From NCBI GenBank assembly GCA_027972325.1, contig JAPMOS010000018.1, forward strand, positions 186,001 through 250,000: a stretch of DNA of 64,000 nucleotides, in the 5' to 3' direction. The notes below the pieces were generated by a model, which did not search any database, was not told the DNA's origin, and was given only the letters and a program-made list of their open reading frames with translations. Position 1 is the stretch's first letter; the number at the start of each line of letters is the position of its first letter. Below, one piece after another: positions 1-64,000 of the stretch. Origin of the DNA: Paratrimastix pyriformis. Lineage: Eukaryota; Preaxostyla; Paratrimastigidae. The position numbers and the translations under genes are program-made.

Positions 1-2938
1 AGGACGGCATCGAGGTGGGGGCCACCCAGATGCTCAACCAGTTCGAGCTGCTCCTGCAGAACGGGGCCCTGCTGCGGCAGCGCTTCCAGGCCGAGGTCGA
101 GGGCATGGCCGAGGAGGCGCCCCCCCGGGCCACGGCCCTCGACCTGGCGGCCCCCGTCAAGGCCGCCATGGAGGAGGTCGAGCGGGACCCGGCCGCGGAC
201 CCCATCCAGGCCCGCCTCAACCCGGCCCGGCACCTGGGGGCCGTCTCGGAGAAGTACCAGCGGGCCATCCGCGACTTCCTGGCCAAGAACGCCGCCCGGC
301 CCGAGCTGGACAGCCCCAAGAAGCAGCGGGCCTTCGTCAAGATGCTCTACCGCAAGTACATGCACTGCCTGGCGGCCCCGGGCGAGTCGGTGGGCATCGT
401 GGCGGGCCAGTCGATCGGCGAGCCCTCCACCCAGATGACCCTGAACACCTTCCACCTGGCCGGCCACGGCGAGGAGAACGTCACGCTGGGCATCCCCCGG
501 CTGCGCGAGATCCTGATGACCGCCTCGCGGGACCTCAAGACCCCCTCGATGGTGCTGCCCATCCGGGCCGACCGGGGCACCCCCGGCGCCGAGCTGGTGG
601 CCCACCGGCTGCGCAGGGTCCGCCTGGCGGACGTCCTCGAGGCCGTCGAGATCGTCGAGTGCATCCGCCAGGCCGGCGCCGCAGCCGCCACGGGGCCCGC
701 CGGGGCCGCCAAGAAGAAGACCGCCGTCAGCGGCAGCAACGGGGGCGGCGCCTACCGGGAGGTCACCATCAAGGCCACCGTGCGGCCCATGGAGCACTGC
801 CGCCAGGCCCACGGCATCACCCAGGAGGAGATCCACGCGGCCCTGGTGGACAAGTTCGACCCCATCCTCAGGCGCCAGATCGCCCGCGCCACCCGCAGCA
901 CCCTCGTCCAGATGGGTCCGCCCCACCCCCTCGCCCGGCCCCGCCCGCCCGCCCGCCGCCCGTTGCGCCCTCTTCCTCGCCCGCCTCATCATCTGATTGT
1001 GCCCCCTCCTCGGCCCGTCTCCTCGCACCGTGGCCCTTCTCCCCTCCATCCCACCACCCGGCGGGCAGATATGGGGGTCGCGAAGGCCGTCTCGGACGCC
1101 CCCGCCAAGCGGGCGGGCGGCGAGGATGGCGAGGGCGAGGGCGAGGGCGAGGGCGCCGAGCAGCGCGAGGCCGACGAGGCCGAGGAGTCCGCCGCCCGGC
1201 AGCGGCGGGGCGCCAAGGGGCGCAAGGGGGCCGCCAAGGGGGCCGCCGAGGGCGAGGATGACGAGGCCGAGGACGAGGAGCGGCTCGACGACGAGGTCGA
1301 CGAGGACCAGGCCCGCCAGCCCAAGCAGGAGCTCTCCTCCTACGACGACGGTCCGCCCGCCCCACGCGCCGTTCCCGCCCCACTCGGTGATTGGGAAGAG
1401 GCGTGGCGGAATCTCACCGCCGGCTACTCGGACCCTGGCTGGGGGGCTGTGTCGTCATGGATCGATCGGGGCTGGGGGCTGGGGCTTTGGCCGGGCAGAG
1501 GAGGAGAAGGAGAAGGCCCCCAAGGGCGACGAGTCGGCCAGCGAGAGCGAGAGCGAGGAGGCCGAGGGCCGCCCCGCCCGGGCCGCCGCCAAGAAGGGCC
1601 GGGTCGCCGCCGCCGCCGCCCCGGAGGGCGACGAGGAGGCCGACGAGGCGCAGGAGGGCGAGGAGGACGAGGCGGCCGGGGACGAGGAGGAGCCCGAGGG
1701 CGAGGACCTCGACGAGAGCGAGGCCGACGAGGAGGCCCCCAAGGGCAAGAAGGCCCCCGCCGCCCCCAAGAAGGGCAAGAAGGCCACCGCCGGCTCCAAG
1801 AAGGGCAAGAAGGCCCCCGCCGGCTCCAAGAAGGCCCCCGGCCCGGCCCCGCTGATCATCCGCGGGACGGACGCCGAGCCGCAGCAGTTCGTCTTCCGCT
1901 ACCAGGTGGACATCGGGGCCCAGCGGGTGCTGCTGGACACGCTGGTCGAGAAGGCCGCCAAGAGCGTCCTCGTGCGGGCCACCAAGGGCATCGAGAAGTG
2001 CTTCGTCGTGCCGGCCGACGAGAAGAAGCCCGCCCAGGTGCGCACCGAGGGCATCAACTTCCAGGCCCTGTACACCGACCTGGCCGAGTGCGTCGACCTG
2101 GACCGGGTCGAGAGCAACTCCATCCACCACATGCGCGACACCTACGGCATCGAGGCGGCCCGGGTGACCATCATCAACGAGATCCAGAAGGTCTTCGGCG
2201 TCTACGGTATCGGCGTCGACAGGCGCCACCTCTCCCTCGTCGCCGACTACATGGTCCGCCCCGCCTAGCCCATCCCCCCGCCCCGCCTAGCCCATCCCCC
2301 CCCGCCCCGCCTAGCCCATCCCCCCCCGCCCCGCCAGCCTGCCTGCGTTTCTTCGGCGGTGGATGACACGACGGTGCGCACCTGCTGGCGATGTGACGGT
2401 GGCGGCGGTGGCGGCGGTGGCGGCGGTGGCGGGTGTGGTTGGGCAGTGCTTCACGGGTGCCTTCCGGCCCTTCAACCGGATCGGCATCGACGAATCCACC
2501 TCGCCCTTCACCAAGATGAGCTTCGAGACCACCTTCAAGTTCCTCACCGAGGCGGCCCTCTCCCGCGACTACGACATGCTCCGCTCCCCCTCGGCCACCA
2601 TCGTCATGGGCCGGCCGCCCATGGTGGGCACGGGCTGCGTGGCCCTCAGGCAGCCCCTCCAGGGCCTCCCGCACCAGCAGCCCGAGACGGCCCAGCCCGA
2701 GGGCCAGGGCCAGGAGGAGGAGGGGGCCGCCCCCATGGAGAAGGAGGAGGCGCCCGAGGAGGCGGCCCCAGCCCCGGCCCCAGCCCCGCCGAGGGGGCGC
2801 AAGGAGAAGCCCGCCAAGAAGGCCTCGGCCGTGGCCCCCCAGCCGGACGAGCACAGGCCCCGCAAGCCCCGCGCCAAGGCCGCCGGGCAGGTCCTCGACG
2901 ACGGCCCCCTCCGCGAGACCGACGAGGAGGCCCAGTAG
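1..2938 (+). CDS. POLR1A: RNA polymerase I largest subunit (RPA1/A190), C-terminal part
   Basis: C-terminal third of the largest subunit of RNA polymerase I, which transcribes rRNA in the nucleolus; the 5' part lies left of the window. Exons 1(partial)-915, 1069-1350, 1499-2253, 2447-2938 keep frame, and all three introns begin GTCCGC. The trigger-loop signature [19 protein letters not shown] is near base 410, followed by [10 protein letters not shown]. The Pol I-type end is present ([18 protein letters not shown] near 2110, then [15 protein letters not shown] and the SPSA...MGTGC box after 2490). Between about 1080 and 1860 lies a very acidic, Lys/Ala-rich insertion; yeast A190 carries an acidic DNA-mimicking expander in its jaw, so this may be an enlarged version (inference). 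A charged tail of roughly 90 residues follows the conserved core. Converges on CAPZB. Confidence 0.93.
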
Positions 2939-3228
2939 GGCAGACACGTCCTCCCTCCGGCCCTCCGGACGTCCTTCTTCTCTTCTCTTCCGTCGTCTTC
3001 TCCTCCTCCCCCCCTCCCCCTCCTCCCCGGTGCTCTTCCCCAGGACGTCCCTCGCGCATATTTCTCTGAACCACGCTCCAGAACACGAGATTCACATGGG
3101 TTATTATTCTCGAGGAAGGGCAGAAAGATTACAACATCCCCGGCGAAAAGAGAGATGACAAGGGAAGGGAAGGGAGGGAGTGGGGGAAAAAAGAAAAAGT
3201 GGGGGGTGGGGGGTCGAACGGGGGGCCA
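2939..3228. other. convergent intergenic spacer POLR1A/CAPZB
   Basis: 290 bp between two convergent stop codons. It holds pyrimidine-rich then purine-rich stretches and no open frame with family-like content. It must contain both 3' ends; no polyadenylation signal is recognised with confidence. Confidence 0.6.
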
Positions 3229-4460
3229 TTAACGGGTGCCAACCCGAGCGGCAGCTTGGGCAGCAAGGGAGGCAGGGGTGGCGCCCAGGCCAGCCATGAT
3301 GTTGCGCTGGGCCGCACGACGCCTGTCCGCCTCGGACAGGTCGGCGGAGCTGTGCAAGTACCCAACAATCTCCTTCATCTTCTGGAAGTACAGCGTCTCA
3401 ACGTGCGAGCGGAGACGGGACTCAGTTTCCTCCAGAAGCGAGCCTATCGGAAAAGAAAAAAAGAATGAGCGCAACCGAAGAGACAGGAATGCGGGCAAAA
3501 ACAGGACAGAATTGAGCAGACCCATGTTTTTAATGTGGTCAATGCGACCCTGCGGGGTGTTCGGGGCGTGAGTGATGTAATCATCGCGGACGTTCTAGAA
3601 AAAACAAACATGCACGATGATGAGAAAGGAGGAAGAAGGGTCGATGCAGACTTGGCGAGTAACATTGCCAGAGAGGTTGAGAGACCCCACAGTGAGGGTG
3701 AGCATAATGGTGGTGGTGAGCTTGTATGTGAACAGAGTCCCAGCACTGCCGGGAGCGGGAGAGTTGGTGGAAGGAGTCACCTCGAAAACGTGGATGCTGT
3801 CCCAGCAACCCTTGGTGAGGCCCTTCTGGACGTTATCACATTCTACGTGGGAACATCGAAAAAAAGAGTGAGTCGAGGGATGTCGTGAAGAGACGGAAGG
3901 GCATACCCTTTTTTATCAGAGTGCAAGCGGCGAAGCCATTCTCAGCGGTTGGAAGTGCCCAAACATAGCTGCTCTGAATTCCACCGTTGAAGTAACTATC
4001 AGGCAAAGGATCAAAATGGGCAGAAAGGAAAATTTCACGAATGGTCGTAACGAAAAGAGGCCAGAGAAACTGACAGTTCGCGATAAGTCTCCATGGTGGA
4101 ATGCAGATCCTGCTCGAGCTCGCGCAGGGGGGGAATCGGCTGAGCGCCCTGTCCATCGTTCGTGGGGAAATATTGAGAGGTCCAGGGAGAGCTACATTAC
4201 ATAAATACATGAACGGGAATGATGGCGACAGGGAGGCAAAATACCTACCGATAGCTATCACCGTCGCGATTGAAATCGCTAATCAAGTAGTCTCGGTTCG
4301 CCTGGGTATCCCGCATCACCTTCAAAGGTTGATCGATGGAAGTGAGAAGTTCCTCAGTGCATTCAGGTGCGAGATCCAGAATACCCGAGAGGGTAGCGTC
4401 AATATCCGAAGGAGGCTGACGGCGCATCAGATCGAGAGCAGCATCGACCTTTCCAGACAT
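3229..4460 (-). CDS. CAPZB: F-actin capping protein beta subunit
   Basis: Beta subunit of the CapZ heterodimer, which caps actin barbed ends in the cytosol. Six exons: complement(3229-3443, 3522-3594, 3652-3842, 3907-3995, 4075-4191, 4249-4460), summing to 298 codons plus stop. The start gives MSGKVDAALDLMRRQPPSDI, the family N-terminus. Other family blocks are DQPLKVMRD, DYLISDFNRDGDSYR/SPWTSQY across intron 1, YRELYFNGGIQSSYVWALP across intron 2, KGCWDSIHVFEV, and a C-terminal helix (LLEETESRLRSHVETLYFQK) corresponding to the actin-binding tentacle region. Introns are 57-79 nt; 5' sites read GTAGGT, GTCAGT, GTATGC, GTCTGC, GTCTGC. GC is moderate throughout, unlike the neighbouring POLR1A end. 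Confidence 0.96.
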
Positions 4461-4527
4461 TCTGAACGGAGTGGGTGTGAGAAACCAGGGGCGTACCGAC
4501 TGTATTATTAATAAAAACGCGCGGGGC

Positions 4528-4604
4528 CAGTCAGTCAGTCTCGTGTTGATGCAGACTCGTGTGCGGCTAACTAATGCGAAAGAAATCACAAAAGGTTTTA
4601 TCCC
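4528..4604 (-). mobile_element. short copy of a LINE/SINE 3' tail
   Basis: On the minus strand this reads GGGATAAAACCTTTTGTGAT, then a TTAGTTAGCC-like middle, then CACGAGTCTGCATCAACACG, and ends in three units of a tetranucleotide (ACTG/CTGA). The same order of blocks ending in an AAAG tetranucleotide tail is found downstream of the reverse-transcriptase ORF at 58992-59078. Shared 3' sequence plus a simple-repeat tail suggests a SINE or 5'-truncated LINE copy mobilised by that family. Confidence 0.5.
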
Positions 4605-4632
4605 GCGGCATCGAGGCTCCTCCCCCTCCCCT

Positions 4633-4655
4633 CCCCCCCCCCCCCCCCCCCCCCC
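4633..4655. repeat. poly-C homopolymer
   Basis: Uninterrupted run of about 23 C on the plus strand in the CAPZB upstream spacer. Confidence 0.95.
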
Positions 4656-4774
4656 TCGTTTCTCTCCATCGACACGCAGCGTCCATTGAATGCCCCACTT
4701 GATGTCATTTATGGTTGACCACAAGCACGGACACAGATCAATCATATTAGAAGTCGCAACGGTTCGGGAGCATG

Positions 4775-6257
4775 TCAATAGGGAAGTATGTGCCACGGCT
4801 TTTTGGGGTTTCGCCAATAGTGCCCGCCGACCGCATGTAATGGTGGTTCGACGAGGTGGTTGAGATTGGGAGCGATACCCGGAAGGGGTTCATCCAGACG
4901 GGCCTCGGCGAACCGATCCGCATCGCCAGGCGGAGGTTGGTGAGGGTGCCTTCGGTCGTAACGACCGATGGCCTGGCGGACTGATGCTGGGGTGTCAACC
5001 GCTTCTGGTTCCTCGATTACCTCGACCCATTTGACGATCTTCCGGGGTATTCCAGTGTAAGACACCTCAGTGGTGACCTTCTTCTTCATCTTCTTGTTGC
5101 CGCTGCGAGCCTTCATGGCCTTTTCGAATTCGTCCCGGGGATTCACGTCCCACTGAGGGTCGTCGGGAGGCTGAAAGAAAACAATATTTCGCTGCGCCTC
5201 CGAGGGGTTGCGGATGAGGTCGTTGTCCCGGGCGCGAAAGATCACAAGGAGTCGAGGGACTTTGGCCAGCTGCCCCTCGGTCGGGGGTGGGCCCTCTGTC
5301 GTCGGGAATGAGGCACAGATGGGCGCGGAAAGAGACAGACCGAGACGATGGAGGTGGACCCGCTCCACATGAGCGAGAGCCTCATCGGCAGTTAAAAGGT
5401 ACATTCGTGCTGCGGGGAGGCGAAGGCGGAGATGGTAGAGGAGATGATGGGGGGGGTGAGGTGAAGGATGGAGAAGGTGGGATCGGATCCACAAGAGAGC
5501 AGGCCTCACAACAGACCGATAAGCACGGCCGCAACCGGGATAATCCGAGCCGTCCCGGTCAAAGAATGGATATAACAAGTCTCGTTGAGATTGAGACAGC
5601 GAAGCGTGATGTTGTCAATCATGCGGATGAAATCCGGGGTCTCGCAGACCCCACCAAGGGGCGTGGGGTACCGAAAAAAGAAAGGTGGCTTGAAGCGCTG
5701 CTGGGCGTGCCGCGGTCGCTCGTGTGAGGTTCGACGGGGCTGTTCGGAGGACGGAAGGGGGACTCCGTTAGTGTCAAGTCGGACGACCGGAGTGGGATGT
5801 GGATGTGCGCACAGAGGGCGCGCATTTGCGTCAGCTGTGGATTCTTGACGTCGCTCATCGGCCATGCGAGCCCGAGCCAGACGTCGAACATCATTCAGAT
5901 AGCCCAGTTCGGTGCCTTTAAGGCACACAGAAAAAAAACTGGTCACATCTGCATCCAATAGGCCATTGAGGTTTCTGTCAATGGTCTCGGAAGAATCTGA
6001 AAGAGTGGCAGGCGAAGGGCCGATTGCAATAAAACCAGGAACGAGCCATGTCGAGCCCGGAATGGGACCATCGCAAGCACGCACCGAAAGTGGCGGGAGA
6101 TCACGGAGAACGAGCGGCGGTAGTTCTTTCTTTCTTCCGTACATCGATTTGAGCGGTGGGACAACACACTGCAAGAAGTACCCTTGTGTGCTTCTGACTC
6201 TCTCTCCCCCAAACACCAGTGACCACCCAAGGGACGTTGGATGCCCAGACCATCATT
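4775..6257 (-). CDS. dual-specificity phosphatase-like pseudophosphatase
   Basis: Resembles the DSP branch of protein tyrosine phosphatases but appears catalytically dead. The upper exon (5517 to about 6216) carries PGFIAIGPSPA, a LLDADVTSF...VCL strand, a probable general-acid segment and DFIRMIDNI. The P-loop region reads YIHSLTGTAR, so the invariant Cys of HCxxGxxR is Ser (TCT codon). Intron 5410-5516 (starting GTCTGT) joins VAAVLI to ARMYLLTADEALAHVERVH, exactly as VACLLAR-LYGLTADEAL does in active relatives. A tail of about 170 residues with a Lys-rich stretch has no domain I recognise. The start is uncertain: ATG near 6257 with a short first intron, or an internal ATG near 6147. The last frame could also shift through another intron near 4790. 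Confidence 0.62.
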
Positions 6258-6556
6258 AATGGCCCTAAAACACGACTCCGACGCTCCGAGTGCTTTGGCG
6301 GCGACTGCGTAACAATGGAAAGAGCCGAATTGGAGCCGTAATCTTTATGCCTCTTCCATCCTTCGATGATGGGGACTCAAAGGGACACTCTTTTCATTTC
6401 AGGATTCTTCCATAGTGGGTACGTCATATAAGACTACGGCTGACATCAGTTTGCATGCAAGGACCTAACCCTCCACACAAAATTCGGGAGTGGTTCTTTT
6501 TGACACGTCTTTATAACCCTGGCATCGTTCGCCGTTTGAAACAAAGAAAGGACCCG
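6258..6556. promoter_or_regulatory. divergent promoter region, pseudophosphatase/RAD51
   Basis: About 300 bp of relatively AT-rich DNA between the presumed start of the minus-strand phosphatase-like gene and the RAD51 ATG. It should contain both promoters; I recognise no specific element. Confidence 0.4.
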
Positions 6557-7856
6557 ATGGCCTCCAAGCAGCGCGAAAAGCCAGCCGAGGAGCAAGAAGA
6601 GGAACAGCAACAGGGAGGCAGCGGAGCAACCCTCATCCAAAAGCTTGAGGGTAACGGCATTACTGGAGCAGATATCAAAAAACTTCTTGAAGCCGGCTTT
6701 TACACGGTGGAAAGGTTTGGTTTTGCTGGTCCTCGTTCATCTATTGATTCCGTGGTAGTGTCGTCTACGCACCCAAGAAGGCCCTGCTCGCCATCAAAGG
6801 CATCAGCGAAGTCAAGGCAGACAAGCTTGCCCACGAGGCGTCGAAGCTCATTCCAACAGGATTCACAAGCGCCAGCGATTTTCACAAGCAGCGCGAACAG
6901 ATTATTCATATAACAACCGGATCGAAGGAACTCGATCAGGTTTGCCTCCTCCTTCCGTGTTCCTGTTTTCATCCGGAGACAGCTCCTTGGCGGGGGCATC
7001 GAAACAGGTAGTATTACCGAAATGTTTGGCGAATTTAAAACGGGCAAGACACAGCTCTGCCACACGCTCTGTGTCGCCTGCCAGGTCTGTCTCCTCCTCC
7101 GCTCGGGAACCTATCCTCTGGTCTCTAGCTGCCGTTGGACCAAGGCGGTGCCGAAGGGAAGGCCCTGTACGTTGACACTGAAGGGACCTTCCGCCCGGAG
7201 CGTCTGCTGGCCATTGCGGAGCGGTTCGGCCTCAACGGGCAGGACGTCCTGGACAACGTGGCCTACGCCCGGGCATACAACAGCGACCACCAATCGCAGC
7301 TGCTGGTGCAGGCCTCTGCCATGATGGCCGAAGAGCGCTATGCCCTCCTTGTCGTCGACTCGGCCACAGCCCTCTATCGCACCGATTACTCGGGTCTGCC
7401 CCTGCCCGAAGGCCCCGCTCATGATCATTCATTTGGCTTGGCCCAGGTCGCGGCGAGCTGAGCGCCCGCCAGATTCACCTGGGCCGGTTCTTGCGGTCGC
7501 TGATGCGCATCGCGGACGAGTTCGGGGTGGCAGTGGTCATCACCAACCAGGTCGTCGCCCAGGTCGACGGGGCTGCCATGTTCAACGCCAACCCCAACAA
7601 GCCCATCGGCGGCCACATCATGGCCCACGCCTCCACAACCAGGTCGGGCCCCAGCTCCTCCCCATCCCTCTCCTCCCCCGGTTCGACCTCGGACTCACCC
7701 TTTGGCTCCATGTCTGGCCTGTGACTCGGCAGGCTGATGCTGCGCAAGGGCCGTGGCGACACTCGTGTGTGCAAGATCTACGACTCGCCCTCCCTCCCCG
7801 AGGCAGAGGCGGCCTTCGCCATCACCACACAGGGCATCGTCGACGCGAAGGAATGA
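6557..7856 (+). CDS. RAD51: RAD51 recombinase
   Basis: Eukaryotic strand-exchange ATPase of homologous recombination (nuclear). Six exons: 6557-6714, 6759-6939, 6983-7084, 7129-7393, 7447-7642, 7733-7856, giving 341 aa, close to human RAD51 (339). After an acidic Gln-rich leader comes the HhH N-domain ([19 protein letters not shown], then [12 protein letters not shown]). The core has Walker [20 protein letters not shown], Walker [23 protein letters not shown] across intron 4, and [14 protein letters not shown]. It ends in [14 protein letters not shown]...EAEAAFAI. Introns are 44-90 nt with 5' sites GTTTGG, GTTTGC, GTCTGT, GTCTGC, GTCGGG. GC rises from exon 1 to exon 6. Convergent with CK2 alpha; the 224-bp spacer 7857-8080 shows nothing notable. 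Confidence 0.97.
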
Positions 7857-8080
7857 GGCATCCGTTTCCTCAGCTCGGCCGGGCTCACCCCCCCTACCCC
7901 CATCACCCCTCCCCATCACCCCGAGTCCAGATGGACTCTCTGGGGCGCGGAACAGTGTGAATAATTTTTTTTTCCGTTGGCAGCAGCATCCTCTTTTGAG
8001 ACGACGTGACGCGGGTCGGGAGCCAAGGCGGAGAAGAGTTTGTTGGGATTTTGGGGGGTTTTGTGGAAGCGAACGAGGGC

Positions 8081-9735
8081 CTAAAAGCGCTTGGCCGCGG
8101 GAGGCGGCCCACCGGAGAGCGAGGATGAAGGGCCGGCCACCGATCCGCTAAAGCTGGGTGAAGGCATGGGGCCCCCTGCGACAGCAGCGGGGGAGGGGAT
8201 GGTCGCGGCAGGAGCCGGAGCGGGACCCGGGGAGGGGTTCTGCTGGTGCTGGGCCTGCCACATGTCCAGGTAATCAGGGCCGCCCATGCCCGAGGTCGCC
8301 CGTTCGTCGTCGTGGGCTCGGACATGGGCAAAGTAGGGATGCATCATGGCCTCCTGGAGGGGGAGCGGCCGTGAGTGGGGCGCAATGGTAATGGGCGGGG
8401 GCGAAGGGCGGGGGCGAAGGGCGGGGGCGAAGGGCGGGGGCGAAGGGCGGGGGCGAAGGGCGGGGCGAAGGGCGGGGGCGAAGGGCGGGGGCGGGGGCGA
8501 AGGGCGGGAGCTGACCCTGGCCGTGAGACGCTCTTGGTGGTCAAAGCGGAGCATCTTGTCGAGGAAGTCGAGGGCCTCCGGAGAGCAGAGATTCTGGCAG
8601 CCAGGGGTCACGAAGCTCTCCCAAGGGCGGCGCGGGAACCTGGGGGCGGGGCGGTGTGAGCGCGAAGGGGTGAGAGCGGAGAGAGACTGACCCTTGGTAA
8701 GGGTGCGTGTCAAACTCGAGCTCGTACTTGCGCACATACTCGAGGAATTCGTCCGAGCCCAGCACCTGGCAGATCTTGAGGAGCTGGTCGTTGTTGTCCC
8801 GGCCCCGGAAGAAGGGGTTCTTCTTGAAGATCTGTCCGAGCGAGGCGACCCGGTAAGCGTCGGAATGTCGGCAGACACTGCTTCAGACCAATCCCGCGAA
8901 CATGCACCCAAAGCTCCAGATATCAAGCGAATAGTCGTAGGTGCGCAGGTCCACGAGGAGTTCGGGCCCCTTGTAGTGACGAGAGGCAACCCGGACGTTG
9001 TACTCGGTGCCTGGGTGGTAGAACTCCGCCAGCCCCCAGTCAATCACCCGAAGTTTGTGTTTGTTGTGGTCAATCATAACGTTGTGTGGCTTGATGTCGC
9101 GGTGCATAATGCCCTGCGAGTGGGAAAAGTCCAGTGCCTGTGGGAGGAGTTTGAAATTAACATGGAATGATGGGCGAGATCGAACCTTCAACACCTGATA
9201 CATGTAGTACCGAACTTCGTGATCAGCCAACCGAGGATAGAGGGTTTTGAAATCTTCATTGTCGACATGTTCGAAGATGAAGGAGGGTACTTTGGTCTCG
9301 GGGTCACGCACCACGTCGTACAATCCAATAATATTGGGCCCATCCTTCAGATTGTTCAGCACCTTGACCTCACGCAGAATTTTCTTCTTCTTCACGGGCT
9401 TCAGGACTTTGATCACACACAGCTCGCAGCTTCTGCTGATATTCACGCCCTCAAAGACCTCGCTGTACTTGCCCCGCCCGACCTTCTTCACCACCTCATA
9501 ATTCTCAGGGAGGCTATTGAAAAGGGTGGGAGTGAAAGTGGGGAGTGAACTGGTGCTGTTCCAAGCAAGAAAAATATAGGAGAAACCTGTATTCAATGGG
9601 ACTGTTTTCATAGTTCCAGTAAGCCTCCGGACGGCCAGTGTTTGCATCGGCATAGACACGAGAACGCGACAATTTCCAGTTTTCCGATTTCTTTTGTGCA
9701 GCTTGGGGTGGCTTTGTGCCCGGCTGGCGGCTCAT
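8081..9735 (-). CDS. CSNK2A: casein kinase 2 catalytic subunit alpha
   Basis: Constitutive Ser/Thr kinase of the CK2 holoenzyme. Exons complement(8081-8353, 8516-8639, 8692-8831, 8889-9137, 9186-9513, 9587-9735), 420 aa. Motifs: YWNYE near the N-terminus, glycine loop [11 protein letters not shown], basic cluster [18 protein letters not shown] with the ATP-binding Lys, [36 protein letters not shown], and [20 protein letters not shown] followed by EAMMHPYF. The tail of about 90 residues is Pro/Ser/Ala-rich. 5' sites: GTTTCT, GTTCGA, GTCTGA, GTCAGT, GTCAGC. Intron 5 holds a GC minisatellite. The start codon is 97 bp from the divergent CBP20 ATG. Confidence 0.97.
8395..8512 (+). repeat. GC minisatellite in a CK2 alpha intron
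   Basis: Irregular tandem array built on GGGGGCGAAGGGC inside the intron 8354-8515. On the coding strand it reads GCCCTTCGCCC. A related GCCCTTC array lies in the SPAG17-like gene near 38355-38420. Confidence 0.85.
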
Positions 9736-9832
9736 CAGCCCAGGTGCACAATGGCAGGCAAGAAATTCAGAAAAAGGTAAAGGTCGGATTGATCCAGGGA
9801 CTAGTCGCTCACTCCAGCAGTGCCCGAATCGC
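9736..9832. promoter_or_regulatory. bidirectional promoter CK2 alpha/CBP20
   Basis: Only 97 bp separate the two divergent start codons, so both promoters and 5' UTRs must share this stretch. An additional plus-strand ATG at 9751 opens a different frame. No TATA-like element is evident. Confidence 0.55.
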
Positions 9833-10450
9833 ATGGCCAGCCTGTATACAGATACCTCTATTTCCACCAAGTACACTGATCATCGCACCCAACGCAATCA
9901 AGGGGATCTTGAAAAAAAACTCGCTGTCTCCACAACCATCTATGTTGGGAATCTGTCCTTCTATACCACCGAGGAACAGATTCACGAGCTTTTCTCGAAG
10001 TGTGGCGATGTGAAGAAGATCATTATGGGCATTAACAAGAGGACGAACACTCCCTGCGGTTTCTGTTTTGTGGAGTCCGTTTTCTGGGCTGTCCTGACAT
10101 TCTCAGACTTGCTTCTTAGATTTTACACAAGGAGTGACACAGAGGATTGCATCAGGTACTTGAACGGTGCCCGGCTTGACGACCGTCCAATACGAGTTGA
10201 CATTGATGCAGGCTTTACACCCGATCGCCAGTATGGACGTGGTCGGACGGGGGGCCAAGTGCGTGACGATATGCGCACTGATTACGACCCGGCTCGTGGC
10301 GGCTTTGGGGGTCTCGACCAAAAAGGAGGACCAACAAACGACCGCAAACATCCCCGCTCGGTCTGCACGATTGGTTTTGTGGTGGCGTCGCCAATCCTCT
10401 TCTCACAGGGCGACGAGTTTCCTGAAAAGCGGACAAGGCCTCGCGAGTAA
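9833..10450 (+). CDS. NCBP2: nuclear cap-binding protein subunit 2 (CBP20)
   Basis: Small subunit of the nuclear cap-binding complex; its RRM binds the m7G cap. Exons 9833-10074, 10120-10360, 10409-10450, 174 aa. RNP2 is [10 protein letters not shown] and RNP1 CGFCFVEF is split by intron 1 (GTCCGT...TTAG, 45 nt). The family block [17 protein letters not shown] and the cap-contacting C-terminal element [12 protein letters not shown]...DYDPARGG are present. The ATG at 9833 is chosen because it is in frame and gives the expected N-terminal length. The second intron (48 nt, GTCTGC) is a multiple of three, so its retention would stay open. The next possible gene start follows the stop codon directly. 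Confidence 0.96.
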
Positions 10451-13400
10451 ATGGCTGCTGTTGAAACATCTGATATGGGAGAAATTGAGGATCTTACAAG
10501 GCGAAGGTGGAAATCACTGGGTCTGCAGAAGAACGAGGGGAAAAAAGGGACGTCCAACAGTGCTCACACCAAACCCTGAAACCGGCGGCCTCCTATTCCC
10601 GGGGCTCAACTTCCTGTTCTTATCTCTTCGTCTTTTTTTTGTTGGAACGGCCGTACTCTTCTTCTCCTTCTTTTTGTTGGAATGAACGGCCCGTTTTTAT
10701 CCCTTGAAGAATACGAAGAACAACAAGAGGAACTGGAGCGACGGCAAACATCAAAGCATGTTGGGTCTCCTAAAACTGAGGCCGATTCTCTTCGAAGGAC
10801 AGGTTTCGCGCCACCCGCCGCCGAAAATCAGCCTGCTCCTGTTGTTCATACCACTGTCGAACCATCCGGCGCGACTCCGGAGGCAGTTCCTGCGTTGGAC
10901 AACATGAATCTCTGCCTTGCCTCCTCGCACCCATTCAAGAACTCCGCCATTCAACGGGACGCTTCATCTTCTCCGCCACCTTCCCCCCGACTTCCGCCCA
11001 CCGCTGTTCCTCCGCCATCCCCTCCGGTACCTTCCTCTCCTCCAGCTCCCCGGTGTGTCCCACCCCCCTCGATTCCTCTTCCTCCTCCTGCGTCCACCGG
11101 TGCTGCGGCTTCTCCATTACCCCCAAATTGGCGATGCGGCACCGATGCAGTCCCTCACTCGCACCAAGCCCACGTGCCTGGCCCGATTTTTCCGGATGTC
11201 TCTCCCTCCCCGGCCGATCCCACCCGTCACCCCATCCAGCCTCTGGCCGGGACGGGATCGGGGCGGCCTGGTCTCTCGCGCTCGGCCCCAGTTGCGCCCG
11301 GGGCTTCCCCGTCCCCACCGTGGCCGGTCTCCTCCTCCCCCAGGGCTGCCCACCAGCCATCCACCTCCTCCTTCGTCTCCCCCCGGCTCCGGGCGCCCGC
11401 TCTCGATCCGGCTGCCGTCCCCGCCCCCCAGCTTGTGGTGGCCTCGACTGGGGTGGGGGGCGCCGATGGGACCCCCTTCGGACCGGGCGCCCGGCCCCTT
11501 CGCCTCCTTCCGGGGCCTCTCCTCGTCCAGGCCCCCCCCTCCGGGCCTCCGCCCTCGTCCCCCTCGCCAGCCGCCAGCCCTCCCTCGACACCCATCTCCC
11601 GATCCCGTGCCCCCCCGGCTGCCGGTCGCGCAACGGGTACCCCTCGCGACCGCGCCACCACGCGCCCTTGTCACGGCTCGGTCTCCGGGTCCGCCCACGG
11701 GCCCGCCTCGCCCAGGCTGATCGTGGTGCCCATGTCGGCCCGCTCGCCCCTGGTGGCTGGCGCACCCGCCTCGCCCGCCCTGGGCGGCCGTACCCCGCGG
11801 TCGCCCTACTGCAGCTCGACCCTCTCGTACGCCCGCCGGGCCGCGGCGGTTGCCGCTGCCGAAGAGGCGGCCCACGAGGCGAGCGAAGGGGCAGCCCATG
11901 AGGCGGCCCACGAGGCGAGCGAAGGGGCGGCTCAGCCGACCGCCTTGTGGGCCGGTGGGGGCGATGCCGACGCCGAGGTGCTGGCCGGCCCGCCCTCGAC
12001 GGGCTCTGCCCCTGGCTCCTTGCAGGCCCGCCTTCCCCCGTCCCCCCTGGCCGAGGCCGCCCTCGCCCAGAACCCGCCTCCGCCACCTGTGCAGCAGCAG
12101 CGGGCTCCCTCCTCTTCCCTGGGCCTGGCCCTCCCGGACCCTCGGCGGGACCCTGCCGCCGCCCTTCCCCCCGAAGCGGGCAGCCCTCAGGACGACCCCG
12201 AGCAAAAGGGGCGCCCGGCGAGGGGTGCCGCCGCCCCCGAAGCCCAGGCTGCCCCGCCCCAACACGCCCCCTCGCCCCCCATGCGCCACGCCCCCTCGCC
12301 TCCCATGGCCATCCTCCGCGGGGCGCCCCTCGAGGCCGCGGATCTCTCGCCGACCCGCCCCCAGCACCCCCACCCAACGGCCACCCCAGCGGGCACTCAC
12401 CAGCCGGGGGGGCCTCTCATCCCCCGGCTGGCCTTGGGCGGGCGCCCCTCCACCACCAGCCCGCCCCGCCGGGCGGTCGCCGCCGATGGAGGGGGGGCGG
12501 GTCGCTATCCGGGGTCGCCGCTCCTGGCGGGGGACTCGATGGCCGCCTGCGCCTCGCCCTGCTCCCCGACCGGCCGAGGCCGGCTGCCCCTGCCCCTGCC
12601 CCTGTCGCTGTCCCTGCATGCCAGCGGGCCCGGGGGGGCGGGCTCGCCTCGGGAGGACATCTCGGCCCGCAACCTGCGCCTGCTGGAGGAGATGCGCCGC
12701 CGGGGGTCGCCCATCCCGGGGCCCTGCTCGCCCCGGCAGCCCTCCCCGACCCGGTCGCCCCGGGTGAGCACCCCGCCCGCCTCGCCCCGCCACCCGCCCG
12801 CCCTGCCGCCCGACCCGCCGCCCCTGTGCAGCATGGAGCACCAGTGGATGGCCTCCCTCCGGCAGCCCTCCCCCGCCCGGCCCGGGTCGCCCGCCAGCCC
12901 CCGTGGCGGGGCCGTCTCGCCCGAGCGCTTCCGCCCGGCCCTGGCCGAGTCGTCGCCCCTCGCACGGTGCTCGTCCTCCCCCCTCCGGTTGGAGCCCCTC
13001 GCCGCCCCCGCACCCGCACCCGCACCCGGCCCTGCCCCCGGCCCCGCACCCGGCCCCAAGGACGGACCCCTGGGCGAGGGCTGCGCCAGCCCAAGGCCTC
13101 CCGGCACCGCTGCCACGCGCCACCCGGTGACCCCGCCCCGCCCGCCCGCACCCACTGATCAGGGCGCCGCCGCCGTCCGGGGGGAGCCGTGCCCGGCCTG
13201 GGCACCCTCGTCACCCCCGCCGTCGCCCCTCGCCCACCCGACGGCCCACGGGCGGCCCCTCGCCGCGCCCCGCCCACAGCCCCGCCGCACCCTGACCGCG
13301 GCCTCCTCCTCGCCGCAGTTGCGCCGCCAGCCCCCACCCACCGCCAACCCCCGGCGACCCCTTCCCCAGGCACGTTCGGCCACTCGCCGCGCCACCGCCC

Positions 13401-15457
13401 GCCCAGCAGCCCCTCCCGCCACCACCACCCCCACCACCCCCACCACCCCCAGGGGGCGCCGCCTGGCCCCGTCCGCATCCCCCACCGCAACCGCCCCCGC
13501 GGCGGCTGGGCCCCGCCCCACTGCGGTGCCCACGGTCCGCTTCGTGCCGCCCGGCCGGGCCCCGGCGGCGGCGGGGGCTGGGAGCCCCGCGGGGCTGGTG
13601 GTGCCGGTCCCGGTGGTGGCCTACCCCGGCGGGCCCGCGGCCGTCGGCCCGGACTTTGGCGGCTCCCGGTTGGCGCCCATGGGGCCCGCCCCGCAGCCCG
13701 ACGGTGGCTCCCCGCCTCCGCCGCCGCCGCCGCCTCTCGGCCGCAGCCCGCCCCCGGCTTCCCCTCCGGCCCCGCGCGAGGCCGCCGCTGCCCCAGCTCC
13801 GCCCCTCTGCCCGCCCGAGTCGGCCCCCGCCGCGGTGCCCTCGCTTTCCTTCCCCGCTGCTGGCTGCTCGGCCACAGGGACGGGGGCCCTTGCGGCCTCG
13901 AGTGGCGCCCCTGGTGAGCCCGTCTTCTCCGCGCCCCCGCCGATGGAAGGACTCCCCTCCGCCCTCCCGGTGCCGCCGTCAGCAGACGGGCTGGCGGCCC
14001 TGGTGGCCGGCACGGTGGTCCTCAAGGTGGCCTTCCGCGGCCCCGCCAAGAAGCCCGCCCTGCGCAGGTCCGCATCGAGACGGCGGACGCCATCCCCACC
14101 ACCGCACCGCCACCACCCACCGCCACCACCTCCATCCCATGCGTGCGAGTTCTCAGTCACTCCTCATCGTCGCACCCCTCCTCCTCCTCATCGTCGCACC
14201 CCTCCTCCTCCCCCTCCTCCCCCCTCCAACATCCTCTGCTGGCAGCCTCTACCTGGACCAGGGGACGGGCTCGCTCGTGCTGGGTCCGGCCCCGGCGCAC
14301 TTCCAGATGCCGTCCCCGCCGCAGATGCTGCCCGAGGCCCCGGGGGCGCCCGTTGCCCTGCCCGCGGGGGCCCGTGGCCGCGGGGGCCGGCGCTACCCGT
14401 TGGGGGACGTGCGGGGGGTCACCCTGGGTCACCGGACGCCCACCTTCGCGGCCCAGGTGGGCCTTGACCGGCCCCTGGCACCCGGGGCCCTCCGCGGCTC
14501 GCCCTACGCCCTGCCTTGGCGGTCCGTGGCGCCCACCCCGGCCTGCGGTCCCTCACCGCCGCGTTCCCATCCGTCGGGTTTCATGCCGGGGCATGTCGTG
14601 TGGATCGGGTTGCATGGGGGGGGGGGGGGGGCTGTAGGTGCTTCTCGGTGCTGTTGCCCAGGCGCACCATCGACCTGGTCGCCCTGACCGACCGCGACTG
14701 CGAGGTTTGCCCGACCCCCTCCCCCCCTCCCTCCCCCCGTCGCCCTTGCTTTCCGGCTGTTGGCGATCTGACGGCCCTCGTGCGGGGCGGGGGTGCGCTG
14801 CTAGATGTGGTTCCTGGGCCTGCAGCGGCTCATCGAGGGCCGGCCTGCCACCCCCGCGGCCCCCGCGGCCCCCGCTGCGGGCGGGGCGCCCCTTCCCCAT
14901 GGGGGTCAAGAGGCTCCTGCCAAGACCGCCCCGCCCCGGGCCGGTGCTGGTCCCGGGGCATTCCTCCTCCGCAGGCTGCGCATGCGGTGGCACCACAGGG
15001 TCTGCAGGGCACTCGATCGCCGCCCCCGATCGCCGCCTCCCGTGGCCCGCAAGTGTCCTTCCAGGCTCATCGGTTTCCCCCGCACTCACTCCTCGGGGCG
15101 GGGGCGGGGGCGGGGGCGGGGGCGGGGGCGGGGCGGGGCGGGGCGGGGGCGGGGCGGGGGCGGGGGCGGGGGCGGGGCGGGGGCGGGGTTGCCTGGGGAT
15201 GTGTTCGGGCCAAAGAGTTATTTGTTTGTTGCCGCTGCGGCTCACTCTCCCTCTTCTGCCCCCACCCTTTTTCTGTCTTTCAGGCGCACCTCTCCGCCAC
15301 GGCCGGCCACCGGTGGGCTGCGCTGCTGGTCGATGCCCTGCGCCGCGTGCCGCCCCTCCGACCACCCGAGGACTCGCAGGGTGGAGCCCTCCTCTCAGCC
15401 GAGCCTCCAAATTCCCTAGCCGCCACGATCACCCCCTCCCATATGAGTGTGTATTGA
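10451..15457 (+). CDS. PH-domain protein with long Pro/Ala/Ser-rich region
   Basis: N-terminal charged helix (YEEQQEELERRQ), then about 1,100 residues of Pro/Ala/Ser-rich low complexity in one open frame to 14067, broken only by a few structured patches such as REDISARNLRLLEEMRRRG. A PLC/RCC1-FYVE-type PH domain is assembled over short introns: LVAGTVVLKVAFRGPAKK | LYLDQGTGSLVLGP (intron 14068-14245, GTCCGC), YPLGDVRGVTLGHRTPTF (about 14393-14450), CFSVLLPRRTIDLVALTDRD (intron 14522-14637, GTCCGT) and MWFLGLQRLIEG (intron 14705-14804). This implies phosphoinositide or protein binding at membranes. Start: either ATG 10451, directly after the CBP20 stop, with intron 10521-10709, or ATG 10682. 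The 3' end is uncertain; an intron around a G-rich array probably leads to a last exon from 15286. Confidence 0.6.
15095..15190 (+). repeat. GGGGCG-type minisatellite
   Basis: Tandem GGGGGC/GGGGC units at the 3' end of the PH gene, probably within its last intron; potential G-quadruplex on the coding strand. Confidence 0.85.
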
Positions 15458-15733
15458 TATTTCGCCTCACCAATTTTTTTTGCCTGCTGATCACAGGCGC
15501 TCAAATTCCCGCCCTATTTGTACCTCCATTCCTCCTCCTCCCCCCCTCTTCCTCCTCTTCCTCCCCCTCCTCCTCTACTGATCGAATGTGAGGATCGCCT
15601 CGTGGGAGCAAGAGAGGACGTTCTCATAGGCCCTCGCGCCTCCGTGCCCTCGCTCGTCTCAGCCTGCATTGCCCTCAGTAGCGGGGACTTAGCCAATTTT
15701 GATTGCTCTCTTTCTTCTGGCCTGGAACCATCA

Positions 15734-18700
15734 ATGGCCGGCATGACCACGAAAGTCATGCTTAACTTCTCGGAAGTGAAGTCTCAGGGCCAGCAAGCAC
15801 TCCCGCGAATGTCCCATGCGACAGTGGTCATCGATCACACCCTTTTCTTTCTTTTTGGTGAATCTGGGAAGGATAACGACAGGGTGTTCTATAAAGGTCT
15901 TTCCCACGCAGCGATTTCCGGGAGGTTACCAGTGACAATTAGATATCGCTGCTTACAACATTCATACGAACACTTGGAAACATCCCCTTGGAGGTCATAT
16001 GTCCCCTCCTTCGCAGCAAGGAGAGGCGCGCGGAGATCACAGTGCGCTTCTTTTTGGCCGAGATCGCATCACGCTTTTTGGCGGTCGAAACCGCGAACAC
16101 TACTGTCTGCCACCACGAATGTTCCACCTGCAGTTCTTTTTTTGGGCCACATTTTCCCAATAGTCAATGATGTGATGATCTATAAATTCGAGAACGAAGA
16201 TTCAATCACACCGATGCGAGTTGAATGCAGCGGTGTTCTCCCACCTCCACGGCGAGGACACTGTGCGGCCAACATCGGGAATGAGAAAATGTCTGTTTCT
16301 GGCACGCATGAAAGGTTTTATCACACGCTCATCATGTGTCTTGGCCCACCGGGAACAAACGAACGATGATTTAGGCTCATCTACGGTGGACAGGGGGAAA
16401 ACGGGGACTTGTTAGGCGATACATTCATCTTGGATATGGAATCGCAAAAGTGGATGCGGGTTGGACCTCCCAGCACCAGCAGCGCACCCCTCCTGCCGGT
16501 TCGCCTGCCGCACCGGCACCGCGCGTGTTCCAGGGGTGCACTGACACATCTGGGTGTGTCCTGATCTACGGCGGGAGAGGCCTCTCGGTGGTCCACAGCG
16601 ATCTGTGGATGTTCGACCCTCGTCTGTTGGCTATCCCCCCCTGTCTATTAAACGTCCACCACACCAGGCTCTGAGCAATGGATGCTGTTGGAGATGGTTG
16701 GACCGAACCCGGGCCCCCGTTTGGGGCAGTCCATGAGCCTTGTCGGCCCAGATTCATCGGCCATCCTGATGTGGGGCGGTTGCAACGAGAACTACGACTA
16801 CTGCAACCTGGGCTTCGTCTTCGACGGCCGTCCGTCGTCGTTCCTCCTGATCAACTCAACATGACCCCCACGCATGCACACACACACACACGGCAGGAAA
16901 TCGCCATTGGAGCCGGGCGGACATGGGGGGCACATACCCGTGCCCGCGCAGCTTCCACAAGGCCTCCCTGGTCGACAACAACATGTGGATCTTCGGCGGC
17001 TGGTCGGGTCTGCCACGGGACGCTCGCGCCCTGCTCACCCACAGTGCTTCCGCCAGGCTACCGGACATGTACGGGCCTCTGGAAGGCTTCCCTCACCACC
17101 GCCAACGTGCCCCAGTCCGAGGCGGACCGAGAGCTGCAGGTCCCTGCCGAGTTCACGTCGGCCTCGACGGGCGACCCCACATCGTCGACCTACCTGGTGG
17201 CCAAGCCTCTCGAGCCCATCGCCAACCGGCTGCGAGCTCTGCGCACTTCGGGTTTCACGGCAACGGTCCGTCGTTGCCCCCATTTTCCCCCCTCCCATCT
17301 GACCCTGCTTCTTTCGCCATCTCCAGGCTCATGTCGTCTCCTGCGAGTTGCCACTCAATGTACGCCTGCACGGCCTGGGCGAAACCCACATTCTCAAAGT
17401 CACCCCCTCGGAGTTCCCGGGTGCTTTTCAGGTCTGGCACGCGCACCCGCTCGATCTCGACCTCTTACCCGCCGTCTCACCATTGCATTGGCATCGCATC
17501 CTCTGCCGATTCGCAGAGGGTCTCGGAAGGAGGCCCCGACGACCTCGCTCCCTCAGCAGACCGTCTGTCGGCTTGATCTGCATGCGTCTGAATGCCACTT
17601 TTCCCGGCCTCCCGCAGTGGTCCCGGTTGCGCTGCCGCCCGAAGACATCACCTTGCTGGACACCCTCATCGGGAACCTGCTCGACCCGGACTGGGAGGCC
17701 TACTGCCCCACCGTCCCCGAGTTGGACCGGGTCTGGCCGTCGACACCCCGCCCCTCCGATCTCACCCCGTCCTTGTCGCAGCTGATTGCCCTGGCGACGG
17801 CCATCTTCAGCAACGAGCCGAGCCTGCTGCAGGTGGACCTGCCCGTCAAGATCTTCGGCGACATCCACGGCCAGATGCAGGACCTGCGCAAGTTCTTCTC
17901 CCTCTGCGGCAACCCCGTCACCGACGTCTGCCAGTACTGCTTCCTCGGTCCGCCAGCCCCTTCCGGCCCCGCCCCGTCATAGCCGCTCAACGATCCTAGG
18001 CGACTATGTGGACAGGGGCCCAAACTCCGTTGCCGTCATCACGCTCCTGTTCGCCCTCAAGGTGCGCTACCGCTACCGCTTCTTCCTCCTCCGCGGTCCG
18101 CTCCTGTGCCTCGCCCGCCCCTCGCCCCCCCTCGCCCCTCATCACCACTCTCACTCTCGACTCCGCTCGGCTCTGCCCCCAGGCAACCACGAAACCGAGA
18201 ACACCAATGCCGAGTATGGGTTCCGGGAGGAGTGTGAGGCCCTCTTTGGCCCCCAGGGGGAGCACGTCTGGACAGGATTCAACCGGGCCTTCGCCTACCT
18301 GCCCCCGGCCGCCCTGGTGGGGCACCAGGTCTTCTGCGTCCACGGGGGCCTCACCCCGGACCTCGACCTCAAGGCCATCTACCTGATGCGGCGCCCCTGC
18401 AAGGGGGACCGTCTGTTTGCTTGGCCCTTGCCCGTTGCCCCCGACTCACCGCCTCGGGCCCTCCAGCGATCTCCCAGCCGATGCTGTACGACATGATGTG
18501 GTCCGACCCGGCCCTGCGCGAGGACGACCCCATCGAATACAAGCCCAACACACGGTCTGGAGACCTTTTTGCGGCGCTGAGGTCATACATTTGCCAACAG
18601 CGGGGGCGGGCACGAGTTCAACCGGCTGGCGGTGGAGAAGTTCGTGCAGAAGAACGGGCTGAAGATGGTCGTCCGGGGCCACGAGGTGGCCGAGGAGGGC

Positions 18701-19145
18701 TTCTTCCGGTTCGCGGGGGACAAGATGCTGACCGTCTTCTCGGCCACCAACTACGGCGGCATCAAGAACAAGGGCGCCATGCTGCTCCTCGACGAGCACC
18801 TCACGGCCACCCTCGAGGTCCGCACCACCACCACCACTACCGCCACCACCGATGCCTCCCCGTCCTTTCCCCCTTCAGGTGATCAAGCCGGGATTGCCAC
18901 CCACGCCGTCGCTCCCACCCATCCACCGCCACCCCTCGACGGCCCGCCCGTCGGACGGGGCGCTCCCCGACGCCACCTTCTCACCCATGCTGAGCAAGCC
19001 GCGCCCTCCGACCCCGCCCCGACAGCGGCTCGCTCCGCTTCGGATCCCTTCATCGCCCTTGCCCTCGGCCCCGCCCCAGCAAACGGGCTCGCCGCCCCTG
19101 GTCCCCGCTCGGCCCGTGTTCAACTTTGCCAGCCTCAGAAAGTGA
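15734..19145 (+). CDS. kelch-repeat PP1-type protein phosphatase (PPKL), copy 1
   Basis: N-terminal kelch beta-propeller fused to a PP1-like Ser/Thr phosphatase, the PPKL/BSU1 architecture of plants and protists. I place 16 exons from 15734 to 19145; 14 of 15 introns begin GTC[CT]G. Kelch blades: [54 protein letters not shown] and [18 protein letters not shown]. Phosphatase motifs: [18 protein letters not shown] (across an intron), HGGLTPD, RGHE, and SATNYGG where PP1 has SAPNY. The C-terminus ends VFNFASLRK. Exon 4 has a one-base frame discrepancy near 16487 in a C run: SSAPLLP here against [15 protein letters not shown] in copy 2, and the exon sum is one base short of a codon multiple. GC rises strongly 5' to 3'. 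Confidence 0.9.
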
Positions 19146-19198
19146 GTTCAACTTTGTCAGCAGGAAGTGAGTTCAACTTTGCCAGCCTCAGGAAGTGA
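19118..19198 (+). repeat. triplicated last codons plus stop of PPKL copy 1
   Basis: Three near-identical tandem units of 28, 25 and 28 bp, each starting GTTCAACTTTG and ending AAGTGA. The first is the real coding end (VFNFASLRK plus TGA); the other two sit in the 3' UTR and bring two further copies of the stop. Confidence 0.95.
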
Positions 19199-19634
19199 GG
19201 CCGCCCCAGAAGGCCCACCCCGGCTCCAAAGCCGAGTCAGTGTCAACCCATTCCCACTCCCACCCCCGGTGAGTTTGACTGACAGTCGCTTCGCGGAAAC
19301 CCCGCTGGCCATCCCTTTGTTTTCCGGTGGTTTGTAGGCGAAGAGCGCATTTTGAGGTTATCTGGTCTCCTCCTCCCCTTCCTTGTTAAATTGCTTGTTG
19401 CTGCCGGATGTTGCCGTTGATTGTTTTGATGTCGGACGGGCCCAACCCGGCCCGACAGTCGGAGTGTCTTGTATATGCGCGTCTTTCTTCGAAGCCGAAG
19501 TCGCGGCCCACGATGCTCTTCGGTTGGCTGTTTTTCTTCGAGCGTCCGTGTGGTGTCGTTTGGTTCTCTTCCACAACAAGCCTGGTAACCTGTGCAAAGA
19601 ACAGCCGGCTGGGGAGGGCAGGCCGGATGGACCA
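19199..19634. other. convergent intergenic spacer
   Basis: 436 bp between PPKL copy 1 (+) and the secreted propeller-like gene (-). Moderate GC. I see no gene, RNA or clear repeat in it. Confidence 0.5.
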
Positions 19635-20823
19635 TTATGCATCCTGCATCTCGATCGCCACATCCCCGATGACCCCTTCCGTGCCGGGGGCCGTGGCGGC
19701 CTTGGCGAGGGCCTCGACTCGGTCGCCCTGCATGCGGAGCGAGTGGACCGCCGAAAGGGCGCCCACGACGACCAGCCCCGGGCCCCGCACCATGGCCGGC
19801 CGGCCCACGAGCGGGTACGAGCCGGCCACCTCGGGCCCCGGGGCGATGTGGCCGGTGCGCTCGTTGCTGCGGAGGATGGCCAGGCGGCCCTTCTCGCACT
19901 GGGTCAGCAGCAGGGCCGAGGGGTCCGGGCCGTAGACGGCGCCGAAGGGGTCGCTGATATTGGCCGAGATCCGGTTGAGCATCTTCAGCTGCAGCGGGCC
20001 GGACGGCATCCGGGTGATGCCCACCGCCGAGACGGTGTTGCCCAGCGAGGAGAAGGGCGACGAGTTCGGCACCACCGCGTAGCGGCCCGTGGGGTGCATC
20101 CCCAACACGGAGCAGTCCACCATGTCGGCGAACAGGTCCCAGGTCGACTCGAGTGACGGCTGCTGCCCCCCAGGGGCGGCCACCACACAAAGGGAGGCGT
20201 TGCTGAGCACCAGGAGGCGGCTCGCGCCCACGGTGGTGCCATCCTCGTTCGGCACGAGGGCCAATGAGGCGGCCAGCGGCAGTGGCAGAAAGGCCGTTTC
20301 GGCGGATGAGTCAAGGGAGATGAAGTGCAGCCCGCCCAGGGGAGCCTGGTCGAAGACCGTCACGACCGCCTGGGGATGGCCGGCCGTCGGCTCGATGAAA
20401 GCAACATCGAAGGGTTCCGAATCGAGGGTCGTCCGGGACACAAATTCATAAGGAGTTGCAGAGTTCACGAGGGAAGCTCTCCGAAGGATGGTGACCGACT
20501 GGGGGAGGGAGGGAGGGCTTAATGTCGATGATGGGAAAGGAGGCGCGACTGACATATGAAGATTCGTTCACCGCATGATCATTAGAATTTAACACTATGG
20601 CGTATTTGTCGCGATAAAACCGAATCCGGTTCGGGCACGGATCGACGGTCAGAGTCCACCGAGAATCCGCAAAGAGCCCAGTTTCGGAATCCAGTTGGAA
20701 AAATTCGACAGTATTTCCGCACTTTTCGGGATCCTTGTTGTAAGGGTGAGTGACGGCTCCATACAGCCAATTTGCAGCCAGGCAGGTCGACGCAAGCCCC
20801 AAGAGAAAAACCCGGCCGAGCAT
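19635..20823 (-). CDS. secreted beta-propeller-like protein, family not recognised
   Basis: Exons complement(19635-20498, 20554-20823), 377 aa; intron of 55 nt begins GTCAGT. Cleavable signal peptide MLGRVFLLGLASTCLA, then a mature part with repeated short strand patterns (AVVTVFDQAPLGGLHFISL, SRLLVLSNASLCVVAAPG, SALLLTQCEKGRLAILRSN, VRGPGLVVVGALSAVHSL) of the kind seen in lactonase/YVTN-type propellers. No catalytic residues can be named. Conserved-looking Cys in the N-terminal part (EKCGN, DPCPN) fit an extracellular location. The first exon is moderate GC and the second much richer. It shares a 17-bp start-to-start gap with the DUF4127 gene, suggesting joint expression. Confidence 0.75.
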
Positions 20824-20840
20824 TTCAACCACGGGCAAGA
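20824..20840. promoter_or_regulatory. 17-bp gap between divergent start codons
   Basis: Only 17 bp lie between the ATG of the minus-strand propeller-like gene (20823) and that of the plus-strand DUF4127 gene (20841). Each gene's promoter or 5' UTR must overlap the other gene's first exon, or both mRNAs are nearly leaderless. Confidence 0.7.
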
Positions 20841-23521
20841 ATGGCTCATTCGTGCACACCCTTCTTGTGGCTTTTGCTTGGTGTTGTGGCGGTTTCGGCC
20901 ACCAACTTGGTGTATTTGCCTCTTGATGAGCGATTTGCCACTCGGGGATGCTTCCTCCGCATCACCCAAATCGCCGATGGCCTCCAGGTGCTTTCGCCGC
21001 CTCTCTCTCTGCTTCCCTCCCTGAAGAAAGCCCCCAATCAGGATGCCCTCATTTCCTGGACGTCAAAAAATATGGCGCAGGCCGACGACGCTGTTATCTC
21101 GCTCGAAGTCTGACTCCCCCTTTTTTTCCTGTTCGCTGAGCCGCCTCCCTCTGCAGATGCTGATCTATGGCGGCTTGATTACTTCTCGGAGCAGTATGGA
21201 TTCTGTTGATCTGGTTGTGTCGCGTTTTAACAACACAATCGCCAAGTACATCGAGATGTACCCCAACCTTCGCCTCTCTGTATCCACCGTCATCATGCGC
21301 ATTCCTTCCTATGACGGTCTGTGAGACGCCCCAAGTCATTCGAGCCCAACTTTTTGTTTTTCCCCTTGGCCCCTCGCAGGTGACACCGAGGAGCCCGCCT
21401 ACTGGGCCAAGTACGGGCGGCTCATCTACCAGTACAGCTTCTACCAGGACCGGTACGACGTGCTCCACAACGCCGACGACCTGGCCCAGGCCAACAAGTA
21501 CAAGGCCCAGATTCCGGGCGACATCCTGTCCGAGTTCCTGTGGCGCCGCCAGCGGAACATGGCCGTCATCGAGGCCCTGATGGCCCTGCAGCGGGACACC
21601 CACGCCCTGCACCGGGTCTACATCACCCTCGACGACAACGCCGAGTGGGGCTTCAACAAGGCCGAGGAGCGGACCATTCGTGGCTGGGTCGCCCAGTGGG
21701 GCCTCGGCAAGGTCCGCCGCGTGCTCCCCATGCTCCTGCCACCCCTGCTCCTGCCACCCCTGCTCCTGCCGCCCCTGCTCCTGCCGCCCCTGCTCCTGCC
21801 GCCCCTGCTCCTGCCGCCCCTGTTGCTCCTGTCCCTGCTGTCCTCTGACCGCCACCGCCGGCTCCTCACCCGCGGTGCGCGCCCCCACGCAGGACGTCTT
21901 CATCTACCCGGGCGCGGACGAGGTGGCCCTGCTGCAGGTGGCCGAGCTCCTCCAGACGGCCCCCGGAGCCCGGCCCGCCCCCCGGATCTGCCCCCTGTGG
22001 CGGCTGCCTCAGTACCGGGACCGAATCCCCTCGTACGAGGGCCAGGCCTTCAACATCTCGGTGGCCACCCAGATCCAGGCCGTCGGGGGGATCGTCGCCT
22101 CCACCGGCCCCAATGACGTCCGCCCTTTGCCCTGCCCTGCCCTGCCCTGCCCTGCCCTGCCCTGCCCTGCCCTGCCCTGCCCTGCCCTGCCCGCAGTTGT
22201 CCGTCCCCCTCGTCATCACGGTGCCCTTCCACGCTCATCTCCGTTGGTGTGCTCCTCCTGGTGCGGGTGGCGGCGGGCTCGCTGGCTGACCGCAGTGCCT
22301 CGGCCAGGCCGACCTGGCCCTGGTGGTGAACAACTTCGACAAGGAAGGCGAGGCACCTGACCAGCAGGCCACCCCCTCCACCGACTATGACGGCATGAAG
22401 GCCTTCCTGCCCATCAAGGGCCGGTCCAGTTCCGTCCCTGTCTCACACGTTTGAAGCCCTGCCTCCACAACCTTTGGCATGATCTGCAGATCCCATGCCG
22501 CGCTCTCCCCCTCCGACCCTGATCCCGGGTGTGAACGCCTTGACTCACTTGCACGCCTCCCTGTGCGTGTCTGTGTTTGACTTTTTGCGAGGCATAGTTT
22601 TGTGATTCACACCGGCCCCAAGTTCGCTCAAGCTGCGTCATTGGAGACCCTTCCTGTCCGATTGATCAGTCCCTTTGCTGCACACGCCTTGCTCTGCTGC
22701 CAATCCTGGGGGAAGAACGGCACCCCGCTACTGGGGGAAGGGCGGCACTCCACTGGGGGAAGGACCACACCCCACCGGGACCATTCCTCGGGCTGACATG
22801 TTCCGCACCTCTCGCGCAGCCCCCGCCAACGTTCAGGGCTGGGGCGTCGTCGACAAGCGCTACGCCAACGGGGGCGACCTGAGCTTGGTCAAGTGGATGG
22901 CCGCCCAGCCGGTCGACATGACCCGGGTCGCCTTCGCCGCCTGGAACACGGCCGGTCTGCCCGTGCACTCCCCCCACCGCCGCCACTCCCAATCCGACCC
23001 ACAACAACAACCACTCCTTGCAGGCAACTCGCTGGGGACTGTGCTGGCCCAGATGGTGCTGGCGTATCTCTACCCCAAGGGGGCTCCCCAGTCGCTCGAC
23101 TTTACCGCGGGCCGGCTGGTCGAGGTCCGCGCCCGGCCCCTTTGGCCCTGCACCGCCCTCCTGGCCGTTCCTCTTGTCCCGGCTCCTAGGATGTCGCCTA
23201 CATGGCCAGCGCCCGCAACATGCTGTGCACATTCCTCAACATGGCCAACGAGGAGTACGACAGCCTTGGTTCCGACCCGGCCTTCTACTCCAAGGTCCAC
23301 CCCTCCACCCAACGATTCTTCCAAACACCCCGTTTTCCAGTTCACGACAAAGGCCCTGCAAGAAGGTCTCAAAGAGACGACTGCCTGGCTTGGGATCGGC
23401 TACACCATCGATCAGCTCTATTACCCCTGGTCTGTGACATCTTTTCTTTCGTTGTTCCACACTTTTGTTCGGCGGCAGGAACCGTACTTTTGAGATTGGC
23501 TTCAACCTCCGCCGTAAATAA
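20841..23521 (+). CDS. secreted DUF4127-family protein
   Basis: Ten exons (20841-21107, 21157-21316, 21380-21711, 21893-22117, 22308-22433, 22837-22954, 23024-23124, 23190-23294, 23341-23429, 23479-23521) give 521 aa. A signal peptide (FLWLLLGVVAVSAT) precedes NLVYLPLDERFATRG, the hallmark start of DUF4127. Later family blocks: MLIYGGLITSRSS, YITLDDNAEWG, IYPGADEVALLQVA, ALVVNNFD, VVDKRYANGGD, AWNTAGNSLGTVLAQM, and WNRTFEIGFNLRRK at the end. The family is mainly bacterial and of unknown function, so an old transfer from bacteria followed by intron gain is likely (inference). Two introns carry minisatellites. Some boundaries, especially at 22433/22837, rest on frame and family likeness only. 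Confidence 0.85.
21727..21835 (+). repeat. 15-bp minisatellite in DUF4127 intron 3
   Basis: About seven tandem units of GCTCCTGCCGCCCCT (first units CCACCC) within intron 21712-21892. Confidence 0.9.
22127..22196 (+). repeat. CCTGC pentanucleotide array in DUF4127 intron 4
   Basis: About 13 units of CCTGC within intron 22118-22307. A similar CCTGC/CCTGT array occurs near 39350-39410. Confidence 0.9.
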
Positions 23522-23809
23522 GCCTCCCCTCCTCATGACCATGCACCATGAACCACTTTCTACTGCACCATGTAAGAAGAATTGGGTGAATTCAAAAGCA
23601 CGGTCACCCTTCTCACACATTTCTGATATCAGATCGATGCTGATGATCGCCAACAACATATATTCGCACTTTCTGTCCCCATTCAAGACCCAGATCTTTC
23701 TCCTCTCCTCGTTCTTCCCGGCAATTGCCCAGCACCCGCCTGCATCGCGGTCGTGTCATCTGTCGTTCTCCGGGGGTGAGAGCGGCGTCGTAAGTCAAAC
23801 ACTCTGCTC

Positions 23810-24871
23810 ATGAACAGCGCTCCCGCCACACATTTGCGGCCATCATCTCCGACTACGGCTCTTTGCAACCTACTTGGTTCTCAAGCCTCCCGCTTTTTGA
23901 CCGCACAAACACTCCCCCTTTCGGCCTCACCTTCGCCGATTCCTCTTGTTCAGCAAATCAGCCCATCACACAGGGCGATCGCCAACGAAGCCATTGGGCC
24001 GGGATTTCTGCCTCTGTTTGATCCCAAGGTCGCTGCTTTTTTTTTTTGTCCAATATCGTTTTTCTTCATCATCCTCCTTTTGTTCTTGTTCTCACAGCGC
24101 GCGGGCTCCCAGGTTGTCAATCTCGGCTACGATTCAAACCCATCTTCCCTGATGCTGCATGCCCAGCCTTTTGCATCCATCAGCTATGACCCCCAGTCTT
24201 CCCAGGCTTTTCTCCCGACAGAGATGGCGCCTGCCGATACCACTATGGTTGGGACTCCACCTGCTCAGTCTCCTGCGTCCGGAGGCTCTCCAATGTCAAT
24301 CGTGACCAGCGAAGAGCAAAGCGACGAACCCAACGAACCGGAACGGCCTCGCAAAAAGGTCGAACGGAAAAAGCCGCGGAAATGGACAGAGGTCTGTGTT
24401 CATCTGTGCACACACATTCTCATCGATTACCAAAGCATGAAGATCTTCGCTTGATCATTGCCGTGAGCAAGCTCGGCACCTCCAACTGGAAGCGGATCGC
24501 AACCAGCGTCGGGGGAGGACGCACAGGAGACCAATGCAGTCTGTTGTTGACACCCGCTTCGTCACGCTCTTGTCTGTAGGTCAACACTGGCACCGCGTCT
24601 TGGCTCCGGATATCCGGAAGGGAGGATGGACCGAGGCCGAGGACAATACGCTTCGTGAGCAAGGTCTCTTGTTGACACCCGTATGACCTTCTTTCTTGAC
24701 ATCAAATCAGTGAGGCTGCATGGGAAGAATTCGTGGACCAAGGTGGCGAAGAACATCGTTGGCCGCACCGACATCCAGTGCCGCTACCGGTGGTTGAGGC
24801 TGACGAAAATGGATGCTGCTGGAAATGTTTCTCCTGGCTGTTCTCCCACAACAGTCGAAGCTCTCGAATAA
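23810..24871 (+). CDS. Myb-type DNA-binding protein
   Basis: Exons 23810-24028, 24098-24391, 24436-24538, 24580-24663, 24711-24871 give 286 aa. After a Pro/Ser/Gln-rich N-terminal half and a basic stretch (RPRKKVERKKPRK), two Myb repeats follow: WTEHEDLRLIIAVSKLG.SNWKRIA...GDQCSQHWHRVL, then WTEAEDNTLREQV...NSWTKVAKNIVGRTDIQCRYRW. Expected role: nuclear transcription regulator. The last two introns begin with the same 18-nt sequence apart from one base. The N-terminal start is less sure: the preceding 288 bp contain an open frame that might be an upstream exon. Moderate GC. Confidence 0.85.
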
Positions 24872-25175
24872 TCCCACCCCCGTGTTATTGTAGCTAACTC
24901 CGGTGTTTCGGATTATCTTGCCTTATCTCGACTGAGCGTTTTCCCTCATTTTGTTCTCTTGTGATTTTTTCAGAGCGATTCCGTTGTGTTGTAACCTTTT
25001 GAAGAAGCCTGCAGAGTCAAAAATGTGCGGGGTGGGGGGGGGGGGGGGTGATGTCGCGAGATGTGTGTGGTGCCTGCGTGATGGTGTCTGTGTTGTTGCG
25101 GTGGTGCTCGTGTGGTGTGCTGCGTCCGGCCGGGCAATAGGTATCTTGTTTTTACAATGTAAGCAAGTTATTCAT
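24872..25175. other. convergent intergenic spacer Myb/GILT
   Basis: 304 bp, GT-rich, including a run of about 16 G near 25030-25048. No gene seen. Confidence 0.5.
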
Positions 25176-25898
25176 TTAGCGCCCGCATCCAGCGGGCTTT
25201 GGGCCTTGGTAGAGGCCGCAAACGACACCAATCAAATTCTCGGCGCACCGTTGGTTCGTAGTCTCGTCATGAGCTCCGTTCACGACAAACCAAGGTACCT
25301 CGGTGTGCGCCGGAGAGAGGTTATCAGTCCACGCACCCATTTGGTGTTCCCACGCATTGCCCTGCGGAGACGAGACACACGATTGAATGGGAGCCCATGG
25401 GATGCCGAACTGCGATGCGCACCGAGGAGCAAAATCTAAATGCAAGGGAATATACGAGGGAATCACCAAGGAAGACAGCAGACCGATTGGGGAAGTGGAA
25501 CGTTCCATACACCAGAACCACGGAAAAAGAACAGTCATGTTCTGAACAATATTAATTGCACAGGTTTGCATCAGGTTCCCTATCATCGAGAAAATGAACC
25601 TGAGCAAGCGGAAGAGAGAGGTTCACGAACGACCTTGACATTCCTTCTCGCCGTGCTGGCAAGTGAACTTCCAGAGCCCCGTGGATTGATCAAGCTGCTG
25701 CTTTGCGTTGCCATATGGGTAGAGGCGGAGGTCCATGATATCAAGGAGTCCATCAGCACGAAAAGCTTCCCAAATTGACCCGGTGATCACATCGCGGCAA
25801 TCGGGGCACAATGATTCAATAGCAACTTCGACTACAACCTTTTGCGCATCTTTTGCGCAGAGAACAGCGCCAGCGAAGAGGAGGAGCAAAAACCGCAT
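25176..25898 (-). CDS. IFI30-like: GILT-like lysosomal thiol reductase
   Basis: Gamma-interferon-inducible lysosomal thiol reductase family; reduces disulphides of proteins in acidic compartments. Exons complement(25176-25435, 25484-25579, 25634-25898), 206 aa. Signal peptide MRFLLLLFAGAVLCA; active site SLCPDC (CxxC); PYGNAK; the GILT signature CQHGEKECQGN...C spans intron 1; later FPWFWCMER, SSPQGNAWEHQMG, VPWFVVNG and a C-terminal GPKPAGC. 5' sites GTCGTT and GTCTGC. The start codon is 34 bp from that of a divergent secreted carboxylesterase, which fits co-expression of two endolysosomal/secretory hydrolytic enzymes. Confidence 0.93.
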
Positions 25899-25932
25899 CC
25901 AAAAATCCGGATTGTGGAGAGGCCCCTGAAAA
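25899..25932. promoter_or_regulatory. 34-bp gap between divergent start codons
   Basis: Separates the GILT ATG (25898, minus) from the carboxylesterase ATG (25933, plus). A shared bidirectional promoter overlapping coding sequence is implied. Confidence 0.65.
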
Positions 25933-28370
25933 ATGAGGCTCTTTCTCGCCGGAGCTCTTCTGGTTGCGTTGGGTACCGCAGTGATTGCTGCGGCACAGGA
26001 GGCAGCAACTGTCGAATGTCAAGCAGGAACGATTGACGGAATTTATTCTTCCAATAATTCTGTTGCTTTTCTCGGAATTCCGTTTGCCCAGCAGCCGATT
26101 GGCTCCTTACGTTGGAAGGCGCCACAGCCTCTCCAACGACCCCTCGTTCATTTCTTCGCTAATCAATCGGCGCCTTCCTGTGCTCAAACTCGTTTGTTGG
26201 GTGCGCCCTTCGTCGAGGCGTGCCTCGGGCTGAACATCTGGATACCACGCGAGCATTTTGACCAACGGCATGAAAAAGCCCCTCTGCCAGTCATGGTATT
26301 CATCCACGGAGGCGGATTTTCCTCTGGCTCTGGCCTTGATCCCTGGGTCACCGATTCCGGCCTGACGAAGGAGGGGGTGATCCTGGTGTCGATCAACTAC
26401 CGGTTGGGCATCTTCGGGTTTTTCGCGCACCCTGCTTTGACCCGCGAGAATCCCGCGGCTCCCACGAACTTTGGGCTCCTCGACCAGCGGGCGGCCCTGC
26501 TTTGGCTCCATCAAAACATCGGCCCTTTTGGCGGCGACTCGGAGCGGATCACACTCTTTGGCGCCAGTGCCGGGGCGAGTTCCATCCTCTGGCACGCCCA
26601 TTGGACGCGGGTCTGTGCCCTTGCTGCGTTCTTCCCGAATCACATCCTTTCTTCGGCCTCGCTCCCTCCCCTCTCCTTCTCCTTCAGGACGCCCATGGGC
26701 GCCGACCGTTCTGGGGGGCCATCCTCGAGAGCCCCATCCTGGGATTCCCCACAGCCCCGATCTCGACCGGGGAACTGGAGGGCCTCGCCATGGCTGCCAA
26801 GCTCGGCTGCAACAACCATTCCGGTCTGCCCCGACCTGGAGCTCTGCTGCGTGCTGTGGCTGACCTCCTCGACCCCCGTTGCTCGTCGCGCATTAGACGA
26901 CGACCTCCTGTCCTGCCTGCGAGCCCAACCCGCCGGTGATGTCACCCAGCACGCTCCATGCCGAAGCCCGTTCTGCAGGGGGCGGCCGCGGATCTTCCCC
27001 CACGGCAATCTGACCCATGCTGCGCCCACGTTCGCCCCGTTCCTGGAACCGGCCACCTACCCCTACGACGTGGCCACCTTCGTGGACCCGTCCCGGGGGC
27101 TGCCCGGGCTGCCCGAGGACATGCCCCTCCTGGTGGGCACCAACGCTGCCGAGGGCTCGCTCTTCCTGCTGGCTCCGTACCCCCTCGCGGGCCCCAGCCC
27201 GGCCCAACTGGAGGCCAGCATGCGTCAGTTCTACGAGCGCGAGTTTGCGGGCGACCCCGAGCGGGTCGAGCGGATCCTGCGGATGTACCCGCCCTCGGGT
27301 GCCCCCCGGGGCGAGATGCCCGGGCCCTTCGAGGCCCTGACGGCTCTGCTGGGGGACGTCCTTTTCGCGGCCCCCGCCTATGCGGTGGCCCTGCAGACGG
27401 CCAGCCAGCGGCGCTCCACGGCCCAGCTCAGGCCCGGGACCCCGCAGATTGGCGGGGTGTACGGGTACCTCTTCGACCACGACATGCACCAGGGCTCGCT
27501 CGTCGGGCGGCTCACCAAGGCCCACTGCTCACACCTGTCGGTCCCGGGGTCCTCCTGGGTGGGGTGTGTGTGTGTGTTCCTTCCTGTGATCACCCACCCC
27601 CACCCACCCCCACCCCACCCCCCTCATACGGCTGTTCTTCCTTGGCGGCCATCGCAGCTCCGAGGCCGACTATGTCTTTGGACGCGGCTGGGTCTGCGCC
27701 CCCACCCACAACCACGAGGAGTCGCTAACCGTTTGCTCGCTCCTCGCCCTCGCTCTGCCCGCAGCATTCGATCGCCTTCCCGCAGCGGGCCTTCAGCCCC
27801 GCCGAGTGGGGCCTCTCGAGGTGCATGAGCCATCTGTGGGCCGCCTTCGCCCGCACCGGGCACCCCGAGCCGACCCCGGGGGGCCCCTGCCCAGCCGAGT
27901 TCGCCCATTGGCCGTCCTTCGTGCCCAACCAGGGCCCCGCCACCCTTGGGACCACCCAGACGGTGCGGCTGGCCCTCGGGCAGGCCCCCGCCCCCGTCCC
28001 CACCAACGCCTCTGCCACCGCACCGGCCTTGGTGCCGCTGGTCCCCGAGGTGTCCGTCCTGACGGGGCACCACCAGGAGCGTCTGGCCTTCTGGGCTCGG
28101 GCCCACCCTGCCGGCCTGCTGCCGGCCGTTGCCCTGGAGGGGCTCGACATCACCCGGCGGGAGCCGCCCCTCAACCGGCTCCTGAACGAGGCCATCTGGT
28201 GGGCCGGGGCCCACTGGCGCCTCGTGGCGCCCGGGCTGGGCTTCCTCCTCTTCGGCCTGTACAACTTCCTCGTGCAGCGGTGCGTGCGCGGGTGCTGCTG
28301 CCCCCCGCCCCCGCCCATGCCCACGATGCCCCCCGCCCCCACGGAGGAGGGCAGACCCCACGACCTCTAG
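25933..28370 (+). CDS. membrane-anchored type-B carboxylesterase
   Basis: Cholinesterase-like alpha/beta hydrolase. Exons 25933-26610, 26688-26823, 26897-27536, 27658-27691, 27765-28370 give 697 aa. Signal peptide (MRLFLAGALLVALGTAVIAA), FLGIPFAQQPIGSLRWK, oxyanion hole FIHGGGFSSGS, SINYRLGIFGF, nucleophile GASAGASS (usual GESAG has Glu), acid in GTNAAEGS, and a candidate catalytic His in AHCSHLSEADYVFGR, joined over an intron. A hydrophobic segment (LVAPGLGFLLFGLYNFLV) near the C-terminus followed by RCVRGCCC suggests a type I membrane anchor with possible palmitoylation. Introns start GTCTGT, GTCTGC, GTCGGT, GTCTGC. GC increases from exon 1 onward. Substrate unknown. Confidence 0.9.
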
Positions 28371-28554
28371 CTGTCCCCCCCCCCCCCCCTCCAGTTCTCC
28401 CTCACCCCAAGAACAAGGCGCTTCGCTTTTTGTCGAAGGGGCTGGCGGGGTGTGGTCGGATGGGCTTGGTGGTGGTGGTGGCGGCGGCGGCGGAGTGGGG
28501 CGGAGGGAGGGGGTGGGAGGCCGAGGGGCGGGCGCGAGGGGGAGCGTGGGCCGG

Positions 28555-31500
28555 TCATGGGCGCTCCTCGGCCAGGACGTACTCGCGGAAGTGGCCGCAT
28601 GCGCCCAGGAGGCCCATCAGCCAGTCGTTCGAGGGGGCAGACCGCCGGGGGGCCGCCCCGCCCTCCTTGCGGGGGCGCCGGACGGGGGGCAGCTCGACCA
28701 GGTCGCCCGTCTCGGCCGAGGAGCGGGTCGCCCGGCGCCCGTGGCCCGAGGCGCCCCGAGGGCGGCCCCTGCCGGGCCGGGGGGGTGGAGGCTGGAAGTC
28801 ATCATCCCCCGGCGAGCCGGCCCGGGACATGGGCAGCGGCTCCTCCCCCTCCGAGGTGGCCCCCGGTGGCGGCGGGGGAGTGGCCGAACCTCGCGATGGG
28901 ATGGGGGCCCCGCCCCCCGGCGCGGCCACCGAGAGCGAGGCGGACCCGGCCACCCCAGCAACCGTCGTCCCCGTCCCCGTCCCCGTCGCCGCGGCGGCAG
29001 CGGCGGCAGCAGCAGCGATGGTCGATGACGGAGGGGGGGCGACCGGCCGCGAGGAGGCGGCGACTGATGCCCTGCGGGCCGACCGGCGGCCCGGCTGGGC
29101 CTCGGGCTCCGAGTCGCGGCTGCTGGTGGCCTCGTCGTCCTCGGCCGCCCCATCCCCATCGCTCGGGCCCGCGCCCGTGCCCGCGCCCTCGGCATCCTCC
29201 TCCTCGTCGTCGTCGCCGTCCCCCACGAGCTCCTTGTGGTGGCGGGCCCGGGGCCAGGGCCAGGGCCGCCCCTTGGCCCGCTCCTTCTTGCTCCGGGCGC
29301 GGGCCCGCGGCCCCCGGGACCGCTGCCCGCGCAGCTGCTGGTCGGGGCTGCTGGTGGCCGGGCCGGGGGCGTCGTCGCCCGTCCGGTCGGTGGTCTCCTC
29401 GTCCTCGTCGTCCGCAACCACCCGGCGGCCCGGCGGGGACTCCGCGGTCCGGGCGGCCGCCCCACCGGGGGTGGCGGTGACGGGCGGGGAGGCGGGCCGG
29501 GCCTGGGCGGCCCCCGAGGGGGCAGGGGCGCCGGGGGCGGCGGTGGGCGTGCCCTCGGCGGCGGGGTAGTAGGGGTCGGGGTAGCTGCACTGGCCCATCA
29601 GCCGCGCCACGAAGGCCGAGGGGCTGCCACGCAGCGGGCTGGGGCCGGCAGGGGCGGGCTGGCTCGTCTCGGCCGAGGGCGAGGGCGGCTCGGCAGCCGC
29701 AGGGGCGGCGGGGGGCGGCGTGGCGGCGGGTGCGGGCTCGCCGCTGGCCCGGAAGGCATTCAGCCGGCGCTGGTTGAGGCGCGACATGCGCCGAGTGGCG
29801 TTGCGCCGCTCCTGCCGCAGCCGGCCCACCTGGGGCGGGGCGGCCGTCTTGAGGAGGGCCTCGTAGTGGCCCATGACGAGGGCCAGCTGGCTTTCGAAGA
29901 GGGCCGCCTCCTCGGCCGCGTCCGCGGGCCGAGCCTGGACGTAGGCCCGTTCCGCCTCGGCCGCCGAGGCCGCCCCAGCTGCCGCCCCGGCTTCCCCGCC
30001 AGGCGCGGGCCCGGCCGAATCGGGCATGGGCGAGTCGGCCGGGAGGGGCGAGAAGTCGGGCAGCAGCAGGGCCAGCGATCGCGGGCTATTCCCCGTCCCC
30101 GCCCCCGGGCGGCGCAGGGGGGCCGTCCCCGAGGCAGGCGGCCACGAGTCCGGGCTCGCCCCACCGCTAGCAGCAGCAGCGGCGGCGGCAGCAGCAGCAG
30201 CGGCGGCGGCGGCGGCAGCGGCAGTGGCGGTGGTCGTGGCGGTGGTCGTGGCGGTGGCGGCCTTCTTCCTGCTGCCGCCGCTGGAACCCCGCGTCACCTG
30301 CCCGCGTGCCCCGAGCAGCAAGCACCGGCATCGGCAGCGGGCCGCGCCCCGATGGGCAAATGGGAGCAACAGCGCGGAGTGGGGATGACTGCCGGGGCCA
30401 CGCGGGGGGGGGGGGGGGGGGGGGGGGGCAGGGGAGGGAGGATGGTGGGGCGGGGCGGCCGGACCGCTTTTTGGGCAGCTCCGGGTGCAGCCCTGTCGGG
30501 TCCGGGCGGCGATCGGAAGAGACAAGCCCAGTGCAATGGTGGGGTGAGGTGAGTGTCAGGCAGACCTCACCCTAACCCTCACCCAGCAGGCAAGCAGAGC
30601 AGCGCAGAGCAGCGCGAGCCCTTGCGAGGCCGATTCGAGTGGGTGCCACAAACACAAAGAAGTGCACTACTGCGTGGAAAGAGGCGCGCGCGCACGGCAT
30701 GGGGGAGGGGGCGGACGTTGGATGGTGGCCTCGAGGCGGGCCCGGCGCACCTCCAGCGACCACTTCTTCCGGACCAGGATCCCCTTCCAGATGGCCTGCC
30801 CAGTGCCCAGGGGGCCACACCCGCAAGGGGAGGGCAGCACGGCCATGAGTGTGTGGCGGAATGAGCACCCCAGCGCGTCTTAACGGGGAGGTGGCCGAGC
30901 GGACCCACTCCTGGCGCCGACCGGGCCGCACGGGGACCGAGAGCTTGGCCTTGTCCTCGCCGGAGAGCGGCTCCAGCAGCGGGTGCCCGCGGAACTGGCC
31001 GCATTGCAGGGCCCGGTACTGGGCGGGGATCGCCGACCCGGACGAGTCCGACGAGCCATCGTCCCCGTCGGTGCCCGGGCCGTCGCGGCCGCCCTCGGCC
31101 GCCCCCGCCTCGTCCGGTTCTCCGTCGTCCTCCTCGAGCGCTTCTGGGGCTACACGGGCCCGCTTTGGGGGGCGCCTCGAGGGGCGGGTCCGCTCCCGGG
31201 AGGCGGAGGCCTGCCGGGTTGCGGTCTCGGCCGAGGAGCTGCGCGAGGGGCCCGAGGATGACTGCCCGGCCTCCTCGTCCTCGCCGCCCTCGCCGCCCTC
31301 CTCCTCGCCCTCCTCCTTTTCGCCCGCTCCGTCCTCGTCCTCGTCCCCGTCCCCCTCCTCCCCGTCCCCCTCCTCCCCGTCCCCGTCCCCGTCCCCGTCC
31401 CCGTCCGCGTCCCGGTGGCGGCTTCTCGGGGCCTGGTCGGTCGTCCGGCGGCGACGGGTGCGTCCTCGAGGCTCTTCGGTCGCATTCGGGTGGTTTTGGA

Positions 31501-31846
31501 GGTGTGCCTTGAGTTGGGCCTGAGTGACGAACCGTTCCTTGCAACGGGGGCAGGGCAAGAATGACATCCCGGGATGCTTTTGTGCGATGTGAAGAGAGAC
31601 TCCAACCGGGTGGTCAAATTGTGAGTCACAGCCTTCAACGGGGCAAGTGTATCGAGGAACATGCGAATCTGAGACATGGGCAATCATTTTCTCAAGGGTT
31701 CCAAAAGTCGCAGAGCAGATATCACGGCGAGTGCACCGATAGGTCGGTTCTTTCGGATGATTCATCTTCAAATGTCGGAAGAGCGCACTCTCGCGCTGGA
31801 AGGCTTGGTTGTTGGAACAAAAAGAACAGCACCATTTTCGAGTCAT
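28555..31846 (-). CDS. C2H2 zinc-finger protein with acidic and low-complexity tail
   Basis: N-terminal block of four C2H2-type fingers: WCCSFC...FRHLKMNH, CTRRDICSATF...HVSDSH, YTCPVEGCDSQF...HIAQKH and LPCPRCKERF...HLQNH. An Asp/Glu/Gly run (about 31400-31270), Ser-rich and basic stretches follow, then an intron starting GTCCCC near 30930. A short exon contains AIWKGILVRKKWSLEVRRAR. After a further intron with a G run on the plus strand, a long exon (about 30290 to 28555) encodes an Ala repeat, LFESQLALVMGHYEALLKTA, acidic/Ser tracts and the end SNDWLMGLLGACGHFREYVL. I treat these as one gene, but the join is inferred. An upstream exon with CRYCGVP near 31920 may belong. GC rises steeply 5' to 3'. 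Confidence 0.5.
30408..30428. repeat. poly-G tract (C on the coding strand)
   Basis: Run of about 21 G on the plus strand inside a presumed intron of the minus-strand zinc-finger gene. Confidence 0.9.
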
Positions 31847-33239
31847 TCACCGAAACGGTGTGGCCGATTTTCGCGTCGTCGGTTCCCTTGGGGGCTGGTA
31901 CACCACAGTAGCGACAGAAGGAAAAACATTCTCGTCTTCCTTTTCCTTTATTCTCCCCGTGACCCAATGGCCAAGAAAAAACAACACACGAGAAGACCAA
32001 TCCCTCAAAATGATGATGGAGCCGCGTTCTCCCCCGCGAAGTCACCCAAAGGAACACATTATCCGTGGCGTTACGTCCGATCAGAAACGATGGGAGAAAG
32101 GGGCGAAGAAGGGGCTGGACGAACGAATGCTAAGATTGGGAGAGACCAAGGGACACAAAAGAAAAAGCCATCACCTACAGAATCGGTTCGATTCCGGAAG
32201 TGACACTCATCCAAGAACAAAATCGCGAGACAAAAGCCAAAAACAACCTTTCTGCCAACCAAAGGTTACTCACCAGGGGGTAATATACGTTATCACGGGG
32301 GTGGTCACGGGTTCAAAAAGCGGCCGAGAAGTTTGAAACATACCGTACCCAGTAGTTCTCCCGCCCGGGGCCCCCGGGCCTTTTTCTGACCCCAGGAGTC
32401 ACCTGGGCCTGGGGGCTTGTAGTGGCGTTTTGCCCCTTGGTGCAACGCGGGGTCACCGTGGGGGCCCGACGATGGGTGCCATATCCGGTGCAGCCTCGGC
32501 TATATGGTTGTACCCAAACGCCCCGCAGTGCGGACGATACCTCTTCCAAAAAGAAATCCGCCGAAGGGTCGAAAAAGGTTCTACCAGGTGGCGAACCATG
32601 TTTGATGGAAAAAATGATCGACTGATGTCAAAATCCGATGCAGGCATCAAATCGCAATTCTCTATTCGCCAACACCATACTCACATACCCCTCACAGAAA
32701 AGCAGCATTCAAACTGCTTCCTCGCCCGTGCGGCGCCCGAATTTACCGCCATCCTGGAAAAGCGCGAGAAAACCATCCAGCTTGGTGGGACAGACTGAAA
32801 CGTGAAGGTGGATCCCATTTTCGAGAGTCGATAACGGGCTGATCGTCAAAGTGGGCAAGATGATCCATGAGGCTACTCGGCACCAGATCAGCGTTTTTAA
32901 CCCAAATTTCAATCATAAGTTGTTTTAAAATAGCCCTGCGAAGGGCGGAATCAATGTCAGAAGGTTGGTTGTCAACTCGATGAACGTACAGCATTATTGA
33001 TGCTCCCCAGAGAGAACGGCTCGGGCGAATCGCCCAATTCCGCACCATCGGAAGAAGGGCATCCCATCTTGATTTTTGGTGGTTGTAGTGGTGAGCTTCG
33101 GTGGCAGTGGCAAAGTCAGCCGCAAAAACGACTCGTGACCACCCCCGTGTCAACGTATATAACCCCCTGGTTACTCACCCAAAGGGGGAAATAAGCTATA
33201 TCGATGTTAACGTTTTCGCTGTGCGGGTCTCCCCCACAG
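31847..33239. other. divergent region zinc-finger gene/SPAG17-like, with transposon
   Basis: AT-richer stretch. 31847-32272 holds possible 5' exon(s) of the zinc-finger gene and both promoters; 32273-33170 is a DNA transposon. I could not place the first exon(s) of the SPAG17-like gene here. Confidence 0.4.
32273..33170. mobile_element. non-autonomous hAT-like DNA transposon (MITE)
   Basis: 898 bp bounded by imperfect terminal inverted repeats of about 40 bp. The left end starts CCAGGGGGTAATATACGTTA and the right end, reverse-complemented, CCAGGGGGTTATATACGTTG; both continue CACGGGGGTGGTCACG. It is flanked by the direct repeat TTACTCA (7 bp; 8 bp TTACTCAC if the outer C is counted with the target). 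CAGGG-type ends and an 8-bp duplication are typical of hAT elements. The interior has a minus-strand open frame of 136 codons (32743-33153) with no transposase motif I recognise; it may be a captured gene piece. Confidence 0.8.
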
Positions 33240-36200
33240 CTTGTAGAATCAATTAAAACTGCTTTGCCTTTGTTAAAACGAAGATCTATAGTTCTCAATG
33301 TCGAAGAGCTCATTGAACAGGTCATTTTTCATCGATTTTTTTCATGGCTATATTCCTTGTTCTTCTGGAGGCAGATTTCACAAAGCAAAGATCACCCTCT
33401 TGCTATTCAAGTTCGAGAAGCACTACAATCGAACCCAGACCTCTTTTCCATCCCTGATGATCTCATCACCGCCGCCATAAAGGACCGTCTCGGCCAGTTG
33501 GCGACCCGTCTGCTTTTGGAAACGGATGAGAAGAACACGTTCTCAATGACCGATAGCTGGACCAGGGGACGCCGTTTCCGCCAAGTCCAAGCCGGCTGCC
33601 AAGCCGGCTGCCAAGAAGGCCGCCGCCAAACCGCCCGGACCCAAACAGCCCGGCAGGTCCGCCCGGGCTGCCAGGCGCTGACCCACATGCTCATGTCTCG
33701 CCGTGCCTTTTCGTGCCTCTGGGTGCGCCTTAGGGGGGCGGGCCAGCCGGCCGTGGCCGCCGAGAGTCCCGTAGTGGATCCCTTCGCCCTCGACCCGTCG
33801 GCGCTGTCGGCCGACCCGGGTCTGTGGCCCCCGCCCCGCTGCCTGGTGCGCTGCAGATGCAGCTGCTGGCGCCGGCTGAACTGACCGACCCCCACCACCT
33901 CGGCCCCACGGCCCCACGGCCACACACGTGCCCGTAGATGAGGACTTCCTGGCGGGTGCGCCCGAGCTTGCCGCCCTGCTGCCCGGCCAGGGGGCGCTCC
34001 TGGCGGGCTACCCGCGCACCGTGGCCCACCTGGCCCACCTCCACCGGGCGGGCATCCCGCTGGGCTGCTGCTGCTGGGTGCGCCCTGCCGGTCCTGGGGC
34101 GGCCCCCCCGGCGCCGGACACCCTGAGCGAGCAGATCCAGGCCTGGCGGCTGGCCCACCCCTCCGACCCCGAAGAGGAGGCCCCCGAGGGCGCCGAGGGC
34201 GAGGCGGGCTGCTCGTTCTGGCGGTACATGCACTGGGAGCTGGGCCTCATCGAGGTGCCCGTCGAGCCCCCCGCGAGCCCGCCGCCCGCCGCCCCCACGA
34301 CGGACGGGGCCGCTCCGCCCGAGGCCGAGGTGCCGCCACCCGATCCCCTGCCGGTGGTGGGGGCCCGGGCCCTCTGGGCGGCCATCATGCAGCGGGCCGC
34401 CCGGGAGCAGATCTACAGGGCATGGTGCGGCCGGCCCCCGTCCGTCCGCCGACCGGCCGCTCCCCCCATCCCATCCCATCCCCTGTCCGGGTGTGGGTGC
34501 GGTGGTGCTGCTCGCAGCGTGTCCGGCTGCCCGTCTGCAGCACGGCCGCCCATGGGGCCCAGAGACGGGCCGGCCTGGCGGACCACGCCCTGCGCAGCTA
34601 CGGCCAGGCCATGGCCGCCCTGCCCGCCGACCTGGCGACCCCCCAGCACGTCCTCTACGGCATCCTCGCCCGTCCGCCCCGCACGCCACGCCCCGCACGC
34701 TTGGACATCCCCGCGGCCGCACCCTTCCCCTTGCCCCCTTCCCCTCGCCCCATTCAGCTCGCCTCCTTCACTTTGCCCCGTTCACCTCGGCCCCTTCACC
34801 TCGCCGGGGTTGCTCTGCGTGGTTCGGGCAGAGCTGGACGAGGATGCGGCCCTCAAGGCCGCGCGCCCGACCAGCCCCGCGGCAGGGCCTGTGGGTGGCG
34901 GCCCCTTTGCCACCCCGGCCCCATGTGCCACCCCGGCGCGCCCCAGGCCGGAGGCGGAATGCCCGCTGGAGGCCTCGGCAGCGGCGCCCGGCCTGGGGGC
35001 CTCGCAGGGCTTCCCGCCGCCCGACCCGGACCGCGACCGGGGGGTGCGCTTCGTCGCCGCCCCCAAGGCGGCCGCGGCCCCCGCGGGCCCGTCCCCGTCG
35101 GTCTCGATGCGCAGCCTGGCGGCCGGCCAGCTGGTCGAGGAGGCCGTCGCCAGGCGGCTGGGGCTCCGCGTGGCCGCCGCCGTCCGGGCCGCCCAAGCCC
35201 CGGCCCGTGACCCGCACCCGCAGCAGCAGCAACAACAACAACAGCAGGCGGAAGGAGCCCCCACCGTGGCCCTGCCCGCGGGCGCGGGGCCTGGCCCGCA
35301 GCGTGCCCGGGGCGCCCCCGACCTGCGCGCATCGGTGGCCCTGGCGGCCCCCGGACCCGACCCGCTCTTCCTGGGGCGACCCCCCGAGGAGGGCCGCCCC
35401 TCGGGGCCCCTTGAGAAGTCCGCCCGCCGCCCCGCCGCCCCACCGCCCCGCCGCCCCGCCGCCCCGCCGCCCCACCGCCCCACCGCCCCACCGCCCCACC
35501 GCCCCACCGCCCCACCGCCCCACCGCCCCACCGCCCCACCGCCATCATGCCGCCCCCGTTGCAGCCGCGCCACAGCCCACTGACCCTTAGCCTGTTGTTC
35601 TGTTGGCGGGTTTGCCCCTGGGCGGCGCCAGGGGGGCCGTCGGGCTGGGCGACCTGGGCGGGTGGAACGCCCTCCTGCTGGCGGCCCACCGGGCGGCCCC
35701 CCTGGCGGCTGCCCTCTCGGCGGCCCCTCCGGCGGCCCTGCTGGGCGGCGACCCGCGCGAGCTGCTGGCCCGTGCTCGACTGCCCGGCCCGGCCATCCCG
35801 GCCTCGGGGGGTGCCGCCGGCCCGGGCCCGCACCGCTACCAGCGGGTGCTGCTGGACCCGATGCACGTGGGCCACCGGTTCGCGGCCCGGGCGCTGGTGC
35901 TCTACCCGGCCCTGGCCACGGCCCTGGGCATGCTCCTGCCCACGGCCACGCCCACGGCCACGCCCACACCCCCCCTCCAGCAGGCCCCCGCGGCCCCAGC
36001 CGCAGCGGCCGGGGAGGCGGCCCCCAGCGGGCCGGGCATCCCGTACACGATCCCCCTCGAGCCGGGCCGCCCCTGCACGCAGCCCCTGCTGACGGCCGCG
36101 GGCGGGGCCGAGGTGGTGGGCTACCCGGCGGAGGCTCAGATGAGCGGGCGCCCCGAGCGGGAGGCGGTCATGTGGGCCGAGGTGGCCAACTTCTGCCAGG

Positions 36201-39200
36201 GCGTCCTGCCGGACCCCGAGGCCCTCCGGCGGGCCCTCTGGATGCATGCCTTCGCCCGCATGCTGGGAGCCACCTGCGGTCCGCCCCCCATGCCCCCAGG
36301 CCATGCCGTGGGAGGGCCGCCCCACCCGCCCGCCCTGCCGCGAGCGGCCCTGACCGACGTCCCCTGTCGTGGGGCGGGGGTCCGCAGGCGGGGGGCAGCC
36401 CCAGCTGGCCGACCGGCCCTGCATGGAGGAGCTCGAGCCGCCCGCCCTGCGGCACGTCCTGGCCGAGGCCCTCGCCCTCGCCAGCCCGCTGCCCCCGGCC
36501 GCCAGCCCGCTGCCCGCCCACTGGGGGGACCAGCCCCCGCCCGCCGGGGCGCCCACCCCCGGGGCCCCCGACCGGCTGGTGGTGCGGTACCACCCGCTGG
36601 ACGGCACCTACCTGGTGGCCCTGGGCAGCCCGGCCCCCCGCCTGGTGCCACCCCCCGACGGGGCCCCGCGCCAGGGGGCAATCCGCAGCTGGCGCTACCG
36701 CGTCCGCAGCCCGCCCACCCACCCGCCCGCCCGGCAGCTGGTCGGGACCGGCCCCTCACTCAGTCTGTGGTGGTGATGGCGTGATGGTGGTGGTGGGTGG
36801 GTGGTGGCACCGGGGTGGTGGTGGTGGTGGGGACGGGCAGGTGCCGGCGGTGCCCAGCGCGGAGCACTTCGAGCGGGCCTTCGAGGGCGCCCTGCCCAGC
36901 TACCCGGCCCGCCTGCCCGCGGCCCCGCCCGGCGGTGACCGGCCCGCGCCGGCGGCGGCGCCCCCACAGGCCACCGGGGCAGCGGCGGCGGCGGCTGTGG
37001 AGAGCATTCTGGCTCGGCTGGGAGCGGCCCCCGTGCTGTATGAGGGGCGACCCCAGGCGGACCCGCTGGTGGAGGAGGAGACCCAGGTCTACATGCCCGC
37101 CGACCGGTGCCGGCTGGTCGTCACCCGGCTCAACCAGGGTCCGCGCCCCCCCCCCTCCGCCAGCCCATCCGCCAGCCCCTATCATCGGATGGGCGTCTGC
37201 TCATGATGCCATCGGATGGGCGTCCGTTCGTGTGGCGCGGATGTGGCCGCGCGCAGAGGGCCGGGTGACCGTGGCCAAGGAGGGGCTGATCTTCGGCATT
37301 CGGCACCGGCCCTGGCTGCCCGACGACCCGGCCATGGCGGCCTGGTCGGACCCGCCGGCCCCCGCCGGCCACCGCAGGCTGCCAGGCGCCCCCGCCGATG
37401 CCGCCCCCGCCCCCGAGGCGCACCCCAGGGACCCGCCCAAGGTCGCCCACGCCCGCCCTTGACGATGCCTCCACGCGGTGCCTCGAGGGGACAGTGCGCC
37501 GCCCCCTGATCAGGCCCTGCTGACGGCTTCTCCCCTCCCCTCCCCCCTCCCCTCCCCCCTCCCCCCCCCTCCCCTGTGGCCAGGCTACCCCCGCGGGGGT
37601 CCCCCCGCCCCCGGCCAGCTGCCGGCCGCCCTCGGGGCGTCACCGGCCGACCAGCCCCAGCCGGCTGAGCCAGTCGGCCCTGCCCCAGGTGGCCCCGCCC
37701 GCGCCCCAGGTGCCCGGGCTGCCGGGGGGCGACCCGGCCCCGGTCCTGTTCAGCTGCCAGTGGCCCCCGGCCGAGGTGGCCAGCCCCCTGGCGGGCGCCC
37801 TGCTGACCTGCGCCCCCCGATACGCCCGCTGGACGACAGCCCAGGGGCTGCTCATCACGGTCTCCCTGGCCACGGGCCACGTCCACCAGGCCTACATGGC
37901 CCCGGGCCCGGGCGCCCCCGGCACACCCACGGCCCCCCAGGGGCCCCGGGACCCGCTATGCGTCGAGGCCCGGGCGGCCGAGGAGTGGCTGGTTGTGTGG
38001 GGCGCCGCCACGGCGGCCCTGCAGCGGCCCCGGCTGGGCCGGACGACCGTCTTCCACCCCGACGGCACCACGGCCGAGGGCGAGCAGGCCCCAGAGGGCG
38101 ACGGTGGGGCGCCCCGCAGGAGGGCGGGCGCCGCCCGGTGGACGTGGACCCGAATGGACGGCACCCGGTCCAGGACCTGGTGCAGCCCTCGGGGCGGCCC
38201 CGGGGCGGCGGCGGCGGCGGCCGGGGAGGAGGCCGAGGAGGGCCAGCAGGAGGAGGAGGACGGGCGCCCCGAGCAGGTGGACTCGCTCGAGACGAGCACC
38301 GCCCTCGAGGCCGCCACCGGGGCCCTCGTCACCACAGTCGCCAGTCCGCCCGCCCGCCCTTCGCTCCCGCCCTTCGCCCTTCGCCCTTCGCCCTTCGCCC
38401 TTCGCCCTTCGCCCTTCGCCCCCGCAGGACGGTCACCCTATCGGGCGCCCCTCCCATCCCCGGCTCACGTATGGCGCGGTCGGACCGCCCTCGGCCTTCT
38501 GCTGGGCCCTGGGGGCGGGCTGGGGGCGCAGACCACACGCTGCACATGCGCCAGCCGCCCGGCCCCAGCAGCGCCTCCCCGCAGACGGTGGCCATCTTCG
38601 CCGACGGGACCCGCATCCACTGCTGCTACCGGCCCTGCCCCCACCACCAGCCCCGTGCCCCTCCCTGGCCCGTCCCCGCCGGCCCCGCCGGCCCCACCGC
38701 TGCCGGGCCGCCCAGCCGGCCGCCCAGCCGGCCCCCATCGGCAGCGGCCACCGGGCGGCCCCCATCGGGCGGGGCATCGGCACGCGCCTCCCTCGGCCAG
38801 CAACCCCCGACCCCGGCCCAGCAGCCCCAGCAACCCCAGCAACCCCCGGCCCAGCAGCCCCAGCAAGCCCAGGGGCCGCCGGAGACCAGCCGCACGCGGG
38901 CCTCGACCTCGCGGGCGTCGGCATCGCGGGCATCCCGGGAGGCCCCCACGTCCCGGCCCCCAACCCCCAGCGGCGGGTCCCCGCCCCCTCCCCGTCGCCC
39001 CCGCCCCCCTCCCCGGCCCCATCGGCGGGCCGGCCGGCGGCCAGTGCGGAGGAGCTGCTGGCGGGGCGGCTGCGGGCCGAGGCTGCCCGCTGGTATGGCG
39101 GGGGCCGCGCCGGCCCCCTTCGGCGGGGACAGCGAGGAGGAGGGGCCGCTGGTGGCGGGCGGGTGGGCCGACGCCGCCCAGGCCGCCGAGGCCGCCGAGG

Positions 39201-41930
39201 CTGCCCAGGCCCTGGGGGCGGGCGGGTCGGCCGACGTGGAGCGGGTCGTGACCGTCGAGGCGCCCCGCTACGCCCCCGTCGAGATCGCCGCCCCGGGCGC
39301 TGACCCGTCCGCGGCCATCCATCCATACATCCATACATCCCGCATGCTGCCCTGCCCTGCCCTGCCCTGCCCTGCCCTGTCCTGTCCTGTCCTGTCCTGT
39401 CCTGTCCTGTGCTCATCCCCTCTGGCTGCCCTCCCGGCCGGGCAGGAGCCGGGTGCTTGTGCGGACCCCCGAGGGGGCCACCATCGAGTGGCGCCGCGCC
39501 GCCGCCGCCTCCGAGTGCGAGCGCGAGGGGCCCACCATCACCATCACCACGGTCCGCCCCGGCCCTCGCCCCGGCCTGCCAGGGCGGCCCCTCCCTCCCC
39601 TCCCCTCCCTCCCCCGGGATGGCGGGCCCCTCACGGTGGCGGCTGCCGGTCTGTGGGCGGGGCGGCGGGGCGGCGGGGCGCGGGGGCAGAACACGCTGGT
39701 GGTGCGGCACCACGCGAGCTACGTGACGGTCGAGCCGATGTACGCGTCCCGTGCCCGGACGGCCTCGACCCTCATCCGGCAGCAGGGCGCCCGGGCGGCC
39801 ATCGCTCGCTCGGCCGACGAGCAGCAGGCCCACGAGGCCGCCCGGCGCCGCTCCAGGCTGCAGGCCATCCGCGCCATGCAGCACTCCCAGGCCGCCACCA
39901 GGCCGCCCTCAACTGCCACCGCGGCCACCGTCCGCTGGCACGCCCCCCCCCCCCCCCCCCCCCCCCCCACCACCACCACCACCACCACCGCCCTCGTCTT
40001 GCCACTCGCCCTGATGCCCTCCTGGACCACTCTCCTCTCCCCCCCTCTCCCCCTCTCCCCCTCTCCCTCTCCCCCTCGCTCCGCGCCCCTGGCCACGGTG
40101 GGTTCGCCTCATCGTCGCATCTGCCCCCTGTGGGATTGTGCCCGTGGCGTGGCGTGGCGTGTACGTGGTACGTGGGCAGTCGCACGGCCCCGGGGGCGGT
40201 GCGGGGGGGCGGGCGCTGCCCTCGTCGCAGTCGGAGCGCCGGGTCCGGGCGGCGGCCCTCGAGCGGCTGGCGGCGGCCCAGGATGCGGCCAGCCTCCCCG
40301 TCCGGCCGGCCCCGCCCGACCCGGCCAGGCCCCGCGCCTCCGCCGTCCGCTGGGCCGCCGCCGGGGCCGCCGAGGGGGAGGGGCGGCCAGGCACCTCGGG
40401 GGCCGCCTCCCTGGGGGGCCGCTCCCTGTCCCGGGCCGGGTCGCCCGCCCCGCCCACCGAGTCCTTGGCCGGGCCCTCGGCCAGCCGGCTCTCGGCGGCC
40501 AGCCGGCGGCCCTCGGAGTGGCTCGAGCAGGGCGTGTACAGGCTCTCCCTCCTGCCGCCCGCCCGCTCCGAGTCGGCCCCCATCCGCAAGGTCCCGCCAT
40601 GCTCCCCTCCCGCTGGCTGGCGGGCGGGCTGGCGGGCTGGCTGGCGGGCTGGCGGGCTGACTGCCCCTTGGCATCCCCCTCCCTCCTTCCCTCCTCCTTC
40701 CCTCCTTCCTTCTTCCCTCCTTCCCTCCTTCCCGGCCGCTTCGCCATCTCGCGGCCCATCCCCATCGCATCATCGGGGACTTGCGGGCTGGCCGCGGGGG
40801 CACGGGGCAGGTTCTGGGCCAGGCCTACGCCCACCCGGCGCCCCGGTTGGCCCTGGTGGACTGGGAGGGCCGCCTGTGGGCCGTCACCGGGGCGGGGCGG
40901 GTCATGTCCGCGGGGGCCATCGAGGGCCCCGTCAGCCTGGCCGCCCCGCCCCCGCTGGCGCCCATCGTGCCCACCCCGGCCCCGGCCCCGACCCCCGCCG
41001 CCCCGCCGGCCCCGCCGCCCGCAGCAGGGCCCCCCGCGGTGGCGGCCTCGACGGCCTCGACGGCCTCCAAGAAGCCGGCAACCCCACCCACCGGTGCCCC
41101 CAAGGGCGCCCCCGGGGGCCGGCCCCCCTCGGCCAAGCGCAGCAGCCCCGCCACGCCCCCGCCCGGCAAGGCGGCCGCTGGCACCCCGCCCGGCGCCAAG
41201 GCCACGCCCCCGCCCGGCAAGGCTGCCCCAGCCGGCAAGCCGCCCGCTAAGACCGCCAGCCCGGCCGCCAAGACGGCCGCCGGGGGCCCACCCGCCACGG
41301 CCGACCTGCAGCAGCCCCCCGCACAGCCCGCCGGCCCGGCCGGAGCGGCCCCCAGCCCCAGCGGGGATGCGGAGGCTGCGGAGGGCCCTGCGGGCACCCC
41401 GGGCGGGACGGCCGAGACGGAGGCCCTCCTCGCCGCCGAGGGCGCGGCCCTCCCCGACCCCGGTCCGGCACCCACACGCGCGCACACACGCTCCCCGACA
41501 CGCCCCTGCCCGAGCTCCTCCTCCTCAACCAGCCCGCTCACGGTCCATGGGGGGCATGGGGGGCATGGGGGACATGGGGGCATGCGGCTGCCCAGAGGCG
41601 GACGGGGCCGGGGCCCCCTCGGGTGCGGGCCCGCTGGAGGAGAGCGAGAGCGCCCTGGCGGCGCGGCTGTTTGTGGTTCGGCCCGACGGGAGCGGGCTGG
41701 AGCTGCTCCGGCCGGCCGACCTGACCTACCTGCTCCACCAGGCCCGCTCGACGGCCGGGGCGGAGGTCCACCAGCGGCCCCTGCCCGGCCACCAGGCCCC
41801 CGCCTGGGCCTCGTACGCACTCGCATTCCCCCGCCCGCGCCCCGTCCGTCCCCATTCCCACACCGCCCCGCACCACCACCGCCGCCGCCGCCCCTGCCGG
41901 CATGTGGGCGCCCCCGTCCTCTCCCCCGTC

Positions 41931-41968
<38 letters not shown>

Positions 41969-44052
41969 TGGGCAGCGCCCACGATCAGCGGCCCATGCGA
42001 GGAGCCCTGCCTCGGCACGGTCTTGGACCTTCACCTCTGCCGATGCCGATGCCGATGCCGATGGGGATGGCGATGGGGCGGGGGCGCTGTGCAGGGCCCG
42101 CTGGCCGGCTACAGCGAGGCCGTGACAGCCCTCGTGGGCCAGCAGAGCTTCGCCCCGCGCGACCCGGCCGAGGGGGCGGCCGGCAGCCCAGTGGGGTCGT
42201 CTACCGGCACCTCGTCCAGCAGGGGGCCCTCCCGCCGCCACGTACGAGCAGCTCGACCGGCAGCTCGCCCAGTGGGACACCTGGAGGCTCAGGGTCCGCC
42301 CCGGCACACCACCTCAGCCGCCACGCTGCCATGCCCCATGTCGCCTCGCCCCGCCTGTCACGGGCCACCGAGTCCTTCATCGTCATCCCACGGGGCGGCC
42401 TGGCAGCGGGACGTCTACCACCGGGAGATCCTCGTGCCTGACCCGCGGCCCGCCCCCGCCATCGCAGCGGCCGCCCAGGTGGGCCAGCTCCTCGACGCGG
42501 TCCGCCCCCCATCCACCACCATCACCCCTCCATTCCCTTGCTTTCCCTTCCCTTCCCCCCCCTCCCCCCTCCCTCCCTCCCTCCCCCCTCCCTCCCTCCC
42601 TCCCTCCCTCCCTCCCATCCCATCCCATCCCCTCCCTCCCCTCCCCCTCCCCGCCCGTTCCCTCTTTCGCCCTGTCCGATCGCGTGGGACCTGACGTGGT
42701 CCTTCCCGGGGGGGCTGGTGGCTGGGGGGCTGGCTGGCTGGGCGGTGGGCAGCTTCGGGAGCGGATCGTGTCGCCCTTCGTGGCCACCCCCGAGCCGGCC
42801 CCGGGGGTCCCCTGCAACAAGCTGCCGCCCGCGCCCCGGCCGGGGACGGTGCTCGACGAGCCCAACGCGCTGCCCCTCTACCAGGACGCCCCCATCCGCA
42901 CGGCGGCCGAGCTGGAGCGGACCAACCCGCCCACGGCCATCCCCACCCCCGTCCCCACCGCCCGCACGGGCCCCACCGAGCCCGCCGCCCCGGCCGACGA
43001 CCCGCACCCCGACCGCGACCGGGCCGCCCGGGCCGCCCGGGACCTGCCCTACGCCGAGCGGGTCATGCCCCACCACCAGCGCCCCCTGGCCGGCCTCGAG
43101 GAGGAGCAGGCCCTGGCCGCGGCCAATCGGGACCCGCAGGGTGTGGCCGGGGCCGAGCGGGACCCCCACCGGGCCGAGCGGGACCGCCTGCTGGCCACGT
43201 ACGCCATCACCAAGGGGCCCCCGCCCAGCCCCCTGAGGGCCACCCGGGGCCGGCCCGCGCCCCTGCCGCAGCCCCTGGGCCGCCCCCCGCAGCCCCCCGC
43301 GACACCCCCCAGGGCCCCGCCGGCTGCCACCGCCACCACCCCGGGCGGCCCCAGCCCAGCGGGCTCTCCGGCGGCCGGCGCGCGGTCCCGGGGGAGCCCC
43401 GCCCCCAAGGGCGTCCAGGCCCCCTCCCCGGCCGGCCCGCATGACCCCCAGGGTCCGTCCCCTCCCTCCCTTGGCCATCCCTTGGCCCTCCCCTCCCTTG
43501 GCCCTCCCTCCCTTGGCCCTCCTAGGATCCCACTGCCCCTCACGGTTCGGATGGGGATTTTCGGGGCGCCCGGCGGGCGGGGTGGGGCCGCGGGCAGTGG
43601 GCCCGAGCCAGCTGGAGGCTGCCCCGGGGGCTGTGGACTTCGGCCGGGTGGCGCTGGGCCGCTCGGGGCGCCGGGTGGTGACCATCCGCAACGCGGGCCC
43701 CCTGCCGACCCGCTTCAAGGCAGCCCTGGCGGCCCCCCACCCGGCCCTCCAGGTCACATACGCCCCCCAGCTGGTCCGCCCTCCTGCCCCCGGTGCCCAT
43801 CATCCTGCCCGGTGCCCATCCTGCCCGGTGCAGGGCCTTCCTGCCCATCGGCCCACCGGCATGCTCACGGGCGGGGCTGGGGCTGAGGGGCAGGTTGGGC
43901 CTGGGGTGGGGGTGCCCGTCCAGGTGGAGCTGCGCTGCCGGCAGGCGGGCGAGGTGCGGGCCGAGCTGCTCGTGACGAGCCCCGGCCAGGAGGCCCTGCG
44001 GGTCCCCCTCGCCGCCCTGGCCCTGGCCCCCGAGGGCCCCGCCCCGCCCTGA
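33240..44052 (+). CDS. SPAG17-like: SPAG17/PF6-like central-pair protein
   Basis: Large flagellar central-pair (C1a projection) protein, 5' end unresolved. Early exons: 33240-33320 (LPLLKRRSIVLNVEELIEQ), then from 33375 a segment with LFSIPDDLITAAIKDRLGQL, matching the helical pattern near the SPAG17 N-terminus; a Lys/Ala/Pro-rich linker ends at an intron starting GTCCGC near 33657. Later blocks: FWRYMHWELGLIEVP, RYHPLDGTYLVAL, IFADGTRIHCCY and RVLVRTPEGATIEWR (the DGT/EGT strand repeats of SPAG17), and LDEPNALPLYQD. A C-terminal ASH/PapD-like sandwich (VDFGRVALGRSGRRVVTIRN...TRFKA) ends with LRVPLAALAL, as in SPAG17. Long Pro/Ala linkers and many GC-satellite introns lie between. GC rises from the first exons to the end. 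Exon count not resolved. Confidence 0.68.
38355..38425 (+). repeat. GCCCTTC array in a SPAG17-like intron
   Basis: About eight GCCCTTC units directly before a CCGCAG 3' splice site. It is the same motif, in the same coding orientation, as the minisatellite in CK2 alpha intron 5. Confidence 0.85.
39350..39412 (+). repeat. CCTGC/CCTGT pentanucleotide array
   Basis: About seven CCTGC units followed by six CCTGT units in a presumed SPAG17-like intron, related to the array at 22127-22196. Confidence 0.9.
39946..39968 (+). repeat. poly-C tract, SPAG17-like intron
   Basis: Run of about 23 C on the coding strand, followed by a CCA array. A second run of about 30 C lies at 41938-41967. Confidence 0.9.
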
Positions 44053-44575
44053 GCGGACCCAACCCCGGCCCTCACTCACCGCCACCACACGTGGTCTCGG
44101 AGGGGAGGGGGGGCTGCGGTATTATTGCGCGGGGACGGTGATGGGCGGGGCCCTGCTCTTCGTGGCCCATCCCATCCCATCCCTTGCCGTGCCGTGCCGT
44201 GCCGTGCCGTGCTGTGCTTTGCCTTGGGCTGAGCTGAGCTGAGCTGAGCCGGACACACAATGCTGCTGCAGCGGCTGCGTATGGCGCCCGCCACACAACG
44301 GCCGGGGGGGACGTACCCAGAGGAACGCAGACCCAGAGCGGGGCGGGAGCGAGGAGGAGGGTGGCACTGAACATCATATCATTATCATACCATTATCGAC
44401 AAGAGCGGGCGATGCCCTGGGCCGGTCCGCCGTCCGCGGAAGGCCGGGGGACGGAGGCCCGGGGCATCGTCGGGAGGGGAGAGGCCCGGAGGGGACGAGG
44501 GCGGGATGGGGAGGGCGGGGGATGAAGAGAGCAGGGGTCGAAGAGAGGGTGGGGGTCCGGTGCCGGGCAGGGCGG
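44053..44575. other. convergent intergenic spacer SPAG17-like/PPKL copy 2
   Basis: 523 bp with short tandem stretches: CCCATC units near 44167, GTGCC units (five) near 44190 and GAGCT units (four) near 44230. No gene seen. Confidence 0.5.
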
Positions 44576-45093
44576 CTACTTTCTGCTGCCGAAGCTGAAT
44601 GTGGGGCGGGCCCCGGGCGGCTGGGCCGGGCCGGCGGGGGCCGTGGGCGCGGGCCCCGAGCCCAGCGGCCGGGCGGCGATGTGCTGCCGGAGGGGCGTCG
44701 GCGGCCGCCTGCACAGCCCCCACCCAGCCCCCACCCAGCCCCCAACCAACCAACCAACCACCAACACCAGCTGGTGAGCCACAGGGGGGGGGGGGGGGGG
44801 GGGGGGGGCGTGGTGGGCGTGGCAGACATGGTGCGGGAGGGGATCATGGTCATGGGGGGCGTGGCGGGCGGGGGCCCCTCGAGGGCCATGGGCACGGGCC
44901 CGCCGCCCACGACGGCCTCGCCCAGGGCCATCCGGGAGGCCAGGGCGGTGGTCGATGGGCTCGAGACCAGCGCCTGGGAGAGCCCCAGGGCCGCGGCGCT
45001 GATGGCCGTGGCGGGGGCGCCCTTGGGGCCCGACGGGGCCGGCAGGGGCGGCGAGAGGAGACCGTCGGGCCAGCCGCCCATCATCAGCGAGTC

Positions 45094-45126
<33 letters not shown>

Positions 45127-48100
45127 GGAGGGGGACCCCGGGTGCAGCCGGGCCGGGGGCATCGTCGGGGTGGCCGGGAAGTCGGGCTTGATCACCTGCC
45201 AAGTGGCGACGACCCAGCAGCCAGAGCCGGTCGGGGCGATCAGAGGGGGCGCGCGCGGCGGGGATGGGCGTGGGCGGGTGGTGGTAGTGGTAGTAGTAGT
45301 GGTGGTAGTGGTAGTGGTAGTGGTAGTGGTAGTGGTGGTGGTGCGGACCTCGAGGGTGGCCGTGAGGTGCTCGTCGAGGAGCAGCATGGCGCCCTTGTTC
45401 TTGATGCCGCCGTAGTTGGTGGCCGAGAAGACGGTCAGCATCTTGTCCCCCGCGAACCGGAAGAAGCCCTCCTCGGCCACCTCGTGGCCCCGGACGACCA
45501 TCTTCAGCCCGTTCTTCTGCACGAACTTCTCCACCGCCAGCCGGTTGAACTCGTGCCCGCCCCCGCTGCCGCGCCCCCGCCCCCGCCCCCGCCCCGCCCC
45601 GCCCGCACCAGGAGGGAGAGCCGAATGCCGAACGCACATCAGCACGATGGTGGTGATGGCCAGCCACCTCGGCGCATCAGCGATGATGGGTGTGCGTGCG
45701 GACCGGGGGTTGGGCTTGTACTCGGCCGGGTCGTCCTCCCGGACGGCCGGGTCGGACCACATCATGTCGTACAGCAGCGGCTGCGAGTCGGCTGCACAGA
45801 CAGAGACAGACAGACAGAGGGACAGACAGACAGACAGACACGGACGGACGGACAGGCGGACAGGCAGACAGACCACGGACGGACGGACGGACAGGACCCG
45901 GGCAGCAGGACCCGTACCCATCCCATCAGCCCATCGGCCACCATCCCCGAGATGAGCACATGGCCACGGTCAGAGACACGTCCATGGGGGGTCATGGGCA
46001 GGGGCAAGGGGATCATGGCCATGGGGGGTCATGGGCAGGGGCAAGGGGAGCAGCGGGGGCGGCGGACCGTCGCCCTTGCATGGGCGCCTGATGACGTAGA
46101 TGCTCTTCAGGTCGAGCTGGGGCGAGAGGCCCCCGTGCACGCAGAAGACCTGGTGGCCCACCAGGGCGGCCGGGGCCATGTAGGTGAAGGCCCGGTTGAA
46201 GGCGCTCCAGACGTGCTCCCCGCCCGGCCCCCCGAAAAGCTCGTCGCCTGCCCGCAGCCCCCCGCGCAGCCCCCCGCGCAGCCAGCCCATCCATCGCATC
46301 GCATCATCGCATCACCCCATCGGCCGCCCAGGGGGCCCACCCGCCATCAGGGCGGGCCATTCACGATTCACGACGGGACACCACAGGGGGCGGGGCGGGC
46401 GGGGCGGGGCGCGGACACTCGGCCCTGAAGCCATACTCCATGTTGGTGGCCTCGGTCTCGTGGTTCCCTGCCCGCCCCCAATCCACCAGCCCCCCAGCCC
46501 GCAGCCCGCATGGGTCCACCAGACCACCCGTCAGCATCGGCGGCGCCAGCAACCACCCACGGGCGCGGGAGCATAGGAGGAGCGGGCGGGGTGGGCAGCG
46601 GGCAGCGGGCGGGGCGGGCAGCGGGCGGGGTGGGCAGCGGGCGGGGCGGGCAGCGGGCGGGGCGGGCAGCGGGCGGGGGGGCGGGGCGGACCGCGGAGGA
46701 GGTGGAAGCGGGACCGGTAGCGCACCTTGAGGGCGAACAGGAGGGTGATCACGGGCACCGAGTTTCGGCCCCGGTCCACGTAATCCCCTGCCCGCAGCCC
46801 ACACCGTGCCCGTAAGTGGGTGACGTCGTGAGGCCGTGCCCATGCGGATTGGCGATACGTGGGGCGACCATGGCGGGGCGGGGCCGGAAGGGGGGGCTGG
46901 CGGACCGAGGAAGCAGTACTGGCAGACGTCGGTGACGGGGTTGCCGCAGAGGGAGAAGAACTTGCGCAGGTCTTGCATCTGGCCGTGGATGTCGCCGAAG
47001 ATCTTGACGGGCAGGTCCACCTGCAGCAGGCTCGGCTCGTTGCTGAAGATGGCCGTCGCCAGGGCAATCAGCTGCCGCCGGGCACACCGACCCGCCACCG
47101 ACGAGCCATCCGACCCATCCCATGACCGTGACCCATCCATGAGCCATCCGACCCATCCTGTGAACCATGATCTGTGACCCACCATGACCCATGAGCCGTG
47201 ACGCAGGCCGGGGGGAAGGGGGGTCTCTTGGGTGGGGCGGCAGACCCTGTCCAGCTCGGGGATGGTGGGGCAGTAGGACTCCCACGAGGCGGCCAGGTAG
47301 TTGTTGATCATCCGGTCGAGCATGGCCTCCTCGTCGGGTTGCAGGGGCGCTGCAGACAACGCCGCCACCCAGAGGAAGAGGAAGAGGAAGAGGAGGCCCC
47401 GTCAGCACAATACGCCAGGGGCCAGGGGCCAGGGGCCAGGGGCCAGGGCGGGCGGGCGGGCGGGCGGGCGGGCGGGCGGGCGGGCGGGCGGGCGGGCGGG
47501 CGGGCGGTGCGGACCCACGCTGGGCGGCGGAGCGGGAAGGGACGCCGGGTCGGGGACGGCGTCCTCGGGGCCTGGGACGATCCGCTGGAAGGCCTGCGGG
47601 AAGGCCGTCGGGGTGGCGTTGAGGATGTGGGTCTCGCCCGGCCCGTGCAGCCGCACGTGGATGGGCAGCTCGTTGGTGCGGTGGTAGGCCTGCACGCCCA
47701 CCCGCCCACCGGCCAACCCGCCCACCGGCCAACCCGCCCACCGGCCAACCCGCCCACCGGCCAACCCGCCCACCGGCCAACCCGCCACCGGCCAACCCCG
47801 CCACGACGCCCGAGATGAGACCCCACCGTGAGCCAAGGGCAGCATGGGCGGCGGCGCGGGGCGGCGGGGCGATGGGGACGGCGTTTGGCGGCGGGTGTGG
47901 GTGTGGGTGTGGGTGTGGGTGTGGGTGTGGGTGTGGGTGTGGGTGGGTGTGGGGGCGGCAGGGACGGGGCCGGGGGCCGGACGGTTGCGGTGAAGCCGCT
48001 GGTGCGGAGGGCGCGGAGGCGCTCGCCGGGGGGCTCGTTGGCCTTCTCGACGACGTAGGTCAGGGCCGAGGGGTCCCCCGAGCCCGACGAGAAGGCCCCC

Positions 48101-48538
48101 GCGGGGTGCTGGTGCAGCTCCTCCCCGGCCGCCTCCACGGGCGAGTCCACCAGCTGCAGGCCCGCCTTCCACAGGCCCGTGCAGGTCCGGTAGCCTGGAG
48201 GGGGTGCCGGTGGGGGTTGCGGTTGGTCATCGGGGGACCGCGCGGGGCGGGGCAGGGCAGGGCGGGCAAGTGGGCCCAAGGGGGCGGGCGGGCGGGCGGG
48301 TTGGCCGACGGACCCGACCAGCCGCCGAAGACCCAGAGGTTGTCGTCGACCAGGGAGGCCTTGTGGAAGCTGCGCGGGCACGGGTAGCTGCCCATCATGT
48401 CCGCCCGGCTCCACCGGCGCGTCCCTGCGGCCCCAGCCATCGGCACATCACGTGCCACCCCGCCCCGGCCAACGGAGGAGAAGACGCCATCAGCCACGGC
48501 TCGCGCCCATCGCAGAGGCGCCGCCAGAGGGGCCTGCA

Positions 48539-48578
<40 letters not shown>

Positions 48579-50002
48579 CGGGGAGGCGGCGGACGGACGG
48601 CCGTCGAAGACGAAGCCCAGGTTGCAGTAGTCGTAGTTCTCGTTGCAGCCGCCCCACATCAGGATGGCCGACCCGTCGGGGCCGACCAGGGTCATCGAGT
48701 GGCCCAGCCGGGGGCCCGGGTGCGGGCCCTCCATCTCAAGCTGCATCCACTGCTCCGACCCTGCCCGCCCCAACCCGGCCGCCCAGGTCCCCGCCATGCG
48801 CCATCCGACCCGGCCAACGACCGACCGCCCCAATCCGACAATGAGCCCACGACCGACCGCCCCAACCCGACAATGAGCCTACCGCCCCAAGCCAACGACC
48901 GACCGCCCCGATGAGCCAACGACTCCGAACGCACGACCAGCAAGCACATGAACGCAGGCCCAGAGCAGTCCCTTCATCACCATCCTTGCACGTGCCGCCC
49001 GAAGGTGTGTGTGTGGGGGGGGGGGGGGGGGGGGGGGGGGACGGACGCTGGTCGAACATCCACAGGTCGGGGTGCACCTGGGTCAGGCCGCGCCCCCCGT
49101 GGACCAGCACGCAGCCCGAGTTGTCTGTCATGCAGCCGTGGAAGACCCGGGGCGCGGGGGCGGGTGGCGAGCCTGCGGGCGGGGGCGCGCTGCTGCTGTT
49201 GGGCGGGCCGACCCGCATCCAGCGCTGGGTCTCCATGTCCAGGATATGCGTGTCCCCGTACAGGTCCCCGTTGGCCCCCTGGCCGCCGAAGATCAGCCTG
49301 CAAAGGGGCAAGGAAACTGCCAAGTGAGCAAAGCAATCCGGGGATGGGGATGGGAAGGGGATGATGGGGATGTCCATCCCGGAGGGGGCGTCCTGTGGGC
49401 GGAAGCGGCGGACATCTTCTCGTTGCCGATGTTGGCGGCCGAGTGGCCGCGGCGCGTTGGGGGCAGAGTCCCGGTGCACTCCATCTGGATGGGCGTGAGG
49501 TTCTCGTCGTCCTCGTATTGGTAAATCAGCACGTCGTTGACTGGCGGCAGTGGCGGAGGCAACACCGGGTCACGGAAAACTCAGGCACAAATCTACAGAC
49601 AATAGCGTTCGCGGTTGCGCCCGCCGAAAAGAGTGATCTTATCCTTGCCGAAGAGGAGAGCACTGTGATCGCCACGAGATTGCATGCCAATCGCGTGTGC
49701 GGGAGAAAGAGGGCCCCCAACAGGTCTCGTCCAAGTGTTAGTAACAGTGTTGTATGCACAAATGTCTGACGATGAAATGGAGGCGGAGTAGCAAAAGAAC
49801 AGATGAGGAAAAACGAATGCTCGTCATTCATGTCGGGGAAAAGACCTTTGTAAAAAATGCGATCGTTATCCTTACCCGACTCTCCGAAGAGATAGAAGAT
49901 TGTGTGATCAACAGTCACACTGGCGTGTGACATCCGAGGCATCGCTTGAGGCCCTTGAGACTTAACCTCGGTAAAATTCAAAACAATTTTCCTTGAACTC
50001 AT
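44576..50002 (-). CDS. kelch-repeat PP1-type protein phosphatase (PPKL), copy 2
   Basis: Inverted paralogue of the gene at 15734-19145, with the same domain order and largely the same intron positions but longer satellite-filled introns. N-terminus [19 protein letters not shown], kelch pieces [55 protein letters not shown] and [18 protein letters not shown]. Phosphatase motifs [29 protein letters not shown] and SATNYGG; end PTFSFGSRK. No frame problem is seen in the part matching copy 1 exon 4 ([19 protein letters not shown]). Exons encoding [13 protein letters not shown]...CFLG and FNRLAVEKF...TATLE are nearly nucleotide-identical to copy 1, while the kelch half is clearly diverged. Introns hold poly-C tracts (48541-48578 and 49018-49040 on the plus strand as G), CAGA units (about 45796-45845) and a CCACTA-type array (45277-45342). 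Exons were not all delimited. Confidence 0.88.
48541..48578. repeat. 38-base poly-G (coding-strand poly-C)
   Basis: Longest homopolymer of the window, inside a PPKL copy 2 intron whose 5' site reads GTCCGT. The length may be unstable or imprecisely assembled. Confidence 0.9.
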
Positions 50003-50552
50003 CTATAATTACGCAATATTTCCAAAAATGGTGTGGACGGAGCAACAAGGTGATCCAAACCGCAAAGGGCGCAGAGGGGAGAGCCAGCAACACCGCGGGG
50101 ATTGAAATTGATTCCGTAGGTTTGGAAATCATTTTTGGGGCAATCGTGTTGAGCTCACCTGACATCGGATTATTGTCCCCGAGCGTCCGGTTTCAAAAAC
50201 GCAACCAACGGATAATTTTCCCGGATCCAGAATTCCGGACCCACGAAATACTGCCCGGTGAAACACAGATAGCGCCAACCCGTGGTGAAACACAGATAGC
50301 GCCAGCCCGTGGTGACTCTAACTCAGCCTCGTAACACTGGAGACACTGACCCTCATTTGAGGAGGATATTGTACAGTGTATGCTGGTCGTCAGACACGAG
50401 GGAATGGTCCATTCAATCGCATTTGAGGGGGTCCACCTGCGTAATAAATTCAGCATGGAAGCTGATGAACAGAAATATACAGGCAAAATGGAGAAGGAGA
50501 GAGGAGAGAGAGGAAATCGGCAGAATACGAGAGAAAGGTTCTGGCGACGAGC
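50003..50552. other. spacer between LAMTOR2 and PPKL copy 2
   Basis: 550 bp upstream of PPKL copy 2 and downstream of LAMTOR2 (both minus). It holds two full units plus a partial third of a 27-bp tandem repeat at 50257-50315. A minus-strand open frame (50193-50486) is not convincing as a gene. The promoter of PPKL copy 2 should lie here. Confidence 0.5.
50257..50315 (+). repeat. 27-bp tandem repeat
   Basis: Two units starting GGTGAAACACAGATAGCGCC (one base apart in the remainder) and the beginning of a third, about 250 bp upstream of the PPKL copy 2 ATG. Confidence 0.9.
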
Positions 50553-51057
50553 TCACGACTCACTAAAAATCCTCTGGATCGGCTGAAGTGCCGTGACAAG
50601 GGCATCAGCCTGGAGAGGAAACGAAACAGTAACGCTGGAAAAGAATGGAGCGAGAATGACCTTGGCTTTGAGCATGCCACCGGCAACACTTCGGTCGGCC
50701 CGAAGACAAAGTATCGTCTTTGAAACTCTCGCGAGGTACAGCGTACCACCCTAGTGAAGAAAAGTCTGGCGAAAAACTGAGACGCAGTACGGGCATCACA
50801 ATCCACGATGAGATTTTGCATTTCGGGCCCGGCGGAGGTTTCGTACGCTAGCCAAATATCTGCAGCAATGCCGCCCAGGACAGCGTCCTGCTCATCAGGA
50901 CCGGATGATGCGAGGAGAGATCCCTCAGAAGTGACCAAGCTACCCCGTCAATCTTCGATCAATTTTGGAGGGAGCTGTTCCTTGCAGACATGGCTGCGGT
51001 GATTCCATTGGTCTTCACCTGCCGGAGGAGGTCAGGCAGGACAGCGCCCGAAAGCAT
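50553..51057 (-). CDS. LAMTOR2: Ragulator subunit LAMTOR2 (p14, roadblock/LC7 fold)
   Basis: Scaffold subunit of the Ragulator complex that tethers Rag GTPases and mTORC1 signalling to late endosomes/lysosomes. Exons complement(50553-50609, 50661-50750, 50795-50939, 50990-51057), 119 aa against 125 in human. LVTSEGSLLASSG, GGIAADIWLAYE, IVDCD-GGTLYLARVSKTILCL and GGMLKAKADALV follow human p14 block for block. Intron 1 starts GTCTGC. Intron 2 can keep frame and alignment only if it starts GC (GCCCGT...CTAG), a GC-AG intron. Intron 3 starts GTCATT. Divergent from the CHAT-SH2 gene. Confidence 0.92.
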
Positions 51058-51194
51058 AGTTTGATGATCCCGAGCGGATAGAAACTAACACTGCGCCTGT
51101 CAACTGAGCTCGCTCATCTGTACTCCTGGAGGAACAGCTAATTAATGTTCTTGGCATCTTCGCCAACCCAGTTGGAACGCCCAATTTGCGGCTC
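51058..51194. promoter_or_regulatory. divergent promoter LAMTOR2/CHAT-SH2
   Basis: 137 bp between the LAMTOR2 start and the first in-frame ATG of the CHAT-SH2 gene. An open frame continuing upstream of that ATG (INVLGIFANPVGTPNLRL) looks like a genuine first strand of the CHAT domain, so an unrecognised upstream exon may exist. Confidence 0.45.
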
Positions 51195-53286
51195 ATGGGC
51201 GAACAACGGGCCGTCATGGAGATCATCGAACAACAGGGTGTTGGCAAACTTCGGCTCGATTCATTGCCTGCCTGCACGATCGATACCCTCCGATCTCACT
51301 TGTTGGCCAAGCGTTACAAAGTGATCCATTTTTCAGGCCATGCCACCCGAGGTGGGCTCCAATTTGAAGATGCCGCTGGGCAGCTCCATTGCCCCAACCC
51401 CGTCGCCCTCGCGGACTATCTTGGCCGTTTCTCGCCGCCCCTTGAGTGTATCGTTTTGAATGCCTGCAACACCCTGGAACAGGGTAAGCTGCTGTCGCAC
51501 TACGTGCCTTTTGTCGTTGCCATGAATGATCGCATCACCAACGGGGCCGCCATGACATTCATCCGGGCGTTTTATCATGCCATTGCTCGCGGGTACAATA
51601 GTAGATTCGCTTTTGACGAAGGACGGCTCGCCATCTGCATGGCCAACATCACCGGAGCCAACGTGCCCCAGCTGCTGGTGGGTGGGGAGGAATGCCTCAC
51701 CGGCACGTCTTGCGACCCGACCCCGAACGAGAAGAGGCCTGCCCCATGCGACCCCCCGAGCGGAGAGTCTTCGGTGCCCTCGGCACCCGCATCATCGAAC
51801 GCCATGCCGGCAGACGGAATGGAGACCCCGGGCAGCACCAGTCAGGTGGCCCTCCCCCCGTCTCCCTCGCCCGCCTCAGCCTCGGCGCCCCCGTCGGCCC
51901 CAGCGGGGAACCCCTTCTCGGCACAAGCGGGGAACTCCTTCTCCGCCCTCGCGACCCCGGAGAAGACCCCCGCCGGCCGCTGCGCCGGTCCCTCTCCGGC
52001 CCCTCCCTCCTCCTGCTCCTCCCCCGTGTGCGGGTCCTCCGCGGAGCCTCGGCTCTCGACACCCCCGGTGAGCGCCCTCGGGCGGGTCAGCATCTACGGC
52101 CGCGTTCACACCAGCAGCGCCAGCAGCGCCTCCGGGAATTCCTTCGGCTGCGCGACCCCACCGCCCGCAGCTGCCATGAACAACAACGACTCGCCCCAGC
52201 CCACGCCCCCTCCCGCCCCACCGGCGGCCTCGCCCTCTTCCCGATCGCCGCCACGCCCCATGGCGCAGCTGTCCGAGATCGAGGCTGTGAGGACCGTCCT
52301 GGAAGCGACCCTCGGCGCGCGCTGCCCCGAGGCGGTCCGCTGCTGGATGGAGTGCACCCTGGAGGGGCTCAGCCGCCCCGTTGCCCTGCCCGACAGGCCG
52401 GAGGGCGTTCAGGATTGCCCCTGCGTCCGTCCCTCCCCTTCCCTTCTGCCTCCGGTCGCATCGGTCACCCGCTCGGTTCTCCGTCCCGGCCCGACAGGTG
52501 GGGATCCCCTTCGACCGGCTCGTGGAGCATCTTGCCACCCGTGTTCCTCACCTTTGCCGGTGCCCCTCCAGCAGTCGCTACCTGCGGCCCTTCCTCTGTC
52601 TGTTGGCGTGCCCCCGTCAGCGGATTGGATTGCTCATGAGTCGCCCACTTGTGATCGGGGGGCAGTGCGGGAGCCCAACTGCGAGGCTGTACCCCTGGCC
52701 GACTGGATCTTCTTCTGCAGGTGGGTCCGCTCGCTGCCCGAATGCGTCCATCGAGCCCGCCGTCTGCTCGTGCGACCGTCTGCAGGCCTTTTCCCGCATA
52801 TCTCGCGTGGGCTTACGTGGCCGATAGGTGGTTTCACGGCTGGGTCACCCGCCAGAGGGTTTTAACCCTGCTGGAACATGCCGAGACGGGCGCGTATCTC
52901 GTCCGCTTCAGCTCCCTCCCGGTCCGCTGCTGTGAGTTCCGTCCCGTCCGAGCTCACGGTTCCTCAGGGACAGTTCGCGCTCGATTTTGTGTCCCCCCAG
53001 CGAACAATCCTTCACTTACATGATATGGAGTTTTTGGCTCATGGACCCGGTTTTCGGCGAGGGACGAGGCATTTCTCTGGAATCCTCGAAGCAGTGAAAT
53101 CGATAGGCCTCATTTCCCTTCCCCTCCCAGGTCTGATTCCTCCATTTCTTCATGTCGGTCAACCTTTTTTTCGTCCTAGGGTCCCCATTCACCTCTTTCC
53201 ATGACGAACTTTGTGATCCATGTCCAAGCGACCATGAAGACGAAATAATCTACGCGAACTGGGACGACGAGAAGGAGAAAAAATAA
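51195..53286 (+). CDS. CHAT-domain protease-like protein fused to an SH2 domain
   Basis: N-terminal CHAT (caspase-HetF-like) domain: upstream strand NVLGIFANPVGTPNLRL, catalytic His in VIHFSGHATRGGL, catalytic Cys in CIVLNACNTLEQG, then AFYHAIARGY. A Pro/Ser/Ala-rich GC-rich region of about 180 residues and a helical stretch (EAVRTVLEATL...VRCWMECTLEGL; VGIPFDRLVEHL; PLADWIFFC) lead into an SH2 domain: WFHGWVTRQRVLTLLEHAET, AYLVRFSSLP with the phosphotyrosine-binding Arg intact, GQFALDFVS, GILEAVKSIGL. It ends in an acidic tail with IIYANWDDEKEKK. SH2 exons: to 52921, 52968-53130, 53181 to about 53286; 5' sites GTCCGC and GTCTGA. Middle exons (52380-52750) are not fully resolved, and the start may be upstream. 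GC is highest in the middle. Likely a phosphotyrosine-recruited cysteine protease (inference). Confidence 0.78.
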
Positions 53287-53405
53287 AAGAGACAGCGCAG
53301 GGCAAGCCCGAAGCCGAAACTCCTTGTTTTTGACTCAGACTGTTATGTAACTTAGCGCATCTATCCCGGGCTTTTCAGGCCCTTTTTTTGAAAATTTCTG
53401 AGGGA

Positions 53406-54267
53406 ATGTCAGACGCCCCTGCGACCCCCGCCGAACAAACTCCTATGCAGGTCCCTGCAAACCCAAATGAACCTCTTGCTCCAGCGGCAGCTCCAGCCCC
53501 TGAGGCCCCTGCCGTCAGCACGACTGCTCCGACCATGACAGATGCCGAGCGTCTCGAACGGCGCCGTCTCCGTTTTGGCCTTCCAGAAAAGAAGGCCGCC
53601 GAGCCTGAGGTTCCTCGGAAGAAGGCACGCCAAGAGGAGCCGCTGCCCAAGGCATCCCAACCGAGCCCTCGGTTCGGGGACAATCGGACGGGCCGTCAAC
53701 TCACCCCAGAGAAGATTGCCGAGGTCTTTTGGCAAAAGGCTCGACTGTATCAAACGTTTTTCGTTCGCTCTAGGTCGAGCGGACAATCGATTCCAAAAAG
53801 AAGCGCGCAGAGCGCTTCGGAATGCCCCTCCAATTGACCGATCTCGAGGAGCGAGTCCGTGTACGTTCTGGCTTGCTCTCTAAATACCACCCCCCCCCCC
53901 CCCCCCCCCCCCCCAGGTGACCCGCATGAAGCGGTTTGCTCCTGCCGAGGCCGCAACTTCAATTCCTTCCAGTGTCACTGCGCCTAACCCGGCACCCGAA
54001 GCCGCCCCCGCTGCCGCTGAGACCCCCGCCCAGGCAGCGACTGTCGCCCAGGCAGTTGTCGCCGCAGGCACTCCTGCCGAGGGGGAGGAGGTGGCCGAAG
54101 GGGAAGAAGAGGTGGCCGAGGGTGAGGCCGAGGGTGAGGCCGAGGGTGAGGCCGAAGGCGTGGCCGAGGGTGAGGCCGAGGGCGAGGGCGAGGGCGAGGC
54201 TGAAGGTGCGGTCGAAGGCGCGGAGGGCGAGGAAGCAGCCGAGGAGCAGACTGGTGCCACCGCGTAA
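53406..54267 (+). CDS. MOS11/SARNP(Tho1)-like RNA-export factor
   Basis: Exons 53406-53723, 53774-53860, 53917-54267, 251 aa. It carries the repeated motif of the Tho1/MOS11 C-terminal family: ERLERRRLRFGLP, KKKRAERFGMPLQLTD and RVTRMKRFAP. Plant MOS11 has a comparable pair of RAERFG motifs and also lacks a SAP domain. Expected role: nuclear protein associated with the TREX/UAP56 mRNA export machinery. The N-terminal region is Ala/Pro-rich; the C-terminal region is a striking acidic EGEAEGEAEG array. Intron 1 (50 nt) starts GTCTTT; intron 2 starts GTACGT, the only classical-looking 5' site in the window, and has a poly-C tract of about 25 before its AG. Confidence 0.75.
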
Positions 54268-54695
54268 TGGTCGGCTCGGTGGGGTTGGGTGAGGGCGGGG
54301 GACCGAAGACCCTGCGGGACGGCGGAACAGATCGGAACAGTGTACAACTGGCCCGTGTACATTGGGCACAGGTGTTTACATCTGCTCACCGAGAGGAACT
54401 TCACGGGGGGGCTCTTCGTGAGTCCATTTTCCACAACCAATGAAAACGAAATGCGGCTTGCTGGTGGCCGGGCCTCGCGCAGGAGAGGCAGAGCCTGGGT
54501 TGGTCTGTCTGCATGACGTGGGGTCCCTCGCCTACCCCCAGGCGGGGGCGTTTGGAGGGCCACCGGCCACACACAAAGAGGGGGAACACGGAGTCGCGAT
54601 CGAGTTGCCTCACTCTTGTTCGTCGCCGGTCGCATCGAGGGAGTGCAGCTCCGGGTTGGCTTCGAGAAAACCTGGTTGAACGAAGGAAAGTCTCG
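54268..54695. other. convergent intergenic spacer
   Basis: 428 bp between the MOS11-like gene (+) and the Rab-like gene (-); mixed composition, no gene or repeat seen. Confidence 0.5.
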
Positions 54696-55560
54696 TCAGC
54701 ACGCCTTGAGCTGGGCACACAGACGGGCACCAAGGTACGCTGTGAGCTCGGAGATGCCCTCGCCGGTTCTGGCCGAGGTTACGAAGAAGGGCGCCCCCTT
54801 CAAGGCCTCACGAAGCCTGCCGGGCACCGCCCCGACGGGTCCTGCAGGTGAAGAGGCGAGCGTAACACGGGCCGCGAGCGGACCTGGCGATACTCTCGGG
54901 GGGTACCGTCCTCTCCAGGTCTGCCTTGCAACCCACACAAACGACGAAGGGGATCGGGTCCGGATCGGGTCCGAGGCACCGCGTCATGTCCTCGTACCAA
55001 ATGCGGGCCTGCTCCACCGAGGCGGAGTTGCTCAGGTCAAAACACACGAATGCGACTGTGGAAAGGGATAAGTGGTGCCAGTGGTGTCAATGGCTCGAGA
55101 AGGACTGACCATGCGACCTTCGGTAGTACATGGGAGGCAGCGTCCGGAACCGTTCCCGACCTGCTGTGTCCTGGGCGAAAATGAGATGCCGCAAACCACA
55201 AGAGTGTTCCCAAACCCAAAATTGGAGATTAACGGTTGAAAACCCCACGGTGAGCTTCTTCACCGTAAATGCAGCGCCGATTGTGCACTCGTCGGCCGAG
55301 AACCGATTTCGTGTCATGGAGACCTGAAGGGATGATTTGCCAGCATCGGCCCCGCCGATTAAAATAATCTTGGCATTATAATTCGGCTGTTTCTTACGGC
55401 GTGGCGGCTCGATGCTGGACGATAGCGCTGCGGGGGGAGGAGGTGGCCGGGCTGGGTGGTCATTGTTCTTATGCTTCCAAAATGTGTGAAGGAGCGTTGT
55501 ACCCACGCCCAATGTCCACCAAAAGAGAACTTCTCCAAAGCAGGAGGCCAAAATTTTCAT
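54696..55560 (-). CDS. divergent Rab-family small GTPase
   Basis: Exons complement(54696-54816, 54884-55055, 55110-55170, 55216-55560), 232 aa. P-loop GGADAGKSS, switch I with CTIGAAFTVKKL (Rab-type TIGAAF), G3 WDTAGRERFRTLP across intron 1, VAFVCFDLSNSAS, G4 VGCKADL where NKxD has Cys in place of Asn, G5 VTSARTGEG. The C-terminus QLKAC has a single terminal Cys available for prenylation. The N-terminal extension of about 65 residues contains a hydrophobic stretch (EVLFWWTLGVGTTLL) and a Pro run, unusual for a Rab. Introns start GTTTGG, GTCAGT, GTCCGC. Exon lengths are consistent with ATG 55560, which lies 10 bp from the left inverted repeat at 55571, so the native 5' flank may have been displaced. 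Confidence 0.82.
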
Positions 55561-55570
55561 CCGGCGAAAC

Positions 55571-55614
55571 TAACGTGGGTGCCCCAAACCCGGAAATAGG
55601 CCCCAAACCCGTTA
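55571..55614 (+). repeat. 44-bp inverted repeat, left copy
   Basis: Starts TAACGTGGGTGCCCC and ends CCCAAACCCGTTA; an exact reverse complement occurs at 59242-59285. Internally it contains GCCCCAAACCCG twice and begins and ends with TAACG/CGTTA. Confidence 0.95.
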
Positions 55615-56562
55615 TGCTTTGAGGGAGCCGCCGCGAACGCCCGAGGCGGCCCCGGAGGTCCCAATCCACCCGCCAACCGGACGGGTCCCCAAGTTTTACC
55701 CACTGTTGCGGCGGCGGCAGCAGCCCAACCAGGCGATCAGGCGATCGACCGCAACCACTTGCTGAATTTCCGCGACCAAGAAGAACATTTCACATCCCAA
55801 ACCACTGTGGAGCTTCCACAACTTGACGGTGTGTCTTTTTCAAGAGGAACCTTTCCCAACTGAACATCTGACCCGGCATTAAATGTCGACTGATGATCTT
55901 CGACGACCCCGTCTGTCTTCCTTCCGTCACAAATCCTCTTATTCCCAAATGTCCACGCACAGTATCTCCACGAGCCGGGGTTGACGCTGGCGCAGCCATG
56001 CATCCTGCGAGCGCACAACGGTTTTCCTGGTCCGGTGGGTCCCTCACCCGGCTCGGTGAGGTGTGGCAGAGGGAGGGGGTCCGCACAAGTTGGTTGGGTG
56101 GCTTCAATTGATGGTCCCCAACAGTTCCCTGGACATTGTGGGCGCCCCAGAGGAGAACCCAGTGCACACTGGGCAGAATTTCTGCGGCCCCCCCGGATCG
56201 GGGACCCCGTCTCCGCCCCGGATAAGGCGACGAGTTCTGCGGGCGGGATGCCAGTTCTTGCCCCCACCTCGGACTCTGGTGCTCCTGTCGATTCATGGTG
56301 GGAGGAATCCCCCTGGGGGCACCTGCCCCTCCGCGGCGCTTTCACTTCGCGTTTTGCTGCCCTGCCGTGCCCCCACTGCCCACCCTGCTCCGCTGACAGT
56401 GTCCCGCCCCCACCTCTCCATGGGGCGTCGCACACTGCCTCCCCTTGGTTGCGGGCCGCCTGTTGCCCTGTTCCAGGCGCCATGACCGCCTCCATGCCGG
56501 GGGGGTTGCCTTTCTCCGACCCTGCTTGCCTGCCGTTTCCTCCCCGACCTTGACGTCGCGTC

Positions 56563-58704
56563 GTGATTTTTGTATGTTTCGACTTAACTCGTCGAGTTAC
56601 AAGAGATCCGCCTGCTATTTGTTGCGTTCCGCTGTCACTTGGGCAAGTTGGGCAACACTTGGAGCACCGGGGTCGCGGGTTCAATCCCGGTCAGACCCAC
56701 ACGCCGTACCTGGGCTCTACATTCCGGAATATGGAGGATAAAAACCATCCGACCCTGCACTCGCGGGGACAGGACACCGGAGAGCCGCGCTCTGGCTCGG
56801 TTAGTCGGCCTCGAGCCGGCAAGACAGCTCAAATATCGGGAAGTCCTCATCCGAGGATGGGCCGACGCGCCAGAAATGGCGGCGTGAGAGATGAGAGCGG
56901 CTGTCGGTCGGGGTTCCCCCACCCCCGGCTTAAGGTTTCACCGAAAGTTCCCAAAGCTCAGGCGCCAGGAGGGCGACCTGGGCTTACTTTCGTCCAGGCG
57001 CGCGGATGTCGAGGCTGTCTCCTCCAACTCTTCCAGGCAATGTACGCTCGGACGGAGGCAGCTGTGGTCGTGCATGGGCAGCGGGGCCCGATCTTCGAAG
57101 TCCACAGGGGCCTCAGGCAAGGTTGTCCGGCCTCCCCGGGGCTTTATCTCTTCTTCATCGACGCCTTGATGCATCAGCTCCGGGCGCGTGGCTGCGGGGT
57201 CGAGGTGCCCGGCCGAGGGGGGCGCATCCCGGGGCTGCTGTTCGCGGACGACGCCACGGTCCTGGGCGACTCCAGAGAGGGTCTGCAGCGGGCCCTGGAC
57301 GAGTGCGACCAACTGGGGCTGGAGAGGCGTTTTGAGTGGTCGCCGGAGAAGTGCCGCGTCATGCTCTTCCGCTCCTGGGCCGACCAGCGCAAGGCCAAGC
57401 CCGTGGGTGAGAAATGGTCGGTACAACTGTCCGGCAAGGAGCTGGAACAGACCGAGGTCTTTCGCTTCCTGGGCGCGGAACTCGAGAGCGACGCTGGCAC
57501 AAAGACCCACTCCAGTGGCCGGATCCGGGCGGCCTGTGCAGCGAGGAGCTCCATCAGCCGGCTCCTGGGGCGTGTCGGGCCCCTCCCCCCGAGAATGCTC
57601 GCTGCACTGTGGCGCACCTTCGGCTTGCCGAGGCTGCTTTGGGCGGCGGCGGCCTTCCCCAACCTGCGCGATCGACAAGCAGAACGAGCCATGGACACGG
57701 TTCAGCGCATTTTCGCCTGCAACGCGCACCAGTGCATGAACCAGGCCTCCTCAGCTGCAGTCGAGGCGGACCTGGGTCTGATGCCAGTCGCGGCCCTGCG
57801 GGCCCAGGAGACCATGATCGAGTGGGGCCGCATCAAGCTGCTGCCGAAAGGCCGCCTCGTCCGAGAGCTGGTGGAACTGGGCGAGAAGCTCCCGAGGGTG
57901 CGGGGGGGGCACCAATGCATCGGTGAATGGACTGGCGCGGCTGAGGCGGTCCTGAAGGACTATGGCCTGGGCAGAGGCGAGCGTCCCGACGACGAGGCCA
58001 TCCGGACCACCGGCATCGCTGCCTGGAAGGACCTGGTCCGGAAGAAGGTGCGCGCACACGTGGAGGCCCAGTGGCGCGCCAAAATGGAAGACACCCGCTC
58101 GCGCCCGAGGCTGGCACTCCTGCGGCAGGTCAAGCAGGACTTTGCCCACAGCGAGGCCTACCTGGACGACATGTGCCCTGCGGGGCGCCGCATCGCGGCC
58201 CAGCTGCGCGCAGGAATGTACCTCGACGGTGAGTTCCTCCGCACCTGGAAGTCCAGACCTGCTGAGGTGAAGCGCGGTGGGGCCTGCATCTGCTGCAGCG
58301 ACGCGGGGCCCCTCGAGGACGCCCAGCACATCATCCAGCAGTGCCCGGCGTACGAGGGCCTGCGGAAGAATGCTTGGGACCGCATCCATGCCATCCTGGG
58401 GGCCCCCGACTGGGCCCGACTGGAGGCCCTGGGCGGTGACAGGTGGCAGATCATGATCGGGAGGCCGGCTGCGGGATGGGGCCGCCTGACCAAGGAGGCC
58501 GTTAACAGGATCGCGGGGGACTTCCTGGCCCAGGTCCACGCGCTTCGCCTCCAGCTGCTCCGAGAGAGGGGGGCCGAGCCGCCGCGGGTGGCCGGAGAGC
58601 GCGCGCCCCGGCGTCAGGCAACTTCATGGCCGAGCCGAAGACGGCTGCCTGCTGTGCCCATCCAGCAGACTAGCGGCCACCACAACGAGGCCTCCACTAC
58701 ATAA
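56563..58704 (+). CDS. LINE-type reverse transcriptase ORF, 5'-incomplete
   Basis: 713-codon open frame. The convincing part starts near 57000: YARTEAAVVVHGQ, GLRQGCPASPGLYLFFIDAL (RT motif region), GLLFADDATVLGDS (catalytic FADD box near 57238-57270), then KCRVMLF, LGAELES and a long C-terminal region ending in CICCSDAGPLEDAQHIIQQ (about 58286-58342), the Cys/His knuckle typical of non-LTR elements before their end. No endonuclease domain and no N-terminal RT motifs are seen, so this copy is 5'-truncated or rearranged. The first 140 or so codons are probably not original coding sequence. Confidence 0.8.
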   Translation: MIFVCFDLTRRVTRDPPAICCVPLSLGQVGQHLEHRGRGFNPGQTHTPYLGSTFRNMEDKNHPTLHSRGQDTGEPRSGSVSRPRAGKTAQISGSPHPRMGRRARNGGVRDESGCRSGFPHPRLKVSPKVPKAQAPGGRPGLTFVQARGCRGCLLQLFQAMYARTEAAVVVHGQRGPIFEVHRGLRQGCPASPGLYLFFIDALMHQLRARGCGVEVPGRGGRIPGLLFADDATVLGDSREGLQRALDECDQLGLERRFEWSPEKCRVMLFRSWADQRKAKPVGEKWSVQLSGKELEQTEVFRFLGAELESDAGTKTHSSGRIRAACAARSSISRLLGRVGPLPPRMLAALWRTFGLPRLLWAAAAFPNLRDRQAERAMDTVQRIFACNAHQCMNQASSAAVEADLGLMPVAALRAQETMIEWGRIKLLPKGRLVRELVELGEKLPRVRGGHQCIGEWTGAAEAVLKDYGLGRGERPDDEAIRTTGIAAWKDLVRKKVRAHVEAQWRAKMEDTRSRPRLALLRQVKQDFAHSEAYLDDMCPAGRRIAAQLRAGMYLDGEFLRTWKSRPAEVKRGGACICCSDAGPLEDAQHIIQQCPAYEGLRKNAWDRIHAILGAPDWARLEALGGDRWQIMIGRPAAGWGRLTKEAVNRIAGDFLAQVHALRLQLLRERGAEPPRVAGERAPRRQATSWPSRRRLPAVPIQQTSGHHNEASTT
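56645..56705 (+). pseudogene. tRNA-like sequence (A- and B-box-like), degenerate
   Basis: Contains GGGTTCAATCC, a B box/T-loop, with an A-box-like TGGGCAAGTTGG about 30 bp before it. Acceptor and T stems do not pair properly, so not a functional tRNA. It may be an internal Pol III promoter remnant of a SINE-like unit. Confidence 0.4.
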
Positions 58705-58991
58705 CAATGGACTGAACCCCTCTCCCTTGCGGGTGGACGACGGCGGCCTCAGGCTTGCCGGGTGGGCTCGTCCACGAAACCTGCAGGGAGGGGGGAGAGG
58801 TCTTAGGTCGTCGCTCTTTCCAGTCCCCTTCTCCTCTTGTCCCGCTCCTGTGACGCCTAGGTTGAGGCATACGCCGACCTTGCGGGATGACGTTGGCCGG
58901 GACTTTGGCTCAGTTGGACCCCCGGCCGTGTGCGTGTGATCACTCCGGAGATGCCTGGAGTGAGGGATGGTCGGATGGGTGGGTGGGGGGT

Positions 58992-59078
58992 GGGATAAAA
59001 CCTTTTGAGATTCTCCTCTTGTAATTTTCAGTCAGCCTCCCACGAGGCTGCACTAACACGAGAAAGAAAGAAAGAAAG
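58992..59078 (+). mobile_element. LINE 3' end with AAAG tail
   Basis: Blocks GGGATAAAACCTTTTGAGAT ... CACGAGGCTGCACTAACACG followed by four AAAG units, placed about 290 bp after the RT ORF. It shares its block order with the short copy at 4528-4604. Confidence 0.6.
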
Positions 59079-59241
59079 GGTCCGACATGAGGTCGACATC
59101 TGATCGATGTCTCGGGTCCAACCATTCCTTTCCGGGCTGTTTTGCCCCTCTGTTGGTCTTCTTGGGGGTTGGGGTTTTCCGTATTTCCTGACGCCGGCAG
59201 GACTGCGCCCCTGGAACCATCCCAAATTCATCTTTGACATG

Positions 59242-59285
59242 TAACGGGTTTGGGGCCTATTTCCGGGTTTGGGGCACCCACGTTA
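59242..59285 (-). repeat. 44-bp inverted repeat, right copy
   Basis: Exact reverse complement of 55571-55614; lies 61 bp beyond the 3' end of the TMX-like gene. Confidence 0.95.
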
Positions 59286-59346
59286 AAGAGTGGACCAGAA
59301 AAAAGAAATAGCATATTTCACCCGAAAGCAGAGGCCGCTCGGTTAG

Positions 59347-61357
59347 TCAATTCACCTTCTGATGATCGCTCGAGGGCCGCACAACAGCGCGCGTGCGGGG
59401 TCGGCCCCGGTGCTCAGCTGTCGCTGGTGGAGATGTGGGATCAGATTCAGAGCTCGCGGTCGACTCGGTCCCCGAGACAGATGGCGTCACCACACGGCGG
59501 GTGTGCTTCGGAGGGGCGACGGGGGAAGGACCCTTGATCCGGCGCGAAACCGTTTGCACGAGCACAATACTGCTCAACAGAGCCAACGGGAGCGCAACCA
59601 GGCCCCACAGAAACATGGCACGCTCTGGGGCGCTCCCCGTTGCGGGTGGCTCGTGCTAGGGCGACGGACGGAGCTCCGGTGAGGTCGGGACCACGAGGGG
59701 AGTGCAGACCATGGGAGTGGGGGCTTGGAGATGATCTCCTGTGGCAGCGGACCCGAGGCCCTTCAGAGGCGATTCCACACGGCCCTGCAGCAGCGAGGTG
59801 TGGTGACCGGGCAAGAGCGAATGTTCGAGCAGACCGCGGGCTTCTCCGACCCGTCGCGGATGGCCCGAAGGAGGTTCTCGATGTGGGTGTGATTGCGCAC
59901 GGAAAGATAGTCCCGGTGCCAGTACAAGCCGGTCGACGGCTCGAAAACGGCCATCGTGGGGAGCATGTCCAGGGGGATGCTGACCCCGCCCAAGAACTGG
60001 CACGAACGAGGGGCCCAGGAGAGGAGGCAGGAGAGGAGGCAGGTTGGGCTTTGGGGGGGCGGCGGGGGCGGCGGACCTGCTGGACATTGGGCGATTCGCT
60101 GGCAGCGTCGAGCCAGACGAAACGAAAATCGGGGAACAGATGGGCGATCTTGGCGATGGCCTTGGCGTGGCTGGGGGCAACGCGGGTCAGCCTGTGCCAA
60201 GGGGGGAGGGAGGGGAGACGCAGACTTCATGGCGGTGCGGCGTTCGCGAGGGATGACAATAGAAACGGCAAGAAAATGCCGCTGAGGCACCAACGCGAAC
60301 GTTCTATTGGGAACGGCTTCCAACGCTTCCTGTGGGATCGTATGGGAAATCAGGGGAGCCAACTCCGCCAGGGGGATGGCCTCGATGGGGGCGTACACGG
60401 GGAACCGATAATACAGCATCCACTGCTCCATCGCCTCCTACCGGAAAAGATCATGGTGAACGACGGCGGGGGTTGGGTCGCGGGACCATGTCGAGGGGGC
60501 CCCTGTAGAGGCGCGTGTAGTCGTCATGGTCGGCCACCAGGAGCCAGCGTGCAGCACCCGAGTCAGTGAGATTCTTGTAGCCCTGCAGCTCCAGTTTGGC
60601 CAAGAACAGCTGCATCATCGTGCCATTATCCACAGCCGAGTAGAAGGACATCCAATTGGCGTGCTGTTGTGCAAGCTCCTCAAAGGTGTCCCGCTGTTGC
60701 GCGAAGGAACGATGTGAGGGGGACGGGGAGAACGTAGGTACCGACCACGTGGCGCTCCGGTTCTCCGATGAGTAAAAACGCAGCTGAATCTGGCGCCCGT
60801 TCGGACATTTCAGCGCCCAGCTGTTCGAGGGACGTGACCGCTTTGACGGTCTCATTCGAGAGGCGCCGAAGAAAAACACGAATGGCGCTCAACGAGAGCT
60901 ATATAAAGGCAATGTGGTGCCGAAAAACGTGCAAGCCACAGACAGCACCATCGAACGGGAAAATACGCTGGCCCTGGACACTTCAGCAAAGACGGATGAG
61001 GAGGAGGAGGGAAAGGAAAATCCAGACTGAAAAAGGGCAGGATAGTGATGCACATTGAATTTTTTCCGAAGGGCATCGTTGGAGGGACCATGAATTGTGC
61101 CGACGAGAATAGATGTAGCATTGTTCTCGAGATCATCGAGAAGCGATGTCGTTCGTTCACATGGCAAACCACACCAAGGACTTACGCTACAATGTTGAAA
61201 AGAAAAATAACCACCCTGAAGATTCAACGAAAAGAGCGACAGACAACTGGACAAAACATGAACGGTCCTTCGTACACATCTCATCAAAATTGGCGTCATG
61301 AATGCTTTTAGTCGCCAAAACTGCAACAATGCCGAAGAAAACGATGAAAATGCGCAT
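59347..61357 (-). CDS. TMX/PDI-like transmembrane thioredoxin-domain protein
   Basis: Exons complement(59347-59655, 59710-59784, 59835-59996, 60077-60191, 60226-60437, 60487-60693, 60746-60887, 61028-61186, 61248-61357), 496 aa. Signal peptide [16 protein letters not shown]; thioredoxin domain with active site SPWCGLPCE, a CxxxC instead of the usual Cxx[21 protein letters not shown] and YPALF follow the PDI pattern. Further thioredoxin-like parts include [20 protein letters not shown] and [16 protein letters not shown] membrane span ([20 protein letters not shown]) and a basic cytosolic tail (SRRIKG) end the protein, as in TMX3. Probably an ER oxidoreductase or chaperone. Several introns start GTCTGC or GTCCGC. 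Divergent from UFSP2. Confidence 0.85.
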
Positions 61358-61447
61358 CGGAGGCTGGCGCTGCGCGCAAACTTGGACTTGACACGGTGCG
61401 GTCCATACCTCCCCTGGTCTCCTCGACTGTGTCACAGCGTCATCGCG
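61358..61447. promoter_or_regulatory. bidirectional promoter TMX-like/UFSP2
   Basis: 90 bp between divergent start codons; moderate GC, no element recognised. Confidence 0.5.
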
Positions 61448-63599
61448 ATGACCTCCCTCGTTCTGGGAGCCACCGCACTGCGCAGTTTGCGCGAAGCCCC
61501 AAAACAGACCTTTTTTCTCGTCGGGGGACGTTACTCTGGAAAAATTCGATTGTTTTCAGTGCCCCGGATTTTCACGCATGACGGTCATTGGGAATTTCGC
61601 AAGCTTCAGGAGATCCTCCCATTCGGCCTGGAAATTCTGGGGTTCCACTGTGACGCAGCAGCTTTGACGACGATTCAGCCTCTGTTGATGTCGAATTTTT
61701 CGTCTCCAAATGGCCTCATCATCGGTACGACGCTCGTGGAAGGTGAGGAAATGGCCATCGAATTTCGGGAGCAAGGTAAAGAGGCTCCTTTAGATGCCAC
61801 CCTTGAAACTGATCTTCAGCTCGTGGCCGATCTGATGTTCCTCCGCGTCCAGGCTCCCTCATCCGTCTTCGAAGGCCGAACCGGGCCTGTCCCCGACCTG
61901 GCCCTCTCCTTTGGGGGGCGGCTGGTCGCTGCCGACATGGCCGCTGCCACAATGGGCACCATTTTCCGAGGCAACTTCCCCCCGGGGATCTCCTCCACCC
62001 CCGCCCCCATCTATTCGGCCTCTCTGGTGCTGGTCGCATCGCCTGCGCCTGTGGGGACGCCCTCCCCGATGGTCTTGACCAAGCTCGGGGCCTCTGGGTC
62101 CCCGTATCTGATGGACGTGCTTGTAGTGGCGTCCCGCGACGCCCTTTGCACGGACCTGCTGGGCGTCGTCCAGGGGGCCCTGCTCCGGCAGGCCCAGCCC
62201 CACCCGGGCCCCTCCCCGGCTGCTGCGGGTGTGTCCCACTACTGGCCCCCGGCCCTGGCGCACCCGGTCACCTTGCCGGGGGAAGCCCAGCCCCTGGCCG
62301 ATCTGCCCCCGGAGTGGGCCGACCAGGTCGACTCGGGCCTGGCCGCCACCCCGAGCCTGGCCCTGCGCTGGCGCAGCCTGCACCACCGCCTCCTGGGGCT
62401 GCCCGCGCGGCCCTTCCTCCGCCCCGGCCAAGCGCTCCCGCTGCCCAGCGGCGGGGCCGGCACAGCGGTGGGGTCCCTCCACTCCAAGCAGGCCCTTCTG
62501 CTCGGCTCGGCGCCCACAGAAGCGTCTCCCACGGCCACCCGAGGTCTGCCAACCCGGAGCGGCCTGCCTCGCCTGCTCCCCATCCACCTCCTCCCCTCCC
62601 GATCATCCGAACCCTTCCTTCTCACCTTCACCCCGGCATCCGATCGCGGTCGGATGGTGGGAGCAGGCCCGGCCGAGCCGCTGTGGAACGTGCACCTGGC
62701 CATCCCCGCGGCCCGGACACCCCAGGAGCCCTACGAGCTGCACACCGTCTTCGGCAACTACCAGGTCCGCGCCCCGTCCAGCGGCCGCCCCCTCCCTCCC
62801 TCACCCTCCCCACCCCCACCCCCACCCCACCCCGCCCACGCCCACCGGCACCTCTTCCTTCTCCCGCCCCGGCCATGGCAGTACTGCCACTACGGCCAGG
62901 AGCTGGACGACTCGGGCTGGGGGTGCGCCTACCGGTCGCTGCAGACCCTGGTCAGCTGGTTTCGGCTGCAGGGCTACACGGGCCGGCCCAACCCGACCCA
63001 CCGCCAGATCCAGGAGGCCCTGGTGGCCATGAACGACAAGCCGGCCGGCTTCGGCCAGGGCCGCCAGCCCTGGATCGGCAGCTTCGAGGTGGGCCTCGTC
63101 CTGGAGCACTGGCTCGAGCAGCCCCCAGGCCAGCAGCCCGCCGGGGGTCTGGCGGCCCCCCCGCCTCCTCGACGTTTGGCCTGCCTCCGCCGCCAGGGGC
63201 ACACAGCCTTCTCACCCCATGCGGCGCTCTCCCCTCCCCCTCCCCACCTCTCCCCTCTCAGAGGATCCTGCGGGGTTCTTCCCGCCCGCGCGGATCATCC
63301 CGCTGGCCTCGGGGGCCGAGTTCGACGCCCACGTGGACGAGCTGGCCGAGCACTTCGACCGGACGGGCACCCCGGTCATGGTCGGGGGCGGCGTACTGGC
63401 CTACACCCTGCTGGGGGTGGCCCTCGACCGGGTCAGCCACCAGGCGCCGCGGTACCTCATCCTGGACCCGCACTACACCGGGGCCGACCGGGTCGAGGCC
63501 ATCGTGGCCAAGGGGTGGGTCGCCTGGCACCCGATGAGCCTCTTCCGGACCGACGTCCACTACAACCTCTGCCTGCCCCAGTGCCCCGCCTGCATCTAG
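61448..63599 (+). CDS. UFSP2: UFM1-specific protease 2
   Basis: Cys protease that matures UFM1 and removes it from ER/ribosome substrates. Exons 61448-62543, 62667-62764, 62882-63173, 63262-63599, 607 aa. The C-terminal C78 peptidase domain is highly conserved: [20 protein letters not shown] with catalytic Cys, [66 protein letters not shown] (Asp/His of the catalytic triad), end [12 protein letters not shown]. Two introns (123 and 117 nt) are multiples of three and open, so they could be read through. 5' sites GTCTGC, GTCCGC, GTTTGG. The N-terminal 300 residues follow the poorly conserved UFSP2 N-domain. GC rises along the gene. Implies an active UFMylation pathway. Confidence 0.95.
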
Positions 63600-63709
63600 C
63601 GGCCCCCCCGGCCCCCCGGCCCTCCCCAAGAGTACTGTGACTCGCTATGCCGGGATGCGGGTCTTCCAAGAGGGGAGGGGGGAGGGCAGAGAATAAAAAA
63701 ACAGCCAGC

Positions 63710-63765
63710 GGTTCGGTTCGGTTCGGTTCGGTTCGGTTCGGTTCGGTTCGGTTCGGTTCGGTTCG
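63710..63765 (+). repeat. GGTTC pentanucleotide array
   Basis: About 11 perfect GGTTC units in the convergent spacer (63600-63876) between UFSP2 and the last gene. AC-free and G/T-rich on one strand, but internal to the sequence and unlike any telomere repeat I know. Confidence 0.95.
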
Positions 63766-63876
63766 TTCGAGGAGCCTTCCGCCTTCTCGGACGGCCCGCA
63801 GGATGGGGAAGATTGGAAGGCCGCAAGGAAGGCCGGGGCCGTGGGGGGTGGGTGGGCCGTGGGCCGGGTGGGCCGC

Positions 63877-64000
63877 TCAGAGGACCTCCTTCTTGAGGGC
63901 CTGGGCCATCTTGGCCAGGGCCCGGGCGGCCGCGTCGGCCCGGCGGAAGCACATGACCCCACCGGCCATCAGGGCGGCCACGGTGCGATCGTACTTGGCG
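63877..64000 (-). CDS. C-terminal end of an unidentified gene
   Basis: Open on the minus strand into the window edge; the visible C-terminus is helical and basic (FRRADAAARALAKMAQALKK, stop at 63877-63879) with a Gly/Met-rich hydrophobic stretch (TVAALMAGGVMC) before it. GC is very high, as expected for a 3' gene end here. Family not recognised. Confidence 0.55.
   Translation of the reverse strand, partial: AKYDRTVAALMAGGVMCFRRADAAARALAKMAQALKKEVL

Follow-up and report, generated by a model that had tools for sequence, protein, structure and literature searches.

An apparently rewritten 5' splice site and a matching U1 snRNA 5' end in the protist Paratrimastix pyriformis

Introns of the U2 type frequently begin with GTRAGT, a feature that does not define the class, and the 5' end of the U1 snRNA that reads them is very strongly conserved. 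Its positions 5 and 6 are normally both U, modified to pseudouridine in model organisms, and lie opposite A at +4 and a purine at +3. A 64-kb stretch of the genome of Paratrimastix pyriformis, a free-living protist of the Preaxostyla, hereafter referred to as the window, raises the question of what reads a donor that departs from this pattern, since a preliminary description of the window had found most of its introns to begin GTCYG and had suggested that U1, the U6 ACAGA box or both may have evolved along with them. The analyses below make it very probable that these are ordinary U2-type introns and that their 5' splice-site code was rewritten jointly with U1 snRNA; a strongly conserved eukaryotic code thus appears to have changed on both sides, at the donor and in U1.

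Introns were placed by spliced alignment in which GT...AG ends were the sole requirement and positions +3 to +6 were ignored; donors other than GT lay outside the aligner's reach, so such introns could not show. This yielded 99 confident introns from 12 genes, 23 of them inside the window. Outside it, Prp8 (18 introns) and seven CCT subunits (57 introns) contributed 75 introns, 69 of which have a donor that outscores the next best by 10 score units; the six with a margin below 10 were excluded from the 99. CCT-theta and an HSP60-like locus, both roughly aligned, stand outside the counts, the former because a search at the set E-value limit returned no solved structure and the latter because no solved structure was sought for it. 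Seven further GTC junctions are backed by a transcript-derived protein, with 550 of 550 aligned residues identical to the genome; one of the eight introns proposed in this gene (GTGTGC) was excluded because part of that exon is missing from the assembly. For 30 rows (L078, the window PPKL genes and POLR1A) the 99-intron table holds a placeholder margin, the real margins having been computed separately, and intron GC was taken over ~90 nt past the donor.

Across the 99 introns, C occupies +3 in 88 cases, T in 9 and A in two, G never occurring there; +4 is a pyrimidine in 96 (C52 T44 G2 A1) and +5 is G in 93, which gives the consensus G/GT(C>>T)(C=T)G(T=C), the slash marking the exon-intron junction. 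A purine at +3, which the preliminary description had named as the finding that would speak against it, occurs in just 2/99 and A at +4 in 1/99, so that the donors do not follow GTRAGT. The 75 Prp8 and CCT introns by themselves have C63 T10 A2 G0 at +3. GTTTGT is a minority form, found in introns of lower GC. The initial observation is therefore confirmed and extends past the window, although GTCYG was slightly too narrow a motif. No report of such a consensus was found in a search of the open-access literature. From this sample we infer that the pattern is valid genome-wide.

Within the window, where the ~80 introns originally proposed were only partly re-placed (PPKL copies 1 and 2, and POLR1A), an intron was called secure if its donor margin was at least 10 and local re-alignment returned the identical junction. 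All 23 secure introns, those of the PPKL copies and the POLR1A intron at 2254, begin GTC (Table 1). Alignment with P0241 proposed 18 introns in PPKL copy 1 (15.9-18.9 kb, + strand), 11 of them secure and all 11 GTC; the seven insecure ones were excluded (GTGAGG, GTTCGC, GTCGTC, GTCTCA, GTCTGT, GTCGCT and GTTCAA). Copy 2 (45.6-49.6 kb, - strand) yielded 16 proposals and again 11 secure introns, 11/11 GTC, the five excluded being GTCGTC, GTCCCT, GTCCGC, GTCCGC and GTGGCT; one of these, GTCCGC at 45348, has a margin of 14 and an unstable acceptor. Three POLR1A introns had been named as GTC. That at 2254 could be placed, using the sole homologue among 120 to score >150 on this part of the gene; those at 916 and 1351 were picked by single homologues only, and their donors lie inside an acidic, poorly conserved stretch in which homology placement gave no settled junction. 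Three more POLR1A introns proposed by P0095 (GTCGAG, GTGCCC and GTTCCC) bridge this stretch and were excluded, with a margin of 0.

Table 1. Introns of the window, with donor hexamers and the basis of each placement.
Feature	Donor	Positions	Strand	Basis
POLR1A intron, named in the preliminary description	GTCCGC	916..1075	+	acceptor by eye; donor picked by P0060, 1/12 homologues listed
POLR1A intron, named in the preliminary description	GTCCGC	1351..1499	+	acceptor by eye; donor picked by P0011 and P0004, 2/12 homologues listed
POLR1A intron	GTCCGC...GGGCAG	2254..2446	+	best-scoring homologue P0095, margin 40
PPKL copy 1 intron	GTCTTT	15897..15942	+	spliced alignment P0241/P0242, margin 28
PPKL copy 1 intron	GTCTGC	16105..16163	+	margin 29
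PPKL copy 1 intron	GTCTGT	16291..16374	+	margin 24
PPKL copy 1 intron	GTCTGT	16622..16667	+	margin 49
PPKL copy 1 intron	GTCCGT	16830..16896	+	margin 28
PPKL copy 1 intron	GTCTGC	17008..17056	+	margin 64
PPKL copy 1 intron	GTCTGG	17731..17781	+	margin 15
PPKL copy 1 intron	GTCCGC	17948..17999	+	margin 24
PPKL copy 1 intron	GTCCGC	18096..18182	+	margin 27
PPKL copy 1 intron	GTCTGG	18555..18600	+	margin 59
PPKL copy 1 intron	GTCCGC	18818..18878	+	margin 10 (P0241), 7 (P0242)
PPKL copy 2 intron	GTCTGT	49541..49600	-	margin 23
PPKL copy 2 intron	GTCCGC	49298..49413	-	margin 64
PPKL copy 2 intron	GTCCGT	48761..49046	-	margin 16
PPKL copy 2 intron	GTCCGT	48425..48598	-	margin 20
PPKL copy 2 intron	GTCCGT	48195..48313	-	margin 35
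PPKL copy 2 intron	GTCTGC	47072..47245	-	margin 28
PPKL copy 2 intron	GTCCGC	46788..46905	-	margin 45
PPKL copy 2 intron	GTCCGC	46468..46691	-	margin 44
PPKL copy 2 intron	GTCCGC	46248..46416	-	margin 17
PPKL copy 2 intron	GTCCGC	45792..46067	-	margin 24
PPKL copy 2 intron	GTCCGC	45566..45703	-	margin 28

Eight loci on eight contigs match the U1 covariance model RF00003 over positions 1-166 (50.8-60.2 bits, best E 3.7e-13), all of them under the Rfam curated cut-off of 69.5 bits; since the best 41 of 992 candidates were scored, further copies could exist. In all eight the encoded 5' end is ATACAGACCTTG, not ATACTTACCTGG, and is complementary to CAAG/GUCUGUAU. Positions 5-6, which face +4 and +3, read AG in place of the usual UU, as the proposal of a co-evolved U1 had anticipated, and where the canonical end ACUUACCUG was sought, ACAGACCUUG was found at 8/8 loci. 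Over the first 50 nt every one of the 28 pairs shows 100% identity, and the 3' flanks have a mean identity of 26%; a CCATAA element, of the snRNA promoter type, lies upstream at -58/-59 in 8/8 U1 loci, at -57 to -59 in the 8/8 U2 loci read and at -65/-66 in 4/4 U6 loci. A second, canonical U1 was rejected as an explanation, a search of the genome for a canonical end (ATACTTACCT followed by the U1 loop GATCA) having found no match and all eight loci found being changed. Going by these genes, mature U1 would carry A5 and G6 as encoded.

The changed U1 pairs better with the donors than does its canonical counterpart. Mean duplex energy over the 99 sites is -8.6 kcal/mol for the P. pyriformis U1 and -4.3 for canonical U1, as compared with -4.2 and -3.0 at 483 neighbouring non-site GTs, and in a fixed register from -4 to +8 the two U1s pair 8.0 and 6.4 of 12 positions at sites and 5.6 and 5.8 at non-sites. 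P. pyriformis U1 is the better partner at 94/99 sites, but also at 336/483 non-site GTs, so part of the gain reflects its higher GC. The bias towards C over T at +3 is strong relative to background (p=4e-9), as expected for a G reader. At +4, opposite A5, C is as frequent as T relative to background (p=0.40), and the same indifference is seen at +6 opposite A3 (p=0.17); these positions thus take C as freely as U despite facing A in both U1 and U6, and U1 pairing does not explain the choice of pyrimidine there. This counts against a recoded U1, since A5 should prefer U at +4. When the 16 dinucleotides at U1 positions 5-6 are ranked by mean pairing energy, the real AG comes second, which speaks for the recoding, whereas the better average pairing of GG, in first place, speaks against it. 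Deamination of A5 to inosine, which pairs with both C and U, would make U1 a tRNA-like wobble reader of +4 and would fit the equal use of the two bases; we consider this unlikely, because the equal indifference at +6 makes a general tolerance of A-C, or a U6 contact, the simpler account.

The U6 sequence ACAGAGA is kept at all four loci found (the best 47 of 1903 candidates were scored, so further copies could exist), and the U2 sequence GUAGUA is canonical at the eight loci read. Changes in U6 and in the branch-recognition sequence of U2 were therefore rejected as explanations, and the original interpretation is supported for U1 and fails for U6, whose ACA already pairs with UGU at +4 to +6. 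According to the recoding model, G6 of U1 would select C at +3 and, less often, U by wobble, A5 would face U or C at +4, and the remaining helix would be canonical (C4-G5, A7-U2, C8-G1, C9-G-1), with U1 pairing as the probable selective cause of the consensus. After U1 departure, the unchanged ACA of U6 could take U/C-G-U/C at +4 to +6, in which case U6 would have needed no change and the hand-over to it would be conventional.

The change in U1 might instead be incidental, the code being set mainly at the U6/U5 stage or by a protein (U1C, Prp8) and merely tolerated by U1. The pyrimidines at +4 and +6, with no preference for U, look as if set by another contact. In addition, the U1C loop that by eye corresponds to human L13-T14-H15 differs. 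PMC11732430 describes human systems in which the cleaved site can be fixed by U6 instead of U1. Yet U6 is unchanged in P. pyriformis, while +3, the most altered position, is exactly complementary to G6 and shows the C bias of a G-read position. Ordinary pairing between U6 and +3 is not known. We therefore judge this alternative distinctly improbable and favour a code rewritten jointly with U1.

It is harder still to credit that a GC- and C-rich genome, or by-eye intron placement, produced the pattern artefactually. The introns are 37% C, C over T at +3, +4 and +6 tracks intron GC (p ~0.002), P. pyriformis U1 outpairs canonical U1 even at most non-site GTs, and GTYYGY is common by chance, the window holding 289 where 100 shuffles gave 247 +/- 15 and never as many as 289; this raw count is a weak signal by itself, and the evidence lies in the placed introns. 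Placement, however, was blind to +3 to +6, with most Prp8 and CCT donors clearly ahead and the retained window and transcript-backed introns secure. GTYYG begins 65/75 Prp8 and CCT donors (87%) versus 33/398 other GTs within 60 nt (8%; Fisher p=5e-44), and G, 34% of the background at +3, is absent from all 99 donors. The transcript-derived protein yields the same consensus, and U1 is changed at the matching positions.

As for intron class, the aligner imposed GT and AG, so these ends are no test of it. The 75 Prp8 and CCT introns have a pyrimidine at -3 in 72 cases and mostly pyrimidines further upstream, and fall into phases 0/1/2 as 41/22/12. The branch-point motif CTRAY occurs in the last 60 nt of 11 of them, about as often as shuffles predict (10.9). 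Of the U2-type machinery, U1, U2 and U6 snRNAs and Prp8 are present, the draft Prp8 being ~77% identical to that of plants. A core of 134-156 nt recurs at 93-95% identity in three CCT-eta introns, as might be expected of mobile introner-type elements with a shared end; but the core lies away from the intron ends, and the minor-class site RTATCCTT is unlike the sampled GTYYGY donors, so that introns of either non-U2 kind have next to no probability here. An introner origin was rejected since the 26 non-self matches among the 75 introns are confined to the eta trio, 15-45-nt Prp8/CCT matches, and matches of greater length (98-148 nt, 70-83%) with the CCT-zeta intron at 3275, which with its Prp8 partner consists of CATCAT/CCATCA-type short-unit repeats. 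An Rfam search with the repeated CCT-eta intron RNA gave no identification; by eye, the core looks like a box C/D RNA.

Set against the canonical helix (AUACUUACCUG with CAG/GURAGU), P. pyriformis U1 belongs to the same family, RF00003, with all 166 model positions aligned, and keeps the same register and contacts at positions 3, 4 and 7-10; it differs in AG for UU at 5-6, U for G at 11 and the consensus GUYYGY. Human U1 snRNAs whose 5' end is altered, whether engineered or variant, also redirect pairing, but these are variant genes or laboratory constructs, whereas in P. pyriformis the change is carried by all U1 loci found and matched by the introns sampled. In Saccharomycotina the donor GUAUGU likewise has a pyrimidine at +4 and the U6 ACAGA is unchanged; however, PMC10581693 describes an invariant U1 ACUUACC there and a +4U preference that goes with loss of METTL16 and SNRNP27K. 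That survey covered 230 yeasts and 10 outgroups, 240 species in all, and found U1 in 236; it considered just such a compensatory change, of position 5 to A, and found ACUUACC invariant (PMC10581693). By contrast, P. pyriformis has a changed U1, a METTL16-family gene (PF05971, 64.5 bits) and SNRNP27K (PF08648, SNRNP27, 34.7 bits), each scoring above its family cut-off, although PF05971 covers METTL16 and bacterial relatives and also matches in E. coli, so the assignment is at family level. The stretches NPPF and RQYMNRKG are present in the METTL16-family and SNRNP27K candidates. Loss of these proteins was thus rejected as the cause, against the yeast association; their presence, like the low Rfam scores of the U1 loci, also counts against the recoding of U1.

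If the 99 introns are typical, the lineage would be a natural compensatory-mutation experiment in which the code proved rewritable across a genome and the requirements of U1 separable from those of U6, in a +4-pyrimidine genome that retains a METTL16-family gene. Such genes will escape annotation and snRNA searches that are tuned to canonical motifs, as the scores of the eight U1 loci, all below the Rfam cut-off, illustrate. Entamoeba donors (GUUUGUU) similarly have pyrimidines at +3 and +4 and G at +5, and resemble the minority form GTTTGT; unlike in Entamoeba, U1 was found in P. pyriformis, and +3 is mostly C. For Entamoeba, PMC6085484 reports, with reference to Davila Lopez 2008, that U1 snRNA is absent, and hence no corresponding change in U1 is known to us there; by analogy, the U1 reported missing might be similarly changed.

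In the free-living Preaxostyla metamonad Paratrimastix pyriformis, introns were placed in genes sampled from the assembly (56.06 Mb, 495 contigs; the window is C90:186001-250000) with a spliced aligner whose sole requirement was GT...AG, and to which donors other than GT are not visible. Alignment against plant-type Prp8 relatives (~77% identity) placed 18 introns in Prp8, and alignment against solved CCT chains placed 57 in seven CCT subunits; the security of donors was measured by forbidding each in turn and recording the drop in score. To these 75 introns we added 7 that were transcript-backed and 23 from the window, giving 105, of which 99, in 12 genes, were retained. Among transcript-derived material, the EukProt protein P0243 (transcript-style accession GAFH01000748.1) was identical to contig C1 at 550/550 aligned residues. 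We also noted an exon part present in P0243 that is absent from the assembly (extracted locus L078, ~1897-2030, reverse complement); the deposited protein P0241, a PPKL match, likewise does without this stretch.

The preliminary description had proposed, from the window, that donors follow GTC[CT]G in place of GTRAGT, and the 99 retained introns bear this out, with C88 T9 A2 at +3, C52 T44 G2 A1 at +4, G93 at +5 and C44 T43 G9 A3 at +6. The Prp8 and CCT set taken by itself gives a similar picture (+3, C63 T10 A2 G0; +4, T38 C33 G3 A1; +5, G69; +6, T39 C27 G6 A3), with G at -1 in 60 of 75 introns, and GTYYG begins 65 of these 75 introns versus 33 of 398 other GTs lying within 60 nt. In 11 genes C is the most frequent +3 base; the twelfth, CCT-delta, has T4, C3, A1, and five of the nine introns found there start with GTTTG.

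Scoring the best candidates under the Rfam U1 model revealed at least eight U1 loci, on eight contigs, all of which begin ATACAGACCTTG. The 5' end of the RNA, inferred from these genes to carry A5 G6, would read AUACAGACCUUG. Compared with the Rfam consensus, AUACUUACCUGG, U5 U6 are replaced by A G, G11 is replaced by U, and position 12 is G. A pattern in which positions 5 and 6 were left open recovered the identical eight loci and none further, and a pattern search of the assembly for a U1-like gene with a canonical 5' end gave no matches. All eight score 50.8-60.2 bits, under the Rfam gathering cut-off of 69.5, so that a search at the cut-off finds no U1 in this genome. Every pair of loci is identical over the first 50 nt, while 3' flanks share ~26% identity on average; together with an upstream CCATAA, this marks the U1 loci as dispersed genes that are kept identical. 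The CCATAA lies at -58/-59 in U1 and at -65/-66 in U6, and the eight U2 loci read have it at -57 to -59; it resembles a proximal element of snRNA promoters and is common to all three. A TCAAG was also seen at -30/-31 in six of eight U1 loci and five of eight U2 loci.

The predicted full pairing partner of this U1 is CAAG|GUCUGUAU. At the 99 splice sites its mean duplex energy is -8.6, versus -4.3 for the canonical 5' end, and it pairs more strongly at 94 sites and more weakly at 5. As a control, at 483 nearby non-site GTs the P. pyriformis U1 was also the stronger partner at 336 and the weaker at 139, with a mean of -4.2 versus -3.0 for the canonical end. Part of the effect therefore comes from the GC-richer sequence of its new 5' end, which does not explain the 4.3 kcal gap at true sites.

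Base by base, U1 G6 would favour C at +3, where C is preferred over U far above background (p=4e-9), and U1 A5 would shut out purines at +4, where pyrimidines are favoured over purines (p=1e-17). A5 does not explain why C is tolerated equally with U at +4 (C versus T against background, p=0.40). The same indifference is seen at +6, opposite A3 (p=0.17), and the choice of C over T at +3, +4 and +6 tracks intron GC (p about 0.002), suggesting that mutation bias sets the pyrimidine where reading is loose. Since the ACA of the unchanged U6 also lies opposite +4 to +6, A-C tolerance would be common to both helices, and such tolerance in the U1 and U6 helices is the plainest account of C at +4 and +6. 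Inosine at U1 A5, reading both C and U at +4, strikes us as very improbable.

The preliminary description had further supposed that U1 and/or U6 had changed together with the donors. For U1 this was borne out by A5 G6 in all eight loci found; for U6 it was not, as at least four loci, among the best candidates scored (96.7 bits), all keep ACAGAGA intact. GUAGUA is likewise intact in all eight U2 loci read, though the branch motif CTRAY is not enriched near the 3' ends of the 75 Prp8 and CCT introns (last 60 nt, 11 introns versus 10.9 expected). Among proteins we found a U1C zinc finger, SNRNP27K and a METTL16-family gene, the last identified by PF05971, a family that takes in bacterial relatives besides METTL16. 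The U1C loop that corresponds by eye to L13-T14-H15 of human U1C reads I-D-D. In METTL16-family and SNRNP27K status P. pyriformis, a +4-pyrimidine genome in which both were found, differs from yeasts with +4U.

In Parker et al. (PMC10581693), a change of the pseudouridine at U1 position 5 to A is considered as one that could offset +4U, and ACUUACC is invariant in the yeasts and outgroups examined there for such a change; the substitution considered is half of that in P. pyriformis. Entamoeba has GUUUGUU 5' splice sites, and its U1 is reported absent (PMC6085484). The open-access literature, outside which lie most subscription papers and bioRxiv, held no report of a GTYYG-type consensus or an A5 G6 U1, and the intron and splicing text of the P. 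pyriformis genome paper (PMC10703272) does not describe splice-site sequences.

The repeated core in three CCT-eta introns has a TGATGA-like start and CTGA-like stretches, features that suggest a triplicated, intron-hosted box C/D RNA; an Rfam search of the repeated RNA gave no match.

Coordinates of protein features and introns with repeats (L, loci extracted from the assembly; C, contigs)
Feature	Location	Positions	Content
CCT-eta introns	L069	3077-3341, 3489-3742, 3884-4122	common 134-156-nt core, 93-95% identity
CCT-zeta intron	L067	3275-3735	mostly CATCAT/CCATCA-type short-unit repeats
Prp8 intron	joined L072/L073	10552-10884	mostly CATCAT/CCATCA-type short-unit repeats
U1C zinc finger	L061	1501-1608	
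METTL16-family gene	C332	38824-39682	
SNRNP27K	C9	25886-25972	

Within the window, a 716-codon open frame at 56554-58704 (+) resembles, by eye, a LINE-type reverse transcriptase. GC content there is strongly mosaic, from 0.566 to 0.791 among 4-kb blocks.
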